A DNA stretch of 64,000 bases from Harmothoe impar (taxonomy: Eukaryota; Annelida; Polychaeta; Phyllodocida; Polynoidae): assembly GCA_947462335.1 (NCBI GenBank), contig OX381710.1, forward strand, positions 24,149,772 through 24,213,771, written 5' to 3'. The notes beneath the pieces are model-generated. The model did no database searches, was not told the origin of the DNA, and saw only the letters and a program-made list of their open reading frames with translations. This document shows, piece after piece, positions 1-64,000 of the stretch. A program made the position numbers and the translations under genes. Within the stretch, counting starts at the first letter, position 1, and every line of letters begins with the position of its first letter.

Positions 1-590
1 CCAAATTGATCATATTTAATATTTCTATAAAATTAATTCCATTTTGGAAGTTTTCAGAAGCCATGGAATGGAAATGGAACAAAAACGTTCTTTTTTCTTT
101 GAACAGCATCATGGGTTGGAAAAAGAACATTTTCTTCAGCTCTGATGATTGGAGATTTATCTAGGTGTCATTCCCTGGGGACCTTTTTTTTCTTTTAGCT
201 ATATCTCAATTATTAAGCTCTACAGAGCTGTTCAAAGTAGCATAGTCACTTAAAAATTGGTGATTTTACATGAAAAATTGCCAAAATCTCCTATTTTCCC
301 CTATTTTCGCGTGTTTTTATCAATATTCACCAATATTCAAGTGACTTTGCTACTTTGAACAGCTCTGTAGAGCTTAATAATAGAGATATAGCTAAAAGAA
401 AAAAAAGGTCCCCAGGGAATGACACCAAGATGTATCCCCGATCATCAAATCCCATAAAAGTGTTCTTTTTCCATCCCATAATGCTGTTCAAAGAAAAAAG
501 AACGTTTTTGTTCCATTTGCATTCCATAGCTTCTAAAAACTTCCAAAATGGAACTAATCTGATAGAAACATTAAATATGATCAATTCGGT
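1..590. repeat. Large fold-back (inverted repeat) element, left end of window
   Basis: Bases 1 to about 263 and about 327 to 590 are imperfect reverse complements of each other, separated by about 60 bases. Matching landmarks are the AGCTCTACAGAGCTGTTCAAAG segment near 217-238 and its complement near 354-375, the TCCCTGGGGACC segment near 171 and its complement near 410, and the outer ATCATATTTAATATTTC near 9 with its complement near 566-582. The two overlapping open frames here are the two arms read in opposite directions and are not genes. The left arm may continue beyond the window. A fold-back transposon or inverted duplication is the likely origin. Confidence 0.8.
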
Positions 591-1072
591 GTACAATATG
601 TATAGTCTCAACACATCTGTGTCAAATTATGCATGCATGTGTATTAATTTTGACCAACCTGTTGAGAGCCCTTAAAGGGTTAATACCCAGCTCCGTCCTC
701 ACCTGAACCCGTCTACCTACCTCGGTACCAGCACACATTGCTGCCCCCCCCCCCCCCACCAGGCTGCATTAATAACCCTTGCAGCAATCTGCGAGTACTG
801 CATTCCGGCCCGGGTGGCGATGTTCTTTTTACTCGCCACCTCCCACTAGGTGAGCTGAAGGCCCTGTCTGGTCGTCTCCGTTCGCAAACATATCAATTAG
901 GACGTCGGCATCTGCACCGTCCCCCGCCGTCACTTTATAAACTACGCTAACCGCAGCCGGAACCCCTAAAAACCGACTGTCTTGTGTTGGTTGGCGAGCG
1001 GCCAGTGATCTACTCATTCCTAGTCCGGAGCGCCTCCTCTAACCGACCCCTACCCCTGCCTCCTCCATACAG
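591..1072. other. Non-coding, with a solo end of the palindromic MITE and a poly(C) tract
   Basis: GAGCCCTTAAAGGGTTAA at about 665-682 matches the 3' terminus of the nested-palindrome MITE family, but the rest of the element is missing. A run of C at about 743-757 follows. 760-1030 is GC-richer and has no recognisable exon. Confidence 0.5.
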
Positions 1073-1345
1073 GCCGACCAAGACCAACCAAGACAAACCG
1101 AGACCGACTTAGACCGACCAAGACCAACCAAGACCAACCAAGACTGACCAGGACTGACCAAGACCGACCAAGACCAACCAAGACCGACCAAGGCCGACCA
1201 AGACAAACCAAGACCGACCAAGGCCATCCAAGGCAGACCAAGGCAGACCAAGACCAACCATGGCCGACCAAGACTAGCATAGAATAACCAAGGCCAACCA
1301 AGGCAAAACAAGACCGACTAAGACCAAGGCCAACTAAGGCTAAAC
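1073..1345. repeat. 10-bp minisatellite (GACCAACCAA type)
   Basis: About 26 imperfect tandem copies of a 10-base unit close to GACCGACCAA. The minus-strand open frames here (rich in L, V, G, W and S) are translations of this repeat. Confidence 0.9.
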
Positions 1346-2633
1346 AGGACAACCAGATACGAATGTGCAGTAAGAAGAATTAACGGCAAGATAAGTATAT
1401 GGGGCCCCGACCAGCATCAATAGATACATATAATGGTCTAGAAGTATGCTGCTGTATCCCTCGACTTTTAAAAAAACAAGTCTGCGTCTTGGACACAGTA
1501 GACTGGGGTCATCACTCTGGGACCATTGATGTAGCAGTCATGACTTATGGACAATAAGAACACATATATATGTGACATGATCTGCGAAAAAGGCCCTTAT
1601 TGTAGGGTACTATTTTCCCTGTACATGCCACATATACTGAAAAAACCCGACATGTACACCCTTTTTTATAGGGGGTGGGAGTAATTTGCGAGTAGAAATT
1701 ACCCAAGTTTTTGGGTCAGAAACTAACAACTATAACTATCAAAAGTGCGTACATGATATATAGTTGGTAAACGCCCTGTCCGGGCGCCCTGTGCGTCAAA
1801 TATGGTGAGCAGTATTGAATATCTTTTGGCGTCTGAGTTTAAATTAAAAGTGTATGTTGCCAGGGTTAATATCAGCCCTGATGTGATGGGATCCAGGTGT
1901 CCCCTCCCCTCTGTCAGGGCCTACACCCCGTCAACAGGCTGAAATAGAGTCGTCACCTTCAATGGGAATAAACAATACCATAACGTAGATGCTATAAATG
2001 GACTGTCGACAAGCTGTAGCCGATAAGCGGCCTGTGATGTGGGCCTGGAGACGGCGTGTGACGGTGGAGGTCGTCCTGGGAACGACTTAATCCACTCACC
2101 CCACTGCTGGTGGCCGCTGCACTCAGGGCCTATACATGTATCTGACACGCACCTGCGTTCTCAAAAACAGCTAATTCCCATTCCCATGAGGTTATGAAAA
2201 GCACTGTTTTTTTTAGAAAATCCACTCTCCTTTGAGGGCGTCTAATTAACCAGTGATTTTTTTTTAATCAAATGAATGCAGACATGGTTTGATTCACAAC
2301 CTTGTTTCTCATTTCTTTACTCAGATCTTGAAAAGGACCTCCGATTTGTAAAATTCTTGGGAGTTTCCTGGGGGTGGGCGGGGGGGGGGAGGGGTGGAAT
2401 CACACCTTTTTAGAGACTTCAAGGATTTAGTACCCTAATTTGGCGTATTTTGTGAATCCAATTTGACTTTAAGCTGCCCATGGCTGGTGGGAGATGGTTG
2501 CCTATACTGGAGTACGATGACTGGAGAGGGGCCAGACTGGTGGTGACTACATCCAACAGGAGCCACTCCTGCTCCTTCCTCATGAGTAGGGAATACCTGC
2601 GGTCAGCCTCACCTGCCGAGTGCCAGCAACGTG
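1346..2633. other. No gene seen
   Basis: AT-moderate sequence with a poly(G) run near 2381-2390. No exon with flanking splice signals, RNA gene or clear repeat was recognised. Confidence 0.4.
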
Positions 2634-2864
2634 TTAACCCTTTATGGACAAAGGCTTGTTTTAATGCAGTAAGACTGTTATCGTCCTGGTGCATGAACGC
2701 AGCCCTGGTGAGTACCTTGATTCAAGCATCAAGCTAACCTTACAGAGTTGATATAATGCAGCCCTGGAGAGTAGAATAGCCCAGAATAGCTAGGGATACA
2801 TCCATGCATCTAGACGACAAAGGGAATAGCGTAATAAAGTACTATGCCATCCTTAAATGGTTAA
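2634..2864. mobile_element. Nested-palindrome MITE, copy 1
   Basis: Begins TTAACCCTTTATGG and ends CCTTAAATGGTTAA, with internal TGCATGAACGCAGCCCTGG and CATGCATCTAGACGAC. This is a full-length but diverged member of the family described in Part 2. TTAA is present at both ends. Confidence 0.75.
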
Positions 2865-3283
2865 TGATGCCTCACCTGGATAAAATCCCCACATCAAAGG
2901 CACGCAGTACAGGTGAGAGTCAATAGGTTATGTGGCCCGGATTGCGCCCGGTCTAGGTTCAACTGTGTCATTATAACCATCTCATCAACGCCAGTAATAC
3001 ATATTTTGAACTTTTCAAAGGCATCGTTACATAACATCTCTCCTCTCCTGGACGTGCGCCAGTCGTACAATTTGCTGCTTATCACAAGCATTCAAATACC
3101 GTTACTAACTATGCGGTTAAACCAACGACATACTTCTCTTGAGACTATTGGCAGAGAGCTTATACCGATGGCTTATTGTCTATACAGAATACGCCAGAAT
3201 CAGTCCCTCTCATGATTATGTACATTCCGCACTGACTTTTGGACCACCGTCTGGACTCGGTGCTGCTGTGTGGTTACAGGTGA

Positions 3284-3333
3284 ACCCTTTAATGGCGGCA
3301 TAGTGCAGAAATGCCCTGCACTATGCCATTCAT
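3284..3333. mobile_element. Nested-palindrome MITE fragment collapsed to a hairpin
   Basis: ACCCTTTAATGGCGGCATAG is followed within about 15 bases by CTGCACTATGCC. The terminal arm of the family is thus placed almost back to back with its own complement, giving a short perfect hairpin (GGCATAGTGCAG against CTGCACTATGCC). It is probably an internal-deletion derivative. Confidence 0.55.
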
Positions 3334-3584
3334 TCATGCATTTGAACTGGATTGAGGTTTATTAATTTAAGGGTGCTTTACTTTCCTACTAATATTTTAT
3401 CCTGGCGAAACGTCAGGATCACTGCCTGCAGTTGACTCTGACAAATGATCCAAGCAGATGAGAGGTACTTGATGTGAAGACGTATTTATTCCATTCAGTA
3501 ACATGTGATACATACAAAGCAGAGGTCTGACTTCTACTAACCATTTATTGGGGCATTTATGCATCATGGTGACCCTAGGCGGTA

Positions 3585-3751
3585 ATATGGTGCATGAATG
3601 CAGCCCTGGCGAGTAACTCATTCATGCATCATGACGGCAAAGGAATGGCGCATCAAGGTAATTCAAGGTTACTTGCCAGTGCTGCATTCGTTGCATCATG
3701 ACGACATAGGGCATAGCATACTAAAGCAGTATGCGACCCTTAAAGGGTTAG
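3585..3751. mobile_element. Nested-palindrome MITE, 5'-truncated copy 2
   Basis: TGCATGAATGCAGCCCTGGC and CATGACGACATAGGGCATAG are present, and the 3' end reads ACCCTTAAAGGGTTAG. The left terminal repeat is missing. Confidence 0.75.
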
Positions 3752-4092
3752 CTAGAGATGTTGACTGCAGGTGATGATTTTGGAAGCTGTTGGGACTTCC
3801 CACACACGGAGTCAAAATAATGTAGATCTCCTTTCCTTTAGTGCGGTATCTTTTTTATCAAAATATCACCCATGTCATTTTCAGCAGTCATGGCCTGGTA
3901 TGCACCTCTTCATCCACCCTAAAGGCGGTGGTATATCCTGCCATATATCAAACACGTGATGAACAAAATTAGCCCCAATGCAGGTGGCACACCGTACAAG
4001 GGGGTTGGTAATGGTGTCTGTTCACCTGATTAATTCTCACCCTAACGGGCCGCAGAGTGTCTTAGTATGGCATGTCCTCTCTGCCGCCTCTC

Positions 4093-4250
4093 TGTCATGA
4101 TGCATGAATGCAGCACTGGCGCGGAACTAGCAGCGCCAGTGCTGCATGTACACATCATGTTGACACTACAGGGGGATACCCTCACGTATGGTTGTCATGA
4201 TGCATGCAATCTTGCATCATGACGTCAAAAAACAAAGCATGTGCCAGCAC
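4093..4250. mobile_element. Nested-palindrome MITE, partial copy 3
   Basis: The inner hairpin (TGCATGAATGCAGCACTGGC against GCCAGTGCTGCATG) and a second GATGCATGCAATC/TGCATCATGACG module are present. Neither terminus is recognisable. Confidence 0.65.
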
Positions 4251-4847
4251 ATGTTTGGAATTACTTCTCCTACTCATATTTTCCATTGACTGAGGAGATG
4301 TATAACCTCCCTACTGCATATTTAGGTGGCACTGGCTACCCAATAACATAGTGCTACACTAAGAGCTCACTGTAACTTTACAGGCTCATACATGTATTAA
4401 AGTACATGAAAAATATGGTATAACAGAAATCTATGTGACTATCATACACGCTTATTTGTTAGGGTGAATATAAGACCAAATAAAATATTGGGTGATATAT
4501 ATTAAACCTATGAGAGGCATTTATGCGGCAACATACATGTCTGAAGTCCGCCCAGATCCAACCTGTGGGGACACCTTTTCACGGCTTGTGTAACACCCTA
4601 CTTATAGAGTTAAATAGACAATGGAGGTAACTACTGTTCTGGAAGCGACATACCAGTACATATAATGGTTCCTCCTGTGACCTTGGACAGTGGCAACACG
4701 CCCTATCACAGACATGAGTCGCAATAGACGGAATTCCAGACATCATATTATACACACAAAAACAGATTTTGAGAAATAGATGTGAGGAGAGAAGTTCTCA
4801 TGTTGAATCACCAGGAACATGTTGAGATAAGGACGTGCCGACCCCCC

Positions 4848-4996
4848 CTATAAGGACACAACTGGATGCCTACTGACCCTATAAGGACACAACTGGATGC
4901 CTACTGACCCTATAAGGAAACAACTGGATGCCCACAGACCATATAAGGACGCAACTGGATGCCCACAGACCATATGAGGACGCAACTGGATGCAAC
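4848..4996. repeat. 31-bp minisatellite
   Basis: About 4.7 tandem copies of a 31-base unit containing TATAAGGACACAACTGGATG. The last two units share the variants GCCCACAGACC and GGACGCAAC. Confidence 0.9.
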
Positions 4997-5229
4997 TTGT
5001 TCCCAAGATCACCATGTGTGTGCAGGCACATAAGCAGATCTCATTCCGCGATATGTTGGCTCTAATCACTGAACGCAGCTTGTTTCTGACATACCATGGT
5101 GTAGTAGAGTCGGGTGCCAGCCTTAATCACGTCAGAAATTCTGTCATGGGAGGCCAAGATGGCCGCGTAGACAGAGGAACCAGATTCATCTTGATGTATA
5201 CCTCCCTGGTACATGTACTCTGTGTGGCT

Positions 5230-5458
5230 GCTAAACCTGTCAGTGTCATGAACTGCATTCATGCACTGTGTCCTTTATTGTTTTATTGCCATGATGCAAG
5301 AATCATGCAACCTCGGTGAGTTGCCAGATATGTCAAACGTCATGCCGACCCTACAGAGTTGATACACTACCAAAGGGTCGGCATGATGCACCAATGCAGC
5401 CCTGCCAAGTAATTAAAGCATCACGACGACAAAGGGCATGGTGTTTTAAAGGGTTAAC
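5230..5458. mobile_element. Nested-palindrome MITE, copy 4
   Basis: The central inverted module (GCCGACCCTACAGAGTTGAT against CAAAGGGTCGGCATGATGCA) and the right arm CACGACGACAAAGGGCATGG ending AAAGGGTTAA are well preserved. The left arm is degenerate. Confidence 0.75.
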
Positions 5459-6066
5459 CTCGGCGACTGTCAGCTTGTTAGAAACATAGCCGACTCCTAT
5501 GTCTATAACCTTTGGCCGCGTCCATCACTAAAATCGAGTTGTTACATTTCACTTGGGTGGAACAATAAGAAGACAGTCACGTGGTTCTTCTATACACCAC
5601 ATCGTTTTAGGATCCCCAAGGCAGCACCAAGGCTATGACATACATTCTGAAGTATTCAAATTCAAAATGAGCATATCTTATCTTGGTAACTTTACGACGT
5701 TTTAACACAATATCAGAAACCGTCCATGGCGTCCAAAATGCAAAGTATAACCCATAAGGAGCGTGGAGGGGTTAGAGCATTCTAGTAATATTGGTATAAT
5801 TATATATGGAGAAAACTCCATCTTTAGCTGAATAACTTTGTGGTGGACATGAGATGACACTTGCTGGTTTATTTACATGTACATGATACACATTGTTGCC
5901 ACCGGTCATTTATGAAAATAAAGCATCAGCGCTACCGAAATAAATGTATAAATTCGGGGTTGATATTCAGATCTGCGTGTAGTAACGGAGGCCACACACC
6001 TCGTCCACTTTTCTCCATATGTATAAATCCGGCTCAAATGAAGTATAAACAACTGTTACTGGCAGT
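5459..6066. other. No gene seen
   Basis: AT-rich sequence without recognisable exons or repeats. Confidence 0.4.
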
Positions 6067-6149
6067 TCAAGGGGTCCACATTATTTTGCCCCCACCCCCT
6101 CCCCCAATTCCACCAACCCCTCTCATGTTGTTAAAAAATTACCACTCCC
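6067..6149. mobile_element. Harbinger-like MITE, right-end fragment
   Basis: Ends TGTTGTTAAAAAATTACCAC-TCCC followed by TTA, the same right terminus as the elements at 17.3, 43.5 and 47.2 kb. The C-rich interior and GGGGTCCA motif are shared, but the left end is missing. Confidence 0.6.
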
Positions 6150-6152
6150 TTA

Positions 6153-8469
6153 ATTCAGGAGTGGGATGGGATAAAATCTAGGCTGATTTGTGCGCTTCCC
6201 CGTGTGTTTATGCTAGCTTATTCGCTGCATCCGAGCTTGTTTGGCAAAAAAACACATTTGGCCCGAAAAATTCACTATTCTTAAAAACAAAGTATTAATA
6301 GTGTAAAATTCTGTGATTTAGGGCAATTTTCTCCACTTTTCTTGAAAATAAAGTATGAGTGACGTATTTAAATGAAGTATAATTTTACAAAATTGTCCAA
6401 ATAAAGTATTCACTGTTTTTAAAGTATCATGTGGCAACACTGCATACAGCAACGATGCAGATGTTTTTACCTATTGTGTATTGGGGGAACTGGAGCTTAT
6501 CGTGAATATTTTGGGATGTTATTTTAAAGTGTCAAATCAACTACATTGTATCTCCATGTTTTATTAGTTCTGGAATCTCAGTTTATTATCTTAAGTATTA
6601 CATCCATATTGCTATTTACTTATCATTTATGACTAAATTTGCCATTACATTGTATTCAGTGCTACACATAACAGCTAATGGACTTATCTGATTGTCATCA
6701 AATTATTCTGTATACACGATAACACTATCAAAGGATTATCTGTAACCATTTTAGTAATGTACATGCCAAATAAAGTTAAATTGTTACAGCTTTTTTTTTT
6801 AAAAAGGTCATGCTCTCCACATGACACTAGCGACCTGTTCTGCGACTATTAACTTAAATATATATCATGTGGAAAGGTTGTCGAACAATGAATGTAATGT
6901 GGACTTTGAAATGAAACTTTTTTTTTTTAAAACAATGTGTGCACGTGGCTTGGTTATGTATAACGTACCAGTAACTAGGGGGCACTGAGGAGTGGTTATA
7001 TTGAGAATATAACACCCACATAATGTGACACTCATGAGATCCAGCCGCGTGCAGTTCCTATCAGGGAAGCAGAGACATGCATTAACGCCTGCACTGTTAA
7101 TGTGTGTGTTTCCAAGCTATGCTGGTTATGTAACCTTTGCCGACCAAGTGAGTTTATGGTCACCATGGGCTCTGTCTGGCCTGTCTCGTAATGTCTGTCT
7201 GGGTGTACTAGACTGGCCCCAGCCTCCCAACTCTACTCCTACCCCACCCCCAGCTGTGATTCTACAGAAAAGTAGAAGCTTGGACGTGTGGTTTACATCA
7301 CAGATGCCTCGGGTGATTAAGAGATTGAATTGATTGATTGAAACTCATTTGTTATTTCTGAGAGCAGAAATGTATTCCTGACCCAAATCTACCCTGAAAT
7401 CATGTGTCACACGTGTAAGTCATCATATTTCATCAGAGAAGGTGGGTGTGGGCAAGCAAGTGGGTGTTTTCTACAACAGAACTAAAGTATAGGTTTCACA
7501 CATTGCAGCTGGCGGTGATCACCCAGGCAGATGGGAGCGGGGAGGGGGTCATCTATTTCTTTTGTTACATACCACACTTTGTATGAGGGTTGTCACACAG
7601 AACAAATGCCAACAAGTAACCCCCCCCCCACCCATCCAGGATATGTTTTAGCTCCATGAATGTCTGAACGTCTCACCGACCCCTCCAATAGAGATAGCAT
7701 TGGGTGTCCAAAAACGTAGATGTTCATTGTTAATGGTTATCAACAGTCCCCACCCCCCATAGATTTTGTGTGGGGGTTCTAGAGGAAAATTTGAAAACGG
7801 ATTATGATAAATATTGATTAGTTGATACAATGTGATATGTCATGTTTGAAATATTGTTGATATAGGAGATGTTTTCAGTTTTTGTTTGTCCAGGGAGGTG
7901 TCCTGAGCCGTCACACTAGACTCAGGGGGGGGGGGGGGCTGAGTCAAATACAGAAAAGTCCGTTTTTGGTCTTCACTTAAAAACAAAGACTCGAGCAAGT
8001 CTAGGGAGGAACGTATATCACGGTACGCACCAAACATAGACCTGTGGCAGACTGCATGGCTTTACAGACCCTACCACCAAGTGTAAGCAAGACTTGTCAC
8101 ACACACTAACATTGACTTAAGTTACTGTATCATTTTTCACTTTTAAGTGAGTTCTCTTAAACACTAAGTCTCACATATCTGCTAGTAATGCAGTGTAGCT
8201 TAGACTAGATACACTCACTGCAAAGACTGCATCATGCATGAGTCGGAGGAGACAAGCTTGAAAGCTCAGATTATTACATATTCCCTGCCCTCCACTGAAT
8301 GTCTTTTCCAGGCACTAGACACCCTTTAGCCCTAATGTCTAAACCCAGGGTCTGAGTAGCATCTCCTGCCGCGTGACACTCATAAAGGCGTGACGTGGGA
8401 ACCTGCGAGCAGCTCATGTAGAGAAGCACCCTAACCTTCTCAAGGCCACATGACGCTTTAATCTGATAG
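6153..8469. other. No gene seen; AT-rich, several homopolymers
   Basis: AT-rich up to about 7000, then mixed sequence with runs of C (about 7621-7629) and G (about 7925-7938). Short open frames lack splice context or recognisable protein features. Confidence 0.4.
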
Positions 8470-8500
8470 ATCGTTTGATTGATTGATTGATTGATTGATT
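8470..8500 (+). repeat. GATT tetranucleotide microsatellite
   Basis: Six or so consecutive TTGA/GATT units lead into TTTGTTTAACGT. The sequence that follows to about 8900 has a repeat-like feel, including three CGCATCTATG repeats near 8638-8680, but I cannot assign it to a family. Confidence 0.6.
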
Positions 8501-8909
8501 TGTTTAACGTCCAGACGTACATCAAGTACCTCACGGGACATCTCAAGTTGGTAAGGAGTCATCCACAAATAGTGGTAGTCTGCCTTGCAGTAGTAGGACA
8601 GATATTTATATGCTGCTTGCCCAATACAGCAGTGACCGCATCTATGGATGATCGCATCTATGAAATGAATGACCGCATCTATGAGGTGAGGGAGAAAACC
8701 GCTACCGGGGCACGTCCCCTACTCTTTTCGAAGGATAGCAAGTGTTCTTTTCTTTGCCTGCTCCTACCCACCTGGGCTAGTACCATAGTAGGCAGGGCCA
8801 GACAAACCACGGTCTTTGATATCTCAGACGTGGTTCACTGAGGAGGAATCCCATGCCAGACCACCAGCAAGAAGGCCCGGGCCCGTGCATATGGGCAGCG
8901 GTTGCCAAA

Positions 8910-9338
8910 GATAGATCGTTTGTGGTCATGATCATGATGCATGACTACTCCCCGACTCTCCGAAATAAATTTAACAATCGTGCCGACCCTCCGCAAGTGT
9001 ACAAACCGTACATGTTCGTCACGGTGCATGAATGTAGCTTTTGTGAGTTACTCGCAGGGGGTGTCGGAAGCAACTTGACTTGCCTTGGGGGGGGGGGGGG
9101 GCGGCCGAACAAAACACAGTTCAGAAGGGTGGGCGATTCCGAGCGTTTTCTTTTTGTTATAACTACAGAGTAATGAGTATAATTTATTAGCATTTCCAAA
9201 ATTGGGGGGGGGGGGCAAAAGATACTCTACCCCCCCCCCCTCTCCCTGTACCGACACCCCTGACTCGCCAGGGCTGCATGCGTGCACCATGACGACAACG
9301 TGCACAGTAAAGTTCTCTGCGGCCCTTAAAGCTCTAAC
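8910..9338. mobile_element. Nested-palindrome MITE, copy 5, interrupted by poly(G)/poly(C) sequence
   Basis: The left part (CATGATGCATGACTAC, CGTGCCGACCCTCCG, GGTGCATGAATGTAGC) and the right part (CTCGCCAGGGCTGCATGCGT ... GCGGCCCTTAAAGCTCTAAC) are separated by about 200 bases holding G and C homopolymers. This looks like a later insertion or expansion inside an old copy. Confidence 0.6.
9205..9242. repeat. G-run / C-run inverted pair
   Basis: A run of about 12 G and a run of about 12 C are separated by about 14 bases, so a G:C hairpin or G-quadruplex/i-motif can form. It lies inside the interrupted MITE copy. Confidence 0.7.
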
Positions 9339-9339
9339 C

Positions 9340-9615
9340 CCGTGTGAGAGAGCAGCTCGGCCTGCCCGGGGAGGGGTACGGCGCATCATGACACGTAATT
9401 TATTGTCTCAGTGTCTTTGTCTCGTGACCCGGCGGGGCCCGGAGCCTGTCGTCACGGGGCCGCTGCAGGCCGGGCGTCACTGGGTCGTGGTGGGAGGCGC
9501 CCCTGAGCTGCTCCAGAGCTGCTCCCGGCCAAACAAGAGCCACTCACACCTCCCACAGCCTAATTACTCAGCGCCCACCCAGGGCACGCCGACCAGTGCT
9601 TTATGTCACCCAACA
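9340..9615. other. GC-rich segment, possible non-coding regulatory element
   Basis: An island of clearly higher GC content between two MITE copies, with no exon-like frame bounded by splice sites. Function is unknown; conservation would decide. Confidence 0.3.
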
Positions 9616-9832
9616 CAACCTTTAACCCGTAGGGTCATCTAATGACATAATGTCCTTGTCATGATACATATGGACGCAGCCCTGACGAGTCTGCTCGGCC
9701 GGGCTGCATTCATGCATTCACGCATTCATGCATTCATGCATTCATGCATTCATGGAGCATGTCGACCCTTGGGAGTATCATGACGACAAGGAGCATGATG
9801 CTTCAAAGCTATCAGCAGCTTACAGGGTTAAC
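9616..9832. mobile_element. Nested-palindrome MITE, copy 6, with octamer expansion
   Basis: Left arm TTTAACCCGTAGGGTC and right end CAGGGTTAACCC. The hairpin arm GGGCTGCATTCATGCA has expanded into a CATTCATG tandem array at about 9706-9752. Confidence 0.8.
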
Positions 9833-11436
9833 CCGCCCCCATCCATCCACTCCACGGCCGCCTCAAGACCTGATGACGGCCCTGCTAGTTAATCCGTTTT
9901 TCTTACTCAACTTGATGCTTTATTTGGACTTGTGAAGAAAGCATCTTGGTGACACCAGGAACGAACTGCTTAACACCATTAACACTGTTTCAACGGTTAC
10001 ATATATATGGTCCTTCCAAGGTCTTGAGAAATTCCCTCCTTCCCTTTTGGTATTTTTCTTCTACTGTGTTTAAGCTAAACAGGGGTGAGATATTTTGGTT
10101 GGCCATGTGCATGTGGCTCTGGTTAGACGAACACACCCCACCCAGTGACCTCGTTGACGCCCAGTCCTCGCCCTCCGGTCGCGTCTGTATCATATCGAAA
10201 AGCCATAAATGCAACGGGGAAAATATGTTCAGTACGCAAGAGGAATAGATATAAGCGAGCCAAAGGGTAAAGGAAGGGAAGCATATTTTGAAATTCAAAC
10301 AGCGCTATGTATTTAGCGGTGAACGTAAACTACACAAATATGTAGATTCAATGTTCTTGTGTCACAGTGGATAAAGATATTTCAAATTGCCTAAATGGTC
10401 GGAGGGTGGCTATCATTATAGATAGACACTATATTGCATGCAGACAGAGGGACAGCACTCCACATGGAAAGCAGTTTTTTTCTTATTTATCATAAAGTTA
10501 CGAATTCATATCATGAACGATTAAACTAGGCAGCTGGTGAAATTAAGAGACCACCAACACGATACATGTATCCACAGAACATTACACTGTAACCATTATT
10601 TATTACAAATACCCACATGGAATCGGTTACATTGACAGATAACCTTGAAACTGCTTTTATAACTAGAATCCATATCTTGCTAATTGTAACAAATTTGAAA
10701 CTTTGTCGCCATGTAAACTTTTTAACTAGTACCACCAGATTAGAAGTGAAAATCTGTTTGGAAATTGGAATAGCTCAATTGGTTTTTCATGACAAGTGCA
10801 TCATGTGTAGCGAGGTGACATGTGATATTTGAATATGATAAGTGTCGTCGTGCTGCTCAAGGTGCGGCATGGTAACAGGGACGTGAGGTCGGCGTGTTGA
10901 CGACGGCCGGGCGGGTGGCGCAGGGAACCAGCCCAGTACAAGTCGGTGGCTTAGTTCCTGGCCTCAGCACTAGGAGGCTTGTCACTTGAAATGTGTGCGC
11001 CGGGCATGCGCTGTGTAAACACGGCCCCCACGTGGCCTGTATCAAACCGGCCGTCATAGCCAACAACTGCGCCGCTGCAGGGCCACCAGTGTTCCCGCCC
11101 TCTGCCTTCTGAGGCTCCCATCCCATCTTGCCGCCAGTTCTTATTATCCTGTTCCAGTATTTCTGTACATTTCTCTCTGTCTCAAATAATGACCTGCGTA
11201 GCACTACTAATCATTTCCCCTTTTCTTCCCATTTTCGAAGAACTTGGATGGAACAAATCACCTGTCATTTGCTCTCTGTCCCTTTCTGCTCCTTCCAGGC
11301 TCCATAGTCCTATCTTGCCATTACGTACTCATCCCACATCTCATATCTTCTTTCAAACTGATAAACTCCCCACTAAATCACCCTACATGATACGTCATCT
11401 AGCTCCACCTTTGTACACCTTTCCCACTCACACCCT
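9833..11436. other. No gene seen; GC-rich island at about 10.86-11.14 kb
   Basis: Mostly AT-rich. The segment around 10857-11140 is notably GC-rich and unique-looking but has no clear exon on either strand. It may be a regulatory element. Confidence 0.35.
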
Positions 11437-11662
11437 TATCAAGCTCCATCTTCTCAAATCACACCCTCACCAAGCTCCATCTTCTCACATCACACCCTCA
11501 CCAAGCTCCATCTTCTCACATCACACCCTCACCAAGCTCCATCTTCTCACATCACACCCTCACCAAGCTCCATCTTCTCACATCACACCCTCACCAAGCT
11601 CCATCTTCTCACATCACACCCTCACCAAGCTCCATCTTCTCACATCACACCCTCACCAAGTT
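11437..11662. repeat. 31-bp minisatellite
   Basis: About seven nearly identical copies of a 31-base unit containing AAGCTCCATCTTCTCACATC. Low divergence between units suggests recent expansion. The plus-strand frame reading HTLTKLHLLTSHPHQAPSS is its translation. Confidence 0.95.
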
Positions 11663-11887
11663 TCGTTCAACACACAGTCATAAGACAACGTCTCCATGTT
11701 TCACTATATCTGGGTAAGCAAAGGTAACGAGGGACTGTATATTTCAGATCTACAACTTGATCCCATATCAGTAGCCAAATGTACTTAGGCTTAGATGTGC
11801 CTCTAAAAGCTGGAAAAGTCATGTTCATAGATGACCTTTGGCATTAACATAATACCCTCGTGACTTACGCATCCAGACATGTTCAAG

Positions 11888-11926
11888 TGACGTCACGATG
11901 CAGGTGACGTCACAGACGTGACGTCA
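11888..11926. promoter_or_regulatory. Cluster of three perfect CRE palindromes
   Basis: TGACGTCA occurs at 11888-11895, 11905-11912 and 11919-11926. A fourth is at 12357-12364, followed by TTTTGCAATC. TGACGTCA is the full CREB/ATF consensus. Three within 39 bases is far above chance and suggests a cAMP- or stress-responsive element; which gene it serves is unknown. Confidence 0.55.
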
Positions 11927-11929
11927 TTG

Positions 11930-13321
11930 TCTGACGAGTGACAAGGCCCTCCACCAAGGGAGTTCCGTTATCGACCAGACCAGTCCGACTGATATTGATA
12001 AACATTGGTGGATGGGCATCTGGTATCAGGTCAGGGATGGGGGCAGGGTTTGGAGGTTGGGGAGGGGAGAGCTGCTTACACGGGGATGGGGAGCAGCCTA
12101 TTACAGACAGCAGCAGGATTAGGCCTATCACTCGTCAACAAGAGCCTCCTATCGGGCCTCACCTGATGAGGTCAGGGAGGCCAGGGGCAGGTAGACAGTG
12201 GTGACCAGACAGGCTGACCTTATGTCTCAGCCCCACCCGTCCTTGGTCCCACCTCCTAGCGGCATGCATACAACTACATGTATATACTGCAGTAGGGGGG
12301 GGGGCTTTCTCACAGGTCATGTGAAGGGAACAAGGCAAAGCCAGACTTCAAGGTTGTGACGTCATTTTGCAATCGACTCCTTCCTACAAAGCAGGCCATG
12401 CTTTTGCAAGTACATAAACACATTTACATTAAACAAATTGATATCATAAATCAATGATTGCTGACAATGTGGCCTTGTTAGCGGGTAGTCTGCTGTATAA
12501 CTGGGTAAGATAGGCACCAGTCCAGGCACCAGTTGTCTCCATGTTAAGATGGGGTGACAGTGAGTTATGTTGATACACCTCTGCACGGCCCGACAAAAGG
12601 CCGTCCTTAAATGAGCATCAAGGGCCGAGACGTGGTCACGCCTGTCAGCACGGCCCACCAGGCTGTAGCTCCTCAGACGGCCAAGCTGCATGACAAATTA
12701 GTCACCGTGCTCGTACAGGGACGACATGGGAACCGCTGTCTGGGGTGAAGGAGGGGCACCATGTTGGAGTCAGTTAGATCTACTTTAACTCAATAACTAT
12801 GAACTTAGCTAAGGCAGATAGCTACCATAGAGATAACCATAGGTGAAATACCTCGGGCACACATCCAGCCCTTTACATGTTTACTTCATTAAAGTGGAAA
12901 GGGAAATATGTATTTGTGTTTTTTGATGTATTAACCGAACTTTCTACCGAATAACAATAACATAAATTTCACCACAGACAGTATGACAAAATGTCTAGAC
13001 GTTGTTCAAAGGATGCATATATATAGCCGTATAGTCAGTATTGGCCAGAGGCATAGTATTTGTCCCCAGAGGGCAAGACAATACTTAGCACACAAATATA
13101 ACACACATATTTGTCATCCATATGCACCTCTTTTGTTGTCAGATCGTTTAGAACTCTTGCTAGATGTCTGAAATGTGTTGTTTACTTTCCTGTCACGTAA
13201 TCAGCAATGTGCTGTGCACTATATCAAATTGGTCAATACAGAAAGAGAGCAGAGTGAAACTGAAATTCTGTCTGCTCAGGGCGTTCTTCTTTGTGCTTAT
13301 GGGGACTACACGTATCTTCGT
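11930..13321. other. No gene seen
   Basis: Mixed sequence with a poly(G) run near 12295-12304. Open frames here have no splice context or recognisable domain. Confidence 0.4.
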
Positions 13322-13812
13322 TGACCCTTTAAGGGTCGCATCGTGTTTTCATGCATTATGTCCTTTTGGCTTTATTATGCATAAATGCAGTCCTGGCAAG
13401 TGACCCGCAAGTGACCCGCAAGGGTTGCAAGAATGCATCCGGGGAATGCATCATTCCGACCATTCGACGTGTATCAACCCTATAGGGGTCAATCTGGCCG
13501 TCCTGTGGGCGCATCCATTACTTAAGCCTGTAACTGGCGAGATAAGCACTGGTACCAGCGGTCACATGGGTACAAGCTGTTACATAATGCACCCTAATAA
13601 CTCCGCAGTGAAGGCCAGGGAGTTATCTCATTGATTATGATGCATCCAGCTACATGCCTATAGGATCGGCATGATGCTTGAATACAGAACCAGTGAGGTA
13701 CTCGCCAATGCTGCATAATGCATTCATGAGCCATCGAGGTATGCGCCAAGGCTGCATTCATGCATCACGTCCACAGCGGGCACTAGAGTACTCTGCGGCC
13801 CTTAAAGAAATC
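13322..13812. mobile_element. Nested-palindrome MITE, copy 7, probably split or two copies
   Basis: The left part starts GACCCTTTAAGGGTCGCATC at 13323. The right part has GGCATGATGCTTGAATACAG near 13668 and ends GCGGCCCTTAAAG near 13807. About 140 bases of unrelated sequence lie between. The right end is about 25 bases from the 3' boundary of the MICU exon at 13838. Confidence 0.65.
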
Positions 13813-13837
13813 AGCATGTAATATAGAGGTTACTTAC

Positions 13838-13985
13838 GTCGTGGGACCTCCTCCATGACGGACTCTAGGAAGTCCTGCGGCGTCATGTACACGTTGCCCT
13901 CATACTCTACAGAGGCGAAGCTGAGGAAGCGCAGCTCCCGCTGAGTCTGTAGCACCTTGGTCACCACCCGCACGTCAGAGTCCTC
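13838..13985 (-). CDS. MICU2/3-type mitochondrial calcium uptake protein, exon 2 (partial)
   Basis: MICU proteins are EF-hand gatekeepers of the mitochondrial calcium uniporter, acting in the intermembrane space. This exon encodes about 49 residues, starting EDSDVRVV and including FASVEYEGNVYMTPQDF and SVMEEVPR. It matches the family's conserved block before the first EF-hand (E-R-RF--FAS-E-EG---MTP-DF pattern of MICU1/2/3). An acceptor (GTTACAG, minus strand) precedes 13985 in phase 0; a donor (GTAAGT) follows 13838, leaving one base of the next codon. Codon use and GC content stand out against AT-rich flanks. The phase fits the exon at 47539-47754. The EF-hand exons are not in the window. 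The aspartate/glutamate carrier N-terminus has a similar YMTPEDF motif, but the FASVE-EG spacing fits MICU better. The family is fairly certain; MICU2 versus MICU3 is not resolved. Confidence 0.85.
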
Positions 13986-13991
13986 CTGTAA

Positions 13992-14425
13992 CACACCCAT
14001 GGGGCATCTTAATACATGGACTACACAACCATAGGGCATCTTAATACATGGACTACACAACTACGGGGCATTTTAATGCATGTACTACACAACCATGTGG
14101 CATTTTAATACATGGACTACACAATCATGGGGCATATCAATACATGGACTACACAACCATGGGGCATCTCAATACATGGACTACACAACCATGGGGCATC
14201 TCAATACATTGACTAGACAACCATGGGCCCTCTCAATACATGGACTACACAACCATGGGGCACCTCAATACATGGATTACACAACCATAGGGCATCTTAA
14301 TATATGGACTACACAATCATGGGGCATATCAATACATGGGCTACACAACCATGGGGCATCTTAGTACATGGACTACAAAAGTCAGTATATAGCACCTTTA
14401 CAATCATGGGGCATCTTAGTACATG
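13992..14425. repeat. 32-bp minisatellite abutting the MICU exon 2 acceptor
   Basis: About 13 copies of a 32-base unit containing ACAACCATGGGGCATC and AATACATGGACTAC. The array starts within about 6 bases of the splice acceptor of the exon at 13838-13985, so on the gene's strand the branch site and pyrimidine-tract region consist of repeat sequence. The plus-strand frame of repeated YMDYTTMGH-like residues is a repeat translation. Confidence 0.9.
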
Positions 14426-14429
14426 TCAT

Positions 14430-14650
14430 GTACAAGCCCTTTGAGGGTCGCATAGTGCTTTGATACACTATGCCACCATTATGCCCTTTTCGTCATGATG
14501 GATTAATAGACATGTCAAGTAACTAGCCAGGGCTGCATTCAAGAATTATGCTGACCCTAGGGGATCGATACACCCCCAAAGGTTCGGCATGATGCATGAA
14601 TGCAGCCCTAGCGAGTCAGGATGAATGCATCAAGCTAACCCTTCACACAT
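14430..14650. mobile_element. Nested-palindrome MITE, copy 8
   Basis: Left arm CCCTTTGAGGGTCGCATAGT, central GCTGACCCTAGGGGATCGAT, second module GGCATGATGCATGAATGCAG. The right arm is partly lost. Confidence 0.8.
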
Positions 14651-16354
14651 CGTGCCGATACGTGTTATCTGCATAACAGGGAGAGAACAATGATACATGT
14701 GCACAGGGAGTTCAGCAACTCAATTAAATCGGTCATAGGAACGGTTAATGTATGTGAGTTGATCAATTGATCAATTGACATGGGTGATAGGCAAGGTTTA
14801 GACATTACGTCACCTATTTTGGAATAGTTTTTAAGTCCCCACCACACAGCTCTGACACCCATTTTGACTACTGTTGAAAGACTCACCCTGTTGTGGGTTG
14901 TCAGTGGAAGCTTACTAAACTTGAGCTAATTTTGGGATAATTGGCATATAATACAACTAGCGAGGGTCAAGTTTCGTCAATACACCCTTCAAGGCTTCAC
15001 TCTAAAGTCCCCCCCCCCCCCGCAACCACCACCCACACCCAGGCATGTCATTTGTGAAAGTTCCCATATGTTATACATGTAGTTTGATGTACATTTATCA
15101 TAATAGAGCAAGAGTACCAGGTGGAGACTTTTCGATAGTAAGACTGATTATTATTACTATTACTATTTATTATTACTATTATTACTATTATTCGATTGTT
15201 CTTCTGTCCTACAGTGCTTTCCAATCAGAGATGGTTTCATAAGTGGATACCAGCAAACAAGACAGTGCTGTCAGAGTGGTGACTTTACATGTCAGTAGTT
15301 GGAGGGATGGGTACTTTATAGACCACGGCTCAAAGGAGCATGTCGGTTTCAATTTAGTTTCGCCACGAGTCCATTTTGGCAACATGGAGATAATTCATTT
15401 AAAGTAGATTCCTTGCAGGCCTATTGTACAGGGTTTTGTTCCGAGTCCAAGTTGAATAGGAGAGAACATCGTCAAGCTATTCAAGATGTAATTTACAGAC
15501 GCACTATATAACCCCAATAATGCTAATTTTATTACAAATTTGAGAAACGTTTATACACTATGGAATTCATCCTATTTATGAGTTGGCAATATCATCCTAT
15601 TTACTCCTGCTTTATGGCACGTTCCGCACTGCACCCTGTCTATCTCTATGTATTACTCACAACGTCCACAACTCTATGACAACTATATACATACATTGTA
15701 ATGGCTCCTAGACTGAATAGTACATGCAGCAGCAGAATAGGCACTTATACAAGAGGTAATCCTTTTTAAGTTAGAAAGGTACTTAAAAGTTGATGAATGC
15801 ATATACATATATTTATATTACAGCCTTTGGTTGTGGATTCATACATATCCAGGTACCGACATGATATAAGAAGTAAAATGGATTGATCTCTGTATATAGC
15901 GCTTTTTGTGAGTTATTATGAGACTGGTTTCTGACCGTGAGAACCAAGTAGACACATTGGACGGCTAGAAGGGGATTGTCTGGGATTTCTCTACCCATGG
16001 ATACACCACTGGCAAAACGCTATATCATGAAACGGACAAAAGGACTGTCGTTATAGCTTTTACTTCTAGGTTTCAATACGATTTAGAATTCCATGTAGAC
16101 CTAGGTGCATATGAAAATGATATCATATAATTTTTGGATGTCCTTTTCTTTTTGTTGTACATATGCTGAGATGCGTTCAGAATATAAGAATACAGGCTAA
16201 TGGTAAATATAGGTTATTTCAAGCTAAAGCTCCTCCACTACCCCTCCATTATATTCAAAATTTTATTTTTCCTATGTTGTTGTTATTGTTGTCCTACACC
16301 CACACCAGGCCCACCACGTGGTGTCTGAGCGTGCCTCCTGTCAGTGGCAGCCCT
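14651..16354. other. Intronic, no gene seen
   Basis: Contains a C-run near 15010-15020 and an ATT/ACT-rich microsatellite at about 15148-15192. Nothing else was recognised. Confidence 0.4.
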
Positions 16355-16606
16355 AACCCGTTAAGGGCCGCACAGAGCTTCAATCCACCATGTCCTTTGT
16401 CGTCACGATGCATGAATGCAGCCCTAGCGAGTAACTCGCCAGTGAGGCATTTATACACCATGTTGAGCTCATGGTGTTAATATACTCCCAAAGGGTCGGT
16501 ATGGGACATGAATTAAGACCTAGGGGAGCATTCAATCATTTCATGCACTATGACGCCAAAGGGCATAGTGCATTCAAGCACTGTGCGGCCCTTAAAGGCC
16601 CTAACC
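16355..16606. mobile_element. Nested-palindrome MITE, copy 9
   Basis: Near full length, from CCCGTTAAGGGCCGCACAGA to TGCGGCCCTTAAAGGCCCTA. Both flanks read CTAA. Both inner modules are recognisable. Confidence 0.85.
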
Positions 16607-17291
16607 AGAGGCATGTACAGACAGGGGAGGGGAGGGGACACACACCTGCCGTCTTAGTCACCTGTCCATGCCGGGCGGTGCTTTGAAGTGCGGATGGCCA
16701 CAGGTGTGGTACAAGTAGATAATTAGTTGGCTGGAGGACAGCGCTCTGGCCATGCTAACAGCCTTGTCACCTGTCTGTAGGTGGTGCTCCAGGGTGGCCG
16801 CGGGCCCTGATAAAGGCTGACTCCCTAATCTGAGGCACACTCCAGGCCACAGCTAGACTGCAGGTATGGCCAGGGTCATATCATGGGTAGATTCACCACG
16901 AGTCGGACCATTGGATGTAAGTTATACATTCATGATGAGCACTATAGTTCTACTTTAGCTCTAAGAAAACTTCTTGAATCATACACCAATAGCGGCAGCA
17001 GCATGCTTGAATAATTACAAATTCAGTAAAGTATATATCAATAAGATAAGTGCCCGACTCAATGTGAGTCTACCCCCTATGCATTTTCATAATGGATATG
17101 GTCTATAGATGACACAAGATACAATGTTTTCCTATAGACATGTACCATCCAATGTATACGTCTACAAGAGGTTAGTAGAACCAGGAGTGGTGGCTGATTA
17201 TGGGCCAAGCTGACCCTATAATCAGTATACATGTATATATAGTCTATATAGGTAAGCACATAGAACCGATTTCTGGGTTTTACCATAATTA

Positions 17292-17584
17292 GGGAGTGGT
17301 CATTTTTTAACAACGGGGGGGGGGGGGTGAGTTGGTGGATTTCTCGCTCGAGCGGGTCGAAATTCTTTTGGTCCCCACCCCAGGGGTCGAAATTTGTCGG
17401 TCCCCCCCTCAGGCAAGTTGAAACTGAGCGCGGCCGACCTCTTTGAGCTATACTAACCCGCTGGATATTTTGCTAAAAAGGGGTGCTATTTTTTTGGTCC
17501 CCCCCCCCCTCAAGAGGGGTCCAAATTTTTTTGGTCCCCCCCCAAATCGACCAACCCCCCTGTTGTTAAAATATGACCACTCCC
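17292..17584. mobile_element. PIF/Harbinger-like MITE, copy A
   Basis: The 293-bp element has terminal inverted repeats GGGAGTGGTCATTTTTTAAC and GTTAAAATATGACCAC-TCCC, and is flanked by TTA on both sides (17289-17291 and 17585-17587). TTA is a typical 3-bp target of PIF/Harbinger transposases. The interior is rich in G and C runs and GGTCGAAATT/GGTCCAAATT motifs. It has no coding capacity and so is non-autonomous. Confidence 0.8.
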
Positions 17585-17587
17585 TTA

Positions 17588-18149
17588 GATATGTGTATAT
17601 GTGGGGTGGGGGCATGTATGCACACAATACCGATAAGGGCGGGGCTGGTTACGTCTAACTCTACACTCTGGAGCATACTCTAGACGCCAACAGTATGATA
17701 CTAGTAGTTCCATGTAGAATTAGGGATCACAAACAGAATCACAGGATGATATGTATCATGTGCGACTCAGTAAGCTGTCACATACTCCAAGAAGTCGGAC
17801 CAAGTCGGACCAACATTTTGATATCCATATTTTCTCCATAGGGGTAGTACGACTATTTATTCCTCCGATTGAATTTAACTAGTTGGATATTAGCGAACCG
17901 CTGAAAATTGTCATTGAGAACAATTGTCCACAGTGAGCACATATGGTTGTACACCCTCCAACTGCCGGTATGAGACATCAGATCTAGATATAGAGATGTT
18001 TAGTCTTCCCTGTATGTATATAGACAGCCTGATATATTATTGGACTATACTGTTTAGTGTCGTTAAATGGTAGTAACCAGCCCAATGCTGCTTCTGACTG
18101 GGGTATAATCAACACCAAAATAATCAAATGTCTCCCTTCCCACCAGAAA
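17588..18149. other. Intronic, no gene seen
   Basis: AT-rich unique sequence; nothing recognised. Confidence 0.4.
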
Positions 18150-18361
18150 GTCTCGTTATGATGCATGAATGCAGCTTTGGCGAGTCACTCGGAAGGGCTG
18201 CATTATGCATCATACCACACCTTTCAGTCATGGAGCATGAATGCAACAATGGCGAGTTACTAGCCATAGTGTTGCATTCATGCATCATATGATATCATAT
18301 GATATATATGACGACAAAATGACGAGATGCATCAAAGCAGTACGCGGTCCTTAAAGGGTGA
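18150..18361. mobile_element. Nested-palindrome MITE, copy 10
   Basis: Both hairpin modules are present (GATGCATGAATGCAGCTTTG; GAGCATGAATGCAACAATGG with its complement). The right end is GCGGTCCTTAAAGGGTGA, and there is a small ATCATATGATATCATATGAT expansion. The left terminus is lost. Confidence 0.8.
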
Positions 18362-20662
18362 GGGCTGATTGATGATTTCAGAGGCACACCCCATTGATCT
18401 AGATATTGTTGTCATACAGGTTACAGATAATTTTCTTTACAAAATACTTCGAAAACAGCCTATAACATTGTCTGAGAATATTCTAGATTCACACAATATG
18501 ACAAGTTATTAAGCACCGCAATGAAATTATCATCCAAATGATTTGACGGATGTCAAAGGAAAATGAGTCTATGTGGGTGGCCAATTAGCTGATTTTAAAT
18601 ATATGTGCGAAGAGTTATTAGAATGAAGCTACTCACAACAAATATAGCTAAAGAATTCTTTTTAAATATAACTTGCAGACCGCAGAAAACTACCCTACCC
18701 CGGAACCCCACCCTTTAAGCAACTATTCCAACCCCTGAACAAGCACTATACTACACAGTGCATATTTTTCTTTAAAAACCATGTTATATTGAACGTGTAA
18801 TTTACATTGCAGGTGACTCGGGGAAGCTAGCATTGTAAGGTCCAAAATAAGGATGTGTTTAAGGCTATTCCAACTCTACCTAGCATAACAAAGACGCCCC
18901 CAGACATTTTTAACCCTTTTTAGGTGGGGGGGGGGGGGGGGGGGGGCGGTGCAGACCTTTTGAAGGCTACTAGTAGTTCTAATCGATTTTGTGAGATTCC
19001 TATTTTTCTGGTGACCTTGGTCGTGGGATATATGGGACACAAATTCAAAAATATATTTTGCTCAATATATGTGCATATTAAGTCTTTTGAACTACATGTG
19101 ATGTTATAGTCCCTAGGTAGTTGGTACGTTTAGTTTTAAAAAAATGAGGTTCACAAATATATCATCAAACCAGACCAAAAACAGTATAACGAATTTCGGT
19201 CGCCTTATTTTTTCCAAAATTGATAATCTTTTTAATTCAGGTGATCCCCAAGGATCAACCAACATGTATCTTGTTGTGGCTTTACTGAAAATATTGTTAG
19301 GCATGACCCGAGTCAACAAGATCTAAGTATACTCAGCCCAATGTCATGAGGTATTGTCCCGGGCTAAATCCGAAGTATTTCTGTCATATACTTCAGTTCA
19401 ATGTGTTATAAATAATTTTAAAAAAAACACGGTCAAATTATCTCTGTCTGAATATGATTTTACCTTGATGGGATAGGCTGAAGCAGGATGTGATGCTTTA
19501 AGGCCTTATCATCATCGGATGTAAGGCTATGAAGAAGGCGTCAACATAAAGTAATTCCATTGCACAAAGTGACGTTATTTGATGTTTAAGGTAAAGTAGT
19601 GACTATATTAGATGGGTGATATGGATCTGCGTGTCTTGACATATTACACGTTCTTGAAAAAAGGGTGTGCTATCTTAACACTTTATGGGTCTATTGATGT
19701 GAGTTTTTTTTCTCAAGTAGGATATTCACCCAAATTGAATGCATTATTATCCAAAGCTTTGCTTTTTTTCTCTCTGTTCCATGTTCTAACTGACACTTTT
19801 GTATGAATCTTAAAATCTTCGTTGTGTAATTCCTTTATAGTATTAGAACCGTAAAGCAAAGAATCTAAATCTTGAGCACAGACTAGGATATAGAAAAAGG
19901 TGCATGATTTACGAATGGGATTCTTGCAGTTGTGTGTGTGTGGGGAGGGGGAGTGCACTAGCCTAGATTCCCAAATAGGAATGTCAAATAAACACCAAAG
20001 GCCGTATGTATCGCGGAGGCAATGCTATGGATACAACAGGCTTGTCTGGTGAAATATCAACAGCCACTCTCAGTGTCAATGGTAGACATTGTGCTGACGG
20101 TCCCAAACCTTGAAGATATTTGCCCTCCTTTCTCTACGTGTTCCTTCTGTTTTCAGGTTGCCGCCCTTGCTTGCATTGTGCCCAGTGGTTGGGATTTCTC
20201 TCATATTACAAGGCCTACACACTGGCCGCTTAGAAAAATAACCCAGTCCTAATAAAATCCCATCCATGTAATGTGAGGGTGGCGCAGCACATGAAACATA
20301 GCCATCTTAGGGCAAAGGAAAATATGTGGGAGTCGGGGAAAATGGCAACTGTTATTTGATGAAGAAGTAAAACTGTCTCTATTTCCCCTGTCGGACAAGC
20401 AGTCAGATCTGAGACCTTCTTCTAAATTACAGGTTCTTTTGGGTAGATAGCCAAGTCAACAATGCAGCCGCCCTGTCGGCCGCTCTCATCAAAAAGTTAA
20501 ATATGCATGGTATTTGTTGAGCGGTCGAGTAAATATGGAGCCTTCGGCAGCAGGGTCTGATCCCTTGGGGTTGTCACAGCATAAAGGGTGAGGCTGCCGC
20601 AGAGGTTACCCGCGCCACCTACCTGACACCCCAGGCTACCCCCCCCCCCCCCCGCCAACTCC
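18362..20662. other. Intronic, no gene seen; long poly(G) at about 18925-18946
   Basis: AT-rich, with a G run of about 20 bases and a C run of about 14 bases at about 20640-20653. The short open frames lack splice context. Confidence 0.4.
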
Positions 20663-20902
20663 CTTAACCCTCTAACGGCTGCATTCTGCTATGTACTTGG
20701 TCTTCATGATGCATGAATGCAGCCCTAGCCTACTCAGCAGGGCTGCATTCATGCACCATGCCCTCCCCACGGGGTTAATACACTGCCAAAGGGTCGGCAT
20801 GATGCTTGGATACAGCAGTAGCGATTTAGTCGCCAGGGCATCACATCAGTGAGCAAAGGTATACGGTATCAAAGTAATATGTGGCCCATAAAGGGTTAAC
20901 AA
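20663..20902. mobile_element. Nested-palindrome MITE, copy 11
   Basis: Full length. TTAACCCTCTAACGGCTGC at left, AAAGGGTTAAC at right, and TTAA on both sides. The first inner hairpin is almost perfect (GATGCATGAATGCAGCCCTA against GCAGGGCTGCATTCATGC). Confidence 0.85.
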
Positions 20903-21954
20903 TAGCCGGCCCTAGTTCTGGGATCCACACCGAGAGGGCGGCCCCCCACCATGGTTGTCTGACTAGGGGTGAAGGAGAGTGGAGGGGGGGGGGGGTACTC
21001 TGTCACCCCCTCCCCATGATCCCCGCCCAGGGTCCTCCTATACCCTCCCCCTCCTCCAAACCTCACACACTCACCCCTCAAATACACCCCCATCTCGCAC
21101 CTCTTTTCAAAACGTCTTTGGTTGGGACGGCCCTCAATGACCCCACTGTCTCTTTAGACTTTAGCAGCCCGCCTCCTGCCACCTTGCCATCCACGACAGC
21201 TTTATTAGTATTGGTACACAGTCCAAGTATAACCACACGACTTGCTAATTTCCACCCTGCTACTGTGTGTTGAGCAGTGGAATGGGATTTATAAACTATA
21301 GAGTTTGCTCACAGCCGGGGGGGGGGGGGGGGGGTGCATGCAAGCTGCGGAGGTTGTGATAACGGCAGGTGCCAGAGGCAGTTCTTTCCTCCCCGATCTC
21401 CACATTTTTGGTGCTTTAAAAACTACTGGAAAAATAAAAACAACACTTGTGGTATATCCCCAACCAAGTACCAGCATGATGACTGATAGGTCCCATCCCC
21501 CAAGACAGGTTCAGCCCACCTTTTACCACAGACTCGTGGGTAACACCAGTGCAACAAACTAACAGAGTCAAGTACGTTGTGTGCCGAGAGACGTGTGGAC
21601 AAGGCAGAGTGAAAGACATGGTTTTGTAACACATTAGCTGAGCCTCACAGCTGCACCTAATTGCATGAAGGAAGAAAGAACTGCTTCCTCGAAGACGATA
21701 CTTGATATGACAGAAGAAGGTAGAGGGAGGGACCCCGGAGGGTATAAGATGTGGTGATGTTGGTAAAGATTGAGCGTGTGAGTGACCTCACAGATGACTC
21801 AGGGTAGGCTGGATCTGTAGCATATCATGTACTTAGATATAATCCTCCCTTATAATCATTCATTGGTCAATTCTGGCATCAGAAATGAATTCCTAGTTAC
21901 AAAGTACCTTCAAGTCATGTGTCATACATGTATGTTATTCCATATCAGGCCAGC
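20903..21954. other. Intronic, no gene seen; G runs
   Basis: G runs near 20985-20995 and 21318-21334. Frames read through C- and G-rich stretches but show no recognisable protein. Confidence 0.4.
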
Positions 21955-22017
21955 AGGTGGGTGTGGGTGAGCAGGTGGGTGTGGGAGAGCAGGTGGGTGT
22001 GGGTGTGCAGGTGGATG
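21955..22017. repeat. 18-bp short minisatellite (GCAGGTGGGTGTGGGTGA)
   Basis: About 3.5 tandem copies of the GCAGGTGGGTGTGGG-type unit. Confidence 0.85.
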
Positions 22018-22837
22018 TTGGCGACAGTTGCAGGCTGCGGGCATGTACCACCTTCTGTCCCTATCAAAAAGCGAGTCGATCGGACTATAAACGGCGAAGA
22101 TATGGGTGGTACAATTTCGCTCTGCACACGTTCAGATCTAGCACAGTAGGAGAAGTACCAGTGGCGCCCCCATGTGCATGATGGCGTGTTGTTTTGCTTT
22201 GGTTTTGTGTCGTACATTTATATTTAAATTAAAGAACCTAGATGGGTTTTTTCTGTGTATATGAAGTATTTCTACAGTAGTAGATGGCATTCCTGTATGT
22301 AAAGAGAGAAATATCAAGCAGTGTAGGCTAGAACCTCATTTCTATCTTTAGTTTCACATTGAAGTCTATGTAGCTTTTATTTAGAGGGTAGCAATTTAAC
22401 AGTGGTTAAGAGTTTATGCGAAAGAGAGAAAGTCATGTCGAAAGATCGCAGTTCAATATCATATTGAAAAAAAGAGATATTTGATTTCTTTTCGAAGGAA
22501 ACATTTGTCCCCCGATCTTGCCCATCTATCCCTTTGGTCATCTGATGTCTATCTATAACACAGGCTGAATGATAGACATTCTCCTATGTAACAAAAACGT
22601 CTTAAACCATGGTTCAGTCGACGTATATTACTCAGTTACCCTGAGTCAAAAACAGTCACCATGTTCCTGGTAAAGGGTAGTCTATATCTAACAATGAACA
22701 CGCCCATTTTACATTTCTCAACATTTACTCTATCTACCAGCTGACACAACACTTCCAGTTTTATTTTCTTTAAATGTCACTGTCTCCCTCTTTCCTGGAT
22801 ATCTGACTACACAACAATAACCTACTGCTATTCCCTT

Positions 22838-23790
22838 ACCCACTTTGACCTACCTCAACACCCCCTGAACCACCTTGACCTACCTCAACACCCCCTGAAC
22901 CACCTTGACCTACCTCAACACCCTTGAACCACCTTGACCTACCTCAACACCCTTGAACCACCTTGACCTACCTCAACACCCTTGAACCATCTTGACCTAC
23001 CTCAACACCCTTGAACCACCTTGACCTACCTCAACGCCCTTGAACCACTTTGACCTACCTCAACACCCTCGAACCATCCTGACTTACCTCAACACCCTTG
23101 AACCATCTTGACCTACCTCAACACCCTTGAACCACCTTGACCTACCTCAACACCCTTGAACCACTTTGACCTACCTCAAAACCTATGAACCACCTTGACT
23201 TAACTCAACACCCTTGAACCATCTTGACTTACCTCAACACCCTTGACCTACCTCAACACCCCTTGAACCACCTTGACCAACTTCAACACCCGCTGAACCA
23301 CTTTGACCTCCCTCAATGACCAGCCTCAACACCCCCTGAACCACTTTGACCAACCTCAACACCCCCTGAACCACTTTGACCTCCAACAATACCCCCCTGA
23401 ACCACTTTGACCTCCAACAATACCCCCTGAACCACTTTGACCGACCTCAACACCCCCTGAACCACTTTGAGCGACCTCAACACCCCTGAACCACTTTGAC
23501 CGACCTCAACACCCCCTGAACCACTTTGACCTCCCTCAACACCCCCTGAACCACATTGACCTCCCTCAACACCCCCTGAACCACTTTTGGCCTCCCTCAA
23601 CACCCCCTGAACCACTTTTGACCTCCCTCAACACCCCCTGAACCACTTTGACCAGCCTCAACACCCCCTGAACCACTTTGACCCCCCACAATACCCCTTG
23701 AACCACTTTGACCTCCAACAATACCCCCCTGAACCACTTTGACCGACCTCAAAACCCCTGAACCACTTTGACCGACCTCGGGGATGAAAG
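22838..23790. repeat. About 30-bp minisatellite, 0.95 kb
   Basis: About 31 copies of a 29-31-base unit containing CCTTGACCTACCTCAACACC followed by a CCTGAACCA or TTGAACCA variant. There are two sub-domains: the left half uses CCTTGACCTACC and the right half uses CTTTGACCTCC or CTTTGACCGACC. The minus-strand glycine/serine/valine-rich frame at 23313-23615 is repeat translation. Confidence 0.95.
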
Positions 23791-24297
23791 TCGGGAGGAA
23801 AAAATTGAAGACCTTTATCCCTGCGACCTCAACATTCCCTGCAGCACTTCCAATTCATTTCTACAATTTACACACTATACTGAGCTTATCCACCTGAAGT
23901 GCCTTAGCATGTACCACCATTCCGATAGTCCTGTTTCACTTTAGGTGTGGGCTAGGAGTGAGGTGTACATTTATTACCTTGAACAAGTGTTTGGCAATCG
24001 GTATGTAATTTTGTACATGTAGATAATGTAACCTGTCCTTGATATCCACGATGTATCACCGTTAGGGTGAGGAGCACCAATTAATCAGTGTGTCCCGCGC
24101 GTGGCTGAACACACATACATGAGAGGAGCAACAACAAAATCTGTGCAGGGGATCTTGTAGCGGGGTGACCACAGACTCGCCGCCCGGCCCTCATCAGGGG
24201 GTCTTTGATTGTTGGTGCGCAGTAGGCATGAAACCGCGCCGTGCTGTCCTGCTGCCACGTACCTCTGTGCTATTGTCTGCGGCTTAACCATGACAGG
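23791..24297. other. Intronic, no gene seen; GC-richer next to the following MITE
   Basis: 24070-24297 is GC-richer unique sequence and a possible non-coding element. Confidence 0.35.
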
Positions 24298-24536
24298 CCC
24301 ACTTAGTGCTTTACTGTCATACCCCATGTGTCGTCATGATGCATGGGTGCAGCCATGGTGAGTAACTCGCCAGTGATGCATTCATGCATGCATGATGTCG
24401 GTCCTTCGGGTTGGATGTACTCCAAGGATCAGCATAATGCAGCCTTGGCAAACTACTCACCAGCGCTGCGTTCATGTACGATGACGGTGACAGGGTATCG
24501 TACATTAAAGCACTATGCAGGCCTTAAAGGCTTAAC
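24298..24536. mobile_element. Nested-palindrome MITE, copy 12
   Basis: GTCGTCATGATGCATGGGTG, central GATGTCGGTCCTTCGGG, and right arm CATTAAAGCACTATGCAGGC ending AAAGGCTTAAC. The left end is truncated. Confidence 0.8.
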
Positions 24537-25467
24537 GTGTGGTCGGCTTTTTTGTCATTATCATTATTCCTTTTTACACATCAGGGACTATTTCATGTAA
24601 CTTTTCATAATCAGATGTCTGCACTGGTTGTTATTACCACGTGTGCCTTCATCCATATACGCTTCATAGTCCATTTCACCTAATTCTGTTTCATAACGGA
24701 GGTATAATCTGTAATATGCTTGTTTGTGTCAAGTTACTGGTAAATGTATGTACACGTATTATCATTTATTAAGTTAGATGTCTGCTTTCCTTAAAAAACA
24801 TATATATAAATGTCTGCTATTGATTGGATCTGATCATGAATGTTCATTTTTCACCCCCTCCCCATTCGTAGCCATGCATCTGAACAATGCAAAAGTGTAT
24901 ATAAAAGCAAACTTTCCTATCATTTATTGAGACTACACTTTGGTAGTGTTGGATAGGCACAATTGTGGAAATAACCTCCATATTCTGATAGTCACTCCAC
25001 GTGATTCAAATACGTAAAACCAATTCTTTCGGTAAACCTTTTTTTTATAGAAACTCTTTTAAAGTTGCCATGCAATTTTGGGCGTGAAGAGCAATTTGTC
25101 TACCCCTTCATTTCGAAATGGAAAGCGAAGAGAGAAAAAAATCCCCACATAATAGGTGGAAACCCAAGAAGTAACGGAACAACCTGTTCTGCTCCCAATT
25201 ATGTAAATCTCCACACCTCTGTGAGCCTCAGGATCTACCCTCTCCGGTCTGCTACACATGTATACAGAAATAAATTGTAACGTCCCTTGTCGCATTGACT
25301 CCATTTCTTTGTAAACCACACACTGAGAGAAAAAATGACACTGGGGTAAAAATGATGCCTGACAGTGAGGCTCAAATCGAATAGATTGGGGAAAATGAAG
25401 TTGTTGTGTGTGTGCCTGTAGGCATGTGTCGGCCGGGGTGTTGGGTTACAGAGCCCAGGGACCAGCC
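24537..25467. other. Intronic, no gene seen
   Basis: AT-rich; nothing recognised. Confidence 0.4.
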
Positions 25468-25712
25468 CTGTACGGCCGCATAGTGCTTTAATGTGCTATA
25501 CACTTTGTCGTCATGATGCAGGAATGCTACTTGACAGGGCTGCATTCATGAATGCATCATGTCATTCCTTCATATGTGTATCATCAACCCAGTATAGGGT
25601 CGGCATTATGAATGCATGCAGCACTGGTGAGTTACTCACCAGGGCTGCACCAATGCATCACGACGAGAAAGGGCATAGCCCATTAACGCACTATGCGGCC
25701 CTTAAAGGGCCA
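25468..25712. mobile_element. Nested-palindrome MITE, copy 13
   Basis: GGCCGCATAGTGCTTTAATG at left matches CATTAACGCACTATGCGGCC at right, one of the best-preserved outer arm pairs. The central TAGGGTCGGCATTATGAATG is present. Confidence 0.85.
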
Positions 25713-26993
25713 TAGGCAGGGTGAAGAAAGGCAACCTGAGCAGGAAAAGAAGACATGAGAGCCGACACTCACCCTATGAGAACAGACAAGCAGAGCAAAT
25801 ATCAGCACAGGTATGAAACAAAGCTTTGTCTGCTGGACGAGATCTGGTGACCCAGCTCCACAACCAGGTGGGCAGAGGGGGAGGGGGTACATAGTGGGAC
25901 AGGAGCAGAACGGTCATTAACACTAGGAATACATATATATAGAGAGAGAACATCTAGGGATAAGGACTATACCTGGTCTGATAATCAATGTATAATGTAC
26001 ATTGTATGACCCAAATGTGGAGATATATTTAGATATCAACTACAGTGCCAATGTGTATATGTGCGCATTAAGAGTTGTTGTGTACCACATGAATGAAGAA
26101 TGGCATGATCCTTCAGAAATTGGACAGTGAGTGATTGAATGCGATCTTAACAGATTACCAATCATGTAGTAATGAAGATGCAGGAAGTGGGTACTGGAGT
26201 ACGCGTGGGAGTACGTGTGTACGAGCAAGACATACATGCCATTCTAAGAAGCTTTATTGTGGTGCCATTCTAAGTTTGTGCGCAATATGAACCAGGGAGG
26301 CATAGAAGTCAGAGACATTTCGTTTTATTCTAAGGAGACGATATAGTCTATGGCACCACAATTTCACGGAGCGTAAATCGCCAGTACTGCATTCCTGCAT
26401 CATGCCAAGTCTATGGGGTAAGTTGATACACCCCACAACATGGTTGCTAACTGGACACAACAAGAGGAACATGACACCCCACATGTACAATGCACACACA
26501 TGCAGTAGCATGCACAGATTACACCCTACTAGATATGGACTAGACGATACCCTGGGACTCCATCCAGGGATCACCATCTTTGATCGTCCGCGTGGGAAAC
26601 GACAGTCTATGACTAGAGATCCACCGCCAGCAGCACCCAGGTACAACCCCCCCCCCCCCCCCCCCCGACCCGCCCAGGTGACTCGGGCCGCCAGAATAAT
26701 ACCTGGCCACAACAATGAAAAACTTCACCCGCCTCGACTTTATCCCACGATGTCCTGGGCATTTTCAGCAGGGCTACGTCGTTGGGGGATTGTTTATGTC
26801 CTTTTGTTATTAGCGGCCGACCAGGTGGGCCGCGGATCAGGCCATCTCTGTGCTCCACTGATCAAAAGATTGAAACTGCAATCTGGCCGAGGTGGGACAT
26901 ACCTGACGTTTTGTCAGGTGCATGTCACGGTGTGGTCCTATCAAATGTCGCACACGTCCCCAGCGCGCCTTTCTACACCCCACTCCTCATAGC
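25713..26993. other. Intronic, no gene seen; MITE scrap, poly(C), GC-rich island
   Basis: 26370-26437 (CGCCAGTACTGCATTCCTGC, CATCATGCCAAG) is a small scrap of the palindromic MITE. A C run of about 17 lies at 26647-26666. 26750-26990 is a GC-richer unique segment that could be regulatory; long frames in both directions cross it without recognisable domains. Confidence 0.4.
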
Positions 26994-27200
26994 TTAACCC
27001 TGCAAGGGCCGCATACTGCTTTAATATGCTGTACCCTATGCCGTCATGATGCATGAATGCAACTCTGACATTCATGCAGCATACCGAACTGACAGTGTGT
27101 CTGATACACTCCCTAATGGTCTACATGATGCATACATGCAGCCCAGGCGAGTCCACTGCATTTATGCATCATGCCGATGGAGGATTCAATTACTACACTG
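26994..27200. mobile_element. Nested-palindrome MITE, copy 14
   Basis: TTAACCCTGCAAGGGCCGCA, GTCATGATGCATGAATGCAA and TACATGATGCATACATGCAG. The right terminus is lost after CATCATGCCGATGG. Confidence 0.8.
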
Positions 27201-27605
27201 TCCTAAAAGTGGTAACGTCACCACTATATATAGAGAGTGATCATAAATGTCAACCCTGGCCATTTTTCATTTAAGGGAAAAATACAAGTTTGGTATAGAT
27301 CCTCGTTTTTTGACCTCATCTGTCAGCCTATTTAGCCCATCTCCTCTGTGGTGTAATATCTTTATCCATCTACTGTGTGTACAGAGGAGGACTACAGGAT
27401 TATTGGGGTTAAGTCGCCTTCCAGGGGCTGCACCGGCCATTATCTCTACCATCTAGGTATGACGGGGCGCCCTTTGTCAACACATCTATCAGCACTGTCC
27501 ACATACACAGCTAGATACAGTGGAGGTTTATTCCACCCCTGGTAGTAGTAGTACATGTGGCAGTATATGTGTTATACATGTTAACCTCTACATTCTACCC
27601 CTTTT

Positions 27606-27695
27606 TAACCCTTTACGAGTGGGGGAGTGCTTTAATGAGTTATGTCCTTTGTCGTCATGATGCATGAATAGATGCATCCCTGGCGAGTCTGCCAA
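27606..27695. mobile_element. Nested-palindrome MITE, left-end fragment (copy 15)
   Basis: TTAACCCTTTACGAGTGGGG followed by GTCGTCATGATGCATGAATA and CCCTGGCGAGT. The right two thirds are missing. Confidence 0.8.
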
Positions 27696-29353
27696 GAAAA
27701 CCTATTACTTGATTTTGCATGATCACCAAAGACTATGCCATCTTTTTACAGTGTTTAATAGCACCACTGCCTCAAATATGCGCCGGTCTTGGAATAACCC
27801 CAGGTACGGCCACACAAAAAAATGGTCTCTCATCACCTAACACTCAGAAATATGACGAGGAAGATTTTTTTCTTTTCTTTTTTTCCACTATTTAAAAAAA
27901 CGTGGCTTTATACGTTAGCACATGTACTTGATTAGCATAATGTCCTGGCTTTGAATAAGCGTCTTTTATATGCGCCAGGCGAGATGCTACACCTAAACCA
28001 ATAAGTGCCAGAGCGCTTACACCGACCAACCCCACCCTATAGGTATGTGAAGACTCCCAAGTTATATTAAAAGTCATATTATACACTGCTTAGCTGAGTT
28101 TGGTATAGGCCACGTTGGGTGGGGAGAGTTTGCTCTTTTTTATTCTACCCCTTTTTGGACGACAACCATCTGAAATGAATTACCATTGGGTACCTACCTC
28201 TCACATTCCGAGCTAATGAGAAAAAAATATATGCGTGCGTCGAGATGTGATGGGATGATGTTTTGTATTCTGACATCAATTTCCCTTTACATTCCCAAGT
28301 CAAGGAGGGCACAGAGTGGAGTTTAAAACCGGGTATAGCTATAGTCTACTTTCACGGTCACATGAAAGGCTAAGGGAGGGGGGAGGGGTGCAGGCGGGGC
28401 GGGTAAATCACCCCCGTGCTTTGTAGTCGGCGCCTGGGCCCTTTATTCCCGCCGCAGACCGGGACCTCCGTCTTAAAATAAGGTCCAGGGTCCAGGGGAT
28501 GGGGCCACAATGTACTACCTGGACCCTGTGCCTCCTCCCGCCCCCTGTATGTAGCATGACAGTGGACAATAATACCTGGACCACCAGTGGGCTGGGGCGT
28601 GAGGGGGTTGCAGACCACTCACTGTATCACCAAATCTCCCAAATTCCCCCCACATTTCACTGATATCAGCGCTGCCAATAAGCTCCCTCTGTGTCTCTAT
28701 ATATACGTTTTTATTCTACATTATATGCACACCCGGGGGGGGGGGGGCGAATGGGCCAGATATAAGACAAGGGCATATATAGATATGTCACAAAAAGTTA
28801 CCCAGCACACTTCAATAGTTATAATGTCACAAGTTTCAGACACGTCAAAAAGAGTCTTGGTGTTTTTTGTTGTTGTTATTGATATTGGTTTCTATAGAGG
28901 CGGTTCGGTTTGCAAACATGAATATCGTGTCAGGTACTCAGCATAGCCAGGGGAGATATACTCTCACTCCAACGTGGATTTATTGCCTTTTTAGCCGAGC
29001 ACGATCACTCACAAAGCACAAAGAAAGTATGTGCTTCTGTTTCCACTTCATTCCTCCTCGGGGACTTCTTGCCCTTTTTTGATAGGTATAAAAAGTTGTC
29101 AGTATATGGGCTGGATGGTAGAAAGTAATGGCAGAGGTCGTGATTGGCGAATACCTCCAGACCGTTAACAGGGAGTCCCATTGCCATTTGGGATGCCTTC
29201 GTGTGCAATAAGTTACACTTTCTTAGAAACAGCTCTCACCCTAAGGTACCTCACAATTGTCCCTTCTTTTTGTATTGTTATCGTATGGTCATTTTACCCA
29301 TCGGTAGGTGGAATTGTAGATCTAGGAGGATCCAGGTACCATTATAATAACAG
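27696..29353. other. Intronic, no gene seen; GC-rich island 28.37-28.62 kb
   Basis: One GC-rich unique island (about 28370-28620) and a G run near 28736-28748. No exon recognised. Confidence 0.4.
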
Positions 29354-29568
29354 TGTTAACTCTTTGAAGGCAGAACATTGACTTAAATGACTTGATATAC
29401 CCTTTGTCACCATGATGCATGAAGCATCCCTACAGCGTTGGCATGATGCATCCATGCAGTCCTGGCGAGTAGACTCGCCATGGCGCCATGAATGCATCAT
29501 GACGGCAAAGGGCATAACCAATATTATACGTAGTACATTCAAGCACTATGCAGCTATTAAAGGGTTAA
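29354..29568. mobile_element. Nested-palindrome MITE, copy 16
   Basis: TTAACTCTTTGAAGG at left and AAAGGGTTAA at right, with the inner GGCATGATGCATCCATGCAG and CATCATGACGGCAAAGGGCA modules. The first hairpin is deleted. Confidence 0.85.
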
Positions 29569-29773
29569 AACCACACTCTACCTGCAATACATGTACGTTC
29601 TAACGCCAACATTCATCTTGAATTGGTCACTGGAGGTACTTGGTATGATATCAAAGGAAACCAATACATTTTAGAAAGCCATGCGAAGTACCATACCTCA
29701 TGTCATATATTATGTAAATTCTCAGAGAAACACGGCAAAAAAAAATTTAAATGCCACAAATCGGCAGTTAGTA

Positions 29774-30658
29774 CACTGTAAAAAGATGTCGTCAAAATAA
29801 CGGTGAATCACCGGCAACTTTGGGACATAACTTTCACCTTTTTTTTTACAGTGAGGGCCACTGTCAATTTTATGTAGAATCACTGTTCATTTTACCTTGA
29901 ATTACCGCTAATTTTACGTCGAATCACCATTGATTTTATCTAGAATCACCATCAATAGATTCAGATTATTCAAATATGCAGAGATTCAGCGTTATTGCCA
30001 GTGCTATGACAGACTTTGAGAATATTCTATAAGCCTCACAGGGAGTCTGATTATGGTGACTTTAGTTACTGTAGTATACATCTAAAAACTCATGGATAAG
30101 CCATACTTTGACTTTGTCCTGATCCTATACAATCTGACTTGCATATTAGCCATGGCCTATACACGAGGTTTTACTCTATAGGATTGATACAAGGCAGAGT
30201 TTACAGAGGTGGGGATATATGCATAATAAGTTACCACAAAATAGGTGTATAGATCCATACGGCTACTTTCTTCAGGATATTATCAAGTGATCATGGTATT
30301 TTGTCAAACCTATCACAAGATTGAGTTGTTAAATTGTCAAACATATAGATTAATTGAAAATTACCATTATTTCAACATGTATACTCCACTTCAAGGGCTC
30401 ATACTCTCCAGAAAAATCTTCTTACAAACCAGGCCACCTATCTATGGCAAGATCCACTATATGTGGCTCCCTCTGGGATTTGACATTAGAAGATGAATTT
30501 ACGTTGAATCATTGTAATCCAAACCAGGTTAGTATTTAACAAGGATCCACTGTGAAATCGCTGATATTTACGATGCTTCATTGTATTCCAAATAACGGTC
30601 AATCAGCTTTAGATTTTACAGAGTGAATCTGTAAAAAGTACATCTATTTTTTACAGTG
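29774..30658. mobile_element. CACTGTAAAA-type DNA transposon derivative, copy 1 (885 bp)
   Basis: Terminal inverted repeats CACTGTAAAAAGATG and CATCTATTTTTTACAGTG, flanked by TA on both sides. Just inside the ends are subterminal repeats of the GAATCACCGTTAATTTTA type. It is about 85-90% similar by eye to the copy at 53347-54218. The internal open frame (HYFNMYTPLQG...) is shared by both copies but has no recognised domain, so the element looks non-autonomous. Confidence 0.85.
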
Positions 30659-30849
30659 TATATAAGCAGGTGTTGTAATAATGGATGAGCAGAAAGGTCA
30701 TGGAGGTGGGAGGTGGTGTGTGTGTGTAGGGGGGTGGGGGGGGGGGGGTTAAACCCTGGAGGAGGTCACTCATCCAAACCTACCCTTCAATACACAACAC
30801 AGTAGTAGGTCGGTGTATTGTGACGATTCTCCCAGGGGATTTTCCCGCA

Positions 30850-31020
30850 GGATCGACATGATGCTTGAATGAATATCATGTCATGATTCGCGGCATGATC
30901 CAAGAATGCAGCGCTGGCGAGTAGCCTCCCCCCGGACTCACCAGGGCTGCATTAATGCATCATGACGACAAAGGGCATCATCGCATATGCCTCAAGGCAG
31001 TGTGCGGCCTTTGCAGGGCT
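30850..31020. mobile_element. Nested-palindrome MITE, right part (copy 17)
   Basis: CGACATGATGCTTGAATGAA, CAGGGCTGCATTAATGCATC and ATGACGACAAAGGGCATC, ending GTGCGGCCTTTGCAGGG. The left part is missing. Confidence 0.75.
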
Positions 31021-31304
31021 GGCTGGTTGGATCCCGTGTCCGGCGGCGTACAGAAGGGTCACGGAGAGGCCATGGCGTGTTTGACTTGGGCTCAGTGTAA
31101 GCGTGTGTGTACATGACCAGAGCTGTGGGTACATAACATGGCCCCACCTGCCGCCAGGACACCCCAGGCTGCCCGCAAAAACTACAAACGTGGTCCTCAC
31201 ACAGAACAGGGTGTAGCAACAACTAGGAGCAACTCATGGTGAACATGAGCAGCTCATACTAAATATCCCTACTTTTGAGGACACTACAACTCAGGACATA
31301 AATT
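31021..31304. other. Intronic GC-richer segment
   Basis: Unique GC-rich sequence immediately right of the MITE. No exon recognised; possible regulatory element. Confidence 0.3.
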
Positions 31305-31410
31305 GTAACCCTTTAAATGTCACTTTGTGCTTTAATGCCGACACTATAGCGTTGTTAAACTACATGATGTACTTATGCAGCCCCGGGAGTACTCACCGGG
31401 GCTAAGTTGG
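31305..31410. mobile_element. Nested-palindrome MITE, left part (copy 18)
   Basis: TAACCCTTTAAATGTCACTT, GTGCTTTAATGCCGACA and ATGCAGCCCCGGGAGTACTC. Truncated at right. Confidence 0.65.
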
Positions 31411-32407
31411 GACAGGTAAATTGAAATTGAGTTGGACAATAAACATGGAGCATTATGGCATCCTGTCGTCCATAGATGAGTCTCCCAGTATTCAAGAGTG
31501 TATACGAGTTACTATGAGTAGATGCTATGAGGAACTCATGCTGTAAGTGAACACATGGGAGGATGACCGTGAGTGCATATGAGCAACTCATGGTGACATG
31601 CTGTAGGTCCCGGGGAGGCGGGGGGGGGGGGGGGGGTGGCACTGCAGTGAAGGTAGTTGCCTACTGCCAAAGTACTGCCCGCCTCAAACAACCCAACACC
31701 CCTCATAAATACAGAGGACCCCCCCCCCCACCCCAAATTCCTTATAGATATGCCATCGTCCTTGTCGATTGGAAGTTGGTACACGTACATCAGATTTTCA
31801 GGCCTGAGTCCCCACACCCCCGTCGGTGACGGTCAACCTGTATGATCCACATAGTTGTGTCAGTTAAAGTTATCAATACTCCATCCATAACCAGTGTGTC
31901 CGTTACATTATACATGTAGTGTCCCATCCCTAACCATTGTGTCATGGACCCTAGACCACAAAATTAATGGCCATGTAATTTGACGTGAAGGGCATTATCA
32001 GTCCATTATTATTATGGCTACCGAGTGTAGTGACTAGGGCATCATGTAACATGTCCAAAATCGCGGACGTTAGCATGTCTATGACTGGAAAATCATATCA
32101 AGGTCATTCATTTGGAACCAAGGTCAGTCAAATCTATGCCTGTCTTCTGTAGTATCCTGTTGGCAGGGTTGCTGCTTTATTGTAGTGTGTTTGGAGTTCA
32201 GTATACATGTACAATACTTATCTTACTGGGCGCATTCAGGACGTTCCCCTTATCTAGTGTGCCTGCTGCCTGTTCTGTGTGTCTTACTGACCGCATTCAT
32301 GACGTCTAGTCAGCCTGCTCCCCGTCTTGTGTGTCTGACTGGCCGCATTCATGGTTTTCCCTTTACTAGCTATGTGTCTGATGCTTCAGACGACGGGACC
32401 ATGTAGT
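31411..32407. other. Intronic, no gene seen
   Basis: G run at about 31620-31636 and C run at about 31719-31729. Nothing else was recognised. Confidence 0.4.
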
Positions 32408-32630
32408 CTTTAACCCTTAAATGACGGTATATTATTGTAACGGACTTTACCCTTTATCATGCTGGATTCAGGCAGCCCCAGCAGTGACACAGCAGTGCTG
32501 CAACCATGCATCATGCTGACCCCACTACACGGTTGATACACGAAGGGTCCAGATGATACGCCAACAGCGTGCTAGCACTGCGTTGATGCATCATAGCCTT
32601 AGTGTAACATGCCATCGGTAAAAGTTAACA
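32408..32630. mobile_element. Nested-palindrome MITE, copy 19 (diverged)
   Basis: TTTAACCCTTAAATGACGG at left, CATCATGCTGACCCCACTAC in the centre, and AAAAGTTAAC at right. Confidence 0.7.
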
Positions 32631-33149
32631 TACTTCTGCCCTTGAGACCATGTGTCCCTACACATGTATATTATACATTGTGTACCCGTTCTCAGAGTCA
32701 GACAGTCACCTGTATAAAGCAGGCTACCTCTGTCTGTGTGTGAGGTGTGTGTGTGTGTGTAGGTATGGGGGGGGGGGGGCTCGTGCCGCCCCTAATTACA
32801 GGCCTGGCACGCTGATGCACCACCATAGCCGCACACAGCAGCCCTGCAAGACGGACAGGGACATACAATGACGGCCCAGGGGGACCACCAGGGCAGCAAC
32901 CAGACCTGCACACGGCCCACCAGAGGCGCTAGTGTGTCAGCATATACTGGTATACTATACAGTCTGTAGTTAGCACATAGTGACAATTGCTTCTGGAATC
33001 GCTGGGGTAGTTGAGGTACTTTGGGGTGAAGGGGTTGACGATCCATCTATAAACTCCCACTCTTCTGTGGAATTCAAATATAGTGGTCACATCTTAGAAA
33101 TAGGACCTTGGGATTCCATTTACAGCAGTGGAATATTAAATCAGTCCAT
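32631..33149. other. Intronic, no gene seen; (GT)n and poly(G)
   Basis: A GT run at about 32744-32760 is followed by a G run at about 32767-32779. Confidence 0.5.
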
Positions 33150-33311
33150 CCTTTAAGCGTAGCAGGCAGCATACCCGTATTACTTATTGGGTCGCCCTGA
33201 TGCTTGCATGCAGCACCAATACATCACCGGTGAGTTACCAGCCATGTGTCAGTTTCATGACGATAAATGAACTTGAAGTATTAAGGCATCATGCCGTCCT
33301 TATAGGGTTAA
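33150..33311. mobile_element. Nested-palindrome MITE, right part (copy 20)
   Basis: GGGTCGCCCTGATGCTTGCA and CATGCCGTCCTTATAGGGTT, ending TTAAC. Confidence 0.65.
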
Positions 33312-33365
33312 CTGGGAATCCCACTGGTATAAATGTAAGGAGCTAATTAGTATACAACAGTAGCT

Positions 33366-34660
33366 GTACTGGAAGCCACAGTGGAAGAGCACAGTGGTAA
33401 ACACAGTGGAAACCACCGTGGAAGCCATAGCGGAAGTCACTGCAGTTGCCATAGTGGAAGCCATAGGAGAAGCCACAGTGGGAACCACAGTGGAAGCCAG
33501 AGGGGAAGCCACAGTGGGAACCACAGTGGAAGCCAGAGGGGAAGCCACAGTGGGAACCACAGTGGAAGCCAAAGGGGAGGCCACAGTGGAAGCCACAGTG
33601 GGAACCACAGTGGAAGCCAAAGAGGAAGCTACAGGGGAAGCCACAGTGGGAGCAACAGTAGGAACCACTGCGGTTGCCATAATGGCAGATATGTACAGTG
33701 AAAGCCACCAGGGAAGCCACAGTGGGAGCCACAGTGGAAGCCAAAGGGGAAGCCACAGGGGAAGCCACAGTGGGAACCACAGTAGGAACCACTGCCGTTG
33801 CCATAATGGCAGATACAATGAAAGCCACCAGGGAAGCCACAGTGGGAGCCACAGTGGAAGCCAAAGGGGAAGCCACAGGGGAAGCCACAGTGGGAACCAC
33901 AGTAGGAACCACTGCGGTTGCCATAATGGCAGACACAGTGGAAGCCACAGGGGAAGCCACAGGAGGAACCACTGCGGTTGCCATAATGGCAGATACAGTG
34001 AAAGCCACCAGGGAAGCCACAGTGGGAACCACAGTGGAAGCCAAAGGTGAAGCCGCAGGGGAAGCCACAGTGGGAACCACAGTGGTAGCCAAAGAGGAAG
34101 CTACAGGGGAAGCCACAGTGGGAACAACAGTAGGAACCACTGCGGTTGCCATAATGGCAGATACAGTGAAAGCCACCAGGGAAGCCACAGTGGGAGCCAT
34201 AGTGGAAGCCAAAGGGGAAGCCACAGGGGAAGCCACCAGGGAAGCCACAGTAGGAACCACTGTGGTTGCCATAATGGCAGATACAGTGAAAGCCACCAGG
34301 GAAGCCACAGTGGGAACCACAGTGGAAGTCAAAGGTGAAGCCACAGGGAAAGCCACAGTGGGAATCACAGTGGAAGCCAAAGAGGAAGCTACAGGGGAAG
34401 CCACAGTGGGAACAACAGTAGGAACCACTGCCGTTGCCATAATGGCAGATACAATGAAAGCCACCAGGGAAGCCACAGTGGGAACCACTGCGGTTGCCAT
34501 AATGGCAGACACAGGGGAAGCCACCAGGGAAGCCACAGTAGGAACCACTGTGGTTGCCATAATGGCAGACACAGTGGAAGACATAGTGGAAGCCACCGTG
34601 ATAACCACCGTGGTAGTCACCGTGGAAGCCACCGTGCTAGCCAGCGTGGAAGCCACATGA
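33366..34660. repeat. 12-bp-based minisatellite with higher-order structure, open on both strands
   Basis: The array is built of GGAAGCCACAGT-like 12-mers interrupted by a GTTGCCATAATGGCAGA marker at about 33673, 33797, 33917, 33977, 34145, 34265, 34433, 34493 and 34553. After the first interval, marker spacings are 120, 60, 168, 120, 168, 60 and 60, all multiples of 12. Because the unit is a multiple of three, one plus-strand frame (33698-34660) and one minus-strand frame (33343-34746, 467 codons) remain open. I see no signal peptide, splice context or known domain and treat it as a satellite, although expression of a low-complexity protein cannot be excluded. Confidence 0.9.
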
Positions 34661-35715
34661 CCAGTTCGGGTATGGGGGACATTGATAAAGGTAAACAGAT
34701 AATGTACATGTAGTGAGTTCTCAATCCAATGCAGTTCAGTCAACAATAATCATGTATATATATGTTGATAATATGATGTTTAGTAATGTGCAGGTCAGTG
34801 TGATATGTCAGGTCAGTGTGATACTTAGTCAACACATGGTGCATCCATGTGTGCTATACAATATAAAACCATGAAGTCACAGAGTCACACAGGTTCAAAA
34901 AGACACGTTGGGAGGGGACTGTAGAGAAAGGTGCAAGTCAAGTAACGGGGATGGGTCGAAAGTAGAAATATGTCACCTCAACAGGTGCACAGACACTACA
35001 GATAGACACATACAATACCCCGGGGAACAGGTCTGAGTCTAAAGGACTGTTATCCTGTGTTTTCATCTCTTCTTTGGATCAATGCGTTGTGAGCATGTCC
35101 TCAACCCTATAATACCCTTGAACCATGTATATATAGAGAGAGAAAGCAACAAGCCGTAGACGATGTGGAAGGTCAAAGCCTGCAGGGGTAGGACTGCAGG
35201 GCCGGTACAGAGAAGGCGATAAGACGGGGGGTCGGGGTGCGGGGCCCCCTCCGGATAAGGCGCCGCCGTTGTGGGAGGCCAATCTTGGCTATCAATTAGA
35301 GAAACGCAACAGGTACTCGTCATGGCGATAAGAAACGTCTTGTTCAAAGGTCAAGGCGGAATGATGATGCATCGTGGTCTGCTGCCGCAGGGCACAACGG
35401 GCTGTGGGAGGGGACACCTCTATACCTGCTATAGCATAGAGGTGGGTTCTGACAGCACTACTCACAGGCACATAGCTGCACCATTCAGTTACCACACTAT
35501 AACCACAGAGCCCACAGAATCTCTATACTCATTGCTATAACATACAGAACCTGTAACTGGTGGGCTGCATGCCCACTGCTAATACTTGTATACATACATA
35601 TTAGTATCAAGATAACAACAGAGATACCACTGATTGGTCGACAAAAATGTAGAAAATGTAAATATTTGGCCAACTTTTTCGAAATAGTTTAACACGGATA
35701 TAAGAGGTGGTCTAC
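34661..35715. other. Intronic, no gene seen; GC-rich island 35.13-35.45 kb
   Basis: The island contains GCGATAAGA (GATA-type) and TTGTTCAAAGGTCAA (nuclear-receptor half-site-like) motifs. It may be an enhancer; this is inference only. Confidence 0.3.
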
Positions 35716-35872
35716 CCTTGTCCTCATGATAATTGAATGTAGCCCTGGCGAGTCTGCTCACCATGAATATTAAGGTGACATGCCGACGAGATTGAAACCC
35801 CCCAGGATGGTTGACATAAATATGACAAATGGGCATAAAGAATTAAAATACCATGCAACCCTTAAAGGGTTA
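35716..35872. mobile_element. Nested-palindrome MITE, partial copy 21
   Basis: TGAATGTAGCCCTGGCGAGT, GACATGCCGACGAGATTG, right end CCATGCAACCCTTAAAGGGT. Confidence 0.75.
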
Positions 35873-36001
35873 GCTGTGAGAGATACTGGACTGGGTAGCA
35901 GCAGGTGGGTGGTCCTGGTCCAGTTGCCATTCACAGACATGGACAATGGTACGTCTGCATCCTGACACTGGCGGTCAGCACTGGACTGGAACCTCACCTA
36001 G

Positions 36002-36241
36002 TAACCCTTTGAGGTCCGCCTAGTGCTTTAAGTTGATTTACCCTTTGTTGTATTACTGCACGAATGCAGCCTGGCGAGTCTACTCACCAGGGTGTATAGA
36101 TGTTACTTGCTGACCTATTCGGAGTGTAAGCTGTAGGGTCGCCATCACACACAAATGCAGCCCTGGCTCACAAGGATTGCATTCTTGCTTCATGGCGATA
36201 AAGGACATAACGCATTAAAGCACTAAACTGCTGCCCTTAGA
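36002..36241. mobile_element. Nested-palindrome MITE, copy 22
   Basis: ACCCTTTGAGGTCCGCCTAG at left, GCATTAAAGCACTAAACTGC at right. The hairpin GCAGCCTGGCGAGTCTACTC and a second CAGCCCTGGCTCAC module are present. Confidence 0.8.
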
Positions 36242-36565
36242 TAGTAATTAGACGACAGAAGTCAGTTTGGGGTTGGGCTGTGGGGATGGGGATGGGGGGG
36301 GGGGGGGGTCGGGTCATGCGTATAATGTATAATTTGTGGCAGGTAATTTACTACATGGTCATGTTCGCTTAATGACCAACATTTTGGGATAAACAACAGT
36401 CTACACTGTCCTGGGGAAATGCACATTAGCAGTGCATAACTGTAAAACAATTGCACAAGTATTGAGAGAAACTGAGGTATTGAATGTGAAAACATGACGT
36501 AAAGTGTGGCCATATAACTAATGCCAGTAATGAGACAGAGACAAACAGACAGACCGATCAGATAC

Positions 36566-37678
36566 TAGTAGATGAGTGGGGTTGGGCATGTATGGGACCG
36601 AAAACTTAAAGTTTCCCCTGTATGTTTTGAAGAGTCATTGATAATTTTGCAACCCCTCAATCTATAAAAGTGATCCAAGTATCAGGTTAAAGCTAAGGTA
36701 CAAGGCTAAATGATTGCGGCATTGTCACTACCTTATCTTGAAAATCATGTGACCGGTTGCCATGGTAACCATGACAATTTTTTTCTGAAATTTGGGATTT
36801 TTATCTACCTTTCATCACTCTGACAGCCATTACAGAAATACTATGCAGAGTGTGGACATGGGAAGTCCACAGAATTGGTAAAACTAAATTCCGCTTCTTT
36901 TGAACCAATTTTGATAACTATAACAAACAATTGCAGGCAAACATGTTTATGCCTGCAATTGGACCAAACACTCTAGAATCTCTTGAATCTTTATGCTTCG
37001 AGACCCAATCTAAGATGCAAATCCAAGCTAGTAGATAGACCTACAATCCTAAAGATGGGGGAGAGTGGACTAGTGGGGAGATTAGGGGCTTGTATTGGCA
37101 GCCAGAATAATGTTTTTGTCGTCCCACTGTATTCTACTATAGGGAATTTGACCATTAGGTCTACAAAACAGGCTTTCAAGAGAGAATGGTGCCTTCTCTT
37201 GCAAAAAGTGTTAAAAGATGGGTAACTTATTGTTACATTCTGCCTCATAACTCAAGCAATTGTAGCCCATTTTCTCAACTTTAAACAGTTTTGGAAAGCC
37301 AAGACAGTCTGCTTTCCAAAGGATTAACATTGCAAACTCTGTGTTTGATGCTAATGGTCTTAATATTTAGTTTGGGACACATAAAATGCTTCAGAAAGTT
37401 GAAGATCTGACCACATGTAGGCCTGTGTAGGTCAAAGTTACCCCTATTTTAGGCTGTTCCAATCGCCTCATCAGCTGTAAAAATCAGAAATTGTCCACAT
37501 TTTTTATTAATTATGCTTATAAATGATATGCAGAGCTTCTACCGTATGATCAAAAATGAATTGACTGGCAAAAACACATTCAAACTCATAATGTCCCTCA
37601 GTGATACTGAATATGCCTTAATTGCTGAGTCCCATATATGGTGGGAATATCTATAGTAGATGAGTGGGGTTGGACATG
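36566..37678. repeat. About 1.09 kb segment bounded by 25-bp direct repeats
   Basis: TAGTAGATGAGTGGGGTTGG plus CATG occurs at 36566-36590 and again at 37654-37678 with one mismatch. The bracketed sequence has no recognised coding region. It contains a hairpin at about 36930-36963 (CAATTGCAGGCA against TGCCTGCAATTG) and a perfect X-box. It may be an inserted element or a tandem-duplication remnant. Confidence 0.6.
36755..36770. promoter_or_regulatory. Perfect palindromic RFX X-box
   Basis: GGTTGCCATGGTAACC matches the full RFX-family X-box consensus in both half-sites. RFX factors control ciliary genes in animals. There is no known target nearby other than MICU and FGF, so function is unproven. 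Confidence 0.5.
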
Positions 37679-37866
37679 GCGTATACATCCATGGGGTGGG
37701 GGACGTTAGGAGTGGGCGTTTATTGAGGTGATGGGGTTTGACAACAGGAGGAGCAGGGGTGGGGGTGAGGCCAGCTGTCACCTGACCACAACCACCCACC
37801 TGTATGTGCGATACGCCATCCTGCAGGGGTGGGGGATAAAGGCCAGGTTGCTACCTGAATTACCTG

Positions 37867-38078
37867 TAAACCTTGAAGGGTCGCACAGTGCTTTAATGTG
37901 CTATGCCCTTTATAGCCCTGATGCATGAATGCAGTCCTGGCGCATAGGACAGCATGACTCATTTAGGAGTGTATCAACCCCGTAGGGTTGGCATCATGTA
38001 TGAATTCGTGTTCCACACCAGGGCTGCATTCATGCATCATGACGATAAAATGGTCTTAATACGGCCCTAGGCTTAATG
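37867..38078. mobile_element. Nested-palindrome MITE, copy 23
   Basis: ACCTTGAAGGGTCGCACAGT at left, TAGGGTTGGCATCATG in the centre, GGGCTGCATTCATGCATCAT and ACGGCCCTAGGCTTAAT at right. Confidence 0.8.
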
Positions 38079-38741
38079 CAGGTAGGCTAGGAAGCAATCT
38101 AAAGATACACAGCAAGACTATGTGTGGGGCCTAGGCATATAACACTGGGGTTTGAAGGGGGTGTAGAGGAGAGGTTTTATGTAAACTCATCATTAAATGC
38201 GTGTACAAAAATAACCCATTTTAATGAAGACCCCTAGTGGCCTATGGCCCCAGTAGAGGACTAAGAAACGGGTGCCACATGGTCCGCATATTGACATACC
38301 CCCCAGGTAAAGGCAACAGGACGGCACTCAGGGGGCATGCCTCCAGGCTGCAAATCACGGCCAAAGAAAGGCGTCTTTTTCTTCTTACAAAGTCACCCAT
38401 CCAAAAGGCATGGTTTGGCAACAGTAGATGAGGCCGGGCCCCTCTGTGGGCCAGACGCGGACACAGGTGGGGTGCCCACTATTAGGCCGTCTAATAAGCT
38501 CTATACCTACTGCAAGTGACATTCTGGTACACAAGACTGGGCGCTGTGTGAAAGGGGCGGCCAGGGAGTCTCCCCCCACGTGTACTGTACGACCAGTATA
38601 CTGCTAAATAGCAGCTCCACTGTGTATACACAGCAGCATCAGCCTCAGACACATCCCTTTGTACTTCTTAATCGAAACAACCACTTGAACCTGACTACAC
38701 GGTAGCCCTATACTGCTATACACCCTCTTATACCTTTACCT
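38079..38741. other. Intronic, no gene seen
   Basis: Unique sequence of mixed composition; nothing recognised. Confidence 0.4.
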
Positions 38742-39395
38742 GTGCACCTCACAGCAGAGGACACATTGCACCTCACAGCAGAGGACACATTGCACCTCAC
38801 AGCAGAGGACACATCTCACAGCAGAGGACACATCTCACAGCAGAGAACACATTGCACCTCATAGCAGAGAACACATTGCACCTCACAGCAGAGGACATAT
38901 TGCACCTCACAGCAGAAGACACATTGCACCTCACAGCAGAGGACACATTGCACCTCACAGCAGAGGACACATTGCAACCCACAGCAGAGGACACATTTCA
39001 CATCACAGCAGACGACACATTGCACCTCACAGCAGACGACACATTGCACCTCACAACAGAGGACACATCTCACAGCAGAGGACATACTGTACAACAGTGA
39101 ACATATTGCACCTTACAGCATAAAGACCTAGTGCCACTTGCAACAGAGCACCTCAGAACAGAGGACATAGCGCACCTCAGAACAGAGGACATAGTGCACC
39201 TCACAACAGAGGACATAGCGCACCTCACAACAGAGGACATAGTGCACCTCACAACAGAGGACATAGCGCACCTCACAACAGAGGACATAGTGCACCTCAC
39301 AACAGAGGACATAGCGCACCTCACAACAGAGGACATGGTACACCAGACAGCAGTGTCCTGTATGTGCGTAGGCCTAGTGCACCTCACAGCAGACT
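38742..39395. repeat. 24-bp minisatellite with 48-bp higher-order alternation
   Basis: About 25 copies of CACCTCACAGCAGAGGACAC plus ATTG. The right half (about 39150-39340) uses CACCTCACAACAGAGGACAT plus AGCG or AGTG, and these two variants alternate strictly, giving a 48-bp repeat. Frames are open on both strands because 24 is a multiple of three. Confidence 0.95.
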
Positions 39396-39747
39396 GCCAC
39401 TAAAGAAAACATCCTTTTAAATCGTTTTTTTTCTATGAAAGTTAAACGAAGGGCTTCTAAGTAAGATATCTGTTCTGGTGTGATGTGCAAAAATGTTAAC
39501 TTGTACCACACAGAAGAAGCAAGTACATGAATTGTCCCTTTAACGACGTATCCAGTGTTCAGCGATAAATTACTGATTGGTATTACATCTGTTAAGACCT
39601 ACTTACAGAGTTCACTTAGGTAGGCTTGTAATAGTAAATCATGAGTTTGTACGGAGCGGACTGTCAGCATAATGAGGTCAGTTCATGGCCTACATGGGAC
39701 CACCAGCATCCAGGAGCACAAGACCCTTACAACTTACAAAACGCATT

Positions 39748-40009
39748 AACCCTTTAAAGGCTACATAGTTATTTAATGCACTTTATACTCAATTTGTCGT
39801 CATGATCCATGAATGCAGCCCTGGCAAGTTTACTCACCACGACTGCATTCGACACATCATGCTAACCCTTTGGAAGTGTATCAACGCTGTACAATCGGCA
39901 TGATGCTTGAATACAGCACTGGCGAGTTATCACCAGTGCTGCATTCATGCATCATGACGACAATAGTAATACAGCATTAATGTATTTTACTGCCCTTAAA
40001 GGTTTAAAT
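39748..40009. mobile_element. Nested-palindrome MITE, copy 24 (full length)
   Basis: TTAACCCTTTAAAGGCTACA at left, CTGCCCTTAAAGGTTTAAA at right. Both hairpins and the central CTAACCCTTTGGAAGTGTAT module are present, so this is a good reference copy of the architecture. Confidence 0.9.
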
Positions 40010-40976
40010 TAGTCTACAACTGTGTAATGATATATGTATCACAGTGTTAATTTCTATTAATTAGGACATCTATCAGGTCATGGGCTTTGGTACCAGAGGG
40101 AACTGGTAATATTGTTCCTTTCGCCAATCAAGTCCAATTACACCCATGTTGGAATCAGTAACCCAGTATTGGGCATTGATAGACATCTCTGCATTATAAT
40201 TGATACCATCTTCAGTTAAACCATGACAGAGCCATAACTTGGAATGGTGAGTAGCTCATGTACAAGCACGGATGTAACTTATAAGTCAGATTCAAGTGAA
40301 GATTCTGAGAACTTTGAAATTGAAATTGACTGTCATGTATGAGGAGGGAATCGTGTTGTTTTTTTTGCCTCATTATATAATATATCCCTACCACTGATTC
40401 ACAACGGACCCTCTTACGCTGGCATGAGATTAATCTCAACTGCTATCAGCTTGAATATTAGCCAATCGGACGCCAGCAATCGACAATTTACTCATTTAAA
40501 TAGATTTAGCTTCTACAATTCCGTGTTTCTGAAATGCTGTTCAAATTTCTTTCACAGTCATGTATGGGCGTCGCTGAAGCTATGGTCAGTATGGCATCCT
40601 TATAATAAGAATAGTACCTACCGGTGACCATATCAAAGTAAGGAGTTTAGTTCTTAACATATTGACACATGCTGCATCTTTATGTGTCTGGCTCACATTT
40701 ACTTTGGACAAATAGTTACAAACGGGTCTGAGATCAAGGGAAAGCGTCTGTGGAACTGGTTAAAGGACAATTTACTGCCTCTGAGATTAAAACTAAATCT
40801 TATTTTTATTCAGACTCCCTTTTAAAGGAGAAAGAACTGAAACCTGAACAAAGGCGAGAATTAAACCTTTGCAGCTGAGCAAATACAGCTGAGGCCAGAC
40901 AGTGAGAAGAACCCCTCTGACTAAATTCTCAAAATGTGGCAAGGTTTGCGGATAAATGCAGTGGGAACTGAGAAAA
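40010..40976. other. Intronic, no gene seen
   Basis: AT-rich unique sequence; nothing recognised. Confidence 0.4.
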
Positions 40977-41130
40977 GTCCCGTGTACATTTACTAGTAAG
41001 TAGTATCTGTAAGTCCCATGTACATGTTACTAAATACTACTGAGTAGTATCTGTAAGTCCCATGTACATTTACTACTGAGTAGTATCGATAAGTCCCATG
41101 TACAGTTATTGGTCCCATGTATGGTTACTA
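40977..41130. repeat. Short tandem repeat of an about 50-bp unit
   Basis: Three to four imperfect copies of AAGTCCCATGTACATTTACT followed by ACTGAGTAGTATCTGT. Confidence 0.75.
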
Positions 41131-41318
41131 CTGAGTGTGGCTCCAGATTGGTCAAAAGCGACCTGGCGACCTGGGCTGTTTTCCAGGCGACCTGGCACAA
41201 TAATATGTAAGCGACCTGGCGACTTTTGGAAAGGTTTGATTCTAGCTTAACCCACGGTGGAGGGCTGAGACAAAGGATTCGCACCTTGGTTATTTCTCAT
41301 ACCCAAGGGTTAAGTCAG

Positions 41319-41454
41319 ATAGACTACACCTGTACCTTGGTATGCCTTATACCCACTGCCCACTGGTCATCGACTCAGTGTATAACACCTCGTCTTGACC
41401 TTGTGGGGCAGTGGGTATGAGGCATACCAAGGTACCGTACAGGTGTAGTCTATC
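41319..41454. repeat. Long hairpin (arms about 45 bp, loop about 43 bp)
   Basis: GATAGACTACACCTGTACCT at 41319 continues to about 41362, and its reverse complement occupies about 41406-41454 (ending AGGTGTAGTCTATC) with a few mismatches. A third, weaker copy of the CTTGG...TATACCC motif lies just upstream. GCGACCTGGCGAC motifs are repeated in the flanks (41149-41225). Confidence 0.8.
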
Positions 41455-41992
41455 TAACACATAAATGGCGACCTTGTGACCTGGGGCCCTTAATTTCGGC
41501 GACTTTTCGACCTGAGGGCGGGAGGACCCCTCTGCACCCCCTGACTGCCTGAGTAGTATCAGTACCTTCTTTGGGGAAATTCTAGTAGTCTTACAGGGTC
41601 TTAAAAGTCATTTTTTTAGATTTTGCCCCGAATTACTCCTTCATTAAGTAAAACTATGTATGAGACATCTACCTGCACCAGGTAGAATTATACGTACGAA
41701 AAGATATTTTTTTATTCGTCCATTTTCAAAGAAAATCATAGAAATGTGTAAAATATGACCAAACATAAGGTATGCAGACTACCATCCTCATTTCTAAAAG
41801 CCTTGTCGTCGTCAAGTTAATTAGAATGGCGCTCATATACCTAACAGGGATATTGTTAGTGGCTGCTTCAATGGGGCTGTAGTGTGGCATTGATAAGGGC
41901 TGCTTGGACTTAAGGACATGACCCGAGGGCTCAGGCAGCACCTCGGTCACCAGGACCGTACATCATTCAGAATACATGTACAATACATGTAT

Positions 41993-42222
41993 AACCCTTT
42001 AAGGGCGGTATGATACCCAAGGATGTTGTTCATCCGCATCATGACGTAGCAACACGGCGCATAGCTCACCGATACTACATTGGTGCGTCATGCCAATCTT
42101 TTGGGAGTGTATCAACCGGGTCGACAGTCACATGATGCATGAATGCTGTACTTGCCAAGGTTGTATCCATACATCATGATGTTGACAAAATGGCACTAAC
42201 ACACTTTGATGACCTTTACCGT
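41993..42222. mobile_element. Nested-palindrome MITE, copy 25
   Basis: ACCCTTTAAGGGCGGTATGA at left, CATGCCAATCTTTTGGGAGT in the centre, CACATGATGCATGAATGCTG; the right end is weak. Confidence 0.75.
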
Positions 42223-42944
42223 TCAATCTCCAGTTCTCGCGACTGATGTCCACTGGGATTAATATTTAATATATTATATTAAATATATATATGCTCTAAC
42301 GCCCTTTTTTTCTATCTATATCTTGAATACTTCCAATACATTCTGGCAGACCTTACAGCAATAATGGAGCACATTTTGAAGTCGGTATGTGCCTTGATCA
42401 AACTTGGTCCGAGTACCTGTCCTTACCTGCATGTATATAACCCCACCTCCCATGTTAGTGGACACAATCAGCTCAGTAAACATGAAATAACTCAGCCATT
42501 GTATTCCCTCACATACCTCCTAAACGCATCTACCTTGGAGTAAACTGCTCTAAAAATAGTGAACTCATTTTAAAGGGTATGAGGCCAAGAAAGGTAAGAT
42601 GTGGTTCATGTCACCCGGCAGTAAAATAGAACCGATCTCTTGTTTTTCTTGGGGATAATTTGAGGTGATTTTCATTGTTTTAGAGAATTATGGAGTCCAC
42701 ATAATGACCTGCACTACGGCAGAATTTTGCGATATTTATTCTAAAATATTTATTTTAAAATATAAACTCCGACCTATGTATCGAGCCCCGATTTGCTGAA
42801 CATATTACAGCTTTTATTTGTGAGTGCCTGACAATGCACCGTGGCGGTTTCTACTAGTATTTTTCCCTGGTTGGATTAGCAGTGGGCTGGGGTTTCTACA
42901 TTAGAGACTGGAGCCGGTGGAGATCAGAGAGTGGCTACATTTTA
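42223..42944. other. Intronic, no gene seen
   Basis: AT-rich; includes a palindromic TTAATATATTATATTAAATA tract near 42264-42290. Confidence 0.4.
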
Positions 42945-43193
42945 AACCTTAAATGAACGCCTAGTGCTTTAATGTGTCCATGGTCGTCATGATGCATGCA
43001 TGCAGCCCTGGTGGGTAACTCACCTGTGCTGCACCCATGCATCATGCCTACACATTAGGAGTAATTGGCATCCCGGGGTCGGCATGATACATTTATGCAG
43101 TCGTAGCGAGTAGACTATCCAGGGTTGCCTTCGTGGATCATAACGACTAAATGCATAGCGCGTTAAAGCACCATGCGGCCCTTAAAGGGTTAA
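42945..43193. mobile_element. Nested-palindrome MITE, copy 26 (full length)
   Basis: AAACCTTAAATGAACGCCTA at left; GTTAAAGCACCATGCGGCCC and TTAAAGGGTTAAA at right. Both inner modules are present. Confidence 0.85.
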
Positions 43194-43521
43194 AACGTAC
43201 CGGGAAGAGCTGGTGACACGAGGCGGGCCACGCTCTGTGATCACAGGTAAACTGCACCCAGGAGGGACTGCATAATACGGCCCGATCACTGGGTACGTAA
43301 CCGCCACAGGCCTCCTGCCCCCCTACATAACCCACCCACCACCACCACCACCAACACCCTCACCCCACCACTACCTCCCCATGCTCCAACACACACAGCC
43401 ACATTATTGAACTAAATGTGCTGGGGAGTCGTTGGTGGATTTGAGGAGGGGGGAATCCAAAATGTTGACCCCTCTACTATATTTAGAGGGCCTTTTTCGG
43501 CAAGAAAGTTCATGTGTATTA

Positions 43522-43767
43522 GGGAGCGGCCAGTTTTTTTTAAAGGGGGTGGGGGCACGAACGGGCCAAAAAAAGTTGGTCCCCAACGGGAGGGGTCGGA
43601 TATTTTTTGCCCCCCCCCCCCCCCCCCTCTAGGCAAGTTGAAATTGAGCGCGACAGACCCCTTTGCTAGAGCTATAGTAACGCACTGGCTTTTTCACTAA
43701 AAAGGGGTCCAATTTTTTTTTGGACCCCCCCCCCCTCCCACGCTGTTGTTAAAAAATGACCACTCCC
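43522..43767. mobile_element. PIF/Harbinger-like MITE, copy B
   Basis: Termini GGGAGCGGCCAGTTTTTTTT and TGTTGTTAAAAAATGACCAC-TCCC, with TTA flanks at 43519-43521 and 43768-43770. The interior carries long C runs as in copies A and C. Open frames rich in P, G and F crossing it are not genes. Confidence 0.75.
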
Positions 43768-43770
43768 TTA

Positions 43771-44474
43771 CTACTGTATTAACATGCAAATATGTATTTC
43801 CTGGCACTTTCCCTGACAGCGGCAACCCTGACAAGGGAGGTTCATTGTTTCATCGAAACCACGCGATGAACCAAACAGAGGTTTCAGGCTAGATGGCAGG
43901 GAAATAGTGACCATGGGATACGTGTAATTCTGTTACAGCCTGTCAAGTAAACACTTCTAGAGACACGATCTAACAGCATGTTGATTTTGTTCTGAACCAT
44001 TGCCATTATTCTATTTATCATAATCGACATATTCATTCTAATAAATTCTTTGATGAAATAAAAATAAGTTCCACCGAGCCAATTCAAGTATTTCAAGCTC
44101 CACCATTGAACTAATTACTAGGTCAAGTTACATTGTTGTACGGGGAAACACACAAATATATTCGGGGGTAGGATACTTTAATGCGCCATACAATGCTAAT
44201 TTTTACTTTTCCATCAGATCCATGCATCTACGTGTGCTTGTGCTCACATTTTCCATGACCACATTTTGAGTACACTTATTGGCAGAATTACAAAGTACAT
44301 CTAACGATTCATGAATGACATGGGCTTTAATGTCAATGCCATTAAGAGCATCATTATTGTTTGCGTTTCTATGGGAACAGCTGCTCGCAAATGACCTCGT
44401 CAGTTACCTATATCCATATCCGGACCCATATCCTCTATGCACTATGTGTACGACAGCCCCTATGGTTCCTGATA
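43771..44474. other. Intronic, no gene seen
   Basis: AT-rich; nothing recognised. Confidence 0.4.
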
Positions 44475-44588
44475 CAGTAAAATCTCGTTATAAGTAGGGC
44501 CGTGGGACCAGCCAAATTTGCTCCTTATAAGTAACGTTTCTTATAACCAACATTATGTATACCAGTAGAGAGATTTCACTTTTCACTG
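44475..44588. mobile_element. Short TA-flanked MITE (pogo/Tc1-mariner-like)
   Basis: The 114-bp sequence begins CAGTAAAATCTCGTTATAAG and ends GAGATTTCACTTTTCACTG, with TA on both sides. The CAGT-AA--TCTCGTTATAA terminus resembles ends of pogo/Tigger-type elements. Confidence 0.55.
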
Positions 44589-45202
44589 TACTACCTTATC
44601 AGGCCTGTAAGCAGCCCTATTGACAGGGCTGTTCGTTTTTTCGATATGTTGGAACTTGACCTAATTAATTCAAAATTGGAGCTTGACATACTTAATTTGT
44701 TTCATGATGAGACTTGGGAGTAATTTCATCAACGAATATAGTGTAACCTTAACAATTGATTGCCGACCCGTACCCAGTGGCATATAGTTTGACACGTTAA
44801 GACAGAGATATATGAAGCATCAATTACCCATGCTTAAAATGATTAAATGATACGAATGTCAACAACAAATTGTGAGAATGTCTGTCATCACATTAGACTT
44901 TGACCTGATGAAAATGGGCTTTCTACGAATCGCCACTTCTTAGCACGAGGAATGAAAAGAACTAGGTTATTGAATTAAAATTGATCACAAGTATGTCATG
45001 CCATGATACAGTTACACTAGCGCCGCCACAATGTAAAAGTCAGGAAATGCTGTGAGGTCGGTAACCGAACAGAACTGGTACTGGCATCTCCAGGCCAGGT
45101 CTCTTGGCCGACAGTACAGTAGCCTTCATCCGGTAATTGGGGTATCCACTGGCACAGATTGGTAATTACCTTGAGTGGTACCCGAGATTAATTAAATATG
45201 TT

Positions 45203-45427
45203 AGGGCCGTGTCAATGCAGCTCTAGTGAGTAACGTGCCAGTACTGCATTCATGCATCATGCCGACTGGGTTGATACACTCCTGAAGTGTCGACATGATA
45301 CATTCATGCAGCCCTGAAAGTTGACTTGCCAGAGTTGCATTCTTGCATCATGTCGCCCCTTCAGGAGTGTATCAACCCGACAAAGGCATAGTACATCAAA
45401 GCATTATGCGGCCCTTAAAGGTTTAAA
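45203..45427. mobile_element. Nested-palindrome MITE, copy 27
   Basis: ATGCAGCTCTAGTGAGTAAC, GCCGACTGGGTTGATACACT, TACATTCATGCAGCCCTGAA; right end GCGGCCCTTAAAGGTTTAAA. The left end is truncated. Confidence 0.8.
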
Positions 45428-45492
45428 CTGTTCTGAAACTTCAGCCACAGCCTCCTTCATATGAACACTTTTTAACATCAACATGTACTGTT

Positions 45493-46022
45493 TACTTTTA
45501 AGGATATATTTTTGACAGCGCTAGGGAGGAACGACTTCAATGCACGGTGCAACCACTGCTAATGACGGTTAGGTCGTCGGACCATGACGTCATTAGGAAC
45601 ACCATTGCATGGCAACAGTCACTTGTTGACAGAGTAACTAGGTTACATGACAACAGTCACTATGGAAATCAACTAACCTTAGTGACAGGTCCCAAAACCA
45701 AGTTTTAGGGCCAAATTTAGTAGTTTCGTCCTGTGGGGACTCATCAGGCACCTGTTTTGTGCTAAAACAGTGACAATTTAAATTGCCAGTGGTCCCAAAT
45801 TTCTAGGAAACTTGGAGTTGTTGGGTTGCTGTCAACCACAAGTGTGATTGTTGTTGACAGCTCCCCAGTTCCTTCAGCTCAGGGCTTTGGGAACTATATA
45901 AATACAAGTAGGTTGTAAATATATATTCGAAATTTAATTAAGAATTTAATTTCTAGAGTAAGGATGATTTAGAAAAATCCTCAATGGTGTACCTTGGAAT
46001 TAAAGATAGACTATAATTCGCT

Positions 46023-46057
<35 letters not shown>

Positions 46058-46070
46058 TTTTAAGGATATA
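45493..46070 (+). mobile_element. Young polyadenylated retrocopy (SINE or processed pseudogene) with 16-bp target duplication
   Basis: TACTTTTAAGGATATA occurs at 45493-45508 and again, perfectly, at 46055-46070. Between them lies about 546 bp ending in an uninterrupted A tract of 31 bases (about 46024-46054). ATTAAA at about 46000-46005, about 19 bases before the A tract, is a standard polyadenylation signal at the normal distance. This is the hallmark of LINE-type target-primed reverse transcription of a polymerase II transcript. No open frame of note exists, so the source may be a 3' UTR, a non-coding RNA or a SINE. I see no tRNA-type A/B boxes. Intact tail and duplication indicate a recent insertion. 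Confidence 0.85.
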
Positions 46071-46439
46071 CCATGAGTTTGAAATATAACTAAATTGTCT
46101 TTTTGAATGTACAATATATTCTGTTAATAGCCAATTTATTTAGATGCACTGTCACAAGTTCAGACGTAATGCCTATAACCGTGTTTTTTTTACACGATGT
46201 GCAATATAAGTGTTAAATAAGAATTCCAGGTCACTCTATGAATTGTATGATTTGGATATTGCTCAACCTTAGAACTAAGACTAAAGCACCTTTATTTCAA
46301 ATGGCATCTCACATGTGACGGTAAACGCTATAAACTTTTCTTTATTTTTTGTAGACTGTAGAGTGAATACTTCCATCTAAAAAGCTACTCTGTCAGATTA
46401 GCTGAGTGCCTTGGTTAAACCGAAAGCCCATGTCTTCTA

Positions 46440-46520
46440 CCGCTGCTAAAGATAATAAAGGGGTCCACATATTTTGGGTCCCCCCCTCGAGGAGATCAAA
46501 TTAGTTTTGCCCCTCCCCCC
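46440..46520. mobile_element. Harbinger-like MITE interior fragment
   Basis: AAGGGGTCCACATATTTTGG followed by C runs resembles the interior of copies A-C. No terminus is recognisable. Confidence 0.35.
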
Positions 46521-47211
46521 AGCACACACTCGTTTATGTAAAATTTCCGTTGAGACATGCTTGAGAGTACCTAACTTCACAATATTGTAATGTGAAAATA
46601 TGGTTGAACCTAGAATTCTAATTAACCCAGGACTATGTTTTTGTTGACTTAAGTTATGTTGGTGAGAACCGGGGCAGACGTAACTTTGTTCTTACCCCCC
46701 CCCCCCCTTCCGCACCCTGACAGTCCCTGTTAATTATTTCAATCAATGAATTATCACCAGTGACTGCCCCAATGTGAATGTCACTGTCAGTGATTTAGCA
46801 TTGGCCTATCTATCAATGATTCATGCCCTCTCACATACTATGCTCTAGGTAGTCCCTACGGATTTCCCATCTGTTACTTAGGAGGTATACGGGTAAAGAG
46901 TTGCCCCGCACAACTGTCAAATGAAAAGTGGGCGTGGTCATTCAGACCGACATCGCTGTGACAGGGTGACCTGGGTCGGTGCACTCCCGAGCAAATCAAA
47001 ACAAACGCGCTGTCAGATTAGACACGTTGCGTTGGCGACGTGTCAAACACTTGCATGTTTCATTTTGGTTGAAGTAACCATCCAGACATGCTCACTTAGC
47101 TTAAGATAACAATATATACCTAGTAAATAAGCACAATCTTAGTTATGTAGATCGGTAATCGTTATTGGAAAGTCAGGTGTCTAAATGAAGACGTCCCAAA
47201 ATAGTGCAGGC
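46521..47211. other. Intronic, no gene seen
   Basis: Includes a C run near 46697-46709. Nothing coding recognised. Confidence 0.4.
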
Positions 47212-47214
47212 TTA

Positions 47215-47534
47215 GGGAGTGATCATTTTTTAACAACAGGGGGGGGGTGGCGGGTTTCCGCGCGGAGCGCGCGAAATTTTTTACCCCCCCCCCGGTCAAG
47301 GGGTCAAAATTTTTTACCCCCCCCCCCTTAGGGTCGAAAATCGGCTCGCGCGCGGGCCCTTTGAAGCATAGTAACGCGCGGGCTTTTTGGCTCAAAACAG
47401 GTTGAATTTTTTTGCCCCCCCCCCCAAGAGGGGTCCAAATTTTTTTGCCCCCCCCCGGTCAAGGGGTCCAAATTTTTTTGCCCCCCCCCCCAAACCCACC
47501 ACCCCCCCCCTGTTGATAATAAATGATCACTCCC
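47215..47534. mobile_element. PIF/Harbinger-like MITE, copy C, inserted in the MICU exon 1 splice donor
   Basis: The 320-bp element has termini GGGAGTGATCATTTTTTAAC and TGTTGATAATAAATGATCAC-TCCC, with TTA duplications at 47212-47214 and 47535-47537. On the minus strand the exon reads CAAAG, then G of the host, then TAA of the target duplication, then GGGAGTG of the element, giving a functional-looking GTAAGG donor. The sequence past the far duplication begins GCCTG, so the empty site would have read GTAAGC. The duplication therefore preserved the donor core. Confidence 0.85.
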
Positions 47535-47538
47535 TTAC

Positions 47539-47754
47539 CTTTGCTGCATGAACGACGGGTTCGATGTAGGCCATTTGGCGGCATTTGGCGGTGATATAGA
47601 GGGCTATGCCAGCCCCTGCAACGCACCCACATCCTACAATAATATTAGATGCCGCGAGCTGACTATTAAATGTCCTAGACGTCTGCAATGTACGTTTTGG
47701 GGCTAAAACTTGCCTAACGAGAGGCCTGATGTTTTTCCTCAAGGCGGCCGCCAT
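47539..47754 (-). CDS. MICU2/3-type mitochondrial calcium uptake protein, exon 1
   Basis: Encodes 72 residues from the ATG at 47754 (AAAATGGCGG context). The start MAAALRKNIRPLVRQ is basic and lacks acidic residues, as in mitochondrial presequences. A single membrane segment follows (about residues 36-54, NIIVGCGCVAGAGIALYI), then a short tail ending PVVHAAK. It ends in phase 0 at a GTAAGG donor. A presequence plus one N-terminal membrane segment in exon 1, followed by the conserved RF--FASVE block, is the layout of MICU2 and MICU3. The exon at 13838-13985 starts in phase 0 and supplies that block. An upstream in-frame ATG at 47781 lies inside the NRF-1 motif and is less likely. Alone, the exon is too short to identify; the call rests on its partner exon and on synteny. 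Confidence 0.7.
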
Positions 47755-47810
47755 TTTGCTTGTGGTGGCTCTGCTGCGCATGCGCTGTGGAAATAGACCG
47801 GAAGTCCCGT
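47740..47810 (-). promoter_or_regulatory. MICU core promoter: NRF-1, ETS/GABP and YY1 motifs
   Basis: TGCGCATGCGC (NRF-1 consensus) is at 47775-47785, ACCGGAAGT (ETS/GABP, also called NRF-2) at 47797-47805, and the YY1-type AAAATGGCGGC at about 47747-47757, overlapping the start codon. This combination is typical of TATA-less promoters of nuclear genes for mitochondrial proteins. It supports both the start choice and the mitochondrial assignment. The transcription start probably lies between about 47755 and 47800. Confidence 0.7.
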
Positions 47811-47889
47811 CCTGACCTGTCCTGACACGAAGTTGACCCAGTTCCAGGGATGGGACGGGGAGCTGAAAAGGCGTGTTGAAACTCGTCAC

Positions 47890-49599
47890 CAGACTAGCAG
47901 GCCTAATCTCCTAGAAGTGATGAAATTGTCCTATGTCAGCATCGAGATCACACCTGAAGTACATAGCCCTGGATGAGGCAAAATCAAGGTAAGGCTAAAA
48001 TTGTGTGCCTGCTTGCTTCCGTCTAGCTTGCTAATGTCCATAATATTTCATCCCCCCCCCCATGCTATTGGCACTGCTAATATTAATATTGCTATGGCAA
48101 AAATGAGCCATGCATTGCAGACCTATTGGTTAGGATTTATAATAGACCTAGGTGTATACAATGAAATAGTAAATAATCTATCAATACTCCCAACTTTTCA
48201 TCATTTTCTTTAAAAAGAGGCAAATTCAAGTCCCTTATATACCGTATCTGACCCCACGACAATTTTTTTACAACGTTTTCTTTTATTACGCTACCCCCCC
48301 CCCGCCTACTAACCCCCTACAGGAGCTGACACCCCCCCCCCCCCCATCTTCCCTTTGCCTGCAATCCAACATGAGCTCGGTTGTTTCCTTAGTTTGTCCA
48401 GTATGTCTCTGGTTTGTCTCTGCCTACTTCTACATTTAATAGTCATACCGGTATCTGACGATTTGATGGTCTTTCCAAATATGAAAAACAATTAAAAATG
48501 TTTCCCAAATGTTATCAATACCCCGTAGGTCTAGCCTACATGATAAAAACTGCCACAGCCCCCCCCCCCCCTCATGTCCAATGAAATCCTTGCCCAATCA
48601 GTGCCACTATCACCCCCCACTATCACCCCTCCCTTTCGATTTCCAGTATTTCCCAAGGGTAAAAGAAACATACCGGTATGGAACATGTATGTCTATCTTT
48701 TTATGTTTTTCTCAGCTAAATATTTCTCTCGTAATTCTGCTACTAATACATCCCAGCTATTGGTCTTAAGGATTGTTTCTAATCATCGTTGTACCATATG
48801 CGTTGTACTCGAGTTGAAAAGTAGTGCAAACTACAATATAAAATGGTCTCAAATAACCACAGAGTCGCCCCAATATCATAAAGTGATTCTAGTTCTTATC
48901 GCATAATAACTTGTTTTCTCTCAAAAGTCCTCAGGTCAATCACCTCAATGTCAATATGTCTATATTAGTATGCTCAATAAAAATATCTAAAAAGTTGGGT
49001 GTCGGAAAAATGATTGCTCCAGGTCGAAAAGTCACCTGGGAAACGGTCCAGGACGCGAGAAAAAATGCTGCAGCCACAAAGTGTTTAGCATTGAACCAGT
49101 GACGCTTTTAGGACAGCATGCGATCAGACAGTATTGGATTTATTGATTCTCAATGTACCTGACCCTGAGGCTATGTTCATTCAACACGCCAGACTGGAGC
49201 TGGGTGGTAGGGGTGGTGGGGCAGGTAGACACCAGGTACTGGAGGAGGCTGTGAGGTGGCAGGGGGTTAGGGTCTGCATCATGGGACAAGTTGTAGGGGG
49301 GGGGGGGGATACAAGAAAACCCCAGGAAAGAGAGCGAGTGTTCCTTTAATAGTGGTAGTGGGGTGGATAGTACAGTATGCGGGATAGCATGTCCCATCAT
49401 AGTTCCTATGCTACCCTCCTGCATGGCCCATACCCCCGCCCATACCCCATGAGGTACCTGAAGACACTATATATTAAATACAGGTGTGGACACCTTTGCT
49501 GTGGTCGGGACTGCATGGCGGGATCCCCACTACTTCCTCCAGGGTGTAGAGGTAGGTGGTGGCTGAGTGGTTAGGTACAGGAGGAGGGTGATGGGGGAT
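47890..49599. other. Intergenic region between divergent MICU and FGF
   Basis: Mixed sequence with several C runs (48050, 48293, 48333, 48560) and a G run at about 49297-49308. No exon recognised. Confidence 0.4.
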
Positions 49600-51185
49600 G
49601 CAGCCCCTCCGGCAGCAGCGGACTGGGTGGCGGGGTTGGACAGACTGCGGAAGAGGCACAGGCGGCGGCACCGGCCGGCAGCGGCAAGGGCTCACATTTC
49701 ATGACGTCATTGAAGTGCACTAGTCCGCTAAGCAGTCCGCTAGGGGGACCCCGAGACGGGAGTGTGGGACGGGGACAGCTCCCCGCCTCACACCGGCTTG
49801 GAGTGCTGAGCGTGGCGGAAGGATCTACCATACGCAGCTTTTTCTCACCCGGCTTGTTCCACACTCATGTGTGGTAACACCATGGAGAACATACCAAAAG
49901 GCTCTCCCTGACCTATGGACACACTGATAGAGGAGTGGTTTTATACCTGCCTATTTGACAACTGTCCATAAAGCTTTGGACTAACTCTCCCAAGTTGACA
50001 GGGACAGAGTACAGGGGAGTGCCACACACAGAGGAGGAGGTGTGGCAGGAGGGAGTTTGAGGAGTTTTGTGAACTTTTCTCTGGTTTTTAGTTGTGTCCC
50101 AGTGATAGACACCAGACCTGGATAAAAGGGTGTCTGGACCGATGTAGACCTTTGAGTGTAGCCCCAGTGCCCAGTGTTCAAGGTAGCTGGCACCACGGGG
50201 GAACACGTATGGCAACGAGTAGAGAACTTAGCCCGCTATGGCCTGGCTCAGTCCGTCACTCCTTCAGCCTGAAGGAGTGGATCTAGTCCCCTCCTCCCCC
50301 CACCATACAGGACACTACTTGTACCCGCACCTGGAGCAGTCATCAGCTGCAGCAGCAGGCGGCCGGCCGGGCTCCTCCATCCCCCCTGCTACAGGAGGCT
50401 GTAGTGGTAGTCTTCACCCCTACCGTGACCAAGCTTCAAGTCGGCCCCCGTGTACACGGCCGAGTAGGGCAGCAGGGGCGGCCACCTGCATCGCCAGCAG
50501 CCCCCACACCAACTCGTACTACTACTACTGCACCTCGACTGTAGCCCCTTGTTGTAGCCAGTGTGGCCAGCTCAGCGTTTTCCCCAGGAGTAGTGCCACC
50601 AGCAGCACTCCAGTAGCAGCGTCTAGCCTCACCCACCTGGATCTCCACGCACAGCACGGTGCCACCAGACTAAGAACCCCCCTCAAGTTATTAGACCAGG
50701 CAGGCCGCACTGCTCACTACTCTTATACCAGGCATCTAGCGGCACGCCGCCACCCCAAGGAGGATTTATGTTCTGTGGATTGTAACCAGCACCGGGATTG
50801 TACTGCTCTTATATTTTGATATTATAAAGATAACCAAGCTCTGTCTACTACTATTACAACTGCCAGGACGTCCAGGTTGAGATTGTGAGGTGGGAGAGAT
50901 TGTGTGTTAGTTGATACAGCAGCAGGAACAGGGGCGCACCACTAAGGTGCCATGTACGTGTAGCCTGTCTGCTGTGTGATCTTCATGCCTCACTGAGTAG
51001 TGGCCACAACCCTGGAGGAGGAGCTCTACCACTGGCAGCTGGAGGATTCGCCCCAGTGGATCTCCCCCCAGCACTAGGGGCCGCGCTGCCCTGACCCCCC
51101 GGAGGGAGGGGGAGTTGGTTAGACTACACCTGGAGCTAGAGTGTCCCCCCGGAGTCCGCTGTGGCCGGTCTCCGCAGATCCCCGC
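49600..51185 (+). promoter_or_regulatory. GC-rich region 5' of FGF: putative promoter and 5' UTR
   Basis: GC-rich, mostly unique sequence upstream of the FGF start codon. A CRE palindrome TGACGTCA is at 49702-49709 and a TATAAA at 50823-50828. Open frames here (for example 50238-50819, rich in S, A, P and C) look like GC-rich untranslated sequence. The exact transcription start cannot be placed. Confidence 0.45.
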
Positions 51186-51552
51186 ATGCCGTGGCCCAAT
51201 GCTAGAACGTGCAGACAAGCCTGCTATGCGGCCGGACTGGCCCCCAGACTAACGGCAGCCCACCTCCTGCTCGTCACCGTGCTAGTCTGGATGGGGAGCT
51301 TCCCGACGGTGACCAGGGCCAGGGGGCTGCAGGGGGTCGCCCCGGCCGCGCCCAGTCTGGAGGACCCCCCACAGAACGCAGCGGGGGGTCCTTCCTCACT
51401 CAACCAGACAGCTGAGGGCAGGATTTCACGCTCACTCGCTATTTATAACAGAATTAGAAATGAAAAGTGGCTTGTTAGCAAAAATGGCTTTTTTCTAGTG
51501 ATACATCAAAACGGATCTGTGGGCACTACGACCGAAAAACAGCCTCGAATGG
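51186..51552 (+). CDS. Fibroblast growth factor, FGF9/16/20-type, first coding exon
   Basis: FGFs are secreted beta-trefoil ligands of receptor tyrosine kinases. From the ATG at 51186 the exon encodes about 122 residues. They comprise a basic N-terminus, a hydrophobic signal segment (about residues 23-37, LTAAHLLLVTVLVWMG), a possible cleavage site after FPTVTRA, a spacer with an NQT sequon, then the first trefoil strands: EKWLVSKNGFFLVIHQNGSVG. The last part aligns with FGF patterns (-NG-FFL-I--NG-V-G). The exon ends ATGG before GTAAGT in phase 1. FGF9/16/20 exon 1 also ends with a split glycine after a -RF-like sequence, matching PRM-G here. Exons 2 and 3 of the core were not found downstream. 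Subfamily assignment leans on the MICU neighbour; FGF family membership is the firmer call. The frame continues upstream without an ATG to 51141. Confidence 0.85.
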
Positions 51553-52940
51553 GTAAGTAATTGGAGCATACCTTTCTGTGTATACATGTACCTTCACTCA
51601 ATGTCAATGTTACAATAATAATAATAATATAATGTAACTGTTTTTCTTAGTATTCCTTTCTCTCCCGCAGCTTTCATGGGTGACGGTGCATTCTAATGCA
51701 TAGGATACAGTTGGTTCTGTTCTATATAGTATTATATACAGTGTAGAGCACAAAGTTCCCCCTCACACAGTGGTATAACACAGTGTGGTTATTGTGATCG
51801 TCCATATCACCATAATCATGGAACTATCAAATCTAATAAACAGTGAATCTCGGGTCACGGGGCAGAGGTATAGGCTAATCTCCTAGCTGCCCCGGGCAGG
51901 CTGACAAAGATAGTGGTTGTCGAATTAAGTTGGTGAAATATGGTGTACATACATTCTGTCCATAATAACAGACCCATGTCAATGGGGCTCACGTCTTTGA
52001 GTTGCCTCAGTCACAGTGATATATACTAGCAGTAATCTAATGTACTAGTAATGTATATACCTATACCCCAGAACTCCTTAGTAGTTAGTAGTAGTAGTAT
52101 TTGATAGGGGGGAGTGTTTCAATGGCCGGGGTCACATAATACAAATGGATACCCTGACATATAACATGCCATATTACATATTTACATGCTATTCAATTAT
52201 AACGGACAATATGAGGGTATATACATATAGACTAAGTATAATGTATACATATACATTGATTCCAGTAGACTGATATGTGTCCACTTTCTGAAATCTGCCT
52301 TCATTCATTGCATTTCCGGTTCCGGTTTCCCCACCAGGGGGAATAACAAGACCCATCCTATATGATGCAAGTGTTTCCGCTTATGCATTATGTACATATA
52401 GTGCACATACATGCACAGTCGTCATTTCCGACTTGATGCTCAAAATCCGCCTCCTCACTATATGAGCACTTATAGGGTCAAATTGTTGGTTGATGTACTC
52501 GTGCTTATACTTGTGCACTTTAATATAGAGATGAAAAGACAGGGTGGCGGAAGTTCAACCCTTCCGTGTTTTGGTTACTATACTCATGTAAATGCCCTTA
52601 CTCTGATTAGTTGTGGTAATGTACAAAGTATAACATGTATAGCAGCAACCAAGCCGGTGTCCCACACGTGTGGGCCTAGGTAGCCAGGAAAAAGGTAAAA
52701 CAAGGGCACCCCCCCCCCCCTTTACCCCCACCCCACAGCCATTAATAACACTGGTTTGTTGGCCAGGGGGTGTCAGACGTGTACCTCACTCTAGGATCTA
52801 GGATCTAGGGCCCTGTGTCTAGGGATACACACAGGGACGATGTACCAGGCACTATCTGCCTCGGCCAGCGTCTATCCTATTAGTTGGAAACACATATAGT
52901 ATATACATGCATTGGTCTGAGAGTCCAATACTGGGCACTA
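51553..52940 (+). other. FGF intron 1, proximal part; no gene seen
   Basis: AT-rich, with small ATA and GTA microsatellites (51617, 52080) and a C run at 52710-52719. No second FGF exon recognised. Confidence 0.5.
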
Positions 52941-53037
52941 CCCAGTGGGCACACAGCATTGAATCAACATTGAAGATTAGTTGACAATGTTGATTCAAGG
53001 TTGATTCAATGTTAAACTGAAATTTGTGCCCACTGGG
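52941..53037. mobile_element. CCCAGTGGGC-ended MITE (97 bp, TA target)
   Basis: CCCAGTGGGCACA at left and TTTGTGCCCACTGGG at right form terminal inverted repeats, with TA on each side (52939-52940 and 53038-53039). The interior is itself palindromic, with TTGAATCAACATTGA motifs. Confidence 0.85.
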
Positions 53038-53346
53038 TATAGGTATGATATGTGTATATAGATGATCCTAGATGGGGCTGGTGGTTTCAGGTAAAGAAAC
53101 CAGTTTACATATACGTCCAGAAAGGTGTACATAACGCTGAATGGATTGTTGCCAAATAAAAATATTTTCAAACTCAAACTGAGTCGGTAATACTATATAC
53201 CAAACTCTCTAACAGGGATTAAGACATGGCTGAGCCCCCTGCCCTGGAAGACCCTCTTCTGTGAACGACAGACAGAGGATGAGGTCAAACCCCAAAGCCC
53301 AGCCAAGCCGTCGCACGCCCAGGCATTACGTCCGGGGTATAAGCCA

Positions 53347-54218
53347 CACTGTAAAAAAAATGTCGTCAAAATGACGGTGAATCACCGGCAACTTTTGGGA
53401 CATAACTTTCACCGTTTTTTTAACGGTGACGGTCACCGTCAATTTTATGTAGAATCACTGTTAATTTGACGTAGAATCACCGTTAATTTGACATTGAATC
53501 ACCGTTACTTTGATGTTGAATCACCATTAATAGATTAAGAGTATTCAAATATACAGAGATTCAGCGTTATTGCTAGTGCTATTATAGACTTTGGGAATAT
53601 TCTATAAGCTTCACAGGGAGTCTGATTATGGTGACTTTGGTTTTTGTAGTATACATCTAATAACTTACAGATCCTATATGCCACATTGATGACCTGACTT
53701 GCATACTAGCCGTGGCCTATATACGAGGTTTTACTCTATAGGATTGATACAAGGCAGAGTTTCCAGAGGTTGGGATATATGCATAGTATGTTACCACAAT
53801 ATAGGTGTATTGATCCATACAGCTACTTTCCTCTGGATATTATCAAGTGATCATGGTATTTTGTTAAACGTATCACAAGATTGAATTGTTAGATTGTCAA
53901 ACATATAAAATAATTGAAAATTACCATTATTTCAACATGTATACTCCACTTCAAGGGCTCACACTCTCCAGAAAAATCTTCTTACAAACCAGACCACCTA
54001 TCTATGAAAGGGCCCACTATATGTGGCTCCCTCTGGGATTTGACATTAGAAGATCAATTTACGTTGAATCACTGTAATCCAAACCAGGTTAGCACTTAAC
54101 AAGGATCCACTGTGAAATGGCTGATATATACGGTGCTTCATTGTATTCCAAATAACGGTGAATCAGCGTTAAATTTTACAAAGCAAATCTGTAAAAAGTA
54201 CATCTATTTTTTACAGTG
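53347..54218. mobile_element. CACTGTAAAA-type DNA transposon derivative, copy 2 (872 bp)
   Basis: Same termini and internal order as the copy at 29774-30658, but flanked by CA on both sides instead of TA. The subterminal GAATCACCGTTAATTTGA repeats are cleaner here. Confidence 0.85.
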
Positions 54219-55617
54219 CAAAGGGCAGTATTACATAAATCCTGTAGGGTTGGAGGGGAGAAGGAGGGGTAAGTGGCTTCCTCCAGGGACTTCATATGCT
54301 CAAAAACCGTGTACTCCCGCTGAACCCGTCTCCCATGGTACCTGCCACATTTCCCGGTCCCAGGGCCCTGTAGGCTGTACCTCCACAAGTCTCTACCCCC
54401 TGGGTCTCTACAGCTCTCAAAGTATCAAGGCAGACCAATGACATGAGCTGCTCCGAGTTCCTCTCGCGTCATCCCGCGTGGTCTTATCTTTTAGCACCCC
54501 ACCCCATACACAAACACGTGGTCACAGCCATCAGAATGGCCGATAACATTCTTCCATCTGCTAGTTGTGTCTCCTATCTCAACACGGGGACTTCAATGGT
54601 GGCGGCACAGCATCAGAGAATGTGAAGGCTGTGGCTTCCTTGGCGGCACAGAAGGTTACCGCCGATACCCCTGTAGTACCTTATAGCTGACAGAGGCACA
54701 CCTGGCGTTACACGCCTGATACTTGCATAGGTGTCAACTGTGGGTCCCTTCATCTGACACAAGGATATACTATAGTGTATATGTAGACTTACTCGTATAT
54801 CATTTACCCTCCAGTGAATAAAGGTATGACCCATTAACGCGCACAGACATGCAGATCAACTCATATACATTTAGAACCGTGGGATATGATTTATTATGTA
54901 CAAGACTATAAAACCATGCTGCATAGACAAACAATATTAAACGCCAATCTGCATTGTGGAATAACTGCCAAAAGGAAGATACCAGGTCGTCACTTCTGTT
55001 CTACAGCCAGAATACGTGTAGCTGTCAGTGCTGTCATTCAGAGGAACACGACACGTGGGATGCCTTCAGAAGTGGCAGCATATTGCTGTAGAGGCCGATG
55101 CGGGGCCAATATATCAGTTATAGCGGATGGGTTTAGCCTAAAGTTTAGGGTTTAATATGGTATATATGGACGTGTGTGGGGTATCGGGGTGTGGGTGATA
55201 GAGATGTGGCTATGTGTCGTGAAGCACATGGTGAATGCTTCATTTACACAGATGTGCAGCTGGGCCCACCACTTGATGCATACAGCACCAGGACAGCACA
55301 GGGACCAGCCTCCTCCAGACCCCCCCCCCCCCCACCCCCCAACACCTCCAGCAGGCAGGGAGGGCACCTGTAACGGGACACCCCTCCTGCACCTACTCGG
55401 GCTTCCTGTTGCAGAACCCCCATGTTACAGTGTTGACTCTGCAGGGCCTGGAGTCAGCCAGGTGTGATGGAAAACAAAACTTCACAAATTGCTGCACGTG
55501 TTGCTGTGGTAGGTGGGGCGTGCTGGCCTCATACCGAGTGAACCACACCGTCCTCCCGCACCCCCACTACACCCTCACTGCCTGCTATGTTATAATGTGG
55601 CCCTCTGCGGCATGATG
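54219..55617. other. No gene seen
   Basis: Mixed sequence with a C run at about 55320-55333. Open frames have no splice context. Confidence 0.4.
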
Positions 55618-55842
55618 CAGCCCATTTAAGGGTCGCAAGGTGCTTTAATGTGCCCGCTCCATTGTCGGCATGATGCATGAATGCAGCCGCGGCCAGTAGC
55701 TCGCCAGTGCTGCATCCATGCATCATGACGATGCTTCGGGAGTGCGTCAAATCCCGCGTCAAATCCATAGGGTCGGCATCATGATGCTTGAATGCAGTAG
55801 TGGCGAGTTACTCGCCAGGGCTGCATTCAAGCATCATGAATA
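55618..55842. mobile_element. Nested-palindrome MITE, copy 28
   Basis: CCCATTTAAGGGTCGCAAGG at left. Both hairpins are nearly intact (GCATGATGCATGAATGCAGC ... GCTGCATCCATGCATCATGA; GAATGCAGTAGTGGCGAGTT ... GCTGCATTCAAGCATCATGA). The right terminus is missing. Confidence 0.85.
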
Positions 55843-57849
55843 GGAAAACTGGTTGAGGTGGGACGTCATGAAGTGGGAGGCAGGGGTGCGTGCTGGTGGC
55901 GGGGTGCCTGGACGTGGCTGCAGTCGGAGTGTACAAGGAGGCACTGAGGTCAAGTGTGGGTCGGCACGGGCAAGTGGGCGGGAGGGGAAGGCCGCCCAGG
56001 GCCCTGTCCACCAGATGGTGCCGCCACAGCAGCAGCAGCAGAGCCCAGAGAGGTCAGCCGGAATCGTCTGCTGAGACCCGCTTTGACAGTGTCATCTACG
56101 TCCAAGGTGCCGCGCCCACCACACCCACGTCACGTCCTTGACAAAAGTCCCGACCAAAGTACGGAGGCGGCCAGGCCCGACCTGTGTGTGAACTTTGACG
56201 GATACAGGGGTAAAGTGCCAACCCCTATTTACACCCACCACCCCGGCCGCCCACGCTGGACGCACGGTCTCCGACACTTCAATCAGGCAGCGAGGGCTGA
56301 GAGCGGCTTTAGTTACTGTGGTTACAAAGTGTCGTCTGCTTTGAATCCTGACGGCAGAGGACCGGTTTGTGTCGTTGGGAATAACCCCAATAAGGCGGGG
56401 TGGACAATGAGTCAGCTGTGTGTGTGTGGGATGGGTTGTGTGTGTATGAGGGGGGGGTGGCCCCGGGGGGGGGGGGGGGGTGACCACGTGCTCCCCCCCC
56501 CCCCCCGGTGTATCAGAGATAATAACGGGGTGTACAATGAGGGGAGGACGCGCCTCCCTGCAGCCCCCGCACGTGCCGCCATGACAACCAGATAGTCCAA
56601 CTTCATCAAGCCATCCAACGGCTCGACCGGAACTGACCCTGAAAAGCAGAAATTGGCTGTATATAGCCTATTATAGGGGTGGGTGGTACTGGTAGCTGCT
56701 ATACAGGAGTCTGGTTTCATTTGTCCAAAATAACCAAAATGACAAATGGGATAATTATTACTAATGCTTGTTCCAGAATATGAATACCCCCCCCCCCTCA
56801 GACAGTGGGTGCAGGAGGTAGTAAGGGTAATAACCTATGTACAATACCCACAAACGATATTACTCTTGTGGCCTGTGATATATGTGTTCATGCACTGTAA
56901 GGTACAATAAACTTGCAATGACGTCAATGACGCAGCATTGTTCTAGTCCTTATTGTGTCTCTGACAGGTGAAATAAGTTTGAACATTGTACAACATTGGC
57001 AGACTGAGACTACAATGAAGGCCCTACCTAGCTTCGAATCGTGCGAAAGTAAATATGATTGAGGATGTTATATCAGTATATGTATATGGTCCAGAAATTA
57101 GCATGTGACAGTGGTGGCATGCATGTACAATGTGTAGTTATGGAATAGAATCGTGCATACATGGCTGTCACCATGACTGTCACCAAAGAAGGGCTCGGTG
57201 TAATACACCTGTGGACAGATGTTTGTGAAACAGACGACTCGTAAAATTAGCCACTTTTTGGAACGTGTTTGTCACGACGTATCGTGACAATGTTACTAGT
57301 TTTAATATTATACAAATATGTTCCTGGGAAAGTATAAGTACCTTGCATAAAAGCATAAAAGTACAACAGTTATATCTATACAGGTATATAACGGTTAAAC
57401 TTGTGGTACTAGAAAGGGTCGTGTTTTTTTTAGTACATTTGTAGTGCAATGTATACTGTTCTCACCGAAGGATTTTACACCCTTCATTGGGTTCCCCCAA
57501 TGTATTTCTGATGTTTGAGTGCATGCAGGAAAGCAAATAATGTTGACACCAACTGTGACACTGTTGCCTCGAAAGTCACAGATGGAGAATTAACCTTTTG
57601 TCGATGCTTCATTCTTGTATTTGGTTCCCCATCTTCAAATGTCCAACCACCACCGGAGGTATAGACCTAATCCAATGTAGGACGGGATAGGGGTTAAATC
57701 AGCTCAGTGCGGCCTGTGTTCTAATCCATTGTGTGTCTGCTTCACGCTGTGTTTGTGTGCTTACCACGGACCTGTCCAGCACCCAACACCTTGACCACCC
57801 ACACACCTCCCCCCTCCGGCCCTACTTTACACCATAGGCACTCCCCACC
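55843..57849. other. No gene seen; GC-rich segment 55.85-56.6 kb
   Basis: 55850-56600 is GC-rich with a long plus-strand open frame (55954-56595) that reads through G and C runs and shows no domain. It may be a regulatory segment of the FGF locus. The rest is AT-rich. Confidence 0.35.
56463..56506. repeat. Poly(G)/poly(C) inverted pair around CACGTG
   Basis: A run of about 15 G, then GTGACCACGTGCT, then a run of about 14 C. This potential G:C hairpin has an E-box palindrome in its loop. Confidence 0.75.
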
Positions 57850-58080
57850 ACACCGCCGCTGCATTATGCCCTTTAGCTCCATGATGCATGCATGCAGCTC
57901 TTGTGAGTAACTCGCCATGGCTGCATTCATGCATCTTACCGACCCTAATACACTCCCGATGGACTGGCATGGTGCATGTCTTCAGCCTTGACGAATAGCC
58001 TCACCAGGGTTGAATTCATGCTTTATGATGATGTCAAAGGGCATAGCACATTAAAACACTATGCAGACCTTAAATATTTA
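57850..58080. mobile_element. Nested-palindrome MITE, copy 29
   Basis: CATGATGCATGCATGCAGCT, GGCTGCATTCATGCATCTTA, CAAAGGGCATAGCACATTAA; right end ACTATGCAGACCTTAAAT. Confidence 0.8.
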
Positions 58081-59492
58081 GACTTAAGGTTCAGGCCAAT
58101 CCAATAAACATCAAAATAGCCTCTAGTCGGCGATTACAGTAACTAGCCGCGGGACCCGCTGCCACACTATACACCCACAATAAACCTCCCGTACCCAGGT
58201 GCTAATTTCACTGGTAGAGGCCACGCTATATATGGTCTGGGGCGCTGGTGTACTCCGTCTGTGAGTGGTGTTCTTTGACTTAGCAGCTAGTCTGAGAATG
58301 GTCTGGAGCACCAGTGTTCAAGGCTTGTTTGTTTGAGAGGGTATTGAGGAATATATGGCTAGAAAGGGTTTGACCTCACACAAGGCAGCCCAGTATACTC
58401 TACATCCAATGCATAATTTGATGATATTAACTCATGGGGGTGTGGTATACAACAATGTAATCATCAGCCATACAATAACGTATCCCCAATAGAAGTGTCA
58501 TCAACTTAACTAGAATATGTAACTTGTTATTTTGTGAAGTCGAAGGTTAGGAGTTCTATCATGACATATGCAACTTAATTAAGACTCTCTCAAAGTGCTA
58601 TTGCTCACCATATATGTATAAATATGAACACACATGTAATGGAACCACCCACGGTCCCGGGCCAGGGTCACATGCACTACTGTAAGTAGGGGTGGATTTA
58701 GTTCTAGGAAAACAAACTTAGCTTCGACTTTAAAGTCATTACTGTAATTGCATCTTTTTTCAATAGTGTTACCGCTTTTAACATCCTAGTTCCAGCACGG
58801 CTCGGTTCACCTTTATAGAAGTACAGTAGAAGTTACCAAATCGTACTAAATCCACGGCCACCAATGCCAAGTTTAGAGGTTATGTTAAATGCATTCCGTA
58901 CACGTGTATGGTTGCAATGAGAACCAACCAATTCAACGGAACATATCTTACATGCTCTGAGACTTATCTCCAGATATTGAAACATTTATTTTGACATTTT
59001 CACAATGTTCACTTTGGGTTTACACAGGTTCAAAACCCTTATTGCTATTTATATTATATTGCCTGATTATCATGCCCCTCCTGAATTATTATAATATCAC
59101 AGGGTGTGTGTCACAAACATTATTGTGTCCTATAGCACTACTATGTACATGTCTGCAATTCACTCCCAGGGCTTCACCATTGACTCTGGGAACCTAAGGT
59201 CTGAATGGTACATAGAGTTGAAAAGGAATGGTGTACATGCCGCCTGTATGCTCCAGATTGACTGGGTTGAGGTCCCGTTCAGGTATAGGCTCAGACCTAG
59301 CTCCTACTATATAACAGGCTACCATGACCCAGGGCCCCCTCTTATACCTGTCCAAGCATTGATTTCCTATCGAGGTATTACGGGTAGCACGCCATGCAAA
59401 TAGTCAATAGTAGACGGACGATCTCTGATCTTTGACTGAATTGCTCCGCTCAATACATGCTTTGCCCTGCTTATTGATTAGCAGTCAGTCGC
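58081..59492. other. No gene confidently seen
   Basis: AT-rich. 59170-59279 has an acceptor-like CCCAG, an open frame and a CAG-GTATAG donor-like end, but no family match. Confidence 0.35.
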
Positions 59493-59728
59493 TAACCCTT
59501 TAAGGGCCGGATACTACTTTAATGTGCTAGGCCCTTTGTTGTCATGATGGATGAATGCATCACTGCCTGGCGAGTGCATCATGTCGAATCGTACGGAGTA
59601 TATAAACCATCTAGGGTTGACATGATGCATGAGTGAAGTCCTGACCAGTAGCCTCACTCCAGGGCTGTGTTCATGCGCTATGACGACAAATGGCACATGA
59701 ACGCACTATGCGGCCCCTAAAGGGATAG
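59493..59728. mobile_element. Nested-palindrome MITE, copy 30
   Basis: TAACCCTTTAAGGGCCGGAT at left and ACTATGCGGCCCCTAAAGGG at right, with the central TAGGGTTGACATGATGCATG. Confidence 0.9.
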
Positions 59729-60618
59729 ACAGCCTCAATAAAACATCGGGAATAGAATTTAATTACCCACACTCCGACTCCAAACAAACATAAGGAGGTT
59801 CTTATTACATCTAAGATTTGTTATTCTATAAACAAGATACAGTCTATAGAACCCACATGAGCTGTAGACTTATAATTACAGCCATTGTCAAAATCATTTC
59901 CTGCTTTTTCAGAAGGTATGATTTTTAAAAAAACTGACCAGTGAAGTCAAGTGGTACCACTTGACTGCAACAGTTTATATATTGAACACCAATCCTGGAA
60001 TATCAACAGGAAGGGGGAATAAGCTATAACTATTGAGTATAACGTTCACAACATGCTATCATAAATTAAATCAGTTTCTTATCGTTTCTCATAGTACCGG
60101 AGGATCATTAAGCTATCAGTACAATGTATCAGTGACCACAGTGCAGTAGGTACACTAGTTAGGTTGATAAAGGTGGGTGCCTTATACTTTCGTTTTTGTT
60201 GCATTAAATCCCAGCTACAAACCCATTGTACGACAAGATGTAGGGAGTAAATGCCATGGTATATTGGTCTAAAATCCATCCCCTGAATGGCCAATAACAG
60301 AAACCAAACTGTTTTGTTGCCTTGTACCTTGCCATAAATCCCCACTATTTGTATCCTTCCGAATTACTGTTATCTCATGGAAACGTACTTAGCATTGGAT
60401 TATCATACAGTATGGCATTATGTGCCCCAGAAAAAAGGTGATATTCTGAAGTATCTCACTTGAGGTACTCAGACACTAGGGCGCTATGCATCGATTTACT
60501 ACTGAAATATAGTTAACAAGGGAGTGCCGCATATCTCTGCAGGATCGATGCCTTAGATATGGCATTGATTTGTTTATAATTGATAAAGTACAAGGCTATT
60601 TCATCTAGTGTAGGCCCT
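59729..60618. other. No gene seen
   Basis: AT-rich; nothing recognised. Confidence 0.4.
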
Positions 60619-60867
60619 TTAACCCTTTTAGAGTTGTATACTAGTAGGTGTTTATTATATCTTTTGTTGTCATGATGCATGAATGCAGGCATGGCGATTA
60701 ACTCGCCAGGAATACATTCATTCCCAAGTATTTCAACTGCATAGGGTCGGTATGCTGCTGCAATGCATCAATGGAGAGTTACTTACCAGGGCTGCATTCG
60801 TGACAATATAGGCCTAGGGCTGAATACATTAAAGCAGTAGCCAATGCTGCCCTTATAAAGGGTTAAT
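60619..60867. mobile_element. Nested-palindrome MITE, copy 31
   Basis: TTTAACCCTTTTAGAG at left, CCTTATAAAGGGTTAAT at right, with the GTCATGATGCATGAATGCAG and TAGGGTCGGTATGCTGC modules. Confidence 0.85.
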
Positions 60868-61677
60868 TCACCTAATTCACTGAAAGTCTATTATACATAG
60901 AGCCACCGTCATATTCCTCCCACCTGTATACATGCTATACACATGGAGTGAAAAGACATGCACATGCATGCCAACACCATTATACATGTGTATGTAAAGT
61001 TCTCAATGCATTAGCTACAAGCTAATTAACAAATGACTGAAGAGCGATACTGTTGTACCCCTCCTTTAGTGTCAGCTTTTCCTGACTCTTTATACAACTA
61101 CATTTTTGTATAATGGAATGTGTGTATACATTATAACACCATGCCATGCATAAAAGCATGTTGATACGAATCGGACGTGCTAATTGTTTCAATGACAATT
61201 TCATATACTATAGATACAGCTTGAGTCGATACAAGCACTTGAAGTAGACATTGGTATTTGACCAGGTAGATATTGAGATCTATCCTGATAAGATTGGAGA
61301 AGACCTCCCTGGTTAGAAGGACCTGAGTGTGGCTATATACATGCAGTACTGTGGTGGTGAACAGAGGGGGACTGCCCATGGCAAACATGTCACCTTGGGG
61401 GCTGACATAACAAACGGGGGGCTACATGGCCACGAGCACCGACCAACACTCACACCTGCCCCCCTTGTAACGTTTCCTCTGCCACCTTTCTCCACACCAG
61501 GGCTGATATTAAACAAATCTTTTTCATTGATGGGCGTGAGGTGGGGGCCCAGGTAACGGGACCAATGGGAACTGTTTGTACTGTACCGGAGCTGTGTCAA
61601 TGGCTCGACAAATACTGCTCGTGACCCCGTCATTACTACACACTTAGGGATTTCCTCGTCGGTGCCGAGGAATGTAT
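60868..61677. other. No gene seen
   Basis: AT-rich to about 61300, then GC-richer (61320-61660) with no recognised exon. Confidence 0.4.
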
Positions 61678-61910
61678 AACCCTTTAAGGGCCGCACAGTG
61701 CTTGAATGAGATATGCACTAATGCAGCCCAGGTGTGTAAGTCACCAGTCCTGCATTCAAGCACCATGCCCACCCTACTAGGTTCATACACCCTAAGGGTT
61801 GTCATAAGGCATGAATGCAGCACTGAATAATTAGTAACCAAAGCTGCATTCATGCATCATGGCGACCAAGGGCATAGTACATTAAAGTACCATGAGGGCC
61901 TTACAGGGAC
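61678..61910. mobile_element. Nested-palindrome MITE, copy 32
   Basis: TAACCCTTTAAGGGCCGCAC at left, TTGTCATAAGGCATGAATGC and GCTGCATTCATGCATCATGG, ending CATGAGGGCCTTACAGGG. Confidence 0.85.
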
Positions 61911-61945
61911 AGGGCATTGTCAGCCCCGCCATGTCAATACTACAG

Positions 61946-62242
61946 TTACTGTACAATGTGACCGCTGTCTTAGAGGTGCCAGGTGAATCGATGGCGGACA
62001 AAAGCTTTGCAGCTCTCTCTAAAGAGTGCAATACAATTTGGGAGTTGTTAGCCGCACGGCAAACACCAAACGCGCCAGAGGATGGAATGTCTACAAGACG
62101 CCGTGTCCGCGTGAGTTATCCTCCCCAGTCTAGCCTGCATTCTGCCAGGGGCAATGTAGACTTTGGATTTAAATCTCAACGATACAGATTTGAGAACCTG
62201 AGCCAAAGTTACCAAGGTATTCAGCTAGAGTTGTCTGAACCA
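61946..62242 (+). CDS. Possible unidentified coding exon
   Basis: A 99-codon open stretch lies between an acceptor-like TACTACAG and a donor-like CCA-GTAAGC. It has balanced, protein-like composition (for example MADKSFAALSKECNTIWELL and STRRRVRVSYPPQ). No family is recognised and it is not an FGF core exon. It begins just right of a MITE copy, and an upstream in-frame ATG (61892) lies in the MITE itself. It could be a chance frame. Confidence 0.25.
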
Positions 62243-62596
62243 GTAAGCTTTCGGTTCTAATTCGCTGGTGTTTATTAATCTTTTTTGTTGTTGGTTCCTG
62301 ATACTCCCTAAAAAGTCTATAGACGTGTCGAAAACTACTTCGGAGAAAGGCCCGCGTAAGCTACGTTGTTATACATGTATAGAAGATTGATAAAAGTTTA
62401 GAACTGTCTATAGTCTAGCCCTTCAGGGACAATGCTACCACTGAGACAACCCTCTTTATTTTATTCTCTGATAACGCAGGCTAAGATCAAGACTTTAACA
62501 GCGTGACGAGGAAGTAATATCGTCAGCAGTGAGAATCAACACGATGAGATATGAAGCCAATTTGGGAAGCCACATTGTTAGTATAACGGGGATATG

Positions 62597-62812
62597 ACCC
62601 TTTTAAGGCCGAATAGTGCCTTACTGTGATTTGCTCGTCATGATGCATGAAGGCATACTTAACAGGTCTACTTCCCAGGGCTGCAATCATGAAGCATGCT
62701 GGCCCTTCAAGAATGTATCAACCTCGTATAATGATGCTTGAATGCAGCCCTGGAGAGCCAATCGGCAGGGCTGCATTCATGCATCATGACAACAAAGCCA
62801 TGGATGGGTTAA
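62597..62812. mobile_element. Nested-palindrome MITE, copy 33
   Basis: ACCCTTTTAAGGCCGAATAG at left, ATGATGCTTGAATGCAGCCC and GGGCTGCATTCATGCATCAT, ending GGATGGGTTAAG. Confidence 0.85.
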
Positions 62813-64000
62813 GCAAAAGAATTCTGGAATCAACTGATGTAGCCATATCGACAGTAAGTGGAGAACCAAGCAACATATGACTTTCTGAAGCCACATGGAC
62901 ATTACGGCATCAGTGGTGGACGCCAGCTCGTCATTATGTGCCAAATCAGTTTACCATCTGGGCATTGGCTATATAGCCATGTCAGAGAGTGGTTACTGTC
63001 ACAATAGGTGGAAAGTCCCAAATACAGATGCTCCACTATTAAGTATACGACATTAAACTGGTGTTCGTAGACAAAGTTTAAGTATTCCGAAGCCAGCCGA
63101 AACTAGCTATTTTGAAGCCACATAGGAAGCCACATGATAAATCCTTTCAACACACAACTCAACTATTCCGAAGCCAAATTGGAAGCCACATGGTTACTGG
63201 TAGTCCTTTCAAACCACAGCTCAAATACTAGATAGTTATTCCTTTCAAACACTCTTTTCTGAAGCCATATTGGAAGCCACATGAATAGTGAGTGAGTATG
63301 TTAGTTAACACCAGGAGAAGTTGGTTGTCCGTCATTCTGCAGACTCGCAGGTCATATGGAAAGAAAACGCATTTCACCTGGGGGGAAGCACATTGTGGAG
63401 TACCATTTTACACCGATTATGTGAAATTTGTATGCATGATTTGTTCTAATACGCTTCTAACAGTATTATTACACACGTAGTCCCCTATATGTTTCATGTG
63501 ACACTATGTTTTGTTTGCATTAACCAAACTATCCAAAGGCTTCACCAGACACTTAACTCTATAGCTGCACCTTTATGTAGCCTATGGATAGTGAGTAGGG
63601 CATTAAGCAGGCCGTGGAGGAGTGGTGACTATTGCGCAGTTGGTACACCTAAGTGGTGGCTGGGTATCCTCCAGCAGCAGGCTGGAGTAGGCTGGATCCC
63701 ATCCACTACACACCACCCCCTACTCCCACCCCCTCTATACCACTACAGCATTGATATGGTTTCACATACTTGAGCGAGTGCACCTCTAGATAATTCAGAA
63801 ATGAAAGACCAAGAAGGTTACCCAAATTGCCTCATTGAATATACTCTTTCAAGTATTCTCTGGCGACAGATAAGGCCCCTTTGGACGTATACATTTAAGA
63901 TGTCCGGAATCGCCTCCGGGTAGCTTTAGTGCTCATGGTTTTACTTGGATAAACTATTGCTTGTAGCAGGTAAATGCAAGGAGGGCCTCACACGATAAGA
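62813..64000. other. No gene seen; dispersed GAAGCCACAT motifs
   Basis: GAAGCCANNTTGGAAGCCAC-type motifs recur at about 62550, 63093-63133, 63168-63192 and 63262-63282, separated by related TCCTTTCAAACAC stretches, suggesting a decayed about 70-90-bp repeat. Nothing coding was recognised to the window end. Confidence 0.45.

Follow-up and report, generated by a model that had tools for sequence, protein, structure and literature searches.

In tetrapods, MICU genes neighbour FGF9 and FGF20 in blocks given as ZDHHC-EFHA(MICU)-FGF9 and ZDHHC-EFHA(MICU)-FGF20 in the available text of PMC3636272; in teleosts, according to the same part of that paper, the genes of this cluster lie on different chromosomes, so the pair is not unbreakable. 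FGF9/16/20 genes have been reported outside vertebrates, in hemichordates, lancelets, nematodes, brachiopods and a phoronid, as far as the accessible portions of two papers go (PMC3420111, PMC8180254). These invertebrate genes share the start of the FGF core with the FGF described below, but no MICU neighbour is mentioned for them in those portions (PMC3420111, PMC8180254). The subfamily of our FGF is not settled by its sequence.

A divergent MICU-FGF pair

The window, that is, the whole stretch of DNA analysed (64,000 nucleotides), comes from what appears to be a non-vertebrate animal. In it, a MICU2/3 gene on the minus strand and an FGF gene on the plus strand adjoin and diverge, as in the MICU-FGF9/20 microsynteny (Table 1). 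The start codons of their first exons point apart and are 3432 bp from each other, in agreement with the roughly 3.4 kb given by an earlier, sequence-only reading. MICU is upstream of FGF here as in the tetrapod ZDHHC-EFHA(MICU)-FGF blocks, as those are described in the available text, and a single gene of each kind is seen (PMC3636272). No ZDHHC gene is in view, as the MICU gene extends past the end of the window. Human MICU-FGF pairs are also divergent, with start codons tens of kb apart as against 3.4 kb here.

Table 1. Predicted features of the two genes, in window coordinates.
Feature	Position	Strand	Description
MICU2/3-type exon 2	13838..13985	-	49 codons + 1 base; acceptor phase 0, donor phase 1
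MICU intron 1	13986..47538	-	33.6 kb; dense in tandem and dispersed repeats
MICU exon 1, coding part from ATG at 47754	47539..47754	-	leader and hydrophobic helix; donor phase 0
Divergent interval between start codons	47755..51185	.	3431 bp; GC 0.5-0.6 in FGF-side half
FGF exon 1	51186..51552	+	122 codons + 1 base; phase-1 donor GTAAGT
FGF intron 1, start	51553..64000	+	no convincing exon 2 or 3 up to window end

We think it likely that two real, divergent genes have their 5' ends in the window, and they would be neighbours by inheritance of a pre-vertebrate pair. Elsewhere it offered little that could be named. It contains 335 ORFs of at least 60 aa, including 53 long ones without low complexity (≥95 aa; among them the frames of MICU exon 1 and of the FGF exon), and Pfam returned no match at the curated cut-off for the 50 of these 53 that were scanned, a scan that short exons would escape. 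Searches of the window for tRNA genes and Rfam families found none.

The FGF first exon and its subfamily

The plus-strand exon is a long open frame initiated by ATG, with an N-terminal hydrophobic stretch followed by the first strands of the FGF core, about 35 residues of which lie inside the window. Its final base, on the donor side, is 51552, which together with the last base of MICU exon 2 (13838) gives the outer limits of the earlier reading, and we take the GTAAGT that follows to stand where FGF exon 1 ends, with a phase-1 intron as in human FGFs; this boundary is presumably common to invertebrate FGF9/16/20 genes as well. With a donor-anchored FGF profile, the exon ranked first among the 2839 GT sites of the window, and none of 404,743 sites in 150 simulated windows scored as high as the 51552 donor (simulated windows, here and below, are Markov sequence built from this window, not real genomes). 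Judged from sequence, a core whose first strands run up to the conserved phase-1 intron assigns the predicted protein to the FGF family, and the FGF first exon of the sequence-only reading stands.

Its subfamily is a different matter. Immediately upstream of the donor, the 21 complete codons scored highest with human FGF2 (35), followed by FGF12 and FGF10 (30 each) and FGF9 and FGF16 (29 each), and bootstraps of the FGF core (n = 5000) gave FGF1/2 in 2101 cases and 9/16/20 in 1213. The FGF core by itself does not favour 9/16/20, nor does it set the gene firmly outside that group, and such a placement comes from position alone. The earlier claim that the pairing assigns the FGF to this group thus finds no support in the FGF sequence; taken from synteny, the assignment becomes circular once it is used as proof of an old pairing. 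The codon split at the donor starts with G, as Gly codons do, and when it is read as Gly and added to the same 21 codons, FGF9 and FGF16 become joint best (35). Gly occupies this place in at least 109 of 116 fetched proteins containing the FGF9/16/20 motif, a lower bound counted from the eight commonest triplets. The hydrophobic stretch (15 residues from residue 22, mean 2.11) is signal-peptide-like, whereas vertebrate FGF9/16/20 are not known to have a classical cleaved signal peptide.

The scores of the 21 codons, the bootstraps and this N-terminus would all suit an FGF of another subfamily (e.g. FGF1/2-like), placed beside MICU by chance or as the remnant of an old FGF cluster, its likeness to the FGF9/FGF20 neighbourhoods being coincidental. 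We consider this unlikely: it is opposed by the joint best score of FGF9 and FGF16 with the Gly reading, and by the a priori improbability of a chance FGF beside MICU2/3 in the right orientation, which we estimate to be on the order of 1 in 10,000 (a handful of FGFs among some 20,000 genes). We infer instead that the FGF is the pro-orthologue of FGF9/16/20.

Homology searches with the exon were less decisive than the donor-anchored profile. An HMM of FGF exon 1 placed it first in the window (E = 0.013), with a domain score that 6 of 100 simulated windows attained as well. When typed human FGFs were compared with the window by tblastn, the exon was the best match for FGF9 (E = 0.21) and FGF20 (E = 0.51) and drew level with another site for FGF2 (0.089 each); for FGF1 it was absent among the matches listed, the best of which lay elsewhere (12252-12335, E = 0.017). 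Neither Pfam, run on the exon alone and including PF00167, nor PDB returned a match, and a search of 5.8 billion proteins yielded 231 candidates, none at E ≤ 10. Profiles of FGF exons 2 and 3, run over the whole window, gave nothing convincing (best E = 1.1 and 0.64, respectively); the exon-3-like spot at 59095-59400 (E = 0.64) was set aside, as the expected following residues are absent.

These empty searches, the HMM score attained in simulated windows, the equal or better matches of FGF2 and FGF1 elsewhere and the failure to find exon 2 or 3 in the following 12.4 kb are what an open frame arisen by chance, or a pseudogene, would produce. Against a non-working exon stand the donor at the expected place and phase, equalled at no simulated site, and the length of the open frame from its ATG; a very large intron, moreover, is also found in the MICU gene. 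We therefore regard it as highly unlikely that the plus-strand exon is anything but a working FGF exon.

The MICU exons

On the minus strand, exon 2 runs from 13985 to 13838, its final base on the donor side, and is bounded by the acceptor ..TTACAG/GAGGAC and the donor CGAC/GTAAGT (slashes mark the splice sites). In a phmmer search of PDB, it matched MICU2 chains (E = 2.6e-7 to 9.8e-7; 33 bits) and MICU3 (E = 9.7e-6; 28 bits), with weaker matches to the carrier Aralar1 (0.0046), Aralar2 (0.22) and MICU1 (≥0.33). It is 82.5% identical over 40 aa to P0122, a MICU protein that in PDB itself matches MICU3 best (321 bits), followed by MICU2 (270 bits) and MICU1 (177 bits). In the PDB search, exon 2 was far closer to MICU2 and MICU3 than to MICU1, which points to the MICU2/3 subfamily. 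The exon 2 motif is common to this gene and to MICU2 and MICU3 (PDB 6agh, 6agi), nearer MICU2, whereas the EF-hand exons present there would lie beyond the window here; no MICU exon past exon 2 came up in the window when P0122 and typed human MICU2/3 served as tblastn queries.

The predicted exon 1 begins like a mitochondrial leader, with seven R/K and no D/E in residues 1-38, and continues into a hydrophobic helix of 19 residues (Kyte-Doolittle mean 2.04). Its start codon carries AAAATGGCGGC, which we take to be a YY1-like motif, and a second in-frame ATG lies upstream at 47781. Leader, helix and phase-0 donor, a combination defined after exon 1 had been seen, occur together at this sole place in the window (from either in-frame ATG) and in none of 100 simulated windows. 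Human MICU2 and MICU3 have a leader and a hydrophobic helix upstream, a likeness to exon 1 here, and provided that exons 1 and 2 are joined, a mitochondrial leader and helix before the N-domain also indicate a MICU2/3 gene.

Several results suggest that the two exons are spliced to each other. The exon 1 donor and exon 2 acceptor are both phase 0, and the joined exons matched P0122 with E = 2.4e-12, the sole match at E ≤ 10 among 208 candidates, in an alignment of 75 columns that spans the junction with one gap of one residue. The minus-strand MICU-type exon pair proposed earlier is thereby borne out. Taken alone, exon 1 resembled the start of P0122 weakly in local comparison (88 of 5000 shuffles were equally good). 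When its last 34 residues were compared globally with the P0122 N-terminus, under a poorly chosen end-gap setting, the score was 7 and 3519 of 5000 shuffles did as well; exon 1 ranked 4th among 19 donor-ended minus-strand segments by global comparison with P0122. That the exon at 47.5 kb is the first of a different mitochondrial protein, with the MICU start elsewhere and the pair looser or interrupted, would suit this weak local likeness, the negative global test and an intron of 33.6 kb, but is very hard to credit given the matching phases, a leader and helix found nowhere else in the window or in the simulated ones, and the 18 long ORFs in between, in which Pfam recognised no other protein family.

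Age and meaning of the pair

The sequence-only reading had also dated the pairing to before the vertebrate genome duplications. The divergent adjacent pair does match the FGF9 and FGF20 neighbourhoods, but its age was already implied by the vertebrate data, at least in the available text (PMC3636272), because two vertebrate paralogous blocks carry it. What is new here is probably the case outside vertebrates; among the matches listed in a literature search, no paper was evidently on a MICU-FGF pair in invertebrates.

If the pair is inherited, it would have been in place before vertebrate MICU2 and MICU3, and FGF9 and FGF20 (and 16), split, and this animal would retain its unduplicated state. 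MICU regulates the mitochondrial calcium uniporter and FGF signals through FGF receptors; each protein presumably acts as its relatives do, and no joint function would be expected. The likeliest cause of so long a linkage would be regulatory, with elements that control FGF lying in the 33.6-kb MICU intron and in the divergent interval, and MICU may be a bystander of FGF regulation. More tentatively, and with considerable doubt, the pair may go back to the bilaterian ancestor or earlier and have been kept by FGF regulatory elements in MICU intron 1 and the divergent interval, in which case, among invertebrates, the neighbourhood would be a better guide to FGF9/16/20 orthology than the fast-evolving protein sequence.

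Outside vertebrates, trees resolve FGF subfamilies poorly; in the available part of PMC3420111, no clear subfamily is given to the FGF of the sea urchin or to one of the six from Saccoglossus. A fixed MICU neighbour would help to tell, independently of trees, which FGF of an invertebrate belongs to 9/16/20. The MICU-FGF pair would also bring a signalling gene into the set of very ancient gene pairs whose survival calls for a regulatory explanation.

MICU exons on the minus strand

The product of MICU exon 2, EDSDVRVVTKVLQTQRELRFLSFASVEYEGNVYMTPQDFLESVMEEVPR, matched MICU2 (2.6e-7 to 9.8e-7; ten distinct sequences) and MICU3 (9.7e-6) most strongly among all PDB chains, followed by the calcium-binding mitochondrial carriers Aralar1 (0.0046) and Aralar2 (0.22), with MICU1 at 0.33 or worse. 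The leader that MICU exon 1 encodes is basic and acid-free (7 R/K and 0 D/E in 38 residues); a hydrophobic helix follows, and the exon's phase-0 donor fits the phase-0 acceptor of MICU exon 2. This exon is the sole place in the window where an ATG-led frame (here with two in-frame start codons) combines leader, helix and phase-0 donor; the combination occurred in 0 of 100 simulated windows (Markov sequences modelled on the window), which is description rather than test, as its criteria were fixed after the exon was seen.

Joined, the two exons retrieved a single protein, P0122, from 208 candidates (E 2.4e-12). The alignment crosses the junction with a single one-residue gap, and 41 of its 75 columns are identical. 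P0122 (384 aa, JGI source, N-terminus apparently cut) is, judged by its PDB matches (MICU3, 321 bits; MICU2, 270; MICU1, 177), a MICU protein. Exon 2 supplies most of the match strength; by itself, exon 1 resembles the start of P0122 only weakly: 88 of 5000 shuffles did as well in a local test, and a global test was negative, with 3 of 18 other donor-ended minus-strand segments scoring higher. No later MICU exons were found in the window, so the gene probably continues beyond the left end and is more than 47 kb long.

An FGF first exon and its subfamily

FGF exon 1 ends in KWLVSKNGFFLVIHQNGSVGTTTEKQPRM-G, which resembles the beginning of the FGF core; 13 residues separate the NG from the split codon, as they do in FGF9, given the intron position of the human gene. 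General searches did not recognise it: Pfam gave no family, PDB gave no FGF, and none of 231 candidates from the protein collection reached E 10 or better. In tblastn with hand-entered human sequences it was the best match in the window for FGF9 (E 0.21) and FGF20 (0.51) and tied with another place for FGF2 (0.089); it was not among the matches listed for FGF1, whose best match lay elsewhere in the window (0.017). An FGF exon 1 HMM of 18 hand-entered human sequences ranked it first in the window (E 0.013), a domain score reached by 6 of 100 simulated windows. A donor-anchored profile of 17 human FGFs placed it at the top of 2839 GT-anchored open sites (21.75; second best, 11.2), and the 150 simulated windows contained 404,743 sites, 0 of which reached that score (highest 16.2), the anchor having been picked after the exon was seen and the simulations following a third-order Markov model of the window. 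We regard it as a genuine FGF exon. In the 12.4 kb left after it, profiles of FGF exons 2 and 3 had no convincing match.

Compared over the 21 complete codons that precede the donor, FGF2 scored best (35), then FGF12 and FGF10 (30) and FGF9 and FGF16 (29). When the split codon is read as Gly, FGF9 and FGF16 rise to joint best (35), and its first base, G, agrees with the Gly that at least 109 of the 116 retrieved FGF9/16/20-type proteins with the motif carry there. On sequence, this agreement and the raised scores are not enough for a subfamily assignment. The sequence-only reading had held that the pairing, and not the short exon alone, assigns the FGF to 9/16/20; position does point there, and only position, and the sequence by itself does not favour that group (of 5000 bootstraps, 2101 for FGF1/2, 1213 for FGF9/16/20 and 715 for FGF7/10/22). 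The positional assignment must not be used in reverse as proof of an old pairing. That circularity is broken because any FGF as divergent neighbour of a MICU2/3 gene would, a priori, be improbable.

Repeats and composition of the window

The animal DNA of the window has a G+C content of about 45% and a CpG observed/expected ratio of 0.50; it is rich in tandem arrays and dispersed elements and has few recognised coding exons. A strongly self-complementary dispersed element of about 207 bp with nested inverted halves occurs in many places. Its consensus folds at -161.7 kcal/mol (RNA parameters) and has at least 60 aligned pieces in the 64 kb, one copy giving several pieces; it resembles a high-copy foldback or MITE family. 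The copy adjoining MICU exon 2 was recognised by eye and is absent from the 60 consensus-aligned pieces listed. An 888-column repeat has its two copies, 88.5% identical, in the first introns of the two genes; the ends of the first copy, CACTGTAAAAA and TTTTTACAGTG, resemble terminal inverted repeats of a non-autonomous DNA transposon. Perfect TGACGTCA palindromes number 8, vs about 1 expected per 64 kb at equal base frequencies; three lie within 40 bp and one inside the divergent interval. Runs of at least nine C or G number 42, vs 7 of A or T.

Coordinates of exons and repeats in the window
Feature	Position	Strand	Remark
MICU exon 2	13985-13838	minus	
MICU exon 1	47754-47539	minus	
FGF exon 1	51186-51552	plus	ATG at 51186; then GTAAGT, phase 1
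Divergent interval	47755-51185		
32-bp tandem array	13991-14377		12 copies; starts 6 bases upstream of MICU exon 2 5' boundary, at its acceptor
Minisatellite arrays	22833-23779, 33370-34657, 38743-39335		large; MICU intron
About 207-bp element, example copies	14436-14632, 24329-24535, 25466-25708, 39746-40002, 55622-55839, 57865-58074, 61713-61908		foldback-like
About 207-bp element, by MICU exon 2	about 13718-13806		
888-column repeat, first copy	29773-30658		MICU intron 1
888-column repeat, second copy	53346-54218		FGF intron 1
TGACGTCA palindromes	4220, 11888, 11905, 11919, 12357, 45585, 49702, 56919		

The MICU-FGF neighbourhood

The limits first proposed for the pair, 13838 and 51552, are the exact last bases of two exons pointing apart; the observation was sound, and its interpretation sensible but over-stated. 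The FGF exon has diverged so far in sequence that no vertebrate FGF matched it at E 10 or better, so the animal is probably not a vertebrate. EFHA is the old name of MICU2/3. One study places an EFHA and a ZDHHC gene upstream of both FGF9 and FGF20 in tetrapods, and counts ZDHHC15 in the FGF16 block though it is far removed in human and Xenopus tropicalis (PMC3636272). The same study reports that teleosts lack FGF9 and that their other cluster genes are spread over different chromosomes, so this linkage can be lost. In chicken, EFHA2 and FGF20 share one mapped region, according to PMC3464622. FGF9/16/20 genes are described in hemichordates, lancelets, nematodes, brachiopods and a phoronid in PMC3420111 and PMC8180254; 'micu' is absent from the text of PMC3420111. 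Among the matches listed, no paper was evidently on a MICU-FGF pair in invertebrates, which, with incomplete literature coverage, does not prove it unpublished.

That the pair predates the vertebrate genome duplications, as had been proposed, is already implied by the two paralogous vertebrate blocks (PMC3636272). What this window adds is a probable non-vertebrate instance of the known vertebrate MICU-FGF neighbourhood.
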